From a virus: DNA of 42,115 nucleotides. This document shows, one piece after another, positions 1-42,115 of the stretch. Every line of letters starts with the position of its first letter. Position 1 is the first letter of the stretch. A program made the translations under genes and the position numbers. The notes below the pieces were generated by a model. The model saw only the letters and a program-made list of their open reading frames with translations. It was not told the origin of the DNA and made no database searches. Where the stretch lies: positions 1 to 42,115 of IMG/VR virus record IMGVR_UViG_3300005915_000007; one strand, written 5' to 3'.

Positions 1-80
1 ACAAACAAACAGAGAGAGTACGTCAAAGTCAAAGTATCTGATAACATCAGTACGGATAAGGCACTAGCATTGAAAGCAGG
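1..80. repeat. terminal redundancy, left copy
   Basis: These 80 bases are identical to 42036-42115. They lie inside the coding region of the small terminase gene, and joining the two ends restores that gene. The simplest reading is a circular or circularly permuted genome whose assembly overlap was left untrimmed. A true short direct terminal repeat is less likely because the repeat lies wholly inside a gene. The unique genome length is then 42,035 bp. Confidence 0.95.
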
Positions 81-414
81 GTATTCCGAGACTACGAGCA
101 GAAGAGTAGTCCAAATAAACCGTTCCAAAGGCGTACAGGAACTCATAGCAGAAGCCAATGCAACTGAAGGCTTAACAGATGAAAGTGTCTTAAAGGTCAT
201 CTCAAGGGCAGTTAATCAGAAGGATTACCGCAAGGGTGCAACGGTAGCTATGAATTGGCTTAGTCTTAAGTACAAGACTAGCACCCCAACACAAGACAAC
301 CGCAAGGTTACTATCAACCCCGATGCAGAGAAGCTAGATAAACAGGCACATATATATATATCACAGAAGTACAATATGACAGTTCCAGAGCTAAGAAAAA
401 GACTAAAAGCATAG
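1..414 (+). CDS. terS: terminase small subunit-like protein, 3' part (gene crosses the genome join)
   Basis: This is the bulk of a 139-residue protein whose first codons lie at 42030-42115. It probably binds phage DNA and hands it to the large terminase for packaging. The N-terminal half has the helix-turn-helix style seen in small terminases (KQREYVKVKV, then KALALKAGYSETTSRRVVQ, like the AGYS..TA.. motif), followed by a helical oligomerisation-like region. It heads the late operon, with the large terminase 1.1 kb downstream, separated by four small genes. The linear window makes a TTG at 70 look like a start, but the true start is across the join. The family call rests on motif and position, not on a search. 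Confidence 0.7.
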   Translation, partial: TNKQREYVKVKVSDNISTDKALALKAGYSETTSRRVVQINRSKGVQELIAEANATEGLTDESVLKVISRAVNQKDYRKGATVAMNWLSLKYKTSTPTQDNRKVTINPDAEKLDKQAHIYISQKYNMTVPELRKRLKA

Positions 415-537
415 GGGTCCCACCCCCACACACATATATATAGTACCTTACAAGGCTACACCGAGACTAAATTTTTATAAGTATTTTTACGAAGTCATAC
501 AGAATATATTTTTTATTAGTAATTTTGAGAGGCGACT
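415..537 (+). other. AT-rich gap, no gene
   Basis: This 123-nt gap holds a C-rich patch (420-430), a TA-alternating stretch (435-445) and AT-rich sequence before the Shine-Dalgarno GAGAGG of the next gene. I see no convincing promoter or terminator. The text TATTAGTAATT (513-523) recurs in the gap at 1122-1134. Confidence 0.4.
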
Positions 538-951
538 ATGAAGTGTTTACAGTGTGGAGAGGAGTTTGAGGCTAAGAGAAAAACAGCAAAGTATTGTAGT
601 GACAAGTGTAGAAAGTTAGCGTTCTTGGAAGAAGGAGTTAGCGTTCCAAAGGAAAAGCCCGTTGAGACTGTTAGCGTTCTGGGAGATAGCGTTCCAGAAG
701 TTAGCGTTCTTAATAAGTGTGACGATGAGCTAAGTGTGACAAACCCGTTGAAAAGAATTACAAAGGTCCCAAAATTCTTTGAAGGTTATTACGAAAGCGA
801 AACTTACAAGAACTTAATCGAAGAGTTAGAACAGAAACCTATTAAACAATTAGAAGACGAGGGATACTTTATCCCCGCTTGGAAGTACACAGGCTATAGA
901 AAGAAACCCAGTATGAAGGGATTATTAAAGGAAGCAAGATGTACAGAATAA
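538..951 (+). CDS. zinc-ribbon protein, function unknown
   Basis: A 137-residue protein starting with a zinc ribbon of the type C-x2-CG...YCS-x2-C (residues 3-24), followed by a low-complexity stretch with four VSV[PL]-like repeats (about 33-60) and a charged, aromatic C-terminal region. The start has a GAGAGG Shine-Dalgarno 6 nt upstream. The same CxxCG...FCSxxC module recurs at 2993 and at the N-termini of two HNH nucleases (29342, 33997). Its place between the terminase subunits suggests a packaging or DNA-binding role, but nothing proves it. The repeats encode and coincide with the DNA decamers listed at 616-710. Confidence 0.6.
   Translation: MKCLQCGEEFEAKRKTAKYCSDKCRKLAFLEEGVSVPKEKPVETVSVLGDSVPEVSVLNKCDDELSVTNPLKRITKVPKFFEGYYESETYKNLIEELEQKPIKQLEDEGYFIPAWKYTGYRKKPSMKGLLKEARCTE
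616..710. repeat. five copies of WTAGCGTTCY
   Basis: Near-identical decamers, consensus TTAGCGTTCY, start at 616, 638, 671, 686 (ATAGCGTTCC) and 701. The first copy is read in a different frame from the others (LAFL against VSVP/VSVL), so protein repeats alone do not explain it. Iteron-like arrays beside small terminase genes can be packaging or protein-binding sites; that role is inference. Confidence 0.6.
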
Positions 952-1118
952 TTAAAGACAAAAAAGAACTCTCTTATCCTATGGAGATTAAATATATGTA
1001 CGACACTTTGGAAAGTGTCTATGGGATTAAACGAGAAGACGCTTCTAAGAAGTTGGGTATAGACCTACCTGAAGATTCTTACGAGTGGACAGAACGCATT
1101 CAAAAGTATCAATCTTAA
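939..1118 (+). CDS. small hypothetical protein (59 aa)
   Basis: The ATG at 939 overlaps the end of the preceding gene by 13 nt and follows AGGAAG. The protein begins MYRIIKDKKELSYP and is charged and soluble, with aromatic residues and a likely helical centre (GIKREDASKKLGIDLPED). The tight overlap, ordinary amino-acid mix and absence of another ORF here support a real gene. No family recognised. Confidence 0.6.
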   Translation: MYRIIKDKKELSYPMEIKYMYDTLESVYGIKREDASKKLGIDLPEDSYEWTERIQKYQS

Positions 1119-1148
1119 TTAGTATTAGTAATTAAATAAGGAGCTAAT

Positions 1149-1340
1149 GTGAAAAAGATAACATTAAAGATTGAAAAGACAAAGATGGGTTACTGTATCG
1201 AGTACGATAAATTTGTGAACATCATCTCGTATGGGCCAGGAGAGAACGAGAGAATAACAGAACACCACGAAATAAACGGACTTGGGAGTAGCCTACCAAA
1301 CCAACTTAAAAGGATTGTCAAAGAAGAATTGGACAAATAA
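1149..1340 (+). CDS. small hypothetical protein (63 aa)
   Basis: A GTG start is chosen because AAGGAG lies 5 nt upstream. The protein opens with an alternating strand pattern (KKITLKIEKTKMGYCIEYD) that suggests a small beta-sheet fold and ends in a basic helix. It lies one nucleotide before the next gene. No family recognised. Confidence 0.55.
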   Translation: MKKITLKIEKTKMGYCIEYDKFVNIISYGPGENERITEHHEINGLGSSLPNQLKRIVKEELDK

Positions 1341-1341
1341 T

Positions 1342-1545
1342 ATGGACATATCTCAACTAGACAAATTAGAAGAATTACATAGATTAAATCCAAACTATGA
1401 CAAAGACCAGAAAATATGTAAAACGTGTGGTAAGAAAATTCTTGAAAAAGGTGATATTGCTTTAGCAGGAGACTTTTGTGTCGGTCATACAAAAAAAGAA
1501 ATAGATGAGTATGGCGAAAGACTTAATGAATATATAAAAGAATAA
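1342..1545 (+). CDS. small zinc-binding protein sharing its N-terminus with the large terminase
   Basis: A 67-residue protein from ATG 1342. Residues 1-7 (MDISQLD) are identical to the start of the next protein, the large terminase, and the first 20 nt differ at one position only, pointing to a short duplication. The middle carries CKTCGKK and a further Cys and His (DFCVGHT), a likely zinc site. It ends two nucleotides before the terminase start. A role in packaging is plausible from position alone. Confidence 0.6.
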   Translation: MDISQLDKLEELHRLNPNYDKDQKICKTCGKKILEKGDIALAGDFCVGHTKKEIDEYGERLNEYIKE

Positions 1546-1547
1546 CT

Positions 1548-2984
1548 ATGGACATATCTCAATTAGATGCCTTGGCGGCTTACACTAACCAGACCGAAAA
1601 GCTGGGAGACTTATATCATTTCAATAACGAAGTGTTGGGTTATGACAAAATGGCGACCGAACCCCACCGTGAGATGTGTGACTCTGTACAGTATGGTGGA
1701 GACCGCCAACTGCATCTATGGCCTAGAGGACATTTCAAAAGCACCTGTATTACAATAGGTTATTCTCTCTACTTGCTAGCTCAAGACCCGAACATTAGAA
1801 TCTTTATAGGGAACTCCGTCTTACAGAACGCTAAGTCCTTTTTACGAGAAATCAAAGGTCACCTAAGAGATAATGAGAAGTTAAAAGAGATTATGGGTGA
1901 GACCGTTAATAAAGACGACAAGTGGACAGAGACAGAAATTATTCTGAAGACCCGAACCGTTAATAAGAAAGAACCGAGCATCCAGGTGGCTGGAGTGGGT
2001 CAGTCGTTGGTAAGTCAGCATTATGATGTTATGTTCTTAGACGACTTAGTAGACACCGACAACATAAACACAGCCGAGCTAATCCAAAAGACTATTGATT
2101 GGTATAAGATGGCACTCTCCCTCTTAGAGCCTGACGGGAAGTTGGTTGCTATAGGGACCCGTTACCACTATGGAGACCTATACGGTTACTTAATCGACAA
2201 AGACATAGACCGCAAGAAGAACAAGTTTAATCCAGAAATTCATAGTTGTTATAAGAAAGACAAGAACGGAAAGAAACTTTCTATATTCCCCTCTAGGTTT
2301 ACTTTAGAGAAGCTCCGAGAACTCAAAGAAGACCAGGGTTCCTACATTTTCAGTTGCCAATACCTTAACGAACCCGTAGACGCAGAGAACGCCAAATTCA
2401 AGAAGACAGACTTTAGATACTACACAGACGAAACGCTAGGGGATAAGGAGTTATATACGATTTACATGATAGACAGAGCCTACTCACTAGCCAAGACCGC
2501 TGACTATACCGCCCACGTTATTGTCTCGATTGACAAGAACAACAACTGGTATGTGAGACACGCTATTAGAACCAAGGAGTCAGAGAAAGACCTAATTAAA
2601 AGGATATTTGATAATCGTAGGACGTTTGACATAGACAGAACAGGAATCGAACAGAAAGCCTTTAATGACACCATAGCACCGGTTTTAAGGGAAGAGATGG
2701 ACAGACGTGGTGAATACTTCCAAGTAGAAGAACTTAAAGGACGAGCCTCAAAGATTTCCCGAATAGAAGCGTTAGTTCCTAGATTCGAGAGCCACAAGGT
2801 TCACTTCAAAAAGGGAATGGATGACCTAGAAGACGAATTGTTGAGATTCCCTTCAGCACAGCACGATGACACCAGCGATGCCTTGGCGTATGGTAACGAT
2901 TTAGCAAGACGACCAGTTGATAACTCTAAGAAGAAAACCCCCCAGTATCATAAGAAGACAGGGAGAGTTATTGGTTATAGATAA
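1548..2984 (+). CDS. terL: terminase large subunit
   Basis: The 478-residue packaging motor: an ATPase that drives DNA into the procapsid and a nuclease that cuts the concatemer. The Walker A-like loop is WPRGHFKST (about residues 59-67), the Walker B is VMFLDD (about 163-168), and the C-terminal RNase H-like nuclease shows an acidic strand YMIDRAYS (about 307), a central RTGIEQKAF and the closing HDDTSDAL (about 444). The length is normal for the family. It shares its first seven residues with the preceding small protein. The portal gene follows after one small zinc-ribbon gene, the usual order. Confidence 0.93.
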   Translation: MDISQLDALAAYTNQTEKLGDLYHFNNEVLGYDKMATEPHREMCDSVQYGGDRQLHLWPRGHFKSTCITIGYSLYLLAQDPNIRIFIGNSVLQNAKSFLREIKGHLRDNEKLKEIMGETVNKDDKWTETEIILKTRTVNKKEPSIQVAGVGQSLVSQHYDVMFLDDLVDTDNINTAELIQKTIDWYKMALSLLEPDGKLVAIGTRYHYGDLYGYLIDKDIDRKKNKFNPEIHSCYKKDKNGKKLSIFPSRFTLEKLRELKEDQGSYIFSCQYLNEPVDAENAKFKKTDFRYYTDETLGDKELYTIYMIDRAYSLAKTADYTAHVIVSIDKNNNWYVRHAIRTKESEKDLIKRIFDNRRTFDIDRTGIEQKAFNDTIAPVLREEMDRRGEYFQVEELKGRASKISRIEALVPRFESHKVHFKKGMDDLEDELLRFPSAQHDDTSDALAYGNDLARRPVDNSKKKTPQYHKKTGRVIGYR

Positions 2985-2992
2985 GGAGTGGG

Positions 2993-3196
2993 ATGACCAA
3001 AAAAATCAAAAACAAATGTCTTAACTGTGGGGCGGACACAGAAAACAATGCCTTTTGCTCAAGGGAGTGTGTTAATGACTACTCTTTCAGAAACCGTGGA
3101 GGTTACACTTCCCAAGAAAGAAAACAGTATATGATTTTTTACCAAATCAGAGTCGAACAGATGAACAGTAATGAATATTATTTAGGTAAATGGTAA
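2993..3196 (+). CDS. small zinc-ribbon protein
   Basis: A 67-residue protein starting 8 nt after the large terminase, behind AAGGAG. Cysteines in the pattern CLNCG...FCSREC form one zinc ribbon. The rest is polar and aromatic. The module matches the N-terminal ribbon of the HNH nucleases at 29342 and 33997, but no nuclease domain follows here. It could be an accessory factor of packaging or a degraded remnant of a homing nuclease. Confidence 0.6.
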   Translation: MTKKIKNKCLNCGADTENNAFCSRECVNDYSFRNRGGYTSQERKQYMIFYQIRVEQMNSNEYYLGKW

Positions 3197-3229
3197 ATCA
3201 TCTATTGACAAGGTGGTAAAAAATGGTTA

Positions 3230-5101
3230 ATGAGTTACTTAATGGCAAAAGAAACAACCACAACCAAAGAAAAGAGCAAGGAGAAAGACAAAGAGACCAA
3301 CGAAAAGATGTTGACTCTTTGGCAAGAGCGTTACTCGAAAGCATTGTCCAGCCAAGACTCCTGGTTTAAGAAGGTGTCGGCTTGGTACGACCTCCTGTAC
3401 GCTTATTTGGATGACGGAGACATGGAATGGCACTCCAGAGTGTTTGAACCTTTGATGACTTCCAAGGTTTGGAACTTAATATCTAAGATAGTCGCTGGTG
3501 ACCCAGGTTGGTTAGCCAATCCCGTAGGAGAAAAGAACGAAGAAGTCGCACTAAAGGCTATCGCCGCAGAAGAAACTCTAAAATACTACTCAAACAACTC
3601 CAATTTAGACCTATCACTTAAAGAGATGTTCACAATAACTACCCTAGACGCTGCTACAGCGGGTATAGGGTATGTAAAAGTGCCTTGGACTACTAAAAAC
3701 AAGGCATACCACGAGAAAAATGTTGATGAGTACGGAAACATAGACACAGAAGAGACTAGAATCACCAAAACAGTCATAGGTTACCCAGATGCGACTAATT
3801 TGTCGGTGTTTGACGTGTTATTTGCTCCATCCACAGGAAATGCTCTTCAAAAGGCTCCATACATCATCTGTAAGGGCTATCAGCCGATGTCAGACCTAAA
3901 ACAGAAGAACGAAGACACCCCTGGTTACTACAAGAACCTTTCAAATTTATCGTCAAAACCAGGCTCGGATACCACACAATATTCCCTATCTAGGAACAGA
4001 CTATCAGACCAAGACAGCGAACACGATGACCCAACCATAGATTCAGTAGAGATGTGGGAGTGTTATGAGCGAATAGGCGACAAAATCTACATCACGGTCA
4101 TAGGAAACAGAAAAACCATCCTTAAACCTAAGAGATTACTAGACTACTGGCACGGAAAGTATCCAATCATAGCTTTCAGACTAAAACCTAAGAGTAAGTC
4201 TTTAGTCGGAGAGTCATTATTCGAGACCAACGAGAGACTTCTTTGGGGAATCAACGATTTAACAAACCATTTCCTAGACGCTTGGAACCTAGCCAACAAC
4301 CCGATGATACTTCAAGAGGAAACTACTGTCGTAGATTCATATGAGGTAGCCCCAGGAAACCAAATCACTTATAAGGGAACACAGGAACCAAAACCTTTCA
4401 TGCTTCCACAACCACCTGTGCGTTCATACAGTGGAATCAGAGATACCCTAGCCGCTGACATAGACCAGAATACAATTTCCTCATATCAGACAGGTGCTCC
4501 GCTAGACTCATCGGACAAGACAGCAGGAACTAAGGGTGGAATACAAGCCATTCAGGCTGCTGGTGACGACATGATTGAGCTTTACAGAAGTTTCTTCCGA
4601 GAGGGTGTTAAAGAGCTTGGAACAATGTGGTTACAATTAGTACAACAGTATCAAGACCGTTCAATATGGGTTCAGATTACAGGAGAGAATGGCGTAGACA
4701 ACGCAGAAATTTCCCCAGAGATGGTACAGGGAGAGTTCGATGTTCAAATAGAAGAGAACTCAATGCGACCACAGAACGAGGAGTTGGAAATTACTAAGAC
4801 CTCCGCCTTTACAGACAAGATGCTACAAATCGAACAGATGTCCCTACAGACAGCCACACCGATATTCTTAAACCACGAACAGCTCGTTAAAGACACAGCA
4901 CAGGGATTCAACAAGAAGAACACAAGCAAATACCTACAAGAACCACCACAACAGATGATGGGGCAAGGTGAAGAACCCGGTCTGGAACAAGGTTTAGAAC
5001 AGGAACCACAGCTACCGCCTCCACTACCAGAACAAGAGCCTCAAATGCCGCCACCACTTCCAGAGCAAGAACCACAAATGCCACCACCATTACCTGAATA
5101 G
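3230..5101 (+). CDS. portal protein, P22-like type
   Basis: A 623-residue protein forming the ring at the head vertex through which DNA enters and leaves. The long N-terminal region (WQERYSKALSSQDSWFKK, then FEPLMTSKVWNLISKIVAG) and the central stem/crown layout resemble the portals of P22-like podoviruses. The C-terminus ends in glutamine-rich sequence and three 11-residue proline-rich repeats (consensus PEQEPQMPPPL). The start could be 3230 or the in-frame ATG at 3242; the upstream AAGGTGG is not well spaced for either. It lies between terminase and scaffold as expected. Confidence 0.85.
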   Translation: MSYLMAKETTTTKEKSKEKDKETNEKMLTLWQERYSKALSSQDSWFKKVSAWYDLLYAYLDDGDMEWHSRVFEPLMTSKVWNLISKIVAGDPGWLANPVGEKNEEVALKAIAAEETLKYYSNNSNLDLSLKEMFTITTLDAATAGIGYVKVPWTTKNKAYHEKNVDEYGNIDTEETRITKTVIGYPDATNLSVFDVLFAPSTGNALQKAPYIICKGYQPMSDLKQKNEDTPGYYKNLSNLSSKPGSDTTQYSLSRNRLSDQDSEHDDPTIDSVEMWECYERIGDKIYITVIGNRKTILKPKRLLDYWHGKYPIIAFRLKPKSKSLVGESLFETNERLLWGINDLTNHFLDAWNLANNPMILQEETTVVDSYEVAPGNQITYKGTQEPKPFMLPQPPVRSYSGIRDTLAADIDQNTISSYQTGAPLDSSDKTAGTKGGIQAIQAAGDDMIELYRSFFREGVKELGTMWLQLVQQYQDRSIWVQITGENGVDNAEISPEMVQGEFDVQIEENSMRPQNEELEITKTSAFTDKMLQIEQMSLQTATPIFLNHEQLVKDTAQGFNKKNTSKYLQEPPQQMMGQGEEPGLEQGLEQEPQLPPPLPEQEPQMPPPLPEQEPQMPPPLPE

Positions 5102-5124
5102 AATAAATCAACTAAGGAGGATTT

Positions 5125-5442
5125 ATGAAAGAGCCAGAACAAAAGAAAAAAGCCGAGAAGGCCATAGACAGAGCAGAAAAGGTCAACTATATGCAGGGGA
5201 CTGAGGGTTGGGGTATTATAGCCAAGGCCATAGAGGATGAGATTGGGTGGGCTTTTGATAAGTCAGTAGCACCGGGGTTCAGAGAGGAAGTAAAAGAGAA
5301 GGCAGAAGTTTACTTTGAGCACTACGGATATGTGAACGGCTTGAAACAAGTTGAGGCAATCGTAAAAAAGGTTATGAGAACAGCCGAAGTGGCAAGAAAG
5401 GACATTGACAAATGGGAATTAAGGAAGAGCCAACGTTCCTAG
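5125..5442 (+). CDS. hypothetical head-region protein (105 aa)
   Basis: The start follows an ideal AAGGAGG. The protein is mostly helical and very charged (EQKKKAEKAIDRAEK; later EEVKEKAEVYFEHYGY and KKVMRTAEVARKDI). It sits between portal and scaffold and overlaps the next gene by 31 nt. No family recognised; a head-assembly or decoration role would fit the position only. Confidence 0.65.
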   Translation: MKEPEQKKKAEKAIDRAEKVNYMQGTEGWGIIAKAIEDEIGWAFDKSVAPGFREEVKEKAEVYFEHYGYVNGLKQVEAIVKKVMRTAEVARKDIDKWELRKSQRS

Positions 5443-5654
5443 AGGGAGAACACGGTAGATACAAAAATCCCATATTTGGAAGTGTTTCGCTCGTTAAAAA
5501 CAAGGACATGAAAACTGTTCACGACTTTAACCACGAGCATTATTGGGAGATTGAACAAGAGTACCCAGAGTTCACCAATGTTAAGTGCAAGTGTGGTAAG
5601 GGCAAGATGCTCGCCAAAGGCATGACAGTTAAAGATGGCAAAATTGTAGTTTGA
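5412..5654 (+). CDS. small zinc-binding protein (80 aa)
   Basis: Overlaps the end of the previous gene; AAAGGA lies about 9 nt before the ATG. The C-terminal half has CKCGKGKML together with an upstream His-rich segment (HDFNHEHYWEIE), which could bind zinc. An internal ATG at 5508 is an alternative start. Function unknown. Confidence 0.55.
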   Translation: MGIKEEPTFLEGEHGRYKNPIFGSVSLVKNKDMKTVHDFNHEHYWEIEQEYPEFTNVKCKCGKGKMLAKGMTVKDGKIVV

Positions 5655-5657
5655 GAT

Positions 5658-5686
5658 GTCGAAGGGAAGGTCGCCTCCTTTCGACT
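5658..5686 (+). promoter_or_regulatory. hairpin between head genes
   Basis: GTCGAA and TTCGAC can pair around an interior that includes GCCTCCTTT, a sequence complementary to Shine-Dalgarno motifs such as the AGGAGG of the next gene. It lacks a U-run, so it is not a standard terminator. A role in processing or translation control is inference. Confidence 0.4.
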
Positions 5687-5751
5687 TCTTAGGCTAATAA
5701 TTAACGACCCCTTGACCGAGGGTGGCTAATATATCGGTGGCTAGGAGGAAT

Positions 5752-6465
5752 ATGCCTGAAGAAAATGCTGCAAAAGTGGAGCAAGCTCCAGCGGTAGAAG
5801 AAACTACCGAGACGGAATCAGCACCCGTTGAAGAAAACACTTCCGAGGAAGTTCAACCGTCAGAGAAGACGAATGAGGTAGAAAACACTGAGCCAGTCGA
5901 GAAGATGGTACCCCTGTCTGCTTTACAAAAGGAAAGAGGTAGGCGTAAAGAAGCGGAGCAATACTCTCGCCAATTTACACAGGAAGAAGTTCAGCCAGCG
6001 GTTGAGCCTCAACTCCCGCCTGAGTTACCAGAACAGGAGAATGTGCAACGTTCAGAGCCAAGTAATCCGAATTACATGACTCGTGACGAGTATGATTTTA
6101 AGGAAAGCGAACGCCAAAGATGGTCAGAAGTAGAAACTGAGTTCCCTCAACTGAAGGACAACCCAGAGTTACGGAAACTTGCTGAGTCAACAAGGGAAAC
6201 CTCTCTTATTAAAGAGGGCAAGTACATGACTCCTAGTGAGTCTGCCAAAGCAATTGTAGACCTTTTTGGAAAAGCTAAATTCGATGGTCAGAAAGCTGCA
6301 CAGGAATCTGTTGAAATACAAAAACGTGGACAGTTAGAAGGAAGCGGTTCTAAAGTGGACAACAAGTCACAGAACGAAAAGGAGTTGATGGACACTATTA
6401 AAAAGACCACCGACCCCAACGTTCAGAACAACGCACTTCACAATTTATTAAAAGAAGAAGACTAA
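5752..6465 (+). CDS. head scaffolding protein
   Basis: The start at 5752 is chosen because TAGGAGG lies directly upstream; an upstream GTG (5722) has no ribosome site. The 237-residue product is extremely acidic and glutamate-rich over its first 60 residues, then charged and helical, with a conserved-looking ESTRETSLIKEGKYMTPSE segment and an end rich in Lys and Asn. Composition, size and the position directly before the capsid gene are typical of scaffolding proteins, which guide procapsid assembly and then leave. Confidence 0.75.
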   Translation: MPEENAAKVEQAPAVEETTETESAPVEENTSEEVQPSEKTNEVENTEPVEKMVPLSALQKERGRRKEAEQYSRQFTQEEVQPAVEPQLPPELPEQENVQRSEPSNPNYMTRDEYDFKESERQRWSEVETEFPQLKDNPELRKLAESTRETSLIKEGKYMTPSESAKAIVDLFGKAKFDGQKAAQESVEIQKRGQLEGSGSKVDNKSQNEKELMDTIKKTTDPNVQNNALHNLLKEED

Positions 6466-6477
6466 GAAGGCGGCCTA

Positions 6478-6507
6478 GTCCTTGGCGATTTCTGTATAAC
6501 GAAGGAC
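6478..6507 (+). promoter_or_regulatory. stem that covers the capsid Shine-Dalgarno
   Basis: GTCCTT (6478-6483) is complementary to AAGGAC (6502-6507), and the latter contains the Shine-Dalgarno of the major capsid gene. If it forms, ribosome entry would be limited until the stem opens. It is only 6 bp, so chance cannot be excluded. Confidence 0.35.
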
Positions 6508-6511
6508 AAAA

Positions 6512-7441
6512 ATGGCCAACTATTCACCGATTAACACTTGGGATGATAGACAAGCCGTTGGTTCCATCAAAGAAGATATTTGGGGAATTATCACCAACAT
6601 CGATGTTCAAGAGACACAACTCGTTTCGGGCTTAGGTACTGTTGCAGTACATAGCGTACGACACGAATGGCCTGTTTCAACATTGGCTTCTGGTGCAACA
6701 ATTTACAAAAATGCTGAAGGATTTACTCCCTCTTACGCTGATGTTACTGACGTTACACGAATAGCTAACTACTGCCAGAATATTTCTGCTGAAGTGAAGG
6801 TTACAGACACTCAGAGAATAGTTGACACAGTAGGTTACGCTGACAGACTAGCAGAAGAGAAATCCAAAGCATTGAAGGTTATTAAGAACAGAATGGAAGC
6901 ATCGTTAATGGCTGGTGCTATCGCTACTGGTTCATCAACTGTTGCTAGAGGAATGGCTGGATTGAAAGATACTACTACTTGGAATGTTACGAACCACGCA
7001 GTTCTAACAACTTCTCCATCTGGTGTATCTCTTTCAGAGACAACTCTTAATGACTATCTTGCTAACGTATGGGATTCAACTGGCGCAAAGCTCAACGAGG
7101 CTTATATGGGTTCTGCTCTAAAACGAAGAATAACTGGCTTCACTGCTGGTTCCACTCTAAACTTGGACAGAGCTGATAAGAGACTTGTGAACGCTACTGA
7201 CGTATACGAATCAGACTTCGGAGTATTGAAACTTTTCTTGCACCAATACGCTAACCAGGGAGCAACTGATAACGACCTTGTTATGATTAACTCTGACAAC
7301 GTTAAAATCGGTTTCCTTGCAAAGCCTATGTATAAGACAACTGCAAGAGTTGGTTCTTACACTGCTGGATGGTACGAAACTGAAGCTCTTTGCCAAGTAA
7401 ACGACCCACGAGCTATGCATATCTCTAAGAGACACAAATAG
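6512..7441 (+). CDS. major capsid protein, SU10/DUF5309-like
   Basis: The 309-residue shell protein. It follows the scaffold and starts with polar sequence then VQETQLVSGLGTV and HEWPVSTLAS, with a long alpha-spine-like segment (YADRLAEEKSKALKVIKNRMEASLM) and a C-terminal strand-rich region ending KPMYKTTARVGSYTAGWY. This order matches the HK97-fold DUF5309/SU10-like capsid proteins. The codon usage is richer in GCT/ACT/GTT than its neighbours, as expected for a highly expressed gene. Confidence 0.85.
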   Translation: MANYSPINTWDDRQAVGSIKEDIWGIITNIDVQETQLVSGLGTVAVHSVRHEWPVSTLASGATIYKNAEGFTPSYADVTDVTRIANYCQNISAEVKVTDTQRIVDTVGYADRLAEEKSKALKVIKNRMEASLMAGAIATGSSTVARGMAGLKDTTTWNVTNHAVLTTSPSGVSLSETTLNDYLANVWDSTGAKLNEAYMGSALKRRITGFTAGSTLNLDRADKRLVNATDVYESDFGVLKLFLHQYANQGATDNDLVMINSDNVKIGFLAKPMYKTTARVGSYTAGWYETEALCQVNDPRAMHISKRHK

Positions 7442-7529
7442 AGCATTAAATAGCAACTCACAACTTAATAGTACGGTAAGGGATGGGCACCAAGAGTGGC
7501 TGTCCCCACCATACAATTAAGGAGGAACC
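7442..7529 (+). other. structured gap after the capsid gene
   Basis: An 88-nt gap. GGGATGGGCACC and GGCTGTCCCC (7480-7508) can form an imperfect hairpin before the AAGGAGG of the next gene. No U-run follows, so it may protect or process the capsid message rather than end it; this is inference. Confidence 0.35.
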
Positions 7530-7910
7530 GTGAAAAAACCAATACTTGAAGGAAGTCCAGATGAGACGCTGGCTTTTGGTACTAAAATAGATGGGTTCTT
7601 AGAACAGGACGTACAGTACTTGAAAGAGAAGTCCAAGGACGATAAAGAACTAATACACAATGTTATCAATCTTTGGCTGTGGAAGAAGGAAGACCACATT
7701 GAAGACTTGATGGCTGTTTTGCAATCTAATGAGAAACGAAGGATTGTCTCTAATAAGAGTGGGATGAACAAAACTAAAACTATGGGAGCTGGGGTGTCTA
7801 TACCAACGACTCTTTTGATTGCCTTAGAGAAATGTATTCCAAATATAGTTGATGATAAAAAACAATTAAACAAATTTAAAAAGTGGTTTCCGCAATTTAA
7901 AACTTATTAA
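7530..7910 (+). CDS. hypothetical protein (126 aa)
   Basis: A GTG start follows an ideal AAGGAGG. The protein is soluble and mainly helical, with LIHNVINLWLWKKEDHIEDLM and an aromatic basic end (FKKWFPQF). It lies between the capsid gene and the glycan cassette. No family recognised; it could belong to head completion or to the cassette. Confidence 0.6.
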   Translation: MKKPILEGSPDETLAFGTKIDGFLEQDVQYLKEKSKDDKELIHNVINLWLWKKEDHIEDLMAVLQSNEKRRIVSNKSGMNKTKTMGAGVSIPTTLLIALEKCIPNIVDDKKQLNKFKKWFPQFKTY

Positions 7911-7928
7911 AACCTATTAGGAGGAAAG

Positions 7929-10900
7929 ATGAGCGACAAGACTAAAGACAAGATTAAAGACAAGAAAGTTACGCTAGCGATGATAGTTAGAGACAACGAA
8001 AAAGATATGGAAAGAATCTTACCCAAGGTTAAAGATTTCTTTTCAGAGATAGTTATAATTGATACTGGCTCGAAAGACAAAACAAAAGAAGTCTGCAAAA
8101 GGTACGGGGCAAAGATTTATGACTTTAAATGGGTAGACGATTTCTCTAAAGCGAGGAATTTTTCTTTTTCAAAAGTTAAGACAGATTGGGTTTTTTGGTT
8201 GGACAGCGATGACAAAGTGTCAGGACTAGAGAACCTAGAAGAGATGGTAAAGTCAGCAGAAGCAAACAGTATAGACGGCTATGTGCTTTTGTACAACTAC
8301 GCAAGAGACGAGTACGGGAATGTCCTATCGGTTCAATGGAGAGAGCGACTTCTAAGAAAAAAGAAGTTTGAATGGAAGGGACAGATACACGAAACAGCTA
8401 TACAGAAGTCACACGCTCTAGTGGTGAAACACGAAGGGATAATAGTAGACCACTTGGCTACACCAGAAGATATGGCTAAGTCCAACAAGAGGAATTTGGA
8501 AATACTAGAAGCCGAGGTAAAGAAAGATGGTGATAAAGTTGACCCAAGAACCTTATATTATATGGCACAAACTTACAGGGGAATTAAGGATTGGAAAAAC
8601 GCTGGAAAGTACTATGTTGACTACCTAAAGGTTGGTGCTTGGGACGAAGAGAGAATGCAGGCGTGGCACTTCCTAGCTGACGCTATGAGAATGCAAGGTC
8701 AGTACGAACAAGCCATAATTGCAGACCACGAAGCACTTAAAATAAAGCCTGATTGGCCAGACGCCTACTTTGGGCTGGGAGATACTTACTTCTATATGGC
8801 AGATGTTTCGGAGGAGAAAGAATACTGGGAAAACGCTATAGAGTGGATAAAAAATGGGTTTACAAAAAAGGTTCCAGACACAGTAAGAGTATTAGAACCT
8901 AACCGATATACTTGGATGCCATTATTGCAACTAGCCATCTGTCAGTTAAATCTTAGTAGTATTGACGAGGCTTTCAAGAACTATACCAAAGCATACGAGT
9001 TATCTAACGGTGCAGACTTTGTAGGGAAATACTTAAAACTATTCAAGGATATGAAAGAGAAGAACGATGCTACTGAATCATTCCTAGAATATATCGAGTA
9101 TCTATCCAAATACGACAAATCAAAGATGAAAAACATCGATTCGCTTATTTCCAAAGACATCGGTGACGACCCAAGAGTCTCACAACTTAGAAATAGCGTT
9201 GTTCCACCAAAAACTTGGGATGATAAGTCTGTAGCGATATTTTGTGCAGGTGCATATGAAGAGTGGGCAGCACCATCTGTGATAAAGGGCATAGGAGGCT
9301 CTGAGGAGGCAGTTATCTACTTGTCTAGGGAATTGGTCAAGCAGGGGTATAAAGTCACTGTGTACAACACCTGTGGGTCTCTGAGGGGTACATATGAAGG
9401 AGTGGACTATAGATATGTATGGGAACTTAACCCTAACGACAAATTTAACGTCTTTATCAGCTGGAGAAACCCATTCTCGTTTAATAGAATACAAGCAAAA
9501 CATAAATGGGTATGGTTACACGATGTTCCAGAACAAGCAAAAGACACTTTCACTGATGAGGTGGTAAAAGACATAGATAAAGTAATAGTGTTGTCTAAAT
9601 ATCACAAATCTCTGATACCGATGGTTCCAAACGAGAAGATATTTGTTACTAACAATGGAATAGTCCCCGAACAGTTCAAAGACCTACCGAAGAAGGAGAA
9701 AAACTCTCTATTCTGGGGTTCAAGTTATGACCGAGGATTAGATTGCTTTCTAAGAGATATCTATCCGATAGTGTTAAAGGAGATACCAGATTTAACGCTA
9801 GACATTTGTTACGGATGGAAAACCTTTGATGAGATGAATAAAAACAACCCTACAAATATGAAGTGGAAAGACACCGTAGTGGCCTTGATGAACCAAAAAG
9901 GGATTACGCATCACGGGCGAGTATCGCACAAAAAGGTAGCGGAACTAATGGGAGCAAGTTCTGTATGGGCTTATCCAACAGAGTTCCCCGAAATAAACTG
10001 TCATCCAGCTGGAACAAGAATAATGACCGATACTGGAGAGGTGGAGATTGAGAAATTATCATTTGATAACAATGTGATAACGCACACTGGCAAGATTAAA
10101 CCGATATTAACTCTGATGAGGAGAAAAGCCGATAAATTGTTACGGTTTACAGTACAGGCTGGTGACGACCTTTTGTGTACTCCAGAACACCCACTATATG
10201 TTTTGAGAGATGGTAAACCACAATTTGTGGAAGCAAAAGACATTATAAAGCCTACACAATGGAAAAACAGGGGGTTCAAACCAGGCGGAGACTTTTTAAT
10301 CACACCAAAAGTAAGAGTAGATAATAGCAATTTAGTTTTGGATACAACTTATAACGGAAAACAAAACAATTTTGATACTACAACAAACAACGTATCAGAC
10401 AAAATAATGATAACTCCAAAATTGGCTTGGTTGATTGGTTATTTTGCTGGAGACGGAACTGCTGGGCTTAGAACTGGCGAGGTTTCTGTCCTAGTTGCAG
10501 ACAAACATCCAGAACATATAAACAAAGTGTTGGACGGATTCAAGGAATTGGGTTTACTTCCACGAGTCGTTAAATGCAAGGGATGTATGTCTTATCGTGT
10601 AAGTTCTTATAAGTTAGCGAGAGCATTCAGAAAATACTTTTATGAGAATGGGGTTAAAATGATACCCTTTGAGTTTCTCAACTTCAGTGAAACACTCGAT
10701 GGGTTGTTGGCTGCAGACGGACATGTAAATGGATATAATTGCAGTTTTACAAACAAATCATTGCATCTTATTGGTTTTGTAAGAATGGCACTAGCATCAC
10801 AAGGATTGTCTGCTAGAACTATAAAGAGAATACACAAAAACGGTTGCGAGAGTTATTCTATGTCTTGGACAGAAACAGATGGTAACGGTTTTTATAGAAA

Positions 10901-11288
10901 TGACGATAAGTGGATACTGCACAAAATAAAGAAAATAGAGGAAATTAAACACAATGGATGGGTGTACAATCTGGAGGTAGTTGATGATAATTCTTTTGTG
11001 GCTAACGGACACGCTGTCCATAACTGTATTACAGCACAAAAGGCTCAATGTGCCAACACAATCCCTGTAACAACAGATGTTGCTGCACTCAAAGAGACCA
11101 ACAAGTACGGAGTTAAGATTAAGACCGATACAATTTATTCAAATAAAGAGAAACAAGAAGAGTTTGCTAAAGAAGTTATTAAACAACTAAAGAATCCAAT
11201 CGAGATGCCAGTTGATAAGGCTATCAAAGAGATGAGTTGGGAAACCACAGCCAAAGCCTGGATTAAGGAGTGGAGTGATAAGAGTTAG
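7929..11288 (+). CDS. bifunctional glycosyltransferase (GT2 - TPR - GT4) interrupted by an intein
   Basis: A 1119-residue precursor. Residues 13-110 are a GT2 (GT-A fold) domain with IIDTGSKD (43-50) and the metal-binding LDSDD (91-95). Residues about 190-360 are TPR-like helices (YYMAQTYRG; AYFGLGDTYFYMAD). Residues about 430 to the end form a GT-B domain of GT4 type with GGSEEAVIYLS, LSKYHKS and the donor site YPTEFPEIN/CITAQKAQ. Residues 691-1032 are an intein; after splicing the enzyme has 777 residues. The usual E-x7-E of GT4 reads E-x7-K. It probably builds two steps of a glycan, on virion protein or on a carrier. It has an AGGAGG start and overlaps the methyltransferase gene. Confidence 0.85.
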   Translation: MSDKTKDKIKDKKVTLAMIVRDNEKDMERILPKVKDFFSEIVIIDTGSKDKTKEVCKRYGAKIYDFKWVDDFSKARNFSFSKVKTDWVFWLDSDDKVSGLENLEEMVKSAEANSIDGYVLLYNYARDEYGNVLSVQWRERLLRKKKFEWKGQIHETAIQKSHALVVKHEGIIVDHLATPEDMAKSNKRNLEILEAEVKKDGDKVDPRTLYYMAQTYRGIKDWKNAGKYYVDYLKVGAWDEERMQAWHFLADAMRMQGQYEQAIIADHEALKIKPDWPDAYFGLGDTYFYMADVSEEKEYWENAIEWIKNGFTKKVPDTVRVLEPNRYTWMPLLQLAICQLNLSSIDEAFKNYTKAYELSNGADFVGKYLKLFKDMKEKNDATESFLEYIEYLSKYDKSKMKNIDSLISKDIGDDPRVSQLRNSVVPPKTWDDKSVAIFCAGAYEEWAAPSVIKGIGGSEEAVIYLSRELVKQGYKVTVYNTCGSLRGTYEGVDYRYVWELNPNDKFNVFISWRNPFSFNRIQAKHKWVWLHDVPEQAKDTFTDEVVKDIDKVIVLSKYHKSLIPMVPNEKIFVTNNGIVPEQFKDLPKKEKNSLFWGSSYDRGLDCFLRDIYPIVLKEIPDLTLDICYGWKTFDEMNKNNPTNMKWKDTVVALMNQKGITHHGRVSHKKVAELMGASSVWAYPTEFPEINCHPAGTRIMTDTGEVEIEKLSFDNNVITHTGKIKPILTLMRRKADKLLRFTVQAGDDLLCTPEHPLYVLRDGKPQFVEAKDIIKPTQWKNRGFKPGGDFLITPKVRVDNSNLVLDTTYNGKQNNFDTTTNNVSDKIMITPKLAWLIGYFAGDGTAGLRTGEVSVLVADKHPEHINKVLDGFKELGLLPRVVKCKGCMSYRVSSYKLARAFRKYFYENGVKMIPFEFLNFSETLDGLLAADGHVNGYNCSFTNKSLHLIGFVRMALASQGLSARTIKRIHKNGCESYSMSWTETDGNGFYRNDDKWILHKIKKIEEIKHNGWVYNLEVVDDNSFVANGHAVHNCITAQKAQCANTIPVTTDVAALKETNKYGVKIKTDTIYSNKEKQEEFAKEVIKQLKNPIEMPVDKAIKEMSWETTAKAWIKEWSDKS
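9999..11024 (+). mobile_element. intein with LAGLIDADG homing endonuclease
   Basis: The 342-residue insert starts at Cys (CHPAGTRIMTDTG, block A), has the block B TxxH (CTPEHPLYV), two LAGLIDADG motifs with their acidic residues intact (LIGYFAGDG and LLAADGHVNG), block F (VYNLEVVDDNSFVANG, with Asn where His is common) and block G VHN followed by extein Cys. All residues for self-splicing are present, so it is likely active. It splits the sugar-nucleotide binding motif of the GT4 domain, so the host enzyme should be inactive until splicing. Confidence 0.92.
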
Positions 11289-11874
11289 AGACACCTTCAA
11301 AAACTACGAGGCTTATAAGAAGTTCTACACAGAGAGCAAGGGTTATGATTTGGATATAGACAAGATTACTGATAGTGATAAGGCTGGTATTCCAGAAATG
11401 TACAGATGGGAGTGGGGACTCAAAGAATTAAAAGAGATAGATTGTAAAAGAGTTTTAGATGTAGGCAGTTGGACAGGTAGGTTTCCACTAATATTAGCGA
11501 TGAATGGTTTTGATGTTTTGGCATTAGAGGCTAATGTGGCAGCATATAAGTATATGAAACCGCAGAAGTATATGAAGGTCAATAAGATGTTCGAGGAGTT
11601 CGGTGGCGGAAAGTTTGATTGCATAACAGCCTTTGAGGTTATCGAACACGCTTACGATATGGAAAGATTTATAAAGCAAGTAGAATTACATTTAAACGAT
11701 GATGGTTACTTCCTGTTTTCTACACCAAATCAAGATGGTGTTTATGGAGATGACGACAATGAGATACACCTGTGGACAGCTACCCTAGCATCGCTAATGG
11801 AGACATTTAAAGATTGGGAAATTATAGATTATGAGGTGGGAGATTTATTACTAATGATAGTGAGGAAAAAATGA
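11275..11874 (+). CDS. class I SAM-dependent methyltransferase
   Basis: A 199-residue enzyme from a GTG start preceded by AAGGAG. The SAM-binding motif I is VLDVGSWTGRFPLILA, followed by an acidic LALEAN strand end (motif II) and FDCITAFEVIEHAYD, the Ubie/Coq3-like motif IV, then FSTPNQDGVYG. It overlaps the genes on both sides (14 nt before, 4 nt after), so it belongs to the glycan cassette and probably methylates a sugar, capping or decorating the glycan. The acceptor cannot be told from the sequence. Confidence 0.82.
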   Translation: MIRVRDTFKNYEAYKKFYTESKGYDLDIDKITDSDKAGIPEMYRWEWGLKELKEIDCKRVLDVGSWTGRFPLILAMNGFDVLALEANVAAYKYMKPQKYMKVNKMFEEFGGGKFDCITAFEVIEHAYDMERFIKQVELHLNDDGYFLFSTPNQDGVYGDDDNEIHLWTATLASLMETFKDWEIIDYEVGDLLLMIVRKK

Positions 11875-12560
11875 TTAACATTGTTATCCCTATGGCTGGA
11901 AATGGACAGAGGTTCGTAGATGCTGGATTTAAGACATCTAAACCTAGAATAGATGTGAACGGAGTGCCGATGATTAACAGGGTGATTGAAAACCTTACTC
12001 CTAGAAGGCATGACTTTAGGTTTATATTTCTGTGCAGACCAGAGGACTACGATTATATGTCTCAGTTCGGAGAGGTGATAGAGATAGCAGAACAAACAGG
12101 TGGTGCAGCTTGTACTGCTATGCACGCACGAGACATTATAGACAACGCAGAGCCAGTAGTGATAGCATCTTGCGACCAAGTGGTTGACTTTGATATGGAC
12201 GACTTCCTAGACAAAGCCCACAACACCGCAGGAATGGTAATAACTTATAAGTCAGACAAAGACCACCACTCATTTTGCAGAACCGAGAAAGGCTATGTGA
12301 AGGAAGTTGCAGAGAAGAAAGTGATTTCAGACAACGCTAACGTAGGGATTTACTACTTTGGGACAGGAAGAGATTTTTGTGCTTCGGCTGAGGCTATGCT
12401 AGATGCCAAAGACACTTTCAACGATGAATACTATCTGGCACCTGTTTATAACTATTTATTAAAAGAAGGCAAAAAGAACATACGCTTATATGAGGTTGAA
12501 GAAGATGCGTGTCATATTCTTGGAACGCCTAGAGAGTTAAGGAGATACTTGGAATGTTAA
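11871..12560 (+). CDS. sugar nucleotidyltransferase (NTP-transferase family)
   Basis: A 229-residue protein opening with IVIPMAGNGQRF, the nucleotide-binding signature (G-x-G-x-R) of enzymes that make NDP-sugars from sugar phosphates, followed by KPRIDVNGVPMI. ASCDQVVDFD gives the metal-binding acidic residue and NANVGIYYFG the sugar-binding region. The ATGA overlap places it in the cassette as the supplier of an activated sugar for the glycosyltransferases around it. Which sugar is unknown. Confidence 0.82.
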   Translation: MINIVIPMAGNGQRFVDAGFKTSKPRIDVNGVPMINRVIENLTPRRHDFRFIFLCRPEDYDYMSQFGEVIEIAEQTGGAACTAMHARDIIDNAEPVVIASCDQVVDFDMDDFLDKAHNTAGMVITYKSDKDHHSFCRTEKGYVKEVAEKKVISDNANVGIYYFGTGRDFCASAEAMLDAKDTFNDEYYLAPVYNYLLKEGKKNIRLYEVEEDACHILGTPRELRRYLEC

Positions 12561-13135
12561 TATTCGGTTCTGGAGATATGGCTACAGCCATAAACAATAG
12601 AATAGGTTCAACAATGATTCCAGAAAAGAAGTGTGACATAAGGAACATTAGGAGTGTCAAAAAGGTTGTTGAGAAATATGACCCAGATGTTGTTATGAAT
12701 TGTGCTGGTATTTTAGAACCAGAGAACTGGAAGAGAACGATAGACACGAACCTAACTGGTGCGTATAACATTTCAGAGGCTTCCAAAGGTAGGAAGATGA
12801 TATTTATAGCTTCAACAGCAGGGTTACACGGAAAGAAAGGAGACCTATGTTATTGTGCATCCAAAGCTGGAGTTATATCTATAGTACAATCACTGGCTTC
12901 AGAAGGAGAGTATGTATTCTGCATATCACCAGCAAGGATAGACTCTTCGATGAGAAACAAGACACACCCTTATGAAGATAAATCTACTAGATTAGATATG
13001 AACGAAATTGTAGATGTAGTAGAGGACATTTTGAAAGGCGAATATGAATCAGGAGACAACATAATAGTCAAGAAGGGCTGGGACATAATTGTAAACAAAG
13101 GAGAACCTTGGAAAAAGTTATTCAACCTAAAATAG
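12554..13135 (+). CDS. short-chain dehydrogenase/reductase (SDR)
   Basis: A 193-residue Rossmann enzyme. It shows an N-terminal cofactor loop (IFGSGDMATAI), NCAGI (the NNAG equivalent), the catalytic Ser in IASTAG and the catalytic pair in YCASK (Y-x3-K), then ISPARI. It is slightly shorter than a typical SDR. In the cassette it probably modifies a sugar nucleotide by oxidation, reduction or epimerisation. It overlaps both neighbours. Confidence 0.78.
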   Translation: MLIFGSGDMATAINNRIGSTMIPEKKCDIRNIRSVKKVVEKYDPDVVMNCAGILEPENWKRTIDTNLTGAYNISEASKGRKMIFIASTAGLHGKKGDLCYCASKAGVISIVQSLASEGEYVFCISPARIDSSMRNKTHPYEDKSTRLDMNEIVDVVEDILKGEYESGDNIIVKKGWDIIVNKGEPWKKLFNLK

Positions 13136-13851
13136 CATACATCTATCACATTATAGGTACGCTTTCGATTGACCACATAAGTCATAGTATCGAGAGTATG
13201 AAGCGACAAGATATACACTGGGATACCTTGATTATTTATAATGGCGGAGATTTTGACAACAAACGCATATTAAACAGGATGGACACCAGTATGTTCGACC
13301 ACGTTGAGTTTTACCCATACGATACAGGATTGGTTAAAGGTGCTGTCGCTGACTGGAATGAGCAGTTCAAGAACATAAAAGGCTTTGACTATTACTTCGT
13401 TCACAAGGCTGACTTCTATCTAGCAGATGGAGCGTGTGAGAGGTTTGAGCAGATGATTGGAGGAACTGCCAATCCATTCTTTGTAGGTTTTAAGAAGTTT
13501 GATATGCGAGAGGATGTAGACATCAAACAGGTTAGAGAAATGGCTAAAAGGTCTAGCTTTGAGGCTAATATGGACACAGAGAAGACACTAGCCTACTCTC
13601 CCGAGAAAGAACCCAAGTGGGATGGGGTTATGCACGCATATAACGAACTAGCCAGAAGACAATTTGAAGCTCCAAACGAAGAGAAGAACATGGAGGTAGG
13701 AGCCTGTCAGTGTTTCCAAATGCTATCAGACAAGATAGGAAAAGAGAATATGCTAGTGGATGATGGAGTTTATGCTATGCATATGTTTCACGAGGTAACA
13801 AACCTAAAAGGGAAAACAGCAAACAAACTAATTAACGGAGAAAGGTACTAA
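13108..13851 (+). CDS. glycosyltransferase-like protein (GT-A type, tentative)
   Basis: A TTG start at 13108 is favoured by AAAGGAG 5 nt upstream. The 247-residue product begins with a strand-helix pattern (KIAYIYHIIGTLSIDHI, then WDTLIIYNGGDFDNK) and has HKADFYLADGACERFE where GT-A enzymes carry a DxD-like acidic motif. Position between the SDR and two GT2 genes supports a sugar-transfer role. The similarity is weak, and a carbohydrate-related protein without transferase activity remains possible. Confidence 0.5.
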   Translation: MEKVIQPKIAYIYHIIGTLSIDHISHSIESMKRQDIHWDTLIIYNGGDFDNKRILNRMDTSMFDHVEFYPYDTGLVKGAVADWNEQFKNIKGFDYYFVHKADFYLADGACERFEQMIGGTANPFFVGFKKFDMREDVDIKQVREMAKRSSFEANMDTEKTLAYSPEKEPKWDGVMHAYNELARRQFEAPNEEKNMEVGACQCFQMLSDKIGKENMLVDDGVYAMHMFHEVTNLKGKTANKLINGERY

Positions 13852-14048
13852 TGATTACACAAAAACAATTACAGAAGCTGGTGGACAAGTGGGACGTTTC
13901 TTACAAACCATCGTTTCGCAACCCTACCTGTGCTGACTGTGGAAAGACAATGTATTTTAGAATGTGGCACGTGTTTCTGAAAGAGTTTGGCAATAAGAGA
14001 GAGATTCACCTATGTAAAAGATGTGGGCGGAAATGGGGGATAAAGTGA
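13851..14048 (+). CDS. small zinc-ribbon protein in the glycan cassette
   Basis: A 65-residue protein with CADCGK (about residue 25) and CKRCGRKWG at the end, a classical two-knuckle zinc ribbon. TAATG overlap with the gene before and GTGA overlap with the gene after. A small ribbon inside a sugar cassette is odd; it may regulate the operon or bind nucleic acid. Function unknown. Confidence 0.6.
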   Translation: MITQKQLQKLVDKWDVSYKPSFRNPTCADCGKTMYFRMWHVFLKEFGNKREIHLCKRCGRKWGIK

Positions 14049-14686
14049 AACCCTTAATAGTCATTCCGTACTTCAACGGAAAGGAGTTCCTACCTAATCT
14101 ACTAGCGTCTATTCCAAAAGACAAGTACAGAGTTTTGGTTGTGGATACAGGCTCTACCGACCCAGATAGTGTTGAACTTCTGAATAATATAGATGTTCTA
14201 GTCGATAAGACAGACGTAGCTGGATTCGGATTAGGGGGATATATACTAGCCTACGATAAGTACCCATCAGACGAGTATTTCTTTATGCACGATTCAATGG
14301 TTGTTAAAGACCCAGATTTTATAGAGAAGTTCAGAGAGAAAGGCGATGTGGTTGGATGGTTGAAGTTTCCATTCAGCGAACAGCACGATGATTATATAAA
14401 CTACCTTACTGCGGATTATGGAGATTATTCGGACGCACCAGAGTTTGGAATCTTTGGCCCGATATTCTACGCCAAGAAAGAAGCACTAGACGCCGTGAGA
14501 GAGCTTGGTTATTTCAAAGAATATCCGACAGACAAACAGCACTTATGTGCACAGGAAAGAGGAATGGCAATAGCGTTTAAGAGAGCAGGTTATGATATGA
14601 AGTTTATAGAAACATATGATTATGAAAGACTAGATAATCGGAGGGACTATGAGTTATTCGACAAGATTAGACCACACCGAACTTAG
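14045..14686 (+). CDS. family 2 glycosyltransferase
   Basis: A GT-A fold enzyme starting with LIVIPYFNGKEFLPNLLASI and VLVVDTGSTD, then YFFMHDSMVVKD as the DxD-like region and LKFPFSEQHDD further on. The start is uncertain: GTG 14045 overlaps the previous stop in the GTGA manner usual here, while ATG 14021 and 14033 are in frame upstream. It is about 213 residues long, the size of a bare catalytic domain. It overlaps the next gene by 38 nt. Confidence 0.75.
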   Translation: MKPLIVIPYFNGKEFLPNLLASIPKDKYRVLVVDTGSTDPDSVELLNNIDVLVDKTDVAGFGLGGYILAYDKYPSDEYFFMHDSMVVKDPDFIEKFREKGDVVGWLKFPFSEQHDDYINYLTADYGDYSDAPEFGIFGPIFYAKKEALDAVRELGYFKEYPTDKQHLCAQERGMAIAFKRAGYDMKFIETYDYERLDNRRDYELFDKIRPHRT

Positions 14687-15257
14687 TATTGTTATACCGT
14701 TGTACATTCATAAGATTGAACTGTATCCGATAATACAGAGATGTTTCGACAGTATAAAAGAACACTACCCAAATGCAGAGTTGGTAGTAATTGATGATGG
14801 TTCACCGCTAGAACACGACTTTGAGGTAACCTACAGGAAGCCTAAGAACAGCGGGTTTACTAACACCGTTAATGAGGGATTGCACAGAGCCACGAATGAC
14901 ATCATCGTTGTGATGAATGATGACATCACTCTGAAAGCTGGAGACCTAGATAGATTTTACGAGATAAACGCTGTGGGGATTTACTCACCTAAAACAGAGG
15001 ATGAGGGAGATGGAGACAAGTTCGGTTCTATATGGGGAATGAACAGAGAAACATATAAGAGGATGGGAAACCTAGACGAGAAGTTCCCACATTATTTCTC
15101 AGACACAGAGTACTACAAGAAAGCCAAGAGATTAGAAATACCAATAACAAAGTGGTATGACATAGTTATAACTCACGAATCAGGAGCTACATACGAGAAA
15201 TTAGACAATCGTGAGGAGCTATACGATTCAGATAAGGCTAAGTATGATGTCAGTTGA
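14649..15257 (+). CDS. family 2 glycosyltransferase
   Basis: A 202-residue GT-A enzyme preceded by GGAGGGACT. LSIVIPLYIHKIELYPII and LVVIDDGSPLEHD form the nucleotide-binding half, with MNDDITL as the DxD-like metal motif, then NLDEKFPHYFSDTEYYKKAKR, the acceptor-side motif of GT2 enzymes. It follows another GT2 gene with which it shares the fold but little sequence, suggesting different linkages. Confidence 0.78.
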   Translation: MSYSTRLDHTELSIVIPLYIHKIELYPIIQRCFDSIKEHYPNAELVVIDDGSPLEHDFEVTYRKPKNSGFTNTVNEGLHRATNDIIVVMNDDITLKAGDLDRFYEINAVGIYSPKTEDEGDGDKFGSIWGMNRETYKRMGNLDEKFPHYFSDTEYYKKAKRLEIPITKWYDIVITHESGATYEKLDNREELYDSDKAKYDVS

Positions 15258-16104
15258 AATATGGACAGAAGTTTTGCCTTATGTTTATTGGTGGAAGCCA
15301 GATGACTATATGGGTGGAACGCCAGAGTATGTAGTCAACACAGCAGAGAACCTAGCCAAGTTGGGTTATGAGGTAATAGTATATTATGACAGCGAACCAA
15401 CCGAATTGAATGGGGTTAATTACCTTCCGAGGAATATGTATTCAGGAGATGATGTATTATTATCTTGTAATGGCAGAGCACCTTTTCTTGCAAAGAGAAA
15501 TATATCTTGGACATCTAAGGTTGACCAAACACAGGATATGTATTCGGACTTCGATGAACGCATAGTTTTGTCTAAATACCATCAAGGGCTGTTTGGGGAG
15601 GACTCTAAGATAATTCCATTGGCTGCAAACCCAATAAAACCAAAGAAAAAGAAGTTTCAAGCGATTTATACGTCATCACCCGACAGAGGGCTAGACTTTC
15701 TGTTGAAAATGTGGTCAAAGACATATCAAGACACAGGTTTGGTGCTAAAAACCTCTTACAACGCATCACGGAGCGTCTCAGGTGTGGAAAATCTAGGTAA
15801 ACTGACTGATTCAGAGATGGATGACCTATATGCAGAGTCAAAGTACTGGTTACACCCCTGTCAGGGAATTGAGTTGTTTTGTATTTCGGGGTATAAAGCT
15901 CAGATGGCTGGATGCGTTCCGATATATATTCCAAATATGGCGTTAGCAGAAACAGTCAAGTTTGGAAGGAAAACAGACCTAGTTAATTTCAGGGTTGATG
16001 TAAAAGAAGAAATAAAGAATCCAACTGAAATTCCAGACATTAGCTACGATAACTGGATGGACGTTACAATTACTCTTGACAATATAATTAAAAATGATTA
16101 TTGA
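15244..16104 (+). CDS. GT-B glycosyltransferase (GT4-like)
   Basis: A 286-residue protein (start ATG 15244 behind AAGG; an upstream GTG at 15211 has no ribosome site). MGGTPEYVVNTAENLAKLGYEV is the N-terminal GT-B signature, LSKYHQGLFG resembles the same segment of the intein-bearing enzyme, and the donor motif reads IELFCISGYKAQMAGCVPI, again E-x7-K in place of E-x7-E. It is the last gene of the cassette. It is shorter than usual GT4 enzymes, so the N-domain is reduced. Confidence 0.75.
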   Translation: MMSVEIWTEVLPYVYWWKPDDYMGGTPEYVVNTAENLAKLGYEVIVYYDSEPTELNGVNYLPRNMYSGDDVLLSCNGRAPFLAKRNISWTSKVDQTQDMYSDFDERIVLSKYHQGLFGEDSKIIPLAANPIKPKKKKFQAIYTSSPDRGLDFLLKMWSKTYQDTGLVLKTSYNASRSVSGVENLGKLTDSEMDDLYAESKYWLHPCQGIELFCISGYKAQMAGCVPIYIPNMALAETVKFGRKTDLVNFRVDVKEEIKNPTEIPDISYDNWMDVTITLDNIIKNDY

Positions 16105-16112
16105 GGTACTTA

Positions 16113-16490
16113 ATGAAGGAATCAGAACTACAAACAATAGCAGAGGAACAAGCATCTCCAGAAAAAGAGGCGGTGTTTCCAGAGAACGCAGTAAAGGAAG
16201 ATTATTCATTTACTAAGCTATTACCGTTTTTTAACATAGAAGGCGAAGAGGCTGGAGAGCCTCAAGCGAAAGAAAGGCTCAATTTCATATGGGACTTCTT
16301 TAAAGGAGAGAGTAAAGACGTTGCAGATGTCCTTTGGAAAATAAATGAGATTGAACACAAGATAGGAGCACCAGAGTTTGGGACTAGAAGATACGAAAAA
16401 CTCTACCGCTACCTGATATTACTTGATGACAAGAAAACAATAGACAGAGAATTAACTGCCTATGAGAACACAGTGGAGAAACTCAAGTAA
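16113..16490 (+). CDS. hypothetical protein (125 aa), probably virion-related
   Basis: ATG 16113 is favoured by GAGGT 6 nt upstream. The protein is acidic, helical and soluble (LQTIAEEQASPEKEAVFPEN; KINEIEHKIGAPEFGTRRYEKLYRYL). It stands between the glycan cassette and the adaptor gene, so it could be a head or adaptor accessory protein. No family recognised. Confidence 0.55.
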   Translation: MKESELQTIAEEQASPEKEAVFPENAVKEDYSFTKLLPFFNIEGEEAGEPQAKERLNFIWDFFKGESKDVADVLWKINEIEHKIGAPEFGTRRYEKLYRYLILLDDKKTIDRELTAYENTVEKLK

Positions 16491-16497
16491 TGTTTGT

Positions 16498-16527
16498 AGG
16501 GGCTAGTTGTCCTCCTTTCTAGCCCCT
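16498..16527 (+). promoter_or_regulatory. strong hairpin displaying an anti-Shine-Dalgarno-like loop
   Basis: AGGGGCTAG (16498-16506) pairs perfectly over 9 bp with CTAGCCCCT (16519-16527). The loop and 3' arm contain CCTCCTTTCTA, which matches the 3' end of many 16S rRNAs. No U-run follows, so a simple terminator is unlikely. It separates the cassette from the adaptor gene. Confidence 0.6.
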
Positions 16528-16559
16528 AACCAACATAATGAGGCGACCAGAAAGGCCAT

Positions 16560-17201
16560 ATGGCTGTAACGTTGCAAACCGTTCTGGAAGATTTGAACTA
16601 TATTCTAGGAGACACCAGTGTCCCTAGTACTGGTATTGATAACCAGGAAAGGTTTATTAACTTAACTAACGAGAAGATTTACGATTACCACGACTGGAGA
16701 TGGGCTACAAACTCTACAAGTTATGTATTCTCTGGCTCGACACAAACCTTGCCAACTGATTTTAATAATCTTGTAGAAGTAAGAGAAGAGATTACTGGAG
16801 CAGACAACGATAACATTTACGATATCGTGAATGAGACAGACATAGACAGGAGTACGTCAGAATATATAGCTTATGTTTCTGGAAACGAAGAAGATGGGTT
16901 TACTTTGAGTGTAAACCAGACAGACAATCCAACACTGAAAACTACTCTGAAGATTAAGGCTTCAGATATGTCAGCCACCACAGATGAGACAAAATGTCCA
17001 CGTTCTATGCCTATCGCCAGAGGAGCTGTTGTTCTGATGCAAGAAGCAGAAGACCCATACAGAGACACTACTCAGGCTTTAAGGAAATACCAAGACGAAC
17101 TAGACGACTTGATTAGACTAGATGTTCGTACTAAACCAAGTAACAAGTTCTTTACCAAGAGTATGCGAAGAGGAGGAAGGGCTATTGGAGAACCTCGATG
17201 A
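16560..17201 (+). CDS. head-tail adaptor protein
   Basis: A 213-residue protein preceded by AAAGG. The start TLQTVLEDLNYILGD and the DYHDWRWATNSTSYVF segment, followed by strands and a helical end (RDTTQALRKYQDELDDLI), resemble the adaptor proteins that sit below the portal in P22-like and related phages and connect it to the tail. It overlaps the propeller protein gene by 4 nt. The assignment is from layout and general pattern. Confidence 0.65.
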   Translation: MAVTLQTVLEDLNYILGDTSVPSTGIDNQERFINLTNEKIYDYHDWRWATNSTSYVFSGSTQTLPTDFNNLVEVREEITGADNDNIYDIVNETDIDRSTSEYIAYVSGNEEDGFTLSVNQTDNPTLKTTLKIKASDMSATTDETKCPRSMPIARGAVVLMQEAEDPYRDTTQALRKYQDELDDLIRLDVRTKPSNKFFTKSMRRGGRAIGEPR

Positions 17202-18784
17202 GTAACATAAAGATGAGAAAATCTGCTATCGGAGGCTCTAATCCACCAGAGTGGGTACTGAACAAGTTCAGACGTGGTTTGAATACTCTGGTTTCTGACA
17301 CTAGAGTAAATGTCGAAGAAACACCAAGAGCATTGAATGTAAACTATACAGAAGATGGACTTCCGACTAAACGTGGTGGGACTGCTTTACATAGAACGGA
17401 GATTGGAAGTCGCATACGAGGACTAGCTTCTTATTATAAAGATGACGGCACAGACTATATGATAGCTGCTGCTAATGGGACACTATATTACGATAATGGC
17501 AGTGCGTGGGCACACATAACTTGTGCGTCTGGTGCAACCGTCTCACCCAATATCGACTACAACTTCGTACAGGCGAGGGATTATTTATACGCCCATGACG
17601 GACAGGGATTGAAGAGGATGGAAGGAACTACAATGACAGCTCAGACCAACGGCGTATCTGGTGATTTCGGAATCTACTGGAAAGGCAGACACGTTGTAGC
17701 TGGGAACGAGTCTTATCCATCACGAGTGTTTATATCTAGGAACAATGATGCAGGGCATTTTATAACCACAGGAACAGACACTTCTGCTGAGTGGTTTGAT
17801 GTACAACCGTCTGATGGAGACAAAGTTAAAAGCGTGGCTACATTCTACGATAACTTAGTAATATTCAAAGAACGGTCTATCCACAAAGCAGTGCCTTCAA
17901 ACTCTACTGGTGATTTCGTATCAAGCGTGCAGTTAATCAACAACGACATAGGTTGCGTTGCTCACAGGACTGTAGATACTGTAGACAACGATGTGTTCTT
18001 CTTGTCAAGGAAAGGTGTGTACGTTCTAGGAAACGAGCCTAACTTCTTTGATACGATTAGAACTAATGAAGTATCAGCTAGAGTTCACCCAGAGATAGAG
18101 GGAATAACCCCAGCCAACTTCGGACTAACATCTGCGATGTACCACAATTATAAATACTATATGGCATACCCATTCGGTGGGACTACATACAACAACAGGG
18201 TTTTAGTATATGACACACGATATGGAGCTTGGTCACTACACACAGGATATAACCCTAACTGCTTTAACACCTTTATAGACTCTACTGGAACAGAAGCTCT
18301 TTACTGCGGAGACGATAACGCTGGTAAAGTCTTAAAGATGGAAAGCGGGACTGCTGACTCTGGTAGTTCGATTAACTCAAACTTTTACTCACCAAACATA
18401 GACTTAGAGGCACCTGACATTAAAAAGTTCTTTATGGATGCGACAATCCAGACAAGAAACACACAAGCCTCTTTAGATGTCGATGTCTATATAGACGGTG
18501 AAGTATATAAGTCTGCTACCTTCAATATCGGTACTACAGGAAGTTCGAGTGGTTTAGGCACAAAAGTGTTAGCAGAGGACTACCTAGCTTTGTCTGGTGG
18601 TTCTACCATAACTACAGAAGTGACTTCAAACATATTAAAGAGATTTAGACTTAAACATAGAGGAAAGAATATACAAATTAAAGTATCAAACGACTCAACA
18701 ACAGACTCGTGGACACTGATGAGCTTACGAGGGTCATACAGACCTTTGTCCCACTTCGTTTTTGACTCGGACGACAAAATATAA
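17198..18784 (+). CDS. beta-propeller tail/stabilisation protein
   Basis: A 528-residue protein with repeated strand segments of propeller type (RGLASYYKDDGTDYMIAAAN; YDNLVIFKERSIHKAV; FFLSRKGVYVLGNE), beginning with a basic tail and the FRRGLNTLVSDTRVNVEETP motif common at the start of phage tail propeller proteins. In P22-like phages the equivalent protein closes the tail channel. A beta-rich C-terminal domain follows. The ATGA overlap with the adaptor supports joint assembly. Confidence 0.7.
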   Translation: MSNIKMRKSAIGGSNPPEWVLNKFRRGLNTLVSDTRVNVEETPRALNVNYTEDGLPTKRGGTALHRTEIGSRIRGLASYYKDDGTDYMIAAANGTLYYDNGSAWAHITCASGATVSPNIDYNFVQARDYLYAHDGQGLKRMEGTTMTAQTNGVSGDFGIYWKGRHVVAGNESYPSRVFISRNNDAGHFITTGTDTSAEWFDVQPSDGDKVKSVATFYDNLVIFKERSIHKAVPSNSTGDFVSSVQLINNDIGCVAHRTVDTVDNDVFFLSRKGVYVLGNEPNFFDTIRTNEVSARVHPEIEGITPANFGLTSAMYHNYKYYMAYPFGGTTYNNRVLVYDTRYGAWSLHTGYNPNCFNTFIDSTGTEALYCGDDNAGKVLKMESGTADSGSSINSNFYSPNIDLEAPDIKKFFMDATIQTRNTQASLDVDVYIDGEVYKSATFNIGTTGSSSGLGTKVLAEDYLALSGGSTITTEVTSNILKRFRLKHRGKNIQIKVSNDSTTDSWTLMSLRGSYRPLSHFVFDSDDKI

Positions 18785-18796
18785 GAAAGGAATTAT

Positions 18797-19753
18797 ATGG
18801 CTTTTTCAACAGATGACGCAACGCTTAAAACAATCGACCAACAGGACTTTTATGAAACTACACTTAAAACTGCTGTCACAGATGCAACAGATACTAATAT
18901 ATATCTGACAGCACTACCTACGCCGACTGAAGGCTTTTTGACAATAGAACCGACCTCAACCTCAAAGCGAGAGGTAATCTTCTATACTTCGTTGGGTGCT
19001 GATTATGTGACCTGTCCTTCTGCCGCTGGTGGAAGAGGAGTTTCTGGAACAGCACAGGGACACGCTGTAAGTTCTGTAGTAAGATTGAGTGACGCAAAAC
19101 AGTATTGGACACTTTTAAGAGACAGACTCTTAGACGTTCAGACAGGATGGATAAACGCAGACGAGACTTGGACTTGTGGAGCAGATGATGTAATCACAGT
19201 TCCGACCAACGCTACAGTTAAATACTCAGTAGGAGATAAGATTTTCTTACAAGATGATGGCGGAGATTTATACGGAAACGTAACAGCGGTCGCAGCCACA
19301 TCACTAACGCTAGCTTCAAACGATGACTATACGCTAGCTAGCGGCTCAACAATTACAGAACCTAAATACTCAAAGGCTGTTTCACCAGTAGGATTCCCTA
19401 CTTGGTTTGATTATACACCGACACTAGCTGGTAATGTGTCAATGTCATATACCACAACTACTGTTGATTTGGCTATGTTTATGGTAGTTGGTACAGCGGT
19501 AACTCTAATAATTCATCATCACGGAACAGTAGGTGGGACACCCAACACTAGTCTTACTGCAACTTTACCAGTAGCTTGTGCTGATGCTTTGACTTATACT
19601 GCTTGTAATATATTAGACAATGGAGTTACTGCTCTTGGTTTCGCTATAACAAATGATACTGGAGATACCTTAGATGGCAGAGTAGCAGGAGGTGGAGTGT
19701 GGACAGCTGGAACCGCCTATGTAAGAGCACAAATAACTTATAAGATAGTATAA
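18797..19753 (+). CDS. tail structural protein
   Basis: A 318-residue beta-rich protein behind AAAGGA. It starts MAFSTDDATLKTIDQQDFY and has alternating Thr/Val-rich strands throughout, with a C-terminal region (NVSMSYTTTTVDLAMFMVVG) resembling small jelly-roll or fibre tip domains. It is probably a tail or appendage component. No specific family recognised. A GNRA hairpin starts on its stop codon. Confidence 0.6.
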   Translation: MAFSTDDATLKTIDQQDFYETTLKTAVTDATDTNIYLTALPTPTEGFLTIEPTSTSKREVIFYTSLGADYVTCPSAAGGRGVSGTAQGHAVSSVVRLSDAKQYWTLLRDRLLDVQTGWINADETWTCGADDVITVPTNATVKYSVGDKIFLQDDGGDLYGNVTAVAATSLTLASNDDYTLASGSTITEPKYSKAVSPVGFPTWFDYTPTLAGNVSMSYTTTTVDLAMFMVVGTAVTLIIHHHGTVGGTPNTSLTATLPVACADALTYTACNILDNGVTALGFAITNDTGDTLDGRVAGGGVWTAGTAYVRAQITYKIV

Positions 19754-19770
19754 AAATTCGTAAGAATTTT
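19753..19770 (+). repeat. GNRA-loop hairpin, copy 1
   Basis: AAAATTC-GTAA-GAATTTT, a 7-bp stem closed by a GNRA tetraloop, beginning on the last base of the preceding stop codon. It is the only copy of the family inside the late block. The next gene has its own AAAGGA farther down. Confidence 0.75.
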
Positions 19771-19810
19771 ACATATAAATAATAACAAAGAAGCGACAGA
19801 AAGGAATATA

Positions 19811-20950
19811 ATGGCAGGTAGCATATGGCAAAAGGCAATAAACGTATTAAATCCTTTTGATGACATAACTGCGACACAATGGATAAAACAATCACAGGCA
19901 GCCCCAGGAGGATTATTAAATCCTGGTACTAGTACTCCAACAAAACCTGGAGATAACACTTATGGGCAGTACACAGTAGATAGACCTGGCTATCAACAGA
20001 GTTATGACTTTACTCCAGCTGGTTCTAGCGGAGGAACCCCGTCTACGGGCGGTAGCCCACAAGCGGCTGTTGGAGGAGGATTAAGCACCGACCAACTCAA
20101 CACTCTATACGGAGGTAGCGGGGGAAGTGGAAGTGCCGCAGCAAGTGCAAAGGCACAAAGAGATGCTGAGAATTTGGCTTTTTCAAGAGGTCAGTATGAG
20201 AAGAGATATGGTGCACAACAGGCATTTAGAGGAGAATCAAAACAGTTCGCCACAGACCAGTTCAACACCGCAAGACAGAGAGGTCAGGAACAGCGTGGAG
20301 TACTCGGAGCTGATTACGCAGAGCAACGAGGATACATGCAACAAGACCTAGGAACTGCACAACAGGGTCTAACAGGTGCTTATGGTTCAAGAGGATTAGG
20401 GGATTCATCTTTCGCACTAAAAGCACAAGCTAATGCACAGCAGTCATTCGACAGAAACTTGTCGTTCATGAATAAAGAAGAGGCTGCACAGTACAAAGAG
20501 ATAGACCAATATCTGGCTGACCTAGACAAGCAGAGAGATTTCCAGCTCAAAGAACTAACCTATGAAGACTTTGAGAGTACAGAAGACTGCAACGAAGCTA
20601 TGAAGGGCTTTGAAGTAGAGAAAGCGAACATCCAAGCACAGAGAGAACAAATACAATCTGCTGCCTCACAGGCTGCGTCTAGCATCGGTGGGATGACTAC
20701 AACCGAGGCTTACTTGAAATTTGCATCTGAGGCACAGGCGATTATGAGTGCTGCTGTGTCAGAGGCAAAGAAGAGAGAATTGCTTTCAAGCAGGTACAGA
20801 GAAGCTGGCAAACAAGACCCAGAACGAGAGGCTGACTACCACATGTCTTGGAGCCAACTGAACCCTATTGTTCAGGATGACCCATCACAAGCTGGTGCTG
20901 CCAATGACGAGATTGAGGCATTGTTCGGAATCAGACCATTTTCAGAGTAG
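19811..20950 (+). CDS. internal virion protein-like, low-complexity and helical
   Basis: A 379-residue protein with a Gly/Ser/Pro-rich first 110 residues and then long helices rich in Gln, Ala and Arg (AQRDAENLAFSRGQYEKRYG; TARQRGQEQRGVLGADYAEQ; YGSRGLGDSSFALKAQ). Such glutamine-rich, RGLGDS-containing proteins next to a very large partner are seen among ejection proteins of short-tailed phages. A role in forming the DNA exit channel is likely but inferred from context. Confidence 0.55.
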   Translation: MAGSIWQKAINVLNPFDDITATQWIKQSQAAPGGLLNPGTSTPTKPGDNTYGQYTVDRPGYQQSYDFTPAGSSGGTPSTGGSPQAAVGGGLSTDQLNTLYGGSGGSGSAAASAKAQRDAENLAFSRGQYEKRYGAQQAFRGESKQFATDQFNTARQRGQEQRGVLGADYAEQRGYMQQDLGTAQQGLTGAYGSRGLGDSSFALKAQANAQQSFDRNLSFMNKEEAAQYKEIDQYLADLDKQRDFQLKELTYEDFESTEDCNEAMKGFEVEKANIQAQREQIQSAASQAASSIGGMTTTEAYLKFASEAQAIMSAAVSEAKKRELLSSRYREAGKQDPEREADYHMSWSQLNPIVQDDPSQAGAANDEIEALFGIRPFSE

Positions 20951-20972
20951 TAATCTTAAATGAGAACCCTCA

Positions 20973-23900
20973 ATGACAGTAGCGTACACTAAATTTATAC
21001 GGAAACAGAAAGAACAACAGCAGGCAAATACTCCAGCACCTAAACAGAATTTCTGGGGCAAGAGTTTGTCTGCTTTGGGATGGGCAGGAGACCAGCTAAG
21101 TAGAGTCAACTACGGTATGGCTGGTGCCCAACTAAAGGCACAAGAGAAATATAAGTTCTCCAAGCCAATGGAGCGTTTTAAGATGTTCTTTGACAAAGAC
21201 GTTTACAAGGCTGGATATAAGGGTTTAGCATTACAGGAAAAGAAAACCTACAAAGATGTTCTCGAAGATGTAGCCCCCGGAGATTGGGGGAGTGTTAAAG
21301 TCCCTTTTACACAAGATACAAAGGTAACAGGTAAGGGTGCTTTGGGGTTGGCTATGGACATAGGGTTAGACCCGACCACATATTTAACCCTTGGGGCTGG
21401 TTCTGGTGCCAAGATAGCCGCAAAGGGCGGAACAAAAACTCTTACAAAGACTGGTTCGAGACAATTGGCAAGAATGTCTAAGACCGTTGGTAAAGAGGGA
21501 GCCGAAAGTGTTATAGAAAAGGCTGCCGCTAAATCACCCGCACTTGCGGAGAGGCTCATAGACAAAGGCGGGATTAAGTTTATGGGCAAGACTATTCCTA
21601 AAACAGAGAAGCTAGTTGACCCAGTGTCTAAATACGTTAGAGGAGTTACAGGTAAGTTCGGGAGAGAAGGCAAAGTCCTAGACAGTCCAGCTTACATCAG
21701 ACAGCAACAGGCTTCCAGAGACCTTTCTGAGGCTGGTATAAAGAGATTTGACGAAGGGATAGACAAGGTTACTAAAGGGTTGAGTAAACAAGATGACATA
21801 GCTATCGGAAGAGCTTTACATAACAAGAATATAGATGAACTACCGACAAGACTTCAATCAATAGCAAAGTTTGCGAAGAAGGATTGGGAGAAACGAATAA
21901 AGGCAGAAAAAGGATTTGGTTTTAAGGTCGCAGAGATAGAAGATTATGCTCCACAGATTTATACTAATAAAGCGAAGGCAAGGGAAGTATTCGGAGATAA
22001 GGTTGGTTCTGATATAGGGGCACACAGCAAAAGAACAATAATCGCAAAGAACGCAGATGAACTTGTAGAGAAGGCGGCAGAAGTTGGTCTAGTCCCAGAC
22101 TTTAGTGTAAGAAATATGATGAAGTCCAGAGGAAAGGCTTCTATAGAAGGAGTAGAAAGAAGCAAGTTCTTAACAGAAGTAGGTGAAACTTACGGAGAAA
22201 GACGTATACCAGTTAAGGCTGAACGACTTGCTGCTGAATCTACAAAACACAAAACACTTAGAAGTTTTTTAGCTGACAGAACAAAGAAAGCAGGAAAACA
22301 ACTAACAGATAAACAGAGAAAGTTCTATACAGACATATACGAGTCTGCAAAGGGTGGATTCACACAACAGATAGAAAAGAAAGGTCTACCAGCGATTAAG
22401 TCAGATATACCTACTATTGGCAGAAAAGAATTAGGTTTGCGTGAGTTGAAGGGTGTTTCCTTACCTAAGAATATAGCTGAACATGTTGAGACTATGGGAG
22501 CACAAGCGATTAAGGGCGAAGAGGTAAGAAAAGTATTCAAATACTATGATATTGCTACTGATAAGTTCAAAGCGTCTGTGACTACATACTTCCCTGCTTT
22601 TCACATAAGAAACTTCCTATCTAATATCTTTCAGAACTATTTAGACATAGGTGCTGTACAAGCACTTAATCCTAAGTTTCACAAGAATGCAGTAAAAATA
22701 ATGTCTGGAAAGTATCTTGACGATATTATAGAAATAGGTGGTAGTTCGTACACCGTTCGTGAGATGAGAAGAACAATGCAAGACAGTGGAGTTCTCCAGG
22801 GTATGGGAAAGATGGATGTAGGAGGGAAGATAGGCAAGAAACAGATTGGCAAGAGAGCTGCTAGTGCGATAGAAAACGAGGCTCGTGGGGTGAACTTTCT
22901 GGCTAACTTTGAGAAGACTGGTGATGCTATAACAGCTTCGGAAAGAACAAAGAAGTTCCTATTTGATTATGGTAATCTGACACAATCTGAAAAAACAATA
23001 GCGAAAAGAGCATTCCCTTTCTGGACTTGGACAGCTAAGAACACCGCACTACAGGCCGAACAGATGTTAAAACAGCCAGGCAAGTATGCAACGATGTTTA
23101 AGTTCAAGAGAGCTGCTGAGAGCAACATAACCGACGAAGAGCGAAAATTGATGCCAGAATATATGCAGAATAAGTTGAATATAAAGATTGGTGATGGTCA
23201 ATACTTGAGTGGGTTTGGTACACCAATGGAGGAGTTCTCGGAAACGCTTGGAAGCCCATTGAAGAAAGCTGCTAGTATGCTCTCTCCACTTGTCAAAATA
23301 CCTATTGAAGGAGGAACTAGAATAGATTTGTTTTACGGAAAACCAATAGAAGAGATAACAAACGCACAGAACTTAGAGGCGTTGATGTACTTTGCACCGC
23401 AAGGAGTTAAAGACGCTATCGGATATGACGAGCGGGAAAAGACTATAAACGATAAGGTCATCAAAAAGGCTACTGCTAATCCTTGGGTGCTGTGGATAAG
23501 TAGGCAACCGCCCATGTCTAGATTTGGCTCTACTTCTGCTCAGCTAACAGACGAGAGAACATCGTTGCCTGGAAGAGCACTAAGAGGTATCACTGGTGTT
23601 GCAGAACGCAATATAGACCCGAACACTCAGGCATATTATGGGGGCAAGGAATATAAGAAAGAAATAGCCGAACCTTATATGCAGAAAGGCATAATCAAAG
23701 AAGGCTCCTACGGTTCGTACTTTGTCCCAGATAACGTATCAATGTCTAAGGAAGAGAGGCAGGAAGCAAACTATATGATAGAGATACTTAACGAAAAGAA
23801 CACTGACCTCTACAAGAGCGCTGCTGGGCTAGAGGGTGATTACGACTCACCATATACTTCTGAGAAAAAACCTAAAAAGTTATCCAAGAGAGATAAGAAA

Positions 23901-24143
23901 ATAGCCCTACTTCAACAATCGATAAGTGGTTTACCGGCAGGAGAGCAGAAGGCCGCACAAGAGGCTATCAAATACTTGGCGATGGGATATTCAAGAGTAC
24001 CTAGCTATGCTAAGAGCAAGGGTTCCAGCAAGAAAGCCAAGGCTTCATACAAGGCGGTACCGACAGTTAACAAGAGAACATCATATTCAAAGAAATTTAA
24101 AGCTGCACCGAAAGTAAAGATGTCTAAGAAATGGAGGTCATAA
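20973..24143 (+). CDS. large internal virion / ejection protein
   Basis: At 1056 residues this is the largest single-domain-type virion protein here. It is basic and helical, begins FIRKQKEQQQ, and has a glycine-rich region (ALGLAMDIGLDPTTYLTLGA) that could touch membrane. Later come FPAFHIRNFLSNIFQNYLD and AKRAFPFWTWTAKNTALQAEQ, which recur in large phage internal proteins, and a Lys/Ser-rich tail (last 60 residues). I see no clear transglycosylase motif. No tape-measure gene is present, which supports the short-tail reading. It has a weak ribosome site and may be coupled to the gene before. Confidence 0.6.
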   Translation: MTVAYTKFIRKQKEQQQANTPAPKQNFWGKSLSALGWAGDQLSRVNYGMAGAQLKAQEKYKFSKPMERFKMFFDKDVYKAGYKGLALQEKKTYKDVLEDVAPGDWGSVKVPFTQDTKVTGKGALGLAMDIGLDPTTYLTLGAGSGAKIAAKGGTKTLTKTGSRQLARMSKTVGKEGAESVIEKAAAKSPALAERLIDKGGIKFMGKTIPKTEKLVDPVSKYVRGVTGKFGREGKVLDSPAYIRQQQASRDLSEAGIKRFDEGIDKVTKGLSKQDDIAIGRALHNKNIDELPTRLQSIAKFAKKDWEKRIKAEKGFGFKVAEIEDYAPQIYTNKAKAREVFGDKVGSDIGAHSKRTIIAKNADELVEKAAEVGLVPDFSVRNMMKSRGKASIEGVERSKFLTEVGETYGERRIPVKAERLAAESTKHKTLRSFLADRTKKAGKQLTDKQRKFYTDIYESAKGGFTQQIEKKGLPAIKSDIPTIGRKELGLRELKGVSLPKNIAEHVETMGAQAIKGEEVRKVFKYYDIATDKFKASVTTYFPAFHIRNFLSNIFQNYLDIGAVQALNPKFHKNAVKIMSGKYLDDIIEIGGSSYTVREMRRTMQDSGVLQGMGKMDVGGKIGKKQIGKRAASAIENEARGVNFLANFEKTGDAITASERTKKFLFDYGNLTQSEKTIAKRAFPFWTWTAKNTALQAEQMLKQPGKYATMFKFKRAAESNITDEERKLMPEYMQNKLNIKIGDGQYLSGFGTPMEEFSETLGSPLKKAASMLSPLVKIPIEGGTRIDLFYGKPIEEITNAQNLEALMYFAPQGVKDAIGYDEREKTINDKVIKKATANPWVLWISRQPPMSRFGSTSAQLTDERTSLPGRALRGITGVAERNIDPNTQAYYGGKEYKKEIAEPYMQKGIIKEGSYGSYFVPDNVSMSKEERQEANYMIEILNEKNTDLYKSAAGLEGDYDSPYTSEKKPKKLSKRDKKIALLQQSISGLPAGEQKAAQEAIKYLAMGYSRVPSYAKSKGSSKKAKASYKAVPTVNKRTSYSKKFKAAPKVKMSKKWRS

Positions 24144-24475
24144 TGGGAAGAACAGGAAACATACAACCAGTATTAGATTTAGACGAGCATATAGAAGTAA
24201 CAGGGTTTAGTGGTAAGAAGGTAATGCCATATATGATTAACCCAGACGGCAGTGCTGACTTACAAGAGAACCCAGACAAGGCATTTCAAGTGGATGATTA
24301 CACCACAGCTAGTGTTACATATCTAGGGTGGGCTACGGTTGGAAGTGCAACTTCTGACTCAGTGTGGAAGATTACTAAGTTTGATGAAACCACTGGAGTG
24401 ATACAGACTTGGGCTGATTCTAATACAGACTACGACAACGAATGGGACAATCGGGACTCACTAACATACGGATAA
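24143..24475 (+). CDS. small tail-associated protein (110 aa)
   Basis: ATG 24143 overlaps the previous stop (TAATG), with GGAGG 9 nt upstream inside the preceding gene. The product (MGRTGNIQPVLDLDEHIEV...) is acidic and beta-rich with many aromatic residues. Position directly before the fibre suggests an attachment or tail-tip connector. No family recognised. Confidence 0.6.
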   Translation: MGRTGNIQPVLDLDEHIEVTGFSGKKVMPYMINPDGSADLQENPDKAFQVDDYTTASVTYLGWATVGSATSDSVWKITKFDETTGVIQTWADSNTDYDNEWDNRDSLTYG

Positions 24476-24476
24476 T

Positions 24477-27407
24477 ATGGGTATACAAATAGATAAAATT
24501 AAGGGAGCATTATTCCACAAGCACAAGGTTGCTGATATTTCTGACCCCACAAACCTTGTTTCTGATGATGCTTATGCTGCTGGTTGGGATGGCGTAACGA
24601 CAATAGGAGCTTCAAAGAACGCAATCTACGACAAAATATCGACTCTAGCAGGCGGACACGACCCAGTAACACTAGACGTTAATGCTGCTACAATATTGGA
24701 CCTCTCAACTCAAGAACTAGGGCTAGACAACCAAACCGCTAACACAGTTTTCGCTGGTGCTGTTTCTGGTGCTGCCGCTACTCCTGCTTTTAGAGCTTTG
24801 GTTTCTGCTGATGTGTCTGCTGATATGATTAACGACACCCATATAGACTGGGGAACTGGTGCTAACCAAGTTAGTGCGGTTGATGTTCCTATTGCTGATG
24901 CTGGCACTTACTTCGATACAGATAATGTAGAAGCGGCTTTACAAGATTTAGCTCTACCTCCTACTAAAACTATTCATATTTCACCTGGGTTTACCGATAA
25001 CGCTGTAACTCTAAAATACTCAACAATCCAAGCTGCTCTAACTGCTCATACAGCAGGCGGTGAGTTGTTCTTGGTTTACCCTGGAACTTATACTGACGAT
25101 ACAATAACTTTCACAGCGAATGACCAGACTGTTCGTGGTATGGGGATTAGTCCTAGCGAATGTAAGGTTACTACCGCAAGCTCTAATATATGTGATTATG
25201 GAGCATTTCTAAGGTGTAGAGTAAGCAGAATTAAAATGGAAGTTACAGCAGGCACGACTCTTGTACACACTGCTCAGGGTGCAGCTGGTAGTTGTAACTT
25301 TGTGAGATGTCACCTTACTATGACAACTAGTTATGCAACAAACGGTGTTCAACCAGCTTGTCTCTTTAATAGTGGTGCAAGTACAGTTAAAATTGTTGAG
25401 GGAACAATAGAATATAATCATACTGGTAGCAACGCCCTTGTAGCGAAAGCTCCTATAAACTGGGACACTCAAGATTCGACTGTTGAATTAGACACTGCAA
25501 ATATAAAAATTACTTGTGCTAATGACGCCTTTGTAACTGGAATATCTTTTGGGACTGGTGCTACTGCGTTAAAGGTTAATAGATGTGACGCTACGATTAC
25601 TGACCCTGGAGCAGCTATAATAGCAGGGTTCTATGTTGGTGCTGCCACTGCCGCAGTAGGAGGAGGAGCTGCTGTTGGAGAGTTTTTCTATAACACGCTC
25701 CACATTTGTGGCGGAGGAGCTTTAGCCGCTGGTGTATTTGTCAACGCAGTAGGGGCTGACATCAGGGGGATATTTAACCATATCCACGTTGTAGATTCCA
25801 CGGCTAACTACTCTTACTTTTTAGCTGATGTTGCTTCTACTGTCGCATCTCAGTTTGAAGACTTAATCGCTGCTGATGGGATAAGCAATGTTTCAGGTAC
25901 AGTTACGATGGTCAAAGTCAACTCAGAAACTGATGGGGATTTTGATGTTTCAGGTACGATAACAGCAAATGCTATCGCTGGTGATATAACAGGTAATGCA
26001 GCGACAGTAACCACTAATGCTAACCTAACTGGACCAATAACTTCGATAGGTAATGCTACTTCAATAGCTTCTCAGACTGGCACTGGCACTAAATTTGTAG
26101 TTGATACTTCACCTGTAATAGTAACTCCTACAATCGCCTCATTTGCAAACGCAGAACACGACCATTCGGCTGCTGGTGCTACTGGTGGTACGATAGCTGA
26201 TATTACTGGTAATGCTGCTACTGTAACAAATGGAGTCTACACAACCGACTTTCCACTTAACCAAGATACAACTGGTAAGGCTGCTACTGCTGGTAATGCC
26301 GATACGGTAACAAATGCAACTTTCACTACTGCATTAACAGTAGATACAGGTGCAGTAACCTTAACTGGTGATGCCGCTGGTTCGGTTCTAACTTTGGGTG
26401 ATGGTGCTATTTCGATTGACGGCTCAAATACAGGTGACCAGACAGGTATAGTAGGGATATCAGGTACTAAAGCCGAGTTTGACGCAGCTTGTTCTGATGA
26501 AGACTTTGCTTATTCAGGTGGTGCTTTCCACGATGGATTCTCAGACTTTGTTTCTAACGAACATATTGACTGGACAGGAGCGAGTACTAACTTTTACACA
26601 ACTGGTACTGGTAGGATAAATGGTAATACTGGAATAGGTGGAGCACCAACTTGTCGTTTACAGGTTTTCGCCTCTACTGTAATCCCTGTAATATTTGGTA
26701 GCTCTAATGCTAGTTGGGCTGGGTTTGAACAACGAGCAACAACTTCTGGAGCTCACCCATATATTCAATGGTATAACTCAGCCGATGGAGATAAGGCGTG
26801 GGTACACTTAGACCCAGTTAATAATTATTTAGGATTTAGTTTTACTGGTGGTCTTGATGATATCTTGAAGATTACTACTTCTCGCAATGTTAAAGTTACT
26901 GGGTCATTTACAACAACTGGAGCCATACTGGCTGAGGATAAGATTCAATTTACCCAGACAGACGGCAACGAATATATAGATTCTTTGAATAGTGGCTATA
27001 TGGACTATGGTGCTACCACGGGGCATAGGTTCAGGACTAGAGTATATTTAACTGAAGATACCGCAGATACCCCAAGTCCAACTTTATATTTTGATGGTGG
27101 AAACACACGGCGGGGGACTATTTGCCAAAAAGAAGATGCTGCTTCTCTTTCAGCCTTTGTGATGGACACAAACGGTAGCATAGAGCTACAAACTGATGGC
27201 AACGCTAGACTTACCGTAGAAGCAGGTGGGGATATAGTCATAGGAGAAGAGCTTGAATTAGATGGAGACTTTAACCACGATGGTTCAAATGTAGGTTTTT
27301 ATGGAACTACACCAATAGCTCAGGCAGTATTAGCCACAGGTGCAGCGGCAACAGTAGACGATGTGATTTCAGCCCTGCAAGCTTTAGGTTTAGTCAAACA
27401 AGCATAA
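24477..27407 (+). CDS. tail fibre / receptor-binding protein with beta-helix
   Basis: A 976-residue Thr/Ala/Gly-rich fibre. Residues about 165-460 look like a right-handed beta-helix (KYSTIQAALTAHTAGGELFLV, as in pectate-lyase-like spikes). Residues about 500-650 contain fibre repeats (GDITGNAATVT, GNADTVT). The end has GFYGTTPIAQ and a closing VISALQALGLV, a motif common at the C-terminus of phage and prophage tail proteins. It probably recognises the host surface, and the beta-helix may cut or bind surface polysaccharide. Confidence 0.75.
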   Translation: MGIQIDKIKGALFHKHKVADISDPTNLVSDDAYAAGWDGVTTIGASKNAIYDKISTLAGGHDPVTLDVNAATILDLSTQELGLDNQTANTVFAGAVSGAAATPAFRALVSADVSADMINDTHIDWGTGANQVSAVDVPIADAGTYFDTDNVEAALQDLALPPTKTIHISPGFTDNAVTLKYSTIQAALTAHTAGGELFLVYPGTYTDDTITFTANDQTVRGMGISPSECKVTTASSNICDYGAFLRCRVSRIKMEVTAGTTLVHTAQGAAGSCNFVRCHLTMTTSYATNGVQPACLFNSGASTVKIVEGTIEYNHTGSNALVAKAPINWDTQDSTVELDTANIKITCANDAFVTGISFGTGATALKVNRCDATITDPGAAIIAGFYVGAATAAVGGGAAVGEFFYNTLHICGGGALAAGVFVNAVGADIRGIFNHIHVVDSTANYSYFLADVASTVASQFEDLIAADGISNVSGTVTMVKVNSETDGDFDVSGTITANAIAGDITGNAATVTTNANLTGPITSIGNATSIASQTGTGTKFVVDTSPVIVTPTIASFANAEHDHSAAGATGGTIADITGNAATVTNGVYTTDFPLNQDTTGKAATAGNADTVTNATFTTALTVDTGAVTLTGDAAGSVLTLGDGAISIDGSNTGDQTGIVGISGTKAEFDAACSDEDFAYSGGAFHDGFSDFVSNEHIDWTGASTNFYTTGTGRINGNTGIGGAPTCRLQVFASTVIPVIFGSSNASWAGFEQRATTSGAHPYIQWYNSADGDKAWVHLDPVNNYLGFSFTGGLDDILKITTSRNVKVTGSFTTTGAILAEDKIQFTQTDGNEYIDSLNSGYMDYGATTGHRFRTRVYLTEDTADTPSPTLYFDGGNTRRGTICQKEDAASLSAFVMDTNGSIELQTDGNARLTVEAGGDIVIGEELELDGDFNHDGSNVGFYGTTPIAQAVLATGAAATVDDVISALQALGLVKQA

Positions 27408-27408
27408 T

Positions 27409-27651
27409 ATGAAAACACCAGAACGACTCGCAGTAGTCGAAACAAAAATCGAAGACATACAGAAAGATATCAGCACTATAAAGAACAATGACCTTGCTCA
27501 TATAGCGGCAGATATGAAGATATGCAAAGACGAAGTTAATAAGATTAACACTAACTTTCGAGTTTATAAAGCAAAAACGGCAGTATGGGCTGGTATTTTC
27601 ATATTCATAGCAACCGTTTTAAGCCAAATTTTTATAAAGATTTTTGTATGA
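27409..27651 (+). CDS. XhlA-like membrane protein, holin or holin accessory
   Basis: An 80-residue protein with an N-terminal coiled coil (ERLAVVETKIEDIQKDISTI) and a C-terminal membrane helix (VWAGIFIFIATVLSQIFIKIFV), the plan of XhlA-type lysis proteins. ATGA overlap with the peptidase gene that follows supports joint work in lysis. Confidence 0.65.
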   Translation: MKTPERLAVVETKIEDIQKDISTIKNNDLAHIAADMKICKDEVNKINTNFRVYKAKTAVWAGIFIFIATVLSQIFIKIFV

Positions 27652-28478
27652 ATTATTACAGACAAAAAAACTATTCAGACCAACTAGGAACTTGCAACAC
27701 CACAATTGCTAATGCAGGGTGCTTTGTTTGTTCTCTAGCGATGATGTCAGGTAAAACTCCGCCAGAAGTTAACATTATTCTAAAGAACAACGGGGGGTAT
27801 TATAAGGGGTGTATGATGAACTCAGCCAAAGCGTCTGGACTTTTAGGACTTCAATATGATGGCAAAACTCAAAACAAACCCAACTTTACTTGTATAGCAG
27901 AAACAAACCATTATGCACCGAGTTATCCACAGCACTTCTTTGTCTTATTCCCAGATGGTAAGATAAATTGTCCGATTAAGGGCGAAAGAATAAACAATCC
28001 GTATCATATAGTAAGTTATAGATTATTTCACGAAAGGAGTAATATGGGAAAAGTAGTTTGGAACGACATTGAGGTAATATTCACAGATGGACAAGTCAGA
28101 GAGATGTCCCGGGATATTCTACAAAAAGAACGAGGAGCAACTGGAAATGAGTCGTGGGGGTTCGTCCAAGAATGTGAAACCTATGCTCGGAATAAATATG
28201 CTGAATTTAAAGTAGACAAACAGAATTTAATAAAAGGTTCACAAGATAAAGTTACAGAGATAAACCTTTTGAAGAAAAAGAACGAAGCACAACTCGGAGA
28301 GTATAATAAACAAGTCATTAAAAACAACGAGCTAATTGAAACGGACAAGAACCTTAGAGACGAGGTAATTGACTTAGAGGCAGAACTTGCCGAATGTGAG
28401 GCGAAGCCTAGTGATTGCCCTAAAAGTCTCTTAGAACGCATCAGAGAGCTAATTAAAAGTATATTAAACAAGGAGTAA
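27648..28478 (+). CDS. endolysin, C39-like cysteine peptidase with coiled-coil tail
   Basis: The start at 27648 overlaps the stop of the XhlA-like gene. Of 276 residues, the first 140 form a C39-like papain-fold peptidase: the likely catalytic Cys in NAGCFVCSLAMMSG, the PEVN segment, and the likely catalytic His in YPQHFFVLFPDGK. A linker and a long coiled coil follow (about 185-245), ending in a Cys-containing helix (KPSDCPKSLLERI). It should cut peptidoglycan crosslinks at lysis. It could instead be a virion-borne peptidase. Confidence 0.7.
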   Translation: MNYYRQKNYSDQLGTCNTTIANAGCFVCSLAMMSGKTPPEVNIILKNNGGYYKGCMMNSAKASGLLGLQYDGKTQNKPNFTCIAETNHYAPSYPQHFFVLFPDGKINCPIKGERINNPYHIVSYRLFHERSNMGKVVWNDIEVIFTDGQVREMSRDILQKERGATGNESWGFVQECETYARNKYAEFKVDKQNLIKGSQDKVTEINLLKKKNEAQLGEYNKQVIKNNELIETDKNLRDEVIDLEAELAECEAKPSDCPKSLLERIRELIKSILNKE

Positions 28479-28480
28479 TG

Positions 28481-28612
28481 ATGGCAATTAGGAAAACAGC
28501 ACCGAGAAGAAGAAATGTCCCGAAGACAACAAAACAGAGGAGAGCAACGCATACTAAAAAGTTTGGAGCAGGAAGTAAACTCCCCGCAAGGAGAGGAAGG
28601 AATAGAAGATGA
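28481..28612 (+). CDS. tiny, very basic protein (43 aa)
   Basis: It starts at 28481 (or at the adjoining ATG 28478), behind AAGGAG at the end of the peptidase gene, and its TGA overlaps the next ATG. About one third of the residues are Arg or Lys (TAPRRRNVPKTTKQRR). Its composition suggests nucleic-acid or membrane-surface binding. No family recognised; the coupling on both sides argues it is translated. Confidence 0.55.
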   Translation: MAIRKTAPRRRNVPKTTKQRRATHTKKFGAGSKLPARRGRNRR

Positions 28613-28782
28613 GTAAGATTACAAAGATGTTGGGAAGTGTACGATTCTGGTACGCAGTAGTTATGGCGGTGTCGATGTATTTGGAAGCATCTGATGTATT
28701 GCCTGGTGCAGTTGCTAAAGCGATAGAGCTGCTTTCAATTCTAGGAATCTCAGTTAGAACTGTCGATAAGTTCAGTAAATAA
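28609..28782 (+). CDS. small membrane protein, holin-like (57 aa)
   Basis: Overlaps the preceding gene by ATGA. It has one clear hydrophobic segment (FWYAVVMAVSMYLEAS) and a second weaker one (AVAKAIELLSILGISV), with a basic end. The size, two possible membrane segments and place after the endolysin suggest a holin or lysis regulator. It is the last gene before the bidirectional terminator. Confidence 0.5.
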   Translation: MSKITKMLGSVRFWYAVVMAVSMYLEASDVLPGAVAKAIELLSILGISVRTVDKFSK

Positions 28783-28785
28783 AAG

Positions 28786-28817
28786 AAAAAGACTCTACTT
28801 TTCAGCGGAGTCTTTTT
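28786..28817. terminator. bidirectional intrinsic terminator
   Basis: AAAAAGACTC (28786-28795) pairs with GAGTCTTTTT (28808-28817), giving a GC-containing hairpin with an A-tract on one side and a T-tract on the other, so it can end transcription in both directions. It lies exactly between the converging late and leftward operons, and its right half encodes the last residues of the converging HNH protein. Confidence 0.88.
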
Positions 28818-29160
28818 TTAATTCATCATATATTTCATTCAAGTTTCCTAGATTGTCCTTGAATAGTTTTCGTCTGTCTAATTCTAATTCGTCAGCCCAA
28901 GCATTACCTTTAACTTGTAGTATTGTCTGTACTATGCGAGGGTCGCCAGAGAAATGGTGCTTGCAATGACAAGGTCTACATAACGGCACTAGGTTTCTCT
29001 CGTCCCACCTCAAATAAAGAGACTTCTTCTTCTCAATGTAGTGATGCATCTCTGATGTAGGTTCTCCACATACGATACATTTAGGATTTCTTGGAACTTG
29101 TATCTTTTGCAGGAGTCGGTCCATCTTGTCCTTCAGCACTCCCTTTTTGCTTTTTGCCAC
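28795..29160 (-). CDS. HNH endonuclease
   Basis: A 121-residue protein from a GTG start with an ideal AAGGAGG. It contains CIVCGEPTSEMHHYIEK...NLVPLCRPCHCKHHF, a zinc-supported HNH motif (CxxC, HH, N, CxxCH). Unlike the other HNH genes here it is the last gene of an operon and overlaps its neighbour by 80 nt. HNH proteins of this size can serve packaging or recombination; homing is also possible. Confidence 0.8.
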   Translation of the reverse strand: MAKSKKGVLKDKMDRLLQKIQVPRNPKCIVCGEPTSEMHHYIEKKKSLYLRWDERNLVPLCRPCHCKHHFSGDPRIVQTILQVKGNAWADELELDRRKLFKDNLGNLNEIYDELKKDSAEK

Positions 29161-29269
29161 TAGCCTCCTTGTTCATCTCCTTGTTAATCTGTTGCTTCGC
29201 TTCGTTAATCTGATTGTCCAATATTTCTTTTTGAACCATTAGTTGTCCGTATCTTTCAAAAGCGTTCAT
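29081..29269 (-). CDS. small coiled-coil protein (62 aa)
   Basis: Starts behind a perfect AGGAGG. The first 35 residues are a coiled coil (MVQKEILDNQINEAKQQINK), followed by a Lys/Gly/Ser-rich disordered tail. Its Shine-Dalgarno overlaps the stop codon of the split CHAP remnant at 29277, so before the HNH insertion it followed the CHAP gene directly. Confidence 0.65.
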   Translation of the reverse strand: MNAFERYGQLMVQKEILDNQINEAKQQINKEMNKEASGKKQKGSAEGQDGPTPAKDTSSKKS

Positions 29270-29276
29270 CTTCCTC

Positions 29277-29339
29277 CTAGGTTATTATATATCCTCTTAC
29301 TCGACTCTTTGGTATTGTTCTCTCGGTGATTCTTCCTCG
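29277..29339 (-). pseudogene. orphaned 3' end of a CHAP gene
   Basis: Read leftward this gives RGRITERTIPKSRVRGYIIT and a TAG stop. It matches the last residues of the intact CHAP protein (ITERTVPKSRIRGYIYS at 29939-29995) almost residue for residue, while most synonymous positions differ. It has no start of its own and lies just behind the HNH gene. It is best explained as the old end of the CHAP gene, cut off when the HNH gene arrived with a replacement end. Confidence 0.85.
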
Positions 29340-29341
29340 GT

Positions 29342-29887
29342 TTATTTGCGTTGTAACGTGTTTTCTAGGTAGCATTGCCTGTTGCAGTATTGTAGCGTCC
29401 TCCAGTGACTAGTATTACGTTTGTTCCTGTGAAATGTTTTGCTACAACCCACACATCTCTTCGATTCCTTCTTGGGCAGGCAAGGATGGTACTTGCTTAT
29501 GTGTTCCCCCACACCGCCACCGAGAAGCTCCAAGTTTTCTATTCTATTGTCGGCAGGGATTCCATTGATATGATGAACAACCTCTTTGCTGTCTAGCTTG
29601 CGTCCTAAATGCTCCTCCATTATAATCCTGTGCACGAGTTTGTGGTCTTTGTTGCGATACGCGTACCCGTTGCTTACTGAGGTGCCACCCTTCCAATTTG
29701 GTGCGTCCTTACCTGTTGGCACTTCCCCCTTTCTGAATCTGCCACTATTCGGCAACGAACCATTGCTTTTGCCCAAGCAACTATACGAACAGAATTTGAA
29801 TTTACCAAGCCTGCACCTTTTGACATAAACTTTCTTACCGCACAGCTCACAAGCCATCACTTTTCCTAATCTTGTTCTTTTAACCAT
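29342..29887 (-). CDS. HNH homing endonuclease with N-terminal zinc ribbon
   Basis: A 181-residue protein. It has an N-terminal ribbon CELCGKKV...FCSYSC, then a KDAPNWKGG motif like that of other homing nucleases, then the nuclease LVHRIIMEEHLGRKLDSKEV with VHHINGIPADNRIENLEL (HNH_3 type), and a C-terminal second ribbon (CVGCSK...YCNRQC). It has its own consensus promoter and AAGGAG. It sits between the intact CHAP gene and the orphaned CHAP end, i.e. it invaded that gene. Confidence 0.88.
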   Translation of the reverse strand: MVKRTRLGKVMACELCGKKVYVKRCRLGKFKFCSYSCLGKSNGSLPNSGRFRKGEVPTGKDAPNWKGGTSVSNGYAYRNKDHKLVHRIIMEEHLGRKLDSKEVVHHINGIPADNRIENLELLGGGVGEHISKYHPCLPKKESKRCVGCSKTFHRNKRNTSHWRTLQYCNRQCYLENTLQRK

Positions 29888-29906
29888 AATAACTCCTTAT
29901 GGTCAT

Positions 29907-29935
29907 ATCATACACCCGCTATAACAACCTGTCAA
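29907..29935 (-). promoter_or_regulatory. consensus promoter for the HNH gene
   Basis: Leftward TTGACA (29930-29935), 17-nt spacer, TATGAT (29907-29912). It begins 4 nt after the CHAP stop codon, so the HNH gene carries its own promoter as well as lying in the operon. Confidence 0.75.
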
Positions 29936-29938
29936 GTA

Positions 29939-30463
29939 CTAACTGTATATATATCCACGGATTCTAGATTTAGGCACTGTTCGTTCTGTTATTTTCGATT
30001 TTATCCAGTTAGCCTCTTTTACTCTTATCGAATCACCATAATCTGCTATAACTACTGAAGCGTGGTTCCACTCCAAAGCTATTGCTCCTATTTTCGCCTC
30101 TTGCGTTTGTGGTTTAATCGTTCCAGCGTAGCCAAGGCTTCTCGTGATGCCTGTGACTCTTTTTGCGTATATGACACATTGGTCCCAGCTTTCCCCAACG
30201 ACTTTGATGTCCGACCCATATCCCGTGAAGCTCTCTGATGTCCTCGCCTGTTGAACTCTCTGTTCTTCTTCAAGTCTTTCAAGAACTTTCTGATTATTAG
30301 ACATACCAGGAATGAAAACCCGATTATTATTATCAGTATCTCTACTATCCCCCATAATGTATCTATGAATGTCATCTACCTCCTTATGTTTCGTCTCTGC
30401 GTGCCCTATGTTGCACGTTAATATGACTGCAACTACTAAAAATATCGTGTTTAAGTATTTCAT
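29939..30463 (-). CDS. secreted CHAP-domain peptidoglycan hydrolase
   Basis: A 174-residue protein with a signal peptide (NTIFLVVAVILTCNIGHA, likely cut after HAE), a charged linker and a C-terminal CHAP domain: catalytic Cys in SWDQCVIYAKR, His in WNHASVVIADYGD, and the VKEANW...ITERTVPKSRIRGYIY end typical of the family. It should cleave peptidoglycan outside the membrane. AAGGA precedes the ATG. A second gene is nested in it (30088-30375), and the downstream HNH gene has altered its 3' end. Confidence 0.82.
   Translation of the reverse strand: MKYLNTIFLVVAVILTCNIGHAETKHKEVDDIHRYIMGDSRDTDNNNRVFIPGMSNNQKVLERLEEEQRVQQARTSESFTGYGSDIKVVGESWDQCVIYAKRVTGITRSLGYAGTIKPQTQEAKIGAIALEWNHASVVIADYGDSIRVKEANWIKSKITERTVPKSRIRGYIYS
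30088..30375 (-). CDS. nested membrane protein, possible holin or lysis regulator
   Basis: A 95-residue ORF lying wholly inside the CHAP gene in another frame. Its ATG follows AAGGAGGT, the best ribosome site in the area. The product has one membrane helix (LWGIVEILIIIIGFSFLVCL) followed by a strongly basic tail. A membrane protein nested in a wall hydrolase gene recalls the Rz/Rz1 arrangement, though it has no lipobox. Ribosome site, hydrophobic run and basic tail together make chance unlikely. Confidence 0.7.
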   Translation of the reverse strand: MTFIDTLWGIVEILIIIIGFSFLVCLIIRKFLKDLKKNREFNRRGHQRASRDMGRTSKSLGKAGTNVSYTQKESQASREALATLERLNHKRKRRK

Positions 30464-30509
30464 ACATCCTTGTTAGTAAATTAAGCAAAGATTGTTTCAT
30501 ATTGTTTAG

Positions 30510-30525
30510 CTCGGTGTTTGCCGAG
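30510..30525. other. small hairpin in the gap 30464-30579
   Basis: CTCGG-TGTTTG-CCGAG, followed rightward by GTCTCTTTT. The gap of 116 nt holds no clear gene. On the leftward transcript the hairpin sits in the untranslated region between 30580 and the CHAP gene and could be a processing or partial termination site. Confidence 0.4.
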
Positions 30526-30579
30526 GTCTCTTTTAATAAGGTTATTTTCTATCTAGCTAAGATGTAATCTATTCATCTT

Positions 30580-30864
30580 TTACTCCAATGCTTTCCTAAA
30601 ATCACGAATCGAATAAGCTCCAGAAAAGATTGTTATAAATCTTTCTAACTTTTTTGGTATAAGTATCAACCCAAACTCACTTCTCTTGTTGCCATCCCAA
30701 CCAAAATTAGGAAGAACAAAATTAACCCAAGCCCAATATCTTCTACTGGGAGAATGCTCGTATGAATATTGCTGGCCACAAGAAACTTTAGTCAAAGGGT
30801 CGTTCCAACTACAATAAATAATATTTCCTGAACAACTTTCAAAATAATATCTTTCTGTTTTCAT
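30580..30864 (-). CDS. hypothetical protein (94 aa), Trp/Tyr/Cys-rich
   Basis: Starts behind AAAGGAG. The product is aromatic and has two cysteines (FESCSGNIIYCSW; KVSCGQQYSYEH), then NFGWDGNKRSEFGLI. It has no signal or membrane segment. Unknown family; part of the leftward accessory operon. Confidence 0.55.
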   Translation of the reverse strand: MKTERYYFESCSGNIIYCSWNDPLTKVSCGQQYSYEHSPSRRYWAWVNFVLPNFGWDGNKRSEFGLILIPKKLERFITIFSGAYSIRDFRKALE

Positions 30865-30883
30865 AATTCTCCTTTTAGGTTAT

Positions 30884-31093
30884 CTAACCAAGATGTAATC
30901 CTCTATCAGTAAAAGTTACTTTTTTCTTACTCTCTCCACTCAATCCTTTGTAAAATAAATTAATAAAGTCTGCTGAGTCTTGGCTTAACCCAAAAACTCC
31001 TATCTTAATACTGCCATCAGCTATTAAGGCATCAACTTCACAAAGAATGTTTGCTAATTTATCTCCTGCTTTTTTATCAAATACTACTTCCAT
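30884..31093 (-). CDS. hypothetical protein (69 aa)
   Basis: Starts behind AAAAGGA. A small alpha/beta-like protein (KKAGDKLANILCEVDALIAD, IGVFGLSQDSADFINLFYKG). Its upstream region holds the structured element 31116-31206. No family recognised. Confidence 0.55.
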   Translation of the reverse strand: MEVVFDKKAGDKLANILCEVDALIADGSIKIGVFGLSQDSADFINLFYKGLSGESKKKVTFTDRGLHLG

Positions 31094-31115
31094 AGTGTCC
31101 TTTTAATTATATTTT

Positions 31116-31206
31116 CCCTCCAGCCAGCCAAACGGAACAGTGCTCGCTTGTTACCCAGGAAAGCCCTAGATACCGACTGGAGGGTTCGGTTTGGGGCATA
31201 CGCCCC
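31116..31206 (-). ncRNA. structured leader element, possible cis-regulatory RNA
   Basis: CCCTCCAG (31116-31123) pairs with CTGGAGGG (31177-31184), enclosing about 50 nt. A second hairpin, GGGGC-ATAC-GCCCC (31193-31206), flanks it. CCAAAC (31128-31133) can instead pair with GTTTGG (31189-31194), which would compete with the second hairpin. It fills the gap before the gene at 31093. The local GC content is higher than in neighbouring genes. A 33-codon leftward ORF crosses it but lacks a ribosome site. Confidence 0.45.
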
Positions 31207-31245
31207 ATTTTTACACACTTGTGACCGACCACTCAGGAAACCAGC

Positions 31246-31407
31246 TTATCTGTTATCGGCTGGGATTAAATCTTCCACAAATACTCTACTTCCGCAACCA
31301 TCGTCTATAAACTTTGGCTGACTATCATATTTTGTTCCACCAGAATTGGGATAGCGACACCAGCCATCTGCAAAGGAGTAATTATCGAAGAAATCTTTCC
31401 AAATCAT
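31246..31407 (-). CDS. small hypothetical protein (53 aa)
   Basis: The ATG overlaps the stop of the gene before it (ATGA) and follows AAAGGAAA. The product starts MIWKDFFDNYSFADGWCRYP and has a Gly/Asp/Cys-rich middle (KFIDDGCGSRVF). No family recognised. Coupling and ribosome site support it. Confidence 0.6.
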   Translation of the reverse strand: MIWKDFFDNYSFADGWCRYPNSGGTKYDSQPKFIDDGCGSRVFVEDLIPADNR

Positions 31408-31547
31408 TTTTTTCCTTTATATGTTATTTTAACTACTGGAAACAGTAAAGCGTTCATTATTGCTATCTTAATTCTGCCAGCTAGCTTTGGTCTATCTTCA
31501 AAAGTAAGTATGAATAAACCATTTTCTGATGCTTTGTAATCTGTCAT
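31404..31547 (-). CDS. small hypothetical protein (47 aa)
   Basis: Starts behind AAAGGAG, downstream of a GNRA hairpin. The product (MTDYKASENGLFILTFEDRP...) is amphipathic and ends basic. It is coupled to the next small gene. No family recognised. Confidence 0.6.
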   Translation of the reverse strand: MTDYKASENGLFILTFEDRPKLAGRIKIAIMNALLFPVVKITYKGKK

Positions 31548-31570
31548 AATTCTCCTTTAGGTTACTTGGG

Positions 31571-31588
31571 GAAATTCTTACGAATTTC
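31571..31588 (-). repeat. GNRA-loop hairpin, copy 2
   Basis: On the leftward RNA GAAATTC-GTAA-GAATTTC, immediately after the stop codon of the zincin gene and before the ribosome site of the 47-aa gene. Confidence 0.8.
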
Positions 31589-31980
31589 TATTTTAGTTTC
31601 ATATACTTACTTATTAAGCTAGTTAGTTTATCTCCCCAGATTGCGTGGTGTCCCGTCTTGTCTCCCATTTTCTCATTCCAGTCGTGAGTAAGAACGTGTG
31701 CTATTTCGTGTAAGAATAAAGCGTCATTTCCCTTCGGACACAATATGGTCTTGATACTATACATACACAATCCATCAGTGCTGTCTTTGACTTTCCAATC
31801 CTCGATACCTTCTTCTTTTAGAATATGCTCCCAACTTATTTTTTTATGCTTTGATAAGTAATCCAAAACATTCACATCTGCATCTAGGTCAGACATCTTG
31901 TGCCCTAATATTTCCTCCGCCTTATAATCTGCTAGATGATAAAACTTTATCTCTTTCATTATCTCTTGCTTCTTACTCAT
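31588..31980 (-). CDS. zinc metalloprotease-like protein (SprT/WLM type)
   Basis: A 130-residue protein with HEIAHVLTHDW (HExxH zincin motif) and a downstream TGHHAIWGDKLTSLI, which supplies the third zinc ligand in the manner of SprT-like and related minimal metallopeptidases. The cysteines ahead of it (LCMYSIKTILCPKG) are unusual. It may process a host or phage protein. It begins with a Lys/Glu-rich helix. ATG behind AAGGAG. Confidence 0.7.
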   Translation of the reverse strand: MSKKQEIMKEIKFYHLADYKAEEILGHKMSDLDADVNVLDYLSKHKKISWEHILKEEGIEDWKVKDSTDGLCMYSIKTILCPKGNDALFLHEIAHVLTHDWNEKMGDKTGHHAIWGDKLTSLISKYMKLK

Positions 31981-32003
31981 CTTTTACTCCTTAGATTAAA
32001 TTG

Positions 32004-32087
32004 TGTGAGGTTTGAGGTTATCGCCCCTCACAAGGTTGGTCGGGTGGTATTTCCGCCCCACCCATAGCGGTTCAGACTGTTGAGGGG
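32004..32087 (-). promoter_or_regulatory. structured leader with alternative pairings
   Basis: TGTGAGG (32004-32010) pairs with CCTCACA (32026-32032); GGGTGG (32042-32047) pairs with CCACCC (32058-32063). CCCCTCA (32024-32030) can instead pair with TGAGGGG (32081-32087), excluding the first stem. The element fills the gap before the zincin gene, so it could switch its translation. No ligand or class recognised. Confidence 0.4.
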
Positions 32088-32093
32088 AGTGGA

Positions 32094-32372
32094 TTAGTCC
32101 TCTTCTTCCCCTGGGTCGTCTGAAAAGTCGTCACCTAGTATTCCTGTTATGCCGAGTAATTCCCCAGCATTGTGTATCAGAGCTTGTTCGTTGTTGGTGG
32201 TGAGTTCCAACAACTGGTCGGTTGCGTGGACCACATTCACCAGCGTAGCAGATACTTCGTACCCGTGTGGTGAGGTGGTCATCATCATATGGCAGGAGTC
32301 GGATAGCGTGGTCAAGAGGTCGTGTATGGCTTGTATGTCTCGCATATCCGCCTGTAAGACATCACTCAGCAT
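32094..32372 (-). CDS. hypothetical protein (92 aa), acidic
   Basis: Starts behind AAGG with a short overlap with the gene before it. Helical (MRDIQAIHDLLTTLSDSCHM; LVNVVHATDQLLELTTNNEQ) with an acidic tail (DDFSDDPGEEED). Its GC content is near 50%, higher than neighbouring leftward genes, as is that of the next two genes, suggesting joint transfer. No family recognised. Confidence 0.6.
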   Translation of the reverse strand: MLSDVLQADMRDIQAIHDLLTTLSDSCHMMMTTSPHGYEVSATLVNVVHATDQLLELTTNNEQALIHNAGELLGITGILGDDFSDDPGEEED

Positions 32373-32701
32373 AACCTTGCCTCTCCTGAAGCGTCCAGTT
32401 TGATTTGCGAACTTCTCTCCCTGACAGCTTCCAGAGTTCCTGTTATAGTCGGAAACAGAACCTCCTTTGTACCATCGTCATACGACCAGCTACCATCTTC
32501 TCTTTCCTCGATTACGAGGGAGTATGTGACCTGGAGTTTTCCGTAGTCTACGATGGTTATTATGAGCTTTTGCACTCTTTTCACCTCTCTTTGCTTCGTA
32601 GAGTTGTTCACGAGTCGGATTGCCTGTCCTGTGGATTCTGTGACAAAGTGCTTCGCAAGTTCTACAACGACCTTCTGCATTGAATATTTCTGACTTGCCA
32701 T
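32366..32701 (-). CDS. hypothetical protein (about 111 aa)
   Basis: ATG 32701 is chosen because AAAGGA lies just upstream; an upstream in-frame start at 32740 has none. The product is alpha/beta-like (KYSMQKVVVELAKHFVTEST; VQKLIITIVDYGKLQVTYSL; an acidic strand VIEEREDGSWSYDDG). Its first two thirds overlap the HNH gene in another frame, which is unusual for two sensible proteins. No family recognised. Confidence 0.5.
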   Translation of the reverse strand: MASQKYSMQKVVVELAKHFVTESTGQAIRLVNNSTKQREVKRVQKLIITIVDYGKLQVTYSLVIEEREDGSWSYDDGTKEVLFPTITGTLEAVRERSSQIKLDASGEARLC

Positions 32702-32831
32702 TATCCTTTCTGTTCTGAATATGGTGTAATACCATACCACGAAAACTCAGTGGTCTCTTACAAACTGCACACCTTCCGTTCTGGCTCTCGAAAACGAACT
32801 TCTTGGTTCCCTTCGACCAAGCCGTAAGCAA
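32490..32831 (-). CDS. HNH endonuclease
   Basis: A 113-residue protein from a TTG start behind a G-rich ribosome site. CAVCKRPLSFRGMVLHHIQN...CRTCEALCHRIHRTGNPT is a clear HNH motif with zinc cysteines; a basic tail follows. The last 210 nt overlap the gene at 32366-32701. Likely a free-standing homing endonuclease; it has its own promoter-like sequence at 32943-32970. Confidence 0.75.
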   Translation of the reverse strand: MLTAWSKGTKKFVFESQNGRCAVCKRPLSFRGMVLHHIQNRKDNGKSEIFNAEGRCRTCEALCHRIHRTGNPTREQLYEAKRGEKSAKAHNNHRRLRKTPGHILPRNRGKRRW

Positions 32832-32942
32832 TCCCCCCTTTGTCTAGGAAAATAAAAAGAGAGCTAGATAATACTAGACTCCCTAAAGCCCTCACTTTTC
32901 TGTTTGATTTTTATGTCGTTTAACATAAATACCTTATTTAAT

Positions 32943-32970
32943 ATTCTATATCTTTATTTCTTTTTGTCAA
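32943..32970 (-). promoter_or_regulatory. promoter-like sequence before the HNH gene
   Basis: Leftward TTGACA (32965-32970), 16-nt spacer, TAGAAT (32943-32948). The leader to the HNH start is about 105 nt. The hexamer array lies about 40 bp upstream of the -35 box. Confidence 0.6.
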
Positions 32971-33011
32971 GCTCTTATAGCGATACACTCGATGTACCGC
33001 TTATAAAATCA

Positions 33012-33143
33012 CGACCCCGACCTCGACCTCGACCTCGACCCCGACCTCGACCTCGACCACGACCACGACCCCGACCACGACCCCGACCTCGACCTCGACC
33101 ACGACCTCGACCACGACCCCGACCACGACCACGACCCCGACCA
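33012..33143. repeat. 22 tandem hexamers CGACCN
   Basis: Twenty-two units of CGACCN without interruption, where N is C, T or A but never G, and the other five positions never change. N is the third codon base of Pro in the rightward Arg-Pro frame and also of Arg in the leftward Gly-Arg frame. The leftward frame has no start after its nearest stop. It may be a coding repeat, a protein-binding array or an origin-like element. Confidence 0.9.
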
Positions 33144-33179
33144 GTCTGTGTTATGGATGTTAATTAAGAACATTCTGCC

Positions 33180-33494
33180 CTACCATTTCACTGGATAAAT
33201 TGCCTCAACTGATTGTCGCATAACCATAGCCTTTTGCTTTGGCAAATCTTGTGCATCAGATGGAGAAGCGTTTGAGTAATCTCCCGTGTCGAATACTATC
33301 TGTGCCTCGTCTAGTTCAATGAAGGTCGGGTTCACTGACTTTACTTTTCCAAAATAGATGTACCTAGCACACTGAAACGCCCACTTTTTGTCTACTAAGT
33401 CACCCATTCCGTTCACTTCAATCGGCTCAAAATCATCTCCTAGCTGGTCTTTTATCTTTTCTAAAGTCTCGTCACTCACATCAATCATAGGCAT
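33180..33494 (-). CDS. hypothetical protein (104 aa)
   Basis: Starts behind AAGGAGG with a 10-nt overlap with the gene before. Begins with an acidic helix (DETLEKIKDQLGDDFEP), then a beta-rich region (KWAFQCARYIYFGKVKSVNP; FIELDEAQIVFDTGD) and a QAMVM-like end (KQKAMVMRQSVEAIYPVKW). It looks like a compact domain of unknown function. Confidence 0.6.
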   Translation of the reverse strand: MPMIDVSDETLEKIKDQLGDDFEPIEVNGMGDLVDKKWAFQCARYIYFGKVKSVNPTFIELDEAQIVFDTGDYSNASPSDAQDLPKQKAMVMRQSVEAIYPVKW

Positions 33495-33727
33495 AATGCC
33501 TCCTTATTATTTTCTAATTTATTTAATCTCTCATCTATTCTATGTATTTGTTCGTAGATATCGTTGTATCTTTTTCTGAACTCATCGTTAATCTTCTCCT
33601 CTATGTAAGTATCGGAGGGGTTTTCTATGTTCTGGTGTTCTTTCTTGTGTTTCTTTACATATTTTCTATGGTTATCAGCTAAGTTGTTTACTCTGTCTAA
33701 TAATCTTTTGAAGTCTAGTTCTTTCAT
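33485..33727 (-). CDS. coiled-coil protein (80 aa)
   Basis: Almost entirely helical and charged (RLLDRVNNLADNHRKYVKKH; NDIYEQIHRIDERLNKLE). AAAGGAG precedes the ATG, and a GNRA hairpin lies directly upstream of that site. Function unknown. Confidence 0.6.
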   Translation of the reverse strand: MKELDFKRLLDRVNNLADNHRKYVKKHKKEHQNIENPSDTYIEEKINDEFRKRYNDIYEQIHRIDERLNKLENNKEALCL

Positions 33728-33728
33728 A

Positions 33729-34010
33729 TTACTCCTTTGGGAAATCCTTGCGGATTTCTTTAATACAGTGATTCCAACCAGTCATTTCGTCTTCATTGTA
33801 AATATTCGGGAACTTGTCCACTTCTTTTGGAATACACTTCTCTATTCTCTCCCTCTCTTTTTTTAGTTCTTGGGAGATAGTTTTAGATATGAAGTCTTTA
33901 ATTTCGTCGTATCTTGCACTTGTAAAGTTATTGACAAAACCTACCTCGTTTCTGCCATATAAGTCGTCAAAGTCTTTATCAAAGTCTTTCTCCCACTTAG
34001 TATTTTTCAT
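33729..34010 (-). CDS. hypothetical protein (93 aa)
   Basis: ATG 34010 fits GAGGA 9 nt upstream; an in-frame ATG at 34028 overlaps the HNH gene more deeply. Soluble, acidic N-terminus (KWEKDFDKDFDDLYGRNE) and a helical Lys/Glu-rich middle. Its last codons (KEIRKDFP) are the 5' side and loop of a GNRA hairpin, so RNA and protein constraints overlap there. Confidence 0.55.
   Translation of the reverse strand: MKNTKWEKDFDKDFDDLYGRNEVGFVNNFTSARYDEIKDFISKTISQELKKERERIEKCIPKEVDKFPNIYNEDEMTGWNHCIKEIRKDFPKE
33743..33760 (-). repeat. GNRA-loop hairpin, copy 3
   Basis: On the leftward RNA GAAATCC-GCAA-GGATTTC. It lies inside the last codons of the gene 33729-34010, right before the AAAGGAG of the next gene. 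Confidence 0.8.
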
Positions 34011-34410
34011 TGTAAGTTCCTCTCCCATCTTTAAAAGCTCTAATAGTTTTTGTGTTCCAAAATAAGTTTTGGATAGCTTGTTTCCTTTTCTCTGGTGTTA
34101 AATCATATCTTCTGTGGCAGGAACGACACATCCTTTGATAGTTCCCTCTGTGCTTCTCGTGCTTTTTCCCAATCTTCAGACACCATTCGAAAGTATTGCT
34201 CTTTTGTTCACACTTTGGGTTTTCACAATGTTTTGGTTTGCCGTAGTGTGTGTTAAGCCATTGATGTACCGAAGTTCTGTGTGTTGGTTTGTCTTTCCAG
34301 TTTGGTGCTTTATCTCCCTTTACCCCCCTCAGGCTCTGCCAATAACACTCTCTGGAACAGAACTTGTTGGTAGCTAGCTTGGTAGGTTTTCCACATATTT
34401 TGCATTTCAT
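33997..34410 (-). CDS. HNH endonuclease with zinc ribbon, leaderless
   Basis: A 137-residue protein: N-terminal ribbon CKICGKP...FCSRECYW, a GDKAPNWKD motif shared with the HNH protein at 29342, then HCENPKCEQKSNTFEWCLKI...RMCRSCHRRYD, an HNH fold in which CxxCH ends the motif. A perfect promoter ends 6 nt before the ATG and there is no ribosome site, so transcription should start at or next to the ATG. Likely a selfish homing nuclease. Confidence 0.8.
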   Translation of the reverse strand: MKCKICGKPTKLATNKFCSRECYWQSLRGVKGDKAPNWKDKPTHRTSVHQWLNTHYGKPKHCENPKCEQKSNTFEWCLKIGKKHEKHRGNYQRMCRSCHRRYDLTPEKRKQAIQNLFWNTKTIRAFKDGRGTYNEKY

Positions 34411-34416
34411 ATTACC

Positions 34417-34445
34417 ATTATATATCTATGTCTATCAAATGTCAA
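34417..34445 (-). promoter_or_regulatory. perfect consensus promoter
   Basis: Leftward TTGACA (34440-34445), 17-nt spacer, TATAAT (34417-34422). The expected start point is about 34410, the A of the HNH start codon, which predicts a leaderless message. Confidence 0.85.
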
Positions 34446-34463
34446 GCTCCCATTGTTTGTCTG

Positions 34464-34805
34464 TCATATTCTCTCCCATTGCTCTTTCATTAGCTTGTCA
34501 ACCATAATATAAACATCAGACTTTAACCCCTCTTTGTTCACCTTGTAGGTGCTGTGCTTGTCTTGGTTCACTTCTAAGATGCGTTCTACATCGCGGAGGA
34601 GTTTGTCCTCCCAGTTTTTGGTTGTCATTTTGTTTCCTCTTTTAGTTGTTTTGTTGTCTGTCATAATATGTTCCTCTGGTTCGTCTGCTTCTATTTCTTC
34701 GTAGTGGAACTGACCGCTAGTATCGCATAGGCAACGGTCTTCTACCTTATTTTTACCGAAGTGTGGTTTCCCACAAAGGTTACAGACTTGTACTACTCTT
34801 TTCAT
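34464..34805 (-). CDS. zinc-ribbon protein (113 aa)
   Basis: Starts behind AAGGAAC. N-terminal CNLCGKPHF...RCLCD is a zinc site; a charged linker and a helical C-terminal half follow (WEDKLLRDVERILEVNQDKH; VYIMVDKLMKEQWERI). It resembles the two paralogous proteins upstream in plan only. Function unknown. Confidence 0.6.
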   Translation of the reverse strand: MKRVVQVCNLCGKPHFGKNKVEDRCLCDTSGQFHYEEIEADEPEEHIMTDNKTTKRGNKMTTKNWEDKLLRDVERILEVNQDKHSTYKVNKEGLKSDVYIMVDKLMKEQWERI

Positions 34806-34819
34806 AATATGTTCCTTAA

Positions 34820-35308
34820 TTAAAGTGTTTCTAAAAACTTCTCTAAGTCTTCGTCTTGCACCATATCATCACGTCCAAACTTACCATCTAAATAACCCTT
34901 GTCATACAGCCACTCTGCTATCTTCTCTGCTTTGGTTTCTTTGGGTTCGATATTGTAAGTCCAAGACTCGCACTGTTTACCGTTAGATTCACATTTTTTG
35001 AAACATTCCCCACAAGCGAATTTCTCGTTTTTATGGTTGTAATGCAAATCTACTCCTGATACGCCACAATAATAACACGATATTGGCTCCCCTTCTTTGT
35101 CTTTGGTTTCTTTGGCTAATTTAGTCATCTTGCTCTGCTCATCGTTTGATGCCTGAATGGCTTTGTCAACACACTCTTTGAAGGTGTCTGTGAGCATTAT
35201 GCTCTGGGTGTGTTCCTCTTGGTGCTTGCTAAAAGCGTCTATCAATTCGTTCAATGTAGATACCATTTGTCCAAAGTCTTCTATAAATGCTCCTGTTATT
35301 CTTTTCAT
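34820..35308 (-). CDS. zinc-ribbon protein (162 aa), paralogue of 35345-35791
   Basis: Begins MKRITGAFIEDF, then LNELIDAFSKHQEEHTQSI, a central two-CxxC ribbon (CYYCG...CGECFKKC) and ends KAEKIAEWLYDKGYL...LEKFLETL. The N-terminal, middle and C-terminal parts align with the neighbouring 148-aa protein, so they arose by duplication. It has more cysteines than its paralogue. AAAGGAAAG precedes the ATG. Function unknown; probably an early accessory protein. Confidence 0.65.
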   Translation of the reverse strand: MKRITGAFIEDFGQMVSTLNELIDAFSKHQEEHTQSIMLTDTFKECVDKAIQASNDEQSKMTKLAKETKDKEGEPISCYYCGVSGVDLHYNHKNEKFACGECFKKCESNGKQCESWTYNIEPKETKAEKIAEWLYDKGYLDGKFGRDDMVQDEDLEKFLETL

Positions 35309-35327
35309 AACTTTCCTTTTAATTAGG

Positions 35328-35345
35328 GAAATACTTGCGTATTTC
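35328..35345 (-). repeat. GNRA-loop hairpin, copy 4
   Basis: On the leftward RNA GAAATAC-GCAA-GTATTTC, starting at the stop codon of 35345-35791 and followed by the AAAAGGAAAG of the next gene. Confidence 0.85.
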
Positions 35346-35791
35346 TAAAGTGTTTCTATTACTTCTAAGAACTCCTTAAGCATAGCTCCAAAATGTGGTT
35401 CATCTAATTCCATATCCCTATAATCGTGAGCATAGTCTTTGATTAGCTCTGCTATCTTGTCTGCTTTGGGTTTATACTTCGATGCAAATTCAATACCGCA
35501 TAACTTGCAATATGGCGATATGTTCAAATCAAATTCATGTTTACACTCTTTGGTTTCTTTGGGTTGGTCTGTTCCCCTACCAGATGAAAATATCTTGCCC
35601 TCTATTTCTGGTGCGTACACAGTTTTGATAGCGTCTAATAGTCCTTCGTGTTCCTCTTGGTGACTGTTAGCGAAGTCAACTAATTCGTTTGTTTTCTCGA
35701 CAACTCCTCGTAAGACCATATCTTTTGATTCAAATGTGTCTTTCATAATCTCCACGGGCTGATAGTCGTCTAGTTTGGTTATCTTTTTCAT
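35345..35791 (-). CDS. zinc-ribbon protein (148 aa), paralogue of 34820-35308
   Basis: Begins MKKITKLDDYQPVE, then TNELVDFANSHQEEHEGLL, a ribbon C...H...CKLCG and an end KADKIAELIKDYAHD...LKEFLEVIETL. These segments match the adjacent paralogue in order. GNRA hairpins stand on both sides of the gene. AAGGAG precedes the ATG. Function unknown. Confidence 0.65.
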   Translation of the reverse strand: MKKITKLDDYQPVEIMKDTFESKDMVLRGVVEKTNELVDFANSHQEEHEGLLDAIKTVYAPEIEGKIFSSGRGTDQPKETKECKHEFDLNISPYCKLCGIEFASKYKPKADKIAELIKDYAHDYRDMELDEPHFGAMLKEFLEVIETL

Positions 35792-35808
35792 ATATCTCCT
35801 TGATTAGG

Positions 35809-35826
35809 GAAATGCTTACGCATTTC
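35809..35826 (-). repeat. GNRA-loop hairpin, copy 5
   Basis: On the leftward RNA GAAATGC-GTAA-GCATTTC. The stop codon of the 37-aa gene is inside the loop and its last codons form the 5' arm; the ribosome site of the next gene follows. Confidence 0.85.
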
Positions 35827-35929
35827 TAAATACTTCCTCTATAATTTTATCAACCTCATCACACGCTTTTTTGTCGCCTTCCCAATGCATCAGGAACTCT
35901 CGTATTGCTTTTTTTAGTTTCTCTTTCAT
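35816..35929 (-). CDS. tiny helical protein (37 aa)
   Basis: A perfect AGGAGG precedes the ATG. The product (MKEKLKKAIREFLMHWEGDK...) is a charged helix ending EEVFRNA. The last codons and the stop lie in a GNRA hairpin. No family recognised. Confidence 0.6.
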   Translation of the reverse strand: MKEKLKKAIREFLMHWEGDKKACDEVDKIIEEVFRNA

Positions 35930-35952
35930 CTTGTCCTCCTAGTTAATTAGGG

Positions 35953-35970
35953 GAGATTCTTGCGAATCTC
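35953..35970 (-). repeat. GNRA-loop hairpin, copy 6
   Basis: On the leftward RNA GAGATTC-GCAA-GAATCTC, between cloverleaf RNA A and the 37-aa gene. The A-to-G change on one arm is matched by T-to-C on the other. Confidence 0.85.
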
Positions 35971-35976
35971 TGTTAG

Positions 35977-36121
35977 TTGATTAAGTGGTGTTGGTAAGCG
36001 ATACTCTGTTGATGTCGGTCACTCTCCGACCAGCTCGTTGTGTTTTTTTGGCATCAGGAAGTTAAAACCTGCTTATTACCCATTGGGTCGCTGTACTAGC
36101 TTACCAACACCATTCAATCAA
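35977..36121 (-). ncRNA. candidate structured RNA A, four-way junction
   Basis: 35977-35999 pairs with 36099-36121 over 23 bp with one A-C mismatch and one G-U. Inside it are three hairpins: GTCGG/CCGAC (36014-36030), CAGG/CCTG (36055-36071) and ACCC/GGGT (36078-36088). No ORF of note or ribosome site occurs. The layout is a cloverleaf larger than a tRNA, with a T-arm-sized hairpin but no T-loop sequence. The strand is taken from the operon. Confidence 0.6.
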
Positions 36122-36134
36122 TTAGTTTCTCCCC

Positions 36135-36264
36135 AGAGGGTAGAGGCAGAGTGGTGGAGGCAAGGTTTGACTTGCAGACAATTCACCTTGGAAATTAGGC
36201 ATTGTTTAATTTTCCTATGTAACGGCTCACAGTCCGCCACTCCACCATTCCACCCCTACCCTTC
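36135..36264 (-). ncRNA. candidate structured RNA B, tRNA-like cloverleaf
   Basis: Leftward, an outer helix GGGTAG/CTACCC encloses an 8-bp stem TGGTGGAG/CTCCACCA (36152-36159 with 36240-36247), a 4-bp D-arm-sized hairpin GCGG/CCGT, a hairpin GGAAAATT/AATTTCC with one bulge, and GCAAG-TCAAAC-CTTGC directly followed by the closing acceptor-like strand. That junction is exactly tRNA-like, but the loop has 6 nt, the anticodon arm is not standard, and the total is too long. It is either a degenerate tRNA or a tRNA mimic. Confidence 0.5.
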
Positions 36265-36287
36265 TGTTTGTTGTGGGAGTATTTTAG

Positions 36288-36307
36288 GGAAATTCTTGCG
36301 AATTTCC
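36288..36307 (-). repeat. GNRA-loop hairpin, copy 7
   Basis: On the leftward RNA GGAAATTC-GCAA-GAATTTCC, 8 bp, between the SSB-like gene and RNA B. Together with copy 6 it brackets the two structured RNAs. Confidence 0.85.
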
Positions 36308-36327
36308 TACCCTCCTTATTAAGTCTT

Positions 36328-36822
36328 CTATTCAAATATCTCGTCTACATCTATCTCTTCTTCGTCTACCTGTGAGTCCTGTGCTTCTTCTTTGCTACCA
36401 AAGGTTTCTGTTCCTTCGTCTGTAGCACCGAATAGCTTCTCTAGGTCTATGTCCGCTTCTTTGATTTTATCTTTTTCTTCAGAAGTTATCTCTGATTTCT
36501 TGGGGCTGGGAGTCACTGTGTAATAACTGCCCTGTTCCTCTGTTCTTGTGATAGTCAAATCATATTGGGTGGGGTCTCCCCAATCTTCTTCATTGGCTAG
36601 TTTCTTGACTTCTCTATAAATCATTACTCCGCCCTTAAAGCCTTTGATTTCCCCGTCTTCTCGGTTGATAACTGTCCACGCAAATCGTTCGTTCGTCTCT
36701 CCCTTGTATTCCTCTTGGAAGTGAATCGGGGCAGACGCTAATCTAATTTTAACTTTATCTCCTTTGCCCGACAATCTTAAATAAGGGCTGTTGCTTTTGG
36801 GTTCGTATTCATAGTCTTTCAT
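36328..36822 (-). CDS. single-stranded DNA-binding protein-like
   Basis: A 164-residue protein. The first 105 residues are a beta-rich domain (YLRLSGKGDKVKIRLASAPI; ERFAWTVINREDGEIKGFKG; YDLTITRTEEQGSYYTV) and the end is a strongly acidic tail closing in DEEEIDVDEIFE, the hallmark of SSB proteins that recruit partners through an acidic C-terminus. It is coupled to the nuclease gene by a 14-nt overlap. Family not certain; T4 gp32-like or OB-fold SSB analogue. Confidence 0.6.
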   Translation of the reverse strand: MKDYEYEPKSNSPYLRLSGKGDKVKIRLASAPIHFQEEYKGETNERFAWTVINREDGEIKGFKGGVMIYREVKKLANEEDWGDPTQYDLTITRTEEQGSYYTVTPSPKKSEITSEEKDKIKEADIDLEKLFGATDEGTETFGSKEEAQDSQVDEEEIDVDEIFE

Positions 36823-37498
36823 CTTTCTCCTTTGCTTTTAATGTTGCCTCTTTACTTGTTAGATTTATATAATCGGGGTAACTTGCATACTTGGCGTTCT
36901 TCTGCCATTTGTATCGGGGTTCAAACTCTGGCACAATACCCGTCTGGAAGGCTTCAGATGCCTCTCTAATGACTTTATCTACGCTTTCTGAGTAATCGGC
37001 TGTCTCTTTGACAAAGTGCTCTATGCGGTAATCGTCTGCCGAAACATAAACTATATGAAATCGGGGTGCTTTCATCGCCATAGCGTAAAAACAGGCTTGT
37101 AGGATAACTTGGGGGTCTGCATCTCCTTGAGTTTCTATTCTTTTGAACTTAGAGTTCTTGACTGATTTAACTTCGTAGGGCTCGTCTTTGAATATGAAAT
37201 CGACAACTCCGACTGTGTTCTTGTATTCAACTTCCTTTTGAACATCAGTTATTCTGAGTTTCATCTTTAGAATGTCGATTACTTTCTCTTCTACATCTTT
37301 CCCTCTGGCGAATAAGCAGAGAACATAGTCATCAACTTCGGGAGTTTCTATTCCCATTAAGTGTAAAACTTGCCATTGCAAAGCCCAGCCTAGTCTTGAG
37401 GCTGATAGCTTTCCCGAACTTACGTGCTTCTCTCGTTCTTTGTCGTTGAGTTCACGTATGGTGTCTTTGAATACTTTGTCTAGTGAATGAATAATCAT
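36809..37498 (-). CDS. PD-(D/E)XK nuclease
   Basis: ATG 37498 has AAAGGAG at ideal distance; a longer reading from 37570 has none. The 229-residue protein shows VGVVDFIFKDEPYEVKSVKN (the D...ExK core), QVILQACFYAMAM (the QxxxY motif), and a C-terminal tail, as in Cas4/RecB-like phage exonucleases that prepare DNA ends for recombination. An N-terminal SASRLGWALQWQVLH gives the helical part typical of the family. It precedes the SSB-like gene, as in many recombination pairs. Confidence 0.8.
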   Translation of the reverse strand: MIIHSLDKVFKDTIRELNDKEREKHVSSGKLSASRLGWALQWQVLHLMGIETPEVDDYVLCLFARGKDVEEKVIDILKMKLRITDVQKEVEYKNTVGVVDFIFKDEPYEVKSVKNSKFKRIETQGDADPQVILQACFYAMAMKAPRFHIVYVSADDYRIEHFVKETADYSESVDKVIREASEAFQTGIVPEFEPRYKWQKNAKYASYPDYINLTSKEATLKAKEKDERL

Positions 37499-37716
37499 TT
37501 GTCTCCTTTGGGCAATTCTTGCGAATTGCTTTGTACAACCCTTACACCTTTTACCGAATCCAAAAACCAAGTTCTCGTCTTGGTAGGAAAGTTGTAGTTT
37601 GTATCGAAACGCATTCCTGCCTTTAGTAGCTCCATTTCTGCTTTGTCCAGGTGTTCCATTTGTTTCTTTGTTCTGTTTTTAAATATTATATCCACATTAA
37701 CGTTTGCTTTTTTCAT
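37495..37716 (-). CDS. hypothetical protein (73 aa)
   Basis: Coupled to both neighbours by overlap. MKKANVNVDIIFKNRTKK, a short helix and FDTNYNFPTKTRTWFLDSV suggest a ferredoxin-like fold. Its last codons encode a GNRA hairpin just before the nuclease ribosome site. No family recognised. Confidence 0.55.
   Translation of the reverse strand: MKKANVNVDIIFKNRTKKQMEHLDKAEMELLKAGMRFDTNYNFPTKTRTWFLDSVKGVRVVQSNSQELPKGDK
37512..37529 (-). repeat. GNRA-loop hairpin, copy 8
   Basis: On the leftward RNA GCAATTC-GCAA-GAATTGC, inside the end of the 73-aa gene and directly before AAAGGAG of the nuclease gene. The stem change from GAAATTC is compensated. Confidence 0.8.
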
Positions 37717-37901
37717 TGTACCGCCTCATGTTCTCTCTGCATATCAGCTTGGTCTTCTCGCATAGCGTCATAAGCCATCTCGGCTCTCTCTTCTATTCTG
37801 TCTTTGCAATCACCACAGTAAGCTAACTCATCGTCTCCCCAGATAGCGTCATCTAGTGAGTATTCCTTCTCGCAGTAATTGCATTTGAATGTGTTGTTCA
37901 T
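37713..37901 (-). CDS. small zinc-ribbon protein (62 aa)
   Basis: CNYCEKEYSL...YCGDCKDR gives two CxxC knuckles; the rest is a charged helix (RIEERAEMAYDAMREDQADM). AAAGGAG precedes the ATG, which overlaps the previous stop. Function unknown, possibly regulatory. Confidence 0.65.
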   Translation of the reverse strand: MNNTFKCNYCEKEYSLDDAIWGDDELAYCGDCKDRIEERAEMAYDAMREDQADMQREHEAVQ

Positions 37902-38065
37902 AGCTCTCCTTTCAATACTTTTACGTCTTCCTTATTCCAATTATCTCTAAACATATTTGCCACTTCCCTTATAGATATTCCAGGCTCATTTCTGGTATCG
38001 TTTATAGCCAACATAAGCATTTCTTTGTTGTGTTCGTAAACCTCTCGTGGCGTTATTTCATTCAT
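37898..38065 (-). CDS. small hypothetical protein (55 aa)
   Basis: AAAGGAG precedes the ATG. The product (MNEITPREVYEHNKEMLMLA, then ISIREVANMFRDNWNKED) is helical and could hold a small helix-turn-helix. Coupled to the next gene by ATGA overlap. No family recognised. Confidence 0.6.
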   Translation of the reverse strand: MNEITPREVYEHNKEMLMLAINDTRNEPGISIREVANMFRDNWNKEDVKVLKGEL

Positions 38066-38088
38066 AATTATCTCCTTTTTAATTCGGT

Positions 38089-38175
38089 TTAGTTTGTGGC
38101 GTTTGCATATAGAGGAGTTTGCAAGTGTCCTCTATCGAAGTGGGCTTTCAGGCTTTCTCCTAATGTTGCCACCAC
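38089..38175 (-). CDS. possible micro-protein (28 aa)
   Basis: A GTG-started ORF right behind the ribbon-helix-helix gene, reading VVATLGESLKAHFDRGHLQT and ending in ANATN. The ribosome site is weak, so it may be only an untranslated stretch of 113 nt. Confidence 0.25.
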   Translation of the reverse strand: MVATLGESLKAHFDRGHLQTPLYANATN

Positions 38176-38178
38176 ATC

Positions 38179-38346
38179 TTATAAGTTTTTAACTTTAATT
38201 TCTTTTTGGACTTCTTTATCTCTTAAGATTATCTCTTCAATCATCTGGGAACGCTTAACATTTAATCTTGGTTGTCGTTTTGCTATTTTTTCTATTACCC
38301 TTAATACTTCGGGGTGCATTGTAATGGCTATTTTTAGTCTTTTCAT
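38179..38346 (-). CDS. ribbon-helix-helix DNA-binding regulator
   Basis: A 55-residue protein from the ATG at 38346, behind AGGAGT. KRLKIAITMHPEVLRVIEKI followed by VKRSQMIEEIILRDKE has the strand-helix-helix order of CopG/Arc-type repressors. It is the first gene behind a consensus promoter, the normal place for an autoregulated repressor. Its operator may be the TAGTATTGACA text shared by this promoter and the one at 41690. Confidence 0.7.
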   Translation of the reverse strand: MKRLKIAITMHPEVLRVIEKIAKRQPRLNVKRSQMIEEIILRDKEVQKEIKVKNL

Positions 38347-38375
38347 TTCATTACTCCTATTATTATTATATATTT

Positions 38376-38404
38376 AGTCTAGCATACCCGTTCTTACTTG
38401 TCAA
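38376..38404 (-). promoter_or_regulatory. consensus promoter for the regulator operon
   Basis: Leftward TTGACA (38399-38404), 17-nt spacer, TAGACT (38376-38381), just after the stop codon of the gene at 38410. The flank TAGTATTGACA is also present at 41690-41700. Confidence 0.75.
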
Positions 38405-38409
38405 TACTA

Positions 38410-38745
38410 CTAGAACAGCTTATGTTGTTTTGGCTTTATAGTATTATGTTTTTGCATAATTGCACAAGCACCTGCGGGATTGGTTGCTACTTCAAACTTA
38501 TTCTCTGGAATAAACTCTTGCTCTCCGTGTCCGAAGTTCTGTTTGATTGACTTCTCAAATACAGATATTGGAGCAACGAGATAGACCTTTTCTTCTTGTT
38601 CGATTAAGACAACAAAGTCAGCGTCTTTCTTTATTCGTTGAACGATAGTGTCTTGAAATCCCCAAGCCTTTAACACTCTATGGAAGTGTACAGACCTTTT
38701 AACTTTCTTTTGGAATACTCCTTTTTGTATTTTTCCCCAAGTCAT
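38410..38745 (-). CDS. hypothetical protein (111 aa)
   Basis: ATGA overlap with the gene before; AAAGGA upstream. Basic N-terminus (KIQKGVFQKKVKRSVHFHRV), then a compact alpha/beta region (FVVLIEQEEKVYLVAPIS). It could bind DNA. No family recognised; it follows the replication initiator operon. Confidence 0.55.
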   Translation of the reverse strand: MTWGKIQKGVFQKKVKRSVHFHRVLKAWGFQDTIVQRIKKDADFVVLIEQEEKVYLVAPISVFEKSIKQNFGHGEQEFIPENKFEVATNPAGACAIMQKHNTIKPKQHKLF

Positions 38746-39056
38746 TTGCTTCCTTTGTTTCTCTTCTCAAACGCCTCTTCTTTAAGTCTCATCTTTTTCT
38801 CTTGTTCGTTCTCTAGCGGGAATGGTCTGACATTTACAGACCTCCTGTATACATCCGTTAGCCCCAACTCGTCATTGTTTTGTAGTTCTATCTTTCCACT
38901 TTTAAGCTTATTAATTACATCTTCTGTGTCCGCAGTTAAAAAACCAACAACAATTCCACCATCTCTTTCATCTAACATCCAATATGTTGGCGATGATTCA
39001 TGCTTGGTTTTCCAATCTCTTGAACTAATCATTTTTTTTGCCCAAACTTGATACAT
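38742..39056 (-). CDS. hypothetical protein (104 aa)
   Basis: AAGGAG precedes the ATG, which overlaps the initiator gene by 32 nt. The product has SSPTYWMLDERDGGIVVGFL and a Lys/Glu-rich helical end. No family recognised; coupling suggests a replication-related role. Confidence 0.55.
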   Translation of the reverse strand: MYQVWAKKMISSRDWKTKHESSPTYWMLDERDGGIVVGFLTADTEDVINKLKSGKIELQNNDELGLTDVYRRSVNVRPFPLENEQEKKMRLKEEAFEKRNKGSK

Positions 39057-39696
39057 TGTTCTCCTTGTTTAGTTTGTGTAATCTTAAATATTCTGGTATT
39101 TCAACATCTCCTACTTCTATCTTTTGTTTTTCGTCTGAAAACTCGGTAGCCCTTTTCATCCAATTCTCTAGGAAAGCTTTGTAATTTTTATAACGCTTAC
39201 CATTCATATTTAACCAATTAATTGCTCTTTCTATTTCCTCTTCTAAGTGGGTATTTGGGTATTTCTTTTCAAAGTATGTTTTATCTTTGGTGGGTATGGA
39301 AACAAGCCATTGTTTCCCATACTCTTCTTTATTCTTTACTTCTTTACTTCTTGTTAGAGTGTCATCTTGTTGTCTGCTTGTTGTCATCTTGTTGTCATCG
39401 TTGTTGTTACCGACCTGTTGATAACTCTCCCAATTCGATACTATATAGGTACTATATTTGTTGTTACTCCTTAGTGTCATCATTTTGGCTTTTACAAGCC
39501 TCATAGAAGCACCATAGGTTGTTGTTGGCTTCAAACCGCAATGTTCAGCCAACTGAAATCTGCCACCCTCCCAAACTCCTGTTTTTCTATCTACCAACAA
39601 CAGCAATGTTATAAACACCTTGAATGCGTTGGTATCTCTTTTCAGGAAATCGTTGTCTATGATTTTGCGGTGAAGTTTCACCCAACCATTTCTCAT
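39025..39696 (-). CDS. replication initiator / replisome organiser-like protein
   Basis: ATG 39696 has TTAGGAG upstream. The 223-residue protein starts WVKLHRKIIDNDFLKRDTNA and FKVFITLLLLVDRKTGVWEG, then a winged-helix-like LAEHCGLKPTTTYGASMRLV, an Asn/Gln/Thr-rich linker and a C-terminal helical domain (YKNYKAFLENWMKRATEF). This is the pattern of phage replisome organisers that bind the origin and recruit host helicase. With no helicase or polymerase of its own, the phage would depend on it. The gene has an attenuator-like leader. Confidence 0.65.
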   Translation of the reverse strand: MRNGWVKLHRKIIDNDFLKRDTNAFKVFITLLLLVDRKTGVWEGGRFQLAEHCGLKPTTTYGASMRLVKAKMMTLRSNNKYSTYIVSNWESYQQVGNNNDDNKMTTSRQQDDTLTRSKEVKNKEEYGKQWLVSIPTKDKTYFEKKYPNTHLEEEIERAINWLNMNGKRYKNYKAFLENWMKRATEFSDEKQKIEVGDVEIPEYLRLHKLNKENNVSSLGKKND

Positions 39697-39715
39697 TAGT
39701 TCTCCTAATAAAATA

Positions 39716-39797
39716 CCCCAGAGAAATCGGTTGAGGATTGGCTCTGGGGTAAACATATTTAGCTAAACGTGTTTTCATAAAAAATCCCCAACCGATT
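39716..39797 (-). promoter_or_regulatory. attenuator-like leader with competing helices
   Basis: The first 15 nt expected on the transcript, AATCGGTTGGGGATT (39797-39783), are complementary over all 15 positions (one G-U) to 39739-39725. That second strand lies in the loop of an 8-bp hairpin CCCCAGAG/CTCTGGGG (39716-39723 with 39742-39749). Forming one fold would disturb the other. A short ORF starts at 39778 inside the leader (MKTRLAKYVYP...). Confidence 0.6.
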
Positions 39798-39803
39798 GTC
39801 TAT

Positions 39804-39832
39804 ATTCTATCTGCTCTCTTTTCTTTTGTCAA
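39804..39832 (-). promoter_or_regulatory. consensus promoter for the replication initiator
   Basis: Leftward TTGACA (39827-39832), 17-nt spacer, TAGAAT (39804-39809). The expected start is near 39797, the first base of the pairing strand in the leader. Confidence 0.8.
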
Positions 39833-39852
39833 TAGAATATACTGTTGATAAC

Positions 39853-40203
39853 CTAGTCACCACAATAAAATCCTAAGTCGTTACCCCAATTATCCCAACC
39901 TAACCAAGTGCAACCATCTCCGCCATCGCTACCATCGCTACCAGATTGACCTGCCGAACCTGTGTCGCCTTTTGAGCCAGTAGCACCTGTTTGACCTACT
40001 GCTCCTGCTTCTCCCGCTACGCCTGTTGCACCCGTATCACCTGTAAAGCCTCTTAACTCCTCCTTGTGGTCTTGGACATAACTCTCTACATTAGCGGGAA
40101 TACTAACCACAGCATAAACCGCTATCGCCATTGCTATAACCGCAACACTCATAATCGCTATCTCTTTTCCGTTCTCTTTCACTCCTTTAATAAACCTTTT
40201 CAT
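39853..40203 (-). CDS. membrane-anchored collagen-like protein
   Basis: A 116-residue protein. A basic N-terminus and one membrane helix (IAIMSVAVIAMAIAVYAVVS) are followed by a short stalk and about 15 Gly-X-Y triplets (GFTGDTGATGVAGEAG...), ending in a Trp/Cys cap (CTWLGWDNWGNDLGFYCGD). It should form a trimer displayed outside the cytoplasmic membrane. AGGGAGC precedes the ATG. Position among early genes rather than fibres suggests a change of the infected cell surface, for example exclusion of other phages; that is inference. Confidence 0.75.
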   Translation of the reverse strand: MKRFIKGVKENGKEIAIMSVAVIAMAIAVYAVVSIPANVESYVQDHKEELRGFTGDTGATGVAGEAGAVGQTGATGSKGDTGSAGQSGSDGSDGGDGCTWLGWDNWGNDLGFYCGD

Positions 40204-40211
40204 TTTGCTCC

Positions 40212-40709
40212 CTAATTTATAAACTTTAGATATTCTTTATTTTTAAACATAGTCCAATGATTAAAGCCCGATTTCGTATCTCTCAACAGTTTAGCATATC
40301 TTATATTTTCCTCTGGTATCTGCATTTGTTCTATGGTTATTCCTCGTGTTGGCATAATTCTTATTTGGCATAGCCCGACACTCATTCCATACTCTCCACC
40401 ACCTTGCCAAAATGTCAGATGTCCGTCTCCAATTGCCATTGTGTCCTCGCCTCTGTTCTCTGCTTTACAAATTGCCCTCATTGTATTTGCTTCATCGCCA
40501 AAGTATTTCACAAACAAGTCTTGTTCTGGCTCTGGGTTGATAAATGACAACTCCTCGAACTTTATCGCCGGGGGTTCTTCTTCAATTACAAATTCGTCAG
40601 AATTTGCTAAATCTCTATTCCTCATATCATTCATAGTCTCTGCCACTCCCCCACAAAAAGAGGCAACAAGTGGAATAATACAGATTTTAATTATTAATTT
40701 AGGAATCAT
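40212..40709 (-). CDS. secreted or membrane-anchored lysozyme/transglycosylase-like hydrolase
   Basis: A 165-residue protein with an N-terminal hydrophobic segment (IPKLIIKICIIPLVASFCGG), an acidic linker and an SLT/lysozyme-like domain: probable catalytic Glu in ICKAENRGED, the SVGLCQIR segment, and the IRYAKLLRDTKSGFNHWTMF end. It would cut the glycan strands of peptidoglycan. Lying in the early block, it may act on entry, on superinfection or at lysis; I cannot decide. Confidence 0.65.
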   Translation of the reverse strand: MIPKLIIKICIIPLVASFCGGVAETMNDMRNRDLANSDEFVIEEEPPAIKFEELSFINPEPEQDLFVKYFGDEANTMRAICKAENRGEDTMAIGDGHLTFWQGGGEYGMSVGLCQIRIMPTRGITIEQMQIPEENIRYAKLLRDTKSGFNHWTMFKNKEYLKFIN

Positions 40710-40912
40710 TTTGTTTCTTTATTAGTTATTTGATATGCGTTTTTATAATCTTTAACATTAAAATCTTCAATATCATAAACATTGCTACCGATTAAAACAT
40801 CAACCTGCCATTCTTCAAGTTTTATACTATTGTTCGCAAACAATAAACGAACTGCTCCCGTCTTGTCTTGGAAAACTTCTATTTGATTTTTGAATTTATC
40901 TTTTAATTTCAT
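40706..40912 (-). CDS. small hypothetical protein (68 aa)
   Basis: Overlaps both neighbours by 4 nt. Beta-rich, with QIEVFQDKTGAVRLLFANNS and a Lys-rich C-terminus. No family recognised. Its AGGAG lies inside the end of the gene upstream. Confidence 0.55.
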   Translation of the reverse strand: MKLKDKFKNQIEVFQDKTGAVRLLFANNSIKLEEWQVDVLIGSNVYDIEDFNVKDYKNAYQITNKETK

Positions 40913-41118
40913 TTTTCTCCTCTTTTAAATTCTGTTAAAAATAATTGATACTCTGTTTTACACTTTGGACAAATCAAAAGAAACAACTCTGGCTTTTTTA
41001 TGTTCTCAAACGTATTCTCTGGGCTGATGTTTATATGCTCTTGGCAATCTGATTTAGGACATTTCAGATATGAAAATGATGGTTTCATATTTATTGGTAA
41101 CCATTTCTTTCTACTCAT
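40909..41118 (-). CDS. small zinc-ribbon protein (69 aa)
   Basis: CPKSDC and CPKCKTEYQ form a ribbon; the middle is hydrophobic (PELFLLI). AAGGAGG lies upstream and the start overlaps the previous stop by ATGA. Function unknown. Confidence 0.65.
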   Translation of the reverse strand: MSRKKWLPINMKPSFSYLKCPKSDCQEHINISPENTFENIKKPELFLLICPKCKTEYQLFLTEFKRGEK

Positions 41119-41288
41119 TCTACCTCCTTACCAGAATCGAGCACAACACCTGACAGCTGTCGAAGAACGGTTTCGTTTTCAGAGTTGGCATATCTCATTA
41201 ATGCGTCAAGGTTTCTTTGAGTGATTGCCCACCCCTTCCCGTCAATGATGAACATTTTATTTTCCCCGTCTAGTTTTATTCTCTTCAT
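41115..41288 (-). CDS. small hypothetical protein (57 aa)
   Basis: AGAGGAA precedes the ATG. MKRIKLDGENKMFIIDGKGW, then ITQRNLDALMRYANSENETV: a strand pair and a helix that may bind DNA. ATGA overlap with the following zinc-ribbon gene. No family recognised. Confidence 0.6.
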   Translation of the reverse strand: MKRIKLDGENKMFIIDGKGWAITQRNLDALMRYANSENETVLRQLSGVVLDSGKEVE

Positions 41289-41304
41289 TTTTCCTCTCTT
41301 TCTA

Positions 41305-41322
41305 AGAATGCGTGAGCATTCT
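41305..41322. repeat. GNRA-loop hairpin, copy 9 (opposite polarity)
   Basis: AGAATGC-GTGA-GCATTCT as read on the plus strand. The surrounding genes are leftward, where the loop would read TCAC, so this is the only copy whose GNRA loop is on the strand opposite to the local genes. It starts at the stop codon of the gene 41321-41554. Confidence 0.7.
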
Positions 41323-41554
41323 ATATTATATTTCTATTAACTAAATCCATATACAAAACAACAACACCCGCAACAATAGCTAATATCTTAATCCATTGAA
41401 TAAACGATATCCTCACACGATAACTTCTAAGGCGTCTTTTGGGCATTGACTCAACAGGGACACCAATTCTTTCGTCTTTGCCTAAAAACACCCTTCTATC
41501 TTTGAAGCGTCTGTCTACGCTTTCGACTCTTTTGCCGTTGTAAAATACTCTCAT
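41321..41554 (-). CDS. small basic membrane protein (77 aa)
   Basis: The first gene of the leftward block. Basic N-terminal half (RVESVDRRFKDRRVFLGKDE; PKRRLRSYRVR) and a C-terminal membrane helix (ILAIVAGVVVLYMDLV). No ribosome site is visible before the ATG. An early membrane protein at this position may alter the host envelope. No family recognised. Confidence 0.55.
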   Translation of the reverse strand: MRVFYNGKRVESVDRRFKDRRVFLGKDERIGVPVESMPKRRLRSYRVRISFIQWIKILAIVAGVVVLYMDLVNRNII

Positions 41555-41569
41555 ATGAAGCGTGATATA

Positions 41570-41626
41570 TTAAATTGTTAAAGGGCTTGACAGGTGCGTT
41601 GTTTGCTGATATTGTTTAATTGTTAA
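41570..41626. promoter_or_regulatory. paired operator-like boxes around the rightward promoter
   Basis: TTAAATTGTTAA (41570-41581) and TTTAATTGTTAA (41615-41626) differ at one position and lie 45 bp apart, one before the -35 and one at the end of the -10 box. A separate inverted repeat, CAGGTGC (41591-41597) with GCACCTG (41638-41644), overlaps the spacer. Confidence 0.55.
41587..41615 (+). promoter_or_regulatory. rightward promoter
   Basis: TTGACA (41587-41592), 17-nt spacer, TATTGT (41610-41615). It points to the 59-aa gene and, past a terminator, to the terminase operon. It faces the leftward promoter 52 bp away. Confidence 0.6.
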
Positions 41627-41666
41627 CCAGTTGTCCAGCACCTGCCACTTTCTGTGTCCTACGGAC

Positions 41667-41695
41667 AGTATAGCAAGGATAATGCTAGTTGTCAA
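41667..41695 (-). promoter_or_regulatory. leftward early promoter
   Basis: Leftward TTGACA (41690-41695), 17-nt spacer, TATACT (41667-41672). It should drive the leftward block starting with the gene at 41554, and its transcript runs through the operator boxes and the facing promoter. Confidence 0.8.
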
Positions 41696-41761
41696 TACTA
41701 AAGCATACTAGATACCAATATATATAGTGTAGGAGTACATAAAACAAAACAAAAGATAATC

Positions 41762-41798
41762 GGAGAGGTACAAATGCGTAAGCATTTGCTAATAAATG
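41762..41798 (+). promoter_or_regulatory. Shine-Dalgarno, GNRA hairpin (copy 10) and start codon
   Basis: GGAGAGG (41762-41768) is followed by CAAATGC-GTAA-GCATTTG (41771-41788) and then ATG (41796). The linear distance is too long for initiation, but with the hairpin closed the effective gap is about 9 nt. Alternatively the ATG inside the hairpin (41774) starts a 15-codon leader peptide (MRKHLLINVNKVHNR). Confidence 0.6.
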
Positions 41799-41975
41799 TT
41801 AATAAAGTTCACAACAGATGAAATAAGTACACTTGCCACCACCAAAGACGGTAACTATCAACTACCTATAAAGATGCTAATGCCTCAGGCCGAGATTAAG
41901 GCCAGAGCAGAGATTGTAAACTTGCCGATTGACTGTTCATATAAGATAACCATTGAACCAATACCCAACGAGTAA
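41796..41975 (+). CDS. small protein of the control region (59 aa)
   Basis: The only gene between the rightward promoter and a terminator. The product (MLIKFTTDEISTLATTKDGN..., ending ITIEPIPNE) is beta-rich with KMLMPQAEIKARAEIVNLPI in the middle. It has no clear helix-turn-helix. Its place suggests a regulator, perhaps of early-to-late passage; no family recognised. Confidence 0.6.
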   Translation: MLIKFTTDEISTLATTKDGNYQLPIKMLMPQAEIKARAEIVNLPIDCSYKITIEPIPNE

Positions 41976-41990
41976 ACGCCGTTGGTTTTT
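41965..41990 (+). terminator. intrinsic terminator before the terminase operon
   Basis: CCAACG (41965-41970) pairs with CGTTGG (41980-41985), followed by TTTTT. The stem overlaps the last codons and the stop of the 59-aa gene. Late transcription from the control region must read through it. Confidence 0.75.
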
Positions 41991-42003
41991 ATTATTAAAA
42001 GTA

Positions 42004-42021
42004 AGAATGCGTAAGCATTCT
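42004..42021 (+). repeat. GNRA-loop hairpin, copy 11
   Basis: AGAATGC-GTAA-GCATTCT, between the terminator and the small terminase start. The stem is the same as in copy 9 but the loop is GTAA. Confidence 0.85.
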
Positions 42022-42029
42022 CTAAGTCT

Positions 42030-42115
42030 ATGCCAACAAACAAACAGAGAGAGTACGTCAAAGTCAAAGTATCTGATAACATCAGTACGGATAAGGCACT
42101 AGCATTGAAAGCAGG
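42030..42115 (+). CDS. terS: terminase small subunit-like protein, 5' part
   Basis: ATG 42030 opens the frame that continues at position 1 after the 80-base overlap (MPTNKQREYVKVKV...). No Shine-Dalgarno is seen; a GNRA hairpin lies 8 nt upstream. The complete protein has 139 residues. See the entry at 1-414 for its role. Confidence 0.7.
   Translation, partial: MPTNKQREYVKVKVSDNISTDKALALKA
42036..42115. repeat. terminal redundancy, right copy
   Basis: Identical to 1-80 over all 80 bases; shows that the genome is closed into a circle of 42,035 bp or is circularly permuted. Confidence 0.95.

Follow-up and report, generated by a model that had tools for sequence, protein, structure and literature searches.

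The window, by which we mean the whole 42,115-base stretch of viral DNA analyzed here, ends with a repeat of its first 80 bases, and this 80-bp terminal repeat indicates a complete, circularly permuted tailed-phage genome. The late block, comprising terminase, portal, capsid and structural genes, is on the plus strand and extends from about 41.8 kb across the junction to 28.8 kb. The early block, on the minus strand, begins at about 41.55 kb, reaches 28.8 kb and includes SSB-like, Cas4-like exonuclease and DnaD/O-like genes. Named kin are only remote, the best TerL match being that of ANMV-1 virus (31%), and a structural protein matched that of an uncultured phage from Manatee Spring at 33%. 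Strong matches to sigma-70-type promoters (10 to 12 of 12) are found on the minus strand at 41695, 39832, 38404, 34445, 32970 and 29935, and their distribution across the early operon suggests a bacterial host. Several HNH endonuclease genes are present in the early block (28795-29160, 29342-29887 and 32490-32831), together with a pair of paralogues located side by side (35345-35791 and 34820-35308), each having one of the hairpins described below ahead of it; in relative G2 a portion of the 35345-35791 gene is present in diverged form. A hexamer tandem repeat, GGTCG[T/G/A], occupies 33012-33142 (about 22 copies, reading CGACCN on the plus strand) and is also found in relative G5 (L138, about 1176-1230).

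Short hairpins having a perfect stem of exactly 7 bp (8 bp in one copy) and a loop of four bases are dispersed in this genome (Table 1). The first-pass annotation had listed eleven of them, and all eleven were found in the window sequence, although one start (33743) was off, the copy being that at 33741. A twelfth member having the loop GTCA (40589) had been missed. The loop is GNRA on the coding strand in ten of the eleven, as had been claimed, with 41305 the exception. The window contains 11 GNRA hairpins with stems of at least 7 bp versus a mean of 0.26 and a maximum of 2 in 100 first-order Markov sequences, and none with a stem of exactly 6 bp. For tetraloops of any type with stems of at least 7 bp, 16 were seen versus 3.6 expected. 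A scan with the fixed core AT-N-C ... G-N-AT, complementary arms and loops of 3 to 8 bases returned the eleven, the 40589 hairpin (stem 7) and a single stem-6 match attributable to chance (0.9 expected). The twelve elements constitute one family with the consensus A-NNNATNC-GNNA-GNATNNN-C, in which the loop is usually of the GNRA type.

Table 1 Hairpins of the family and features of the candidate origin region in the window
Feature	Position	Strand	Remark
Hairpin AAAATTC[GTAA]GAATTTT	19753..19770	+	First base is last A of TAA stop, gene 18797-19753
Hairpin GAAATTC[GTAA]GAATTTC	31571..31588	-	TAG stop overlapped
Hairpin GAAATCC[GCAA]GGATTTC	33741..33758	-	Within last codons (EIRKDFPKE), then AAAGGAG
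Hairpin GAAATAC[GCAA]GTATTTC	35328..35345	-	TAG stop overlapped
Hairpin GAAATGC[GTAA]GCATTTC	35809..35826	-	Loop holds stop TAA
Hairpin GAGATTC[GCAA]GAATCTC	35953..35970	-	Behind structured non-coding stretch
Hairpin GGAAATTC[GCAA]GAATTTCC, 8 bp	36288..36307	-	Ahead of structured non-coding stretch
Hairpin GCAATTC[GCAA]GAATTGC	37512..37529	-	In last codons, gene 37495-37716
Hairpin CAAATTC[GTCA]GAATTTG, twelfth member	40589..40606	+	Antisense within minus-strand gene 40212-40709
Hairpin AGAATGC[GTGA]GCATTCT	41305..41322	+	Polarity antisense to surrounding early genes; TAG stop of 41321-41554 ends within hairpin
Hairpin CAAATGC[GTAA]GCATTTG	41771..41788	+	Between GGAGAGG and ATG of ORF 41796-41975
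Hairpin AGAATGC[GTAA]GCATTCT	42004..42021	+	8 nt ahead of terminase-small-subunit-like gene start
Iteron-like tandem repeat, 11-bp unit TGTCAGCTTGT, 4.3 copies	39360..39407	+	Candidate replication origin
DnaD/O-like replication initiator or helicase-loader gene	39025..39756	-	phrog_2514, phrog_345; contains the iterons

The relatives compared were G1 (L136 and L137), G2 (L013), G3 (L134) and G5 (L138 and L139). In 20 copies from the window, G3 and G5 all 140 base pairs are Watson-Crick and none is G·U, a result that is partly by construction because the scan demanded perfect stems. When one or two defects were tolerated in C[GNRA]G hairpins, a relaxed scan of the same three genomes gave no imperfect family members, only a few defective matches that lacked the family core and were at the chance level. 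The arms covary at pairs 1, 2, 3 and 6, with all four pair types occurring at pair 6, whereas pairs 4, 5 and 7 are invariant. Among 19 copies (15 distinct) both-sided changes occur in four of the seven pairs (21 cells versus a shuffled mean of 4.6). The true partners have a covariation score of 0.58, and slid partners reach at most 0.12. For the distinct variable pairs the lack of G·U has a P of about 0.001 at a wobble rate of 10% and about 0.04 at 5%, these rates being assumed values and the copies not being independent.

Gene gaps hold eight of the twelve hairpins wholly or mostly, and a ninth (35809) straddles a stop codon when judged by reading frame (the automated map has it as mostly non-coding); 33741, 37512 and 40589 are within coding sequence. 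By chance, such placement would arise at only 7.6% of genome positions (16% in the early half), so that 8-16% was expected, and the proposed association with gene boundaries was upheld, most copies being located between a stop codon and a ribosome site. The end of the stop codon forms the first base or two of the hairpin at 19753, 31571, 35328 and 41305. The copies at 33741 and 37512 adjoin the ribosome site of the following gene, and those at 41771 and 42004 are 7-8 nt ahead of start codons. Copies cluster in the early operon, where many gene boundaries are without a hairpin, and the late genes, 28 kb in all, contain a single copy. The terminase-small-subunit-like gene (139 aa, from 42030 onward across the junction) has no recognizable ribosome site in either the window or G3, and a hairpin is found there instead. 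We considered the 41771 hairpin as the carrier of a start codon, but the start codon within it is gone in G3 and thus the hairpin is not kept to encode a start.

Several structured RNAs are predicted near hairpins. The stretch of about 280 nt between 36288 and 35953 (35986-36265, minus strand) is non-coding and would give two RNAs with closing stems of about 22 bp. This region folds with -141 kcal/mol (z -9.2) and is neither a tRNA nor an Rfam family, permissive Rfam matches in 35.9-36.35 kb being judged chance; no Rfam match above the gathering score was found anywhere in the window. Another strong fold without an Rfam match (-55 kcal/mol in 150 nt) is located between small genes at 31101-31250 (minus strand). 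The idea that long gene-enclosing stems are general in the window was rejected, as these were not above shuffles, the non-coding RNAs excepted. In L134 two successive small early genes (15904-16113 and 16153-16493) each lie within complementary 5' and 3' untranslated arms of about 24 bp (-37.8 and -37.4 kcal/mol). The two genes are separated by family hairpins, and the enclosing arms are reminiscent of rRNA processing stems. L138 (2765-2817, 3086-3146 and 3161-3235) has two stem-loops with the common motifs GCTAGATAGA...TCTATCTAAGTGAGAT after the G5 hairpins plus a tRNA-Ala(TGC) with its CCA encoded, and the first motif begins again at window position 30570.

Over their shared stretch, relative G1 does not differ from the window, and G2 is about 99.6% identical to it. 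G3 (TerL 84% identical to that of the window) covers the part of the genome near 41.8-42.1 kb and has four hairpins. Its orthologue of 41771 is CAAATCC[GCAA]GGATTTG and that of 42004 is AGAATCC[GCAA]GGATTCT. At both sites the inner G-C pair of the window is C-G in G3, with both arms altered, alongside a T/C difference in the loop, and the outer, site-specific pairs are unchanged. The claim that stem changes are matched on the other arm was confirmed both within the window and between phages. As a swap between G-C and C-G cannot pass through a wobble pair, we counted it in favor of a DNA-level role. The further copies in G3 are at 16131 (five-base loop) and 16500.

G5 is more distant (identities of 32% for the MCP and of 59% and 76% for two early proteins) and also has four hairpins. 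Three of its copies are at corresponding positions and are identical to those of the window: 141 corresponds to 33741, 2728 to 31571 and 21862 to 19753. The surroundings of the 19753 copy are 88% identical over 51 nt, whereas the protein encoded up to that point shows only 31% identity. The 31571 hairpin is found in a 24-nt unit with CCCCAAG that is also present in G5 at 2728 beside different genes, and the genes flanking the unit GAAATTCGTAAGAATTTCCCCAAG differ between the window and G5. Downstream of the 33741 hairpin is the 33485 gene, and downstream of the G5 copy at 141 is another gene, the 33485 homologue being farther on. Such shifts in gene content are compatible with the sites doubling as recombination borders.

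The other relatives (about 380 kb, some being fragments without early genes) gave no match to the ten-copy window model, and distant relatives (TerL 21-49%, MCP 31-47%, G8 and three Manatee Spring genomes) gave no copies with either model used. Single weak matches in L023 and L045 were judged chance, and hairpins in the RNA-phage-like contigs L015, L016 and L018 were unrelated to the family. A host-wide repeat was likewise not supported, since among the matches listed from genome contigs there were scattered singles, several of these being SufS-like codons or terminators, although a copy in the host may exist. In related phages that carry the family boundary enrichment was not absent, and there was no case of one arm changing alone.

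The hairpins have a polarity. In all 16 copies having the GNRA strand on the gene strand an A precedes the stem, and in most of them a C follows (flanking bases of the 8-bp copy were taken at its outer edge). When scored on these flanks only, the window copies 40589 and 41305 and the G3 copies 16131 and 16500 prefer the strand antisense to the genes, by 3-13 bits each. A covariance model (R2) trained on the ten window copies in gene sense, with the test copies held out, matched 40589 (30.7 bits, E 2e-4) and 41305 (20.3 bits, E 0.07, a weak match) on the plus strand only and the G3 copies 16131 (19.6 bits, E 0.09, also weak) and 16500 (23.2 bits, E 0.014) on the antisense strand only. Taken together with their conserved placement in two lineages having different genes, we take these four antisense copies as real; in G3, therefore, polarity is opposite to the gene in two of four copies.

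Along the window the 19753 copy is on the plus strand, those from 31571 to 37512 are all on the minus strand and those from 40589 to 42004 are all on the plus strand. There are thus two sign changes around the circle (P 0.015 for random labels, although divergent transcription alone also gives few), one in 37.5-40.6 kb and the other in 19.8-31.6 kb. The first interval holds the iteron-like repeats within the DnaD/O-like gene, and the lambda origin has the same arrangement, its iterons lying within the initiator gene. From the repeats we infer a replication origin near 39.4 kb. If the iterons are the origin, the polarity is that of the lagging-strand template in 12 of 12 copies versus that of gene sense in 10 of 12, with the 19753 copy, 22.4 kb rightward of the iterons, slightly beyond the half-way point of 21.0 kb. 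The GC skew flips near 41.4 kb, tracking transcription, rather than at 39.4 kb.

Given these data, we tentatively favor a reading in which the hairpins are functional and are recognized on single-stranded DNA, and rate it as having a little less than an even chance. The recognized folded strand would be the lagging-strand template, exposed as forks leave the putative origin near 39.4 kb, and such exposure would make the copies face one way to the left of the origin and the opposite way to its right. A phage or host factor acting on the folded single strand in priming, annealing or recombination might read the C-GNNA-G tip plus the flanking A and C, leaving arm sequence mostly free provided that pairing is exact. 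Gene gaps would be used because coding sequence leaves little room. The transcribed copies would also fold in the mRNA, where they may have a secondary effect, and the DNA and mRNA roles are not mutually exclusive.

Recognition on single-stranded DNA is favored because R2 places four copies antisense to genes and because the interval of the polarity switch holds the iterons. Stable DNA tetraloops include the classes d(cGNNAg) and d(cGNABg), into which we take the non-GNRA loops GTCA and GCAC to fall. The lack of G·U pairs among 140, together with the lack of imperfect copies, suits DNA better than RNA, and frequent G-T pairs were read by the REP authors as a sign of RNA function (PMC3733652). 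Weighing against it, only two window copies and two G3 copies separate replication polarity from gene sense, the GC skew does not flip at the origin that the repeats suggest, and the early-operon clustering and stop-to-ribosome-site placement also suit RNA. Among possible partners that act on single-stranded DNA, a Y1 transposase and a reverse transcriptase are both absent.

The chief alternative, which we consider quite possible if on the doubtful side, is that these are boundary hairpins of polycistronic phage mRNA that would signal where genes end, protect the transcript or direct its processing, or serve as binding sites of a translational regulator near the next ribosome site. The placement data suit this proposal, as does the fact that ten of the twelve copies have GNRA on the coding strand, among them every one of the 10 clear copies located outside 40.5-41.4 kb. 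The stems fold as RNA (-3.3 to -8.6 kcal/mol), a structured non-coding RNA lies between 36288 and 35953, the G5 tRNA-Ala is downstream of one hairpin, and a hairpin is in place at the terminase-small-subunit-like start, which is without a clear ribosome site. However, the antisense polarity of four copies and the total lack of G·U pairs argue against an mRNA role, as do the many early boundaries without a hairpin and weak, AU-rich stems with no U-tract downstream. Of the RNA element put forward in the first-pass annotation, the real family, the boundary enrichment and the matched arms were supported, whereas action as RNA is no more than possible, sense polarity not being universal; its suggestion of protein docking is possible, although no known RNA-binding partner was found. 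Antisense (rightward) transcription across 40.5-41.7 kb would reinstate the RNA reading.

It is distinctly unlikely that the hairpins are REP-like mobile or recombination linkers, that is, a palindrome spread across the genome by a single-stranded DNA process, tolerated between genes, lending short homology to gene exchange and playing no part in expression today. The patchy distribution (relatives nearer in MCP than G5 gave no family members in the parts that were sequenced) and the changes in gene content beside hairpins would fit, and elements that target the lagging-strand template are expected to have orientation tied to replication (PMC6006769). However, the identity of orthologous sites where adjacent proteins are only 31% identical hints at a function, neither an empty site nor a target duplication was seen, and neither the transposase nor the tag of REPs was found in these phages. 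A double-stranded operator or palindromic protein-binding site could account for perfect dyads of fixed geometry, three of them near the divergent promoter region, but is very improbable given the polar center (G..A), the ordered orientation, the freedom of pair 6 and the location of most copies away from predicted promoters. Intrinsic terminators were rejected because the stems are weak and AU-rich with no T-run, two copies matching a loose terminator scan weakly.

If the hairpins are read on single-stranded DNA, a double-stranded DNA phage lineage might mark its lagging-strand template with dispersed, perfect, loop-specific hairpins oriented away from the origin and read by a phage or host protein in priming or strand exchange, a more specific proposal that we regard as unlikely. 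Short hairpin repeats of phages are usually interpreted as RNA signals or terminators, and we know of no tailed phage described as using dispersed oriented hairpins in such a way. The strict pairing, together with a slightly better fit of the orientation to replication than to transcription, points to a possible role on single-stranded DNA. The family provides a small set of sites where the DNA and RNA readings predict opposites, and it also marks points at which gene content differs between related phages.

Several known systems resemble the family in part. The boxB hairpins of lambda-type nut sites are small and adopt a GNRA-type fold, whereas here the copies are many and their orientation is not strictly tied to transcription; no upstream motif of the boxA kind was shared, whether over the 6 nt that precede the 16 aligned copies or over the 12 nt listed. 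The PeSL cassettes of T4-type phages are stem-loops between early genes that act as terminators, come with promoters and are sites of gene-content exchange, whereas these hairpins lack a tied promoter or U-tract. The REP/RAYT systems share short, mostly extragenic palindromes at many sites (here 12 copies, eight in gaps), and the group 3 REPs are perfect palindromes with loops of 3-4 nt (PMC8266576). The present family differs in being phage-borne, with 4-12 copies per genome or fragment and no G-T pairs, and in lacking the GTAG tag, its 5' flanks varying except for the constant A at -1. The Y1 transposase TnpA_REP (PF01797) was absent from the window, G1, G3 and G5 in searches whose positive controls worked, but it could be host-encoded.

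The ESAS elements of Cluster K mycobacteriophages are likewise dispersed at gene starts, consist of inverted repeats whose consensus varies by subcluster and are of unknown function (PMC3203893). The likeness to SAS/ESAS is in the phage habitat and gene-start placement. ESAS have imperfect 17-bp arms, a spacer of 4-13 bp and the 13-bp start tag GGGATAGGAGCCC (PMC3203893), whereas our hairpins have perfect 7-bp arms, a fixed loop of 4 nt and no constant downstream tag. Another structural parallel is the DGR target of BPP-1, a DNA hairpin or cruciform by a stop codon that has a stem of 7-10 bp and a 4-nt purine-type loop, and in which stem structure matters over stem sequence and loop sequence matters (PMC3240598). 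DGR hairpins have GC-rich stems and GRNA loops, lie beside a variable region and depend on a reverse transcriptase, whereas those described here are AT-rich and dispersed, and with the reverse transcriptase (PF00078) absent we rejected DGR membership. Nevertheless, the DGR targets demonstrate that a DNA hairpin by a stop codon, with a free stem and a constrained purine loop, can be a functional phage site.
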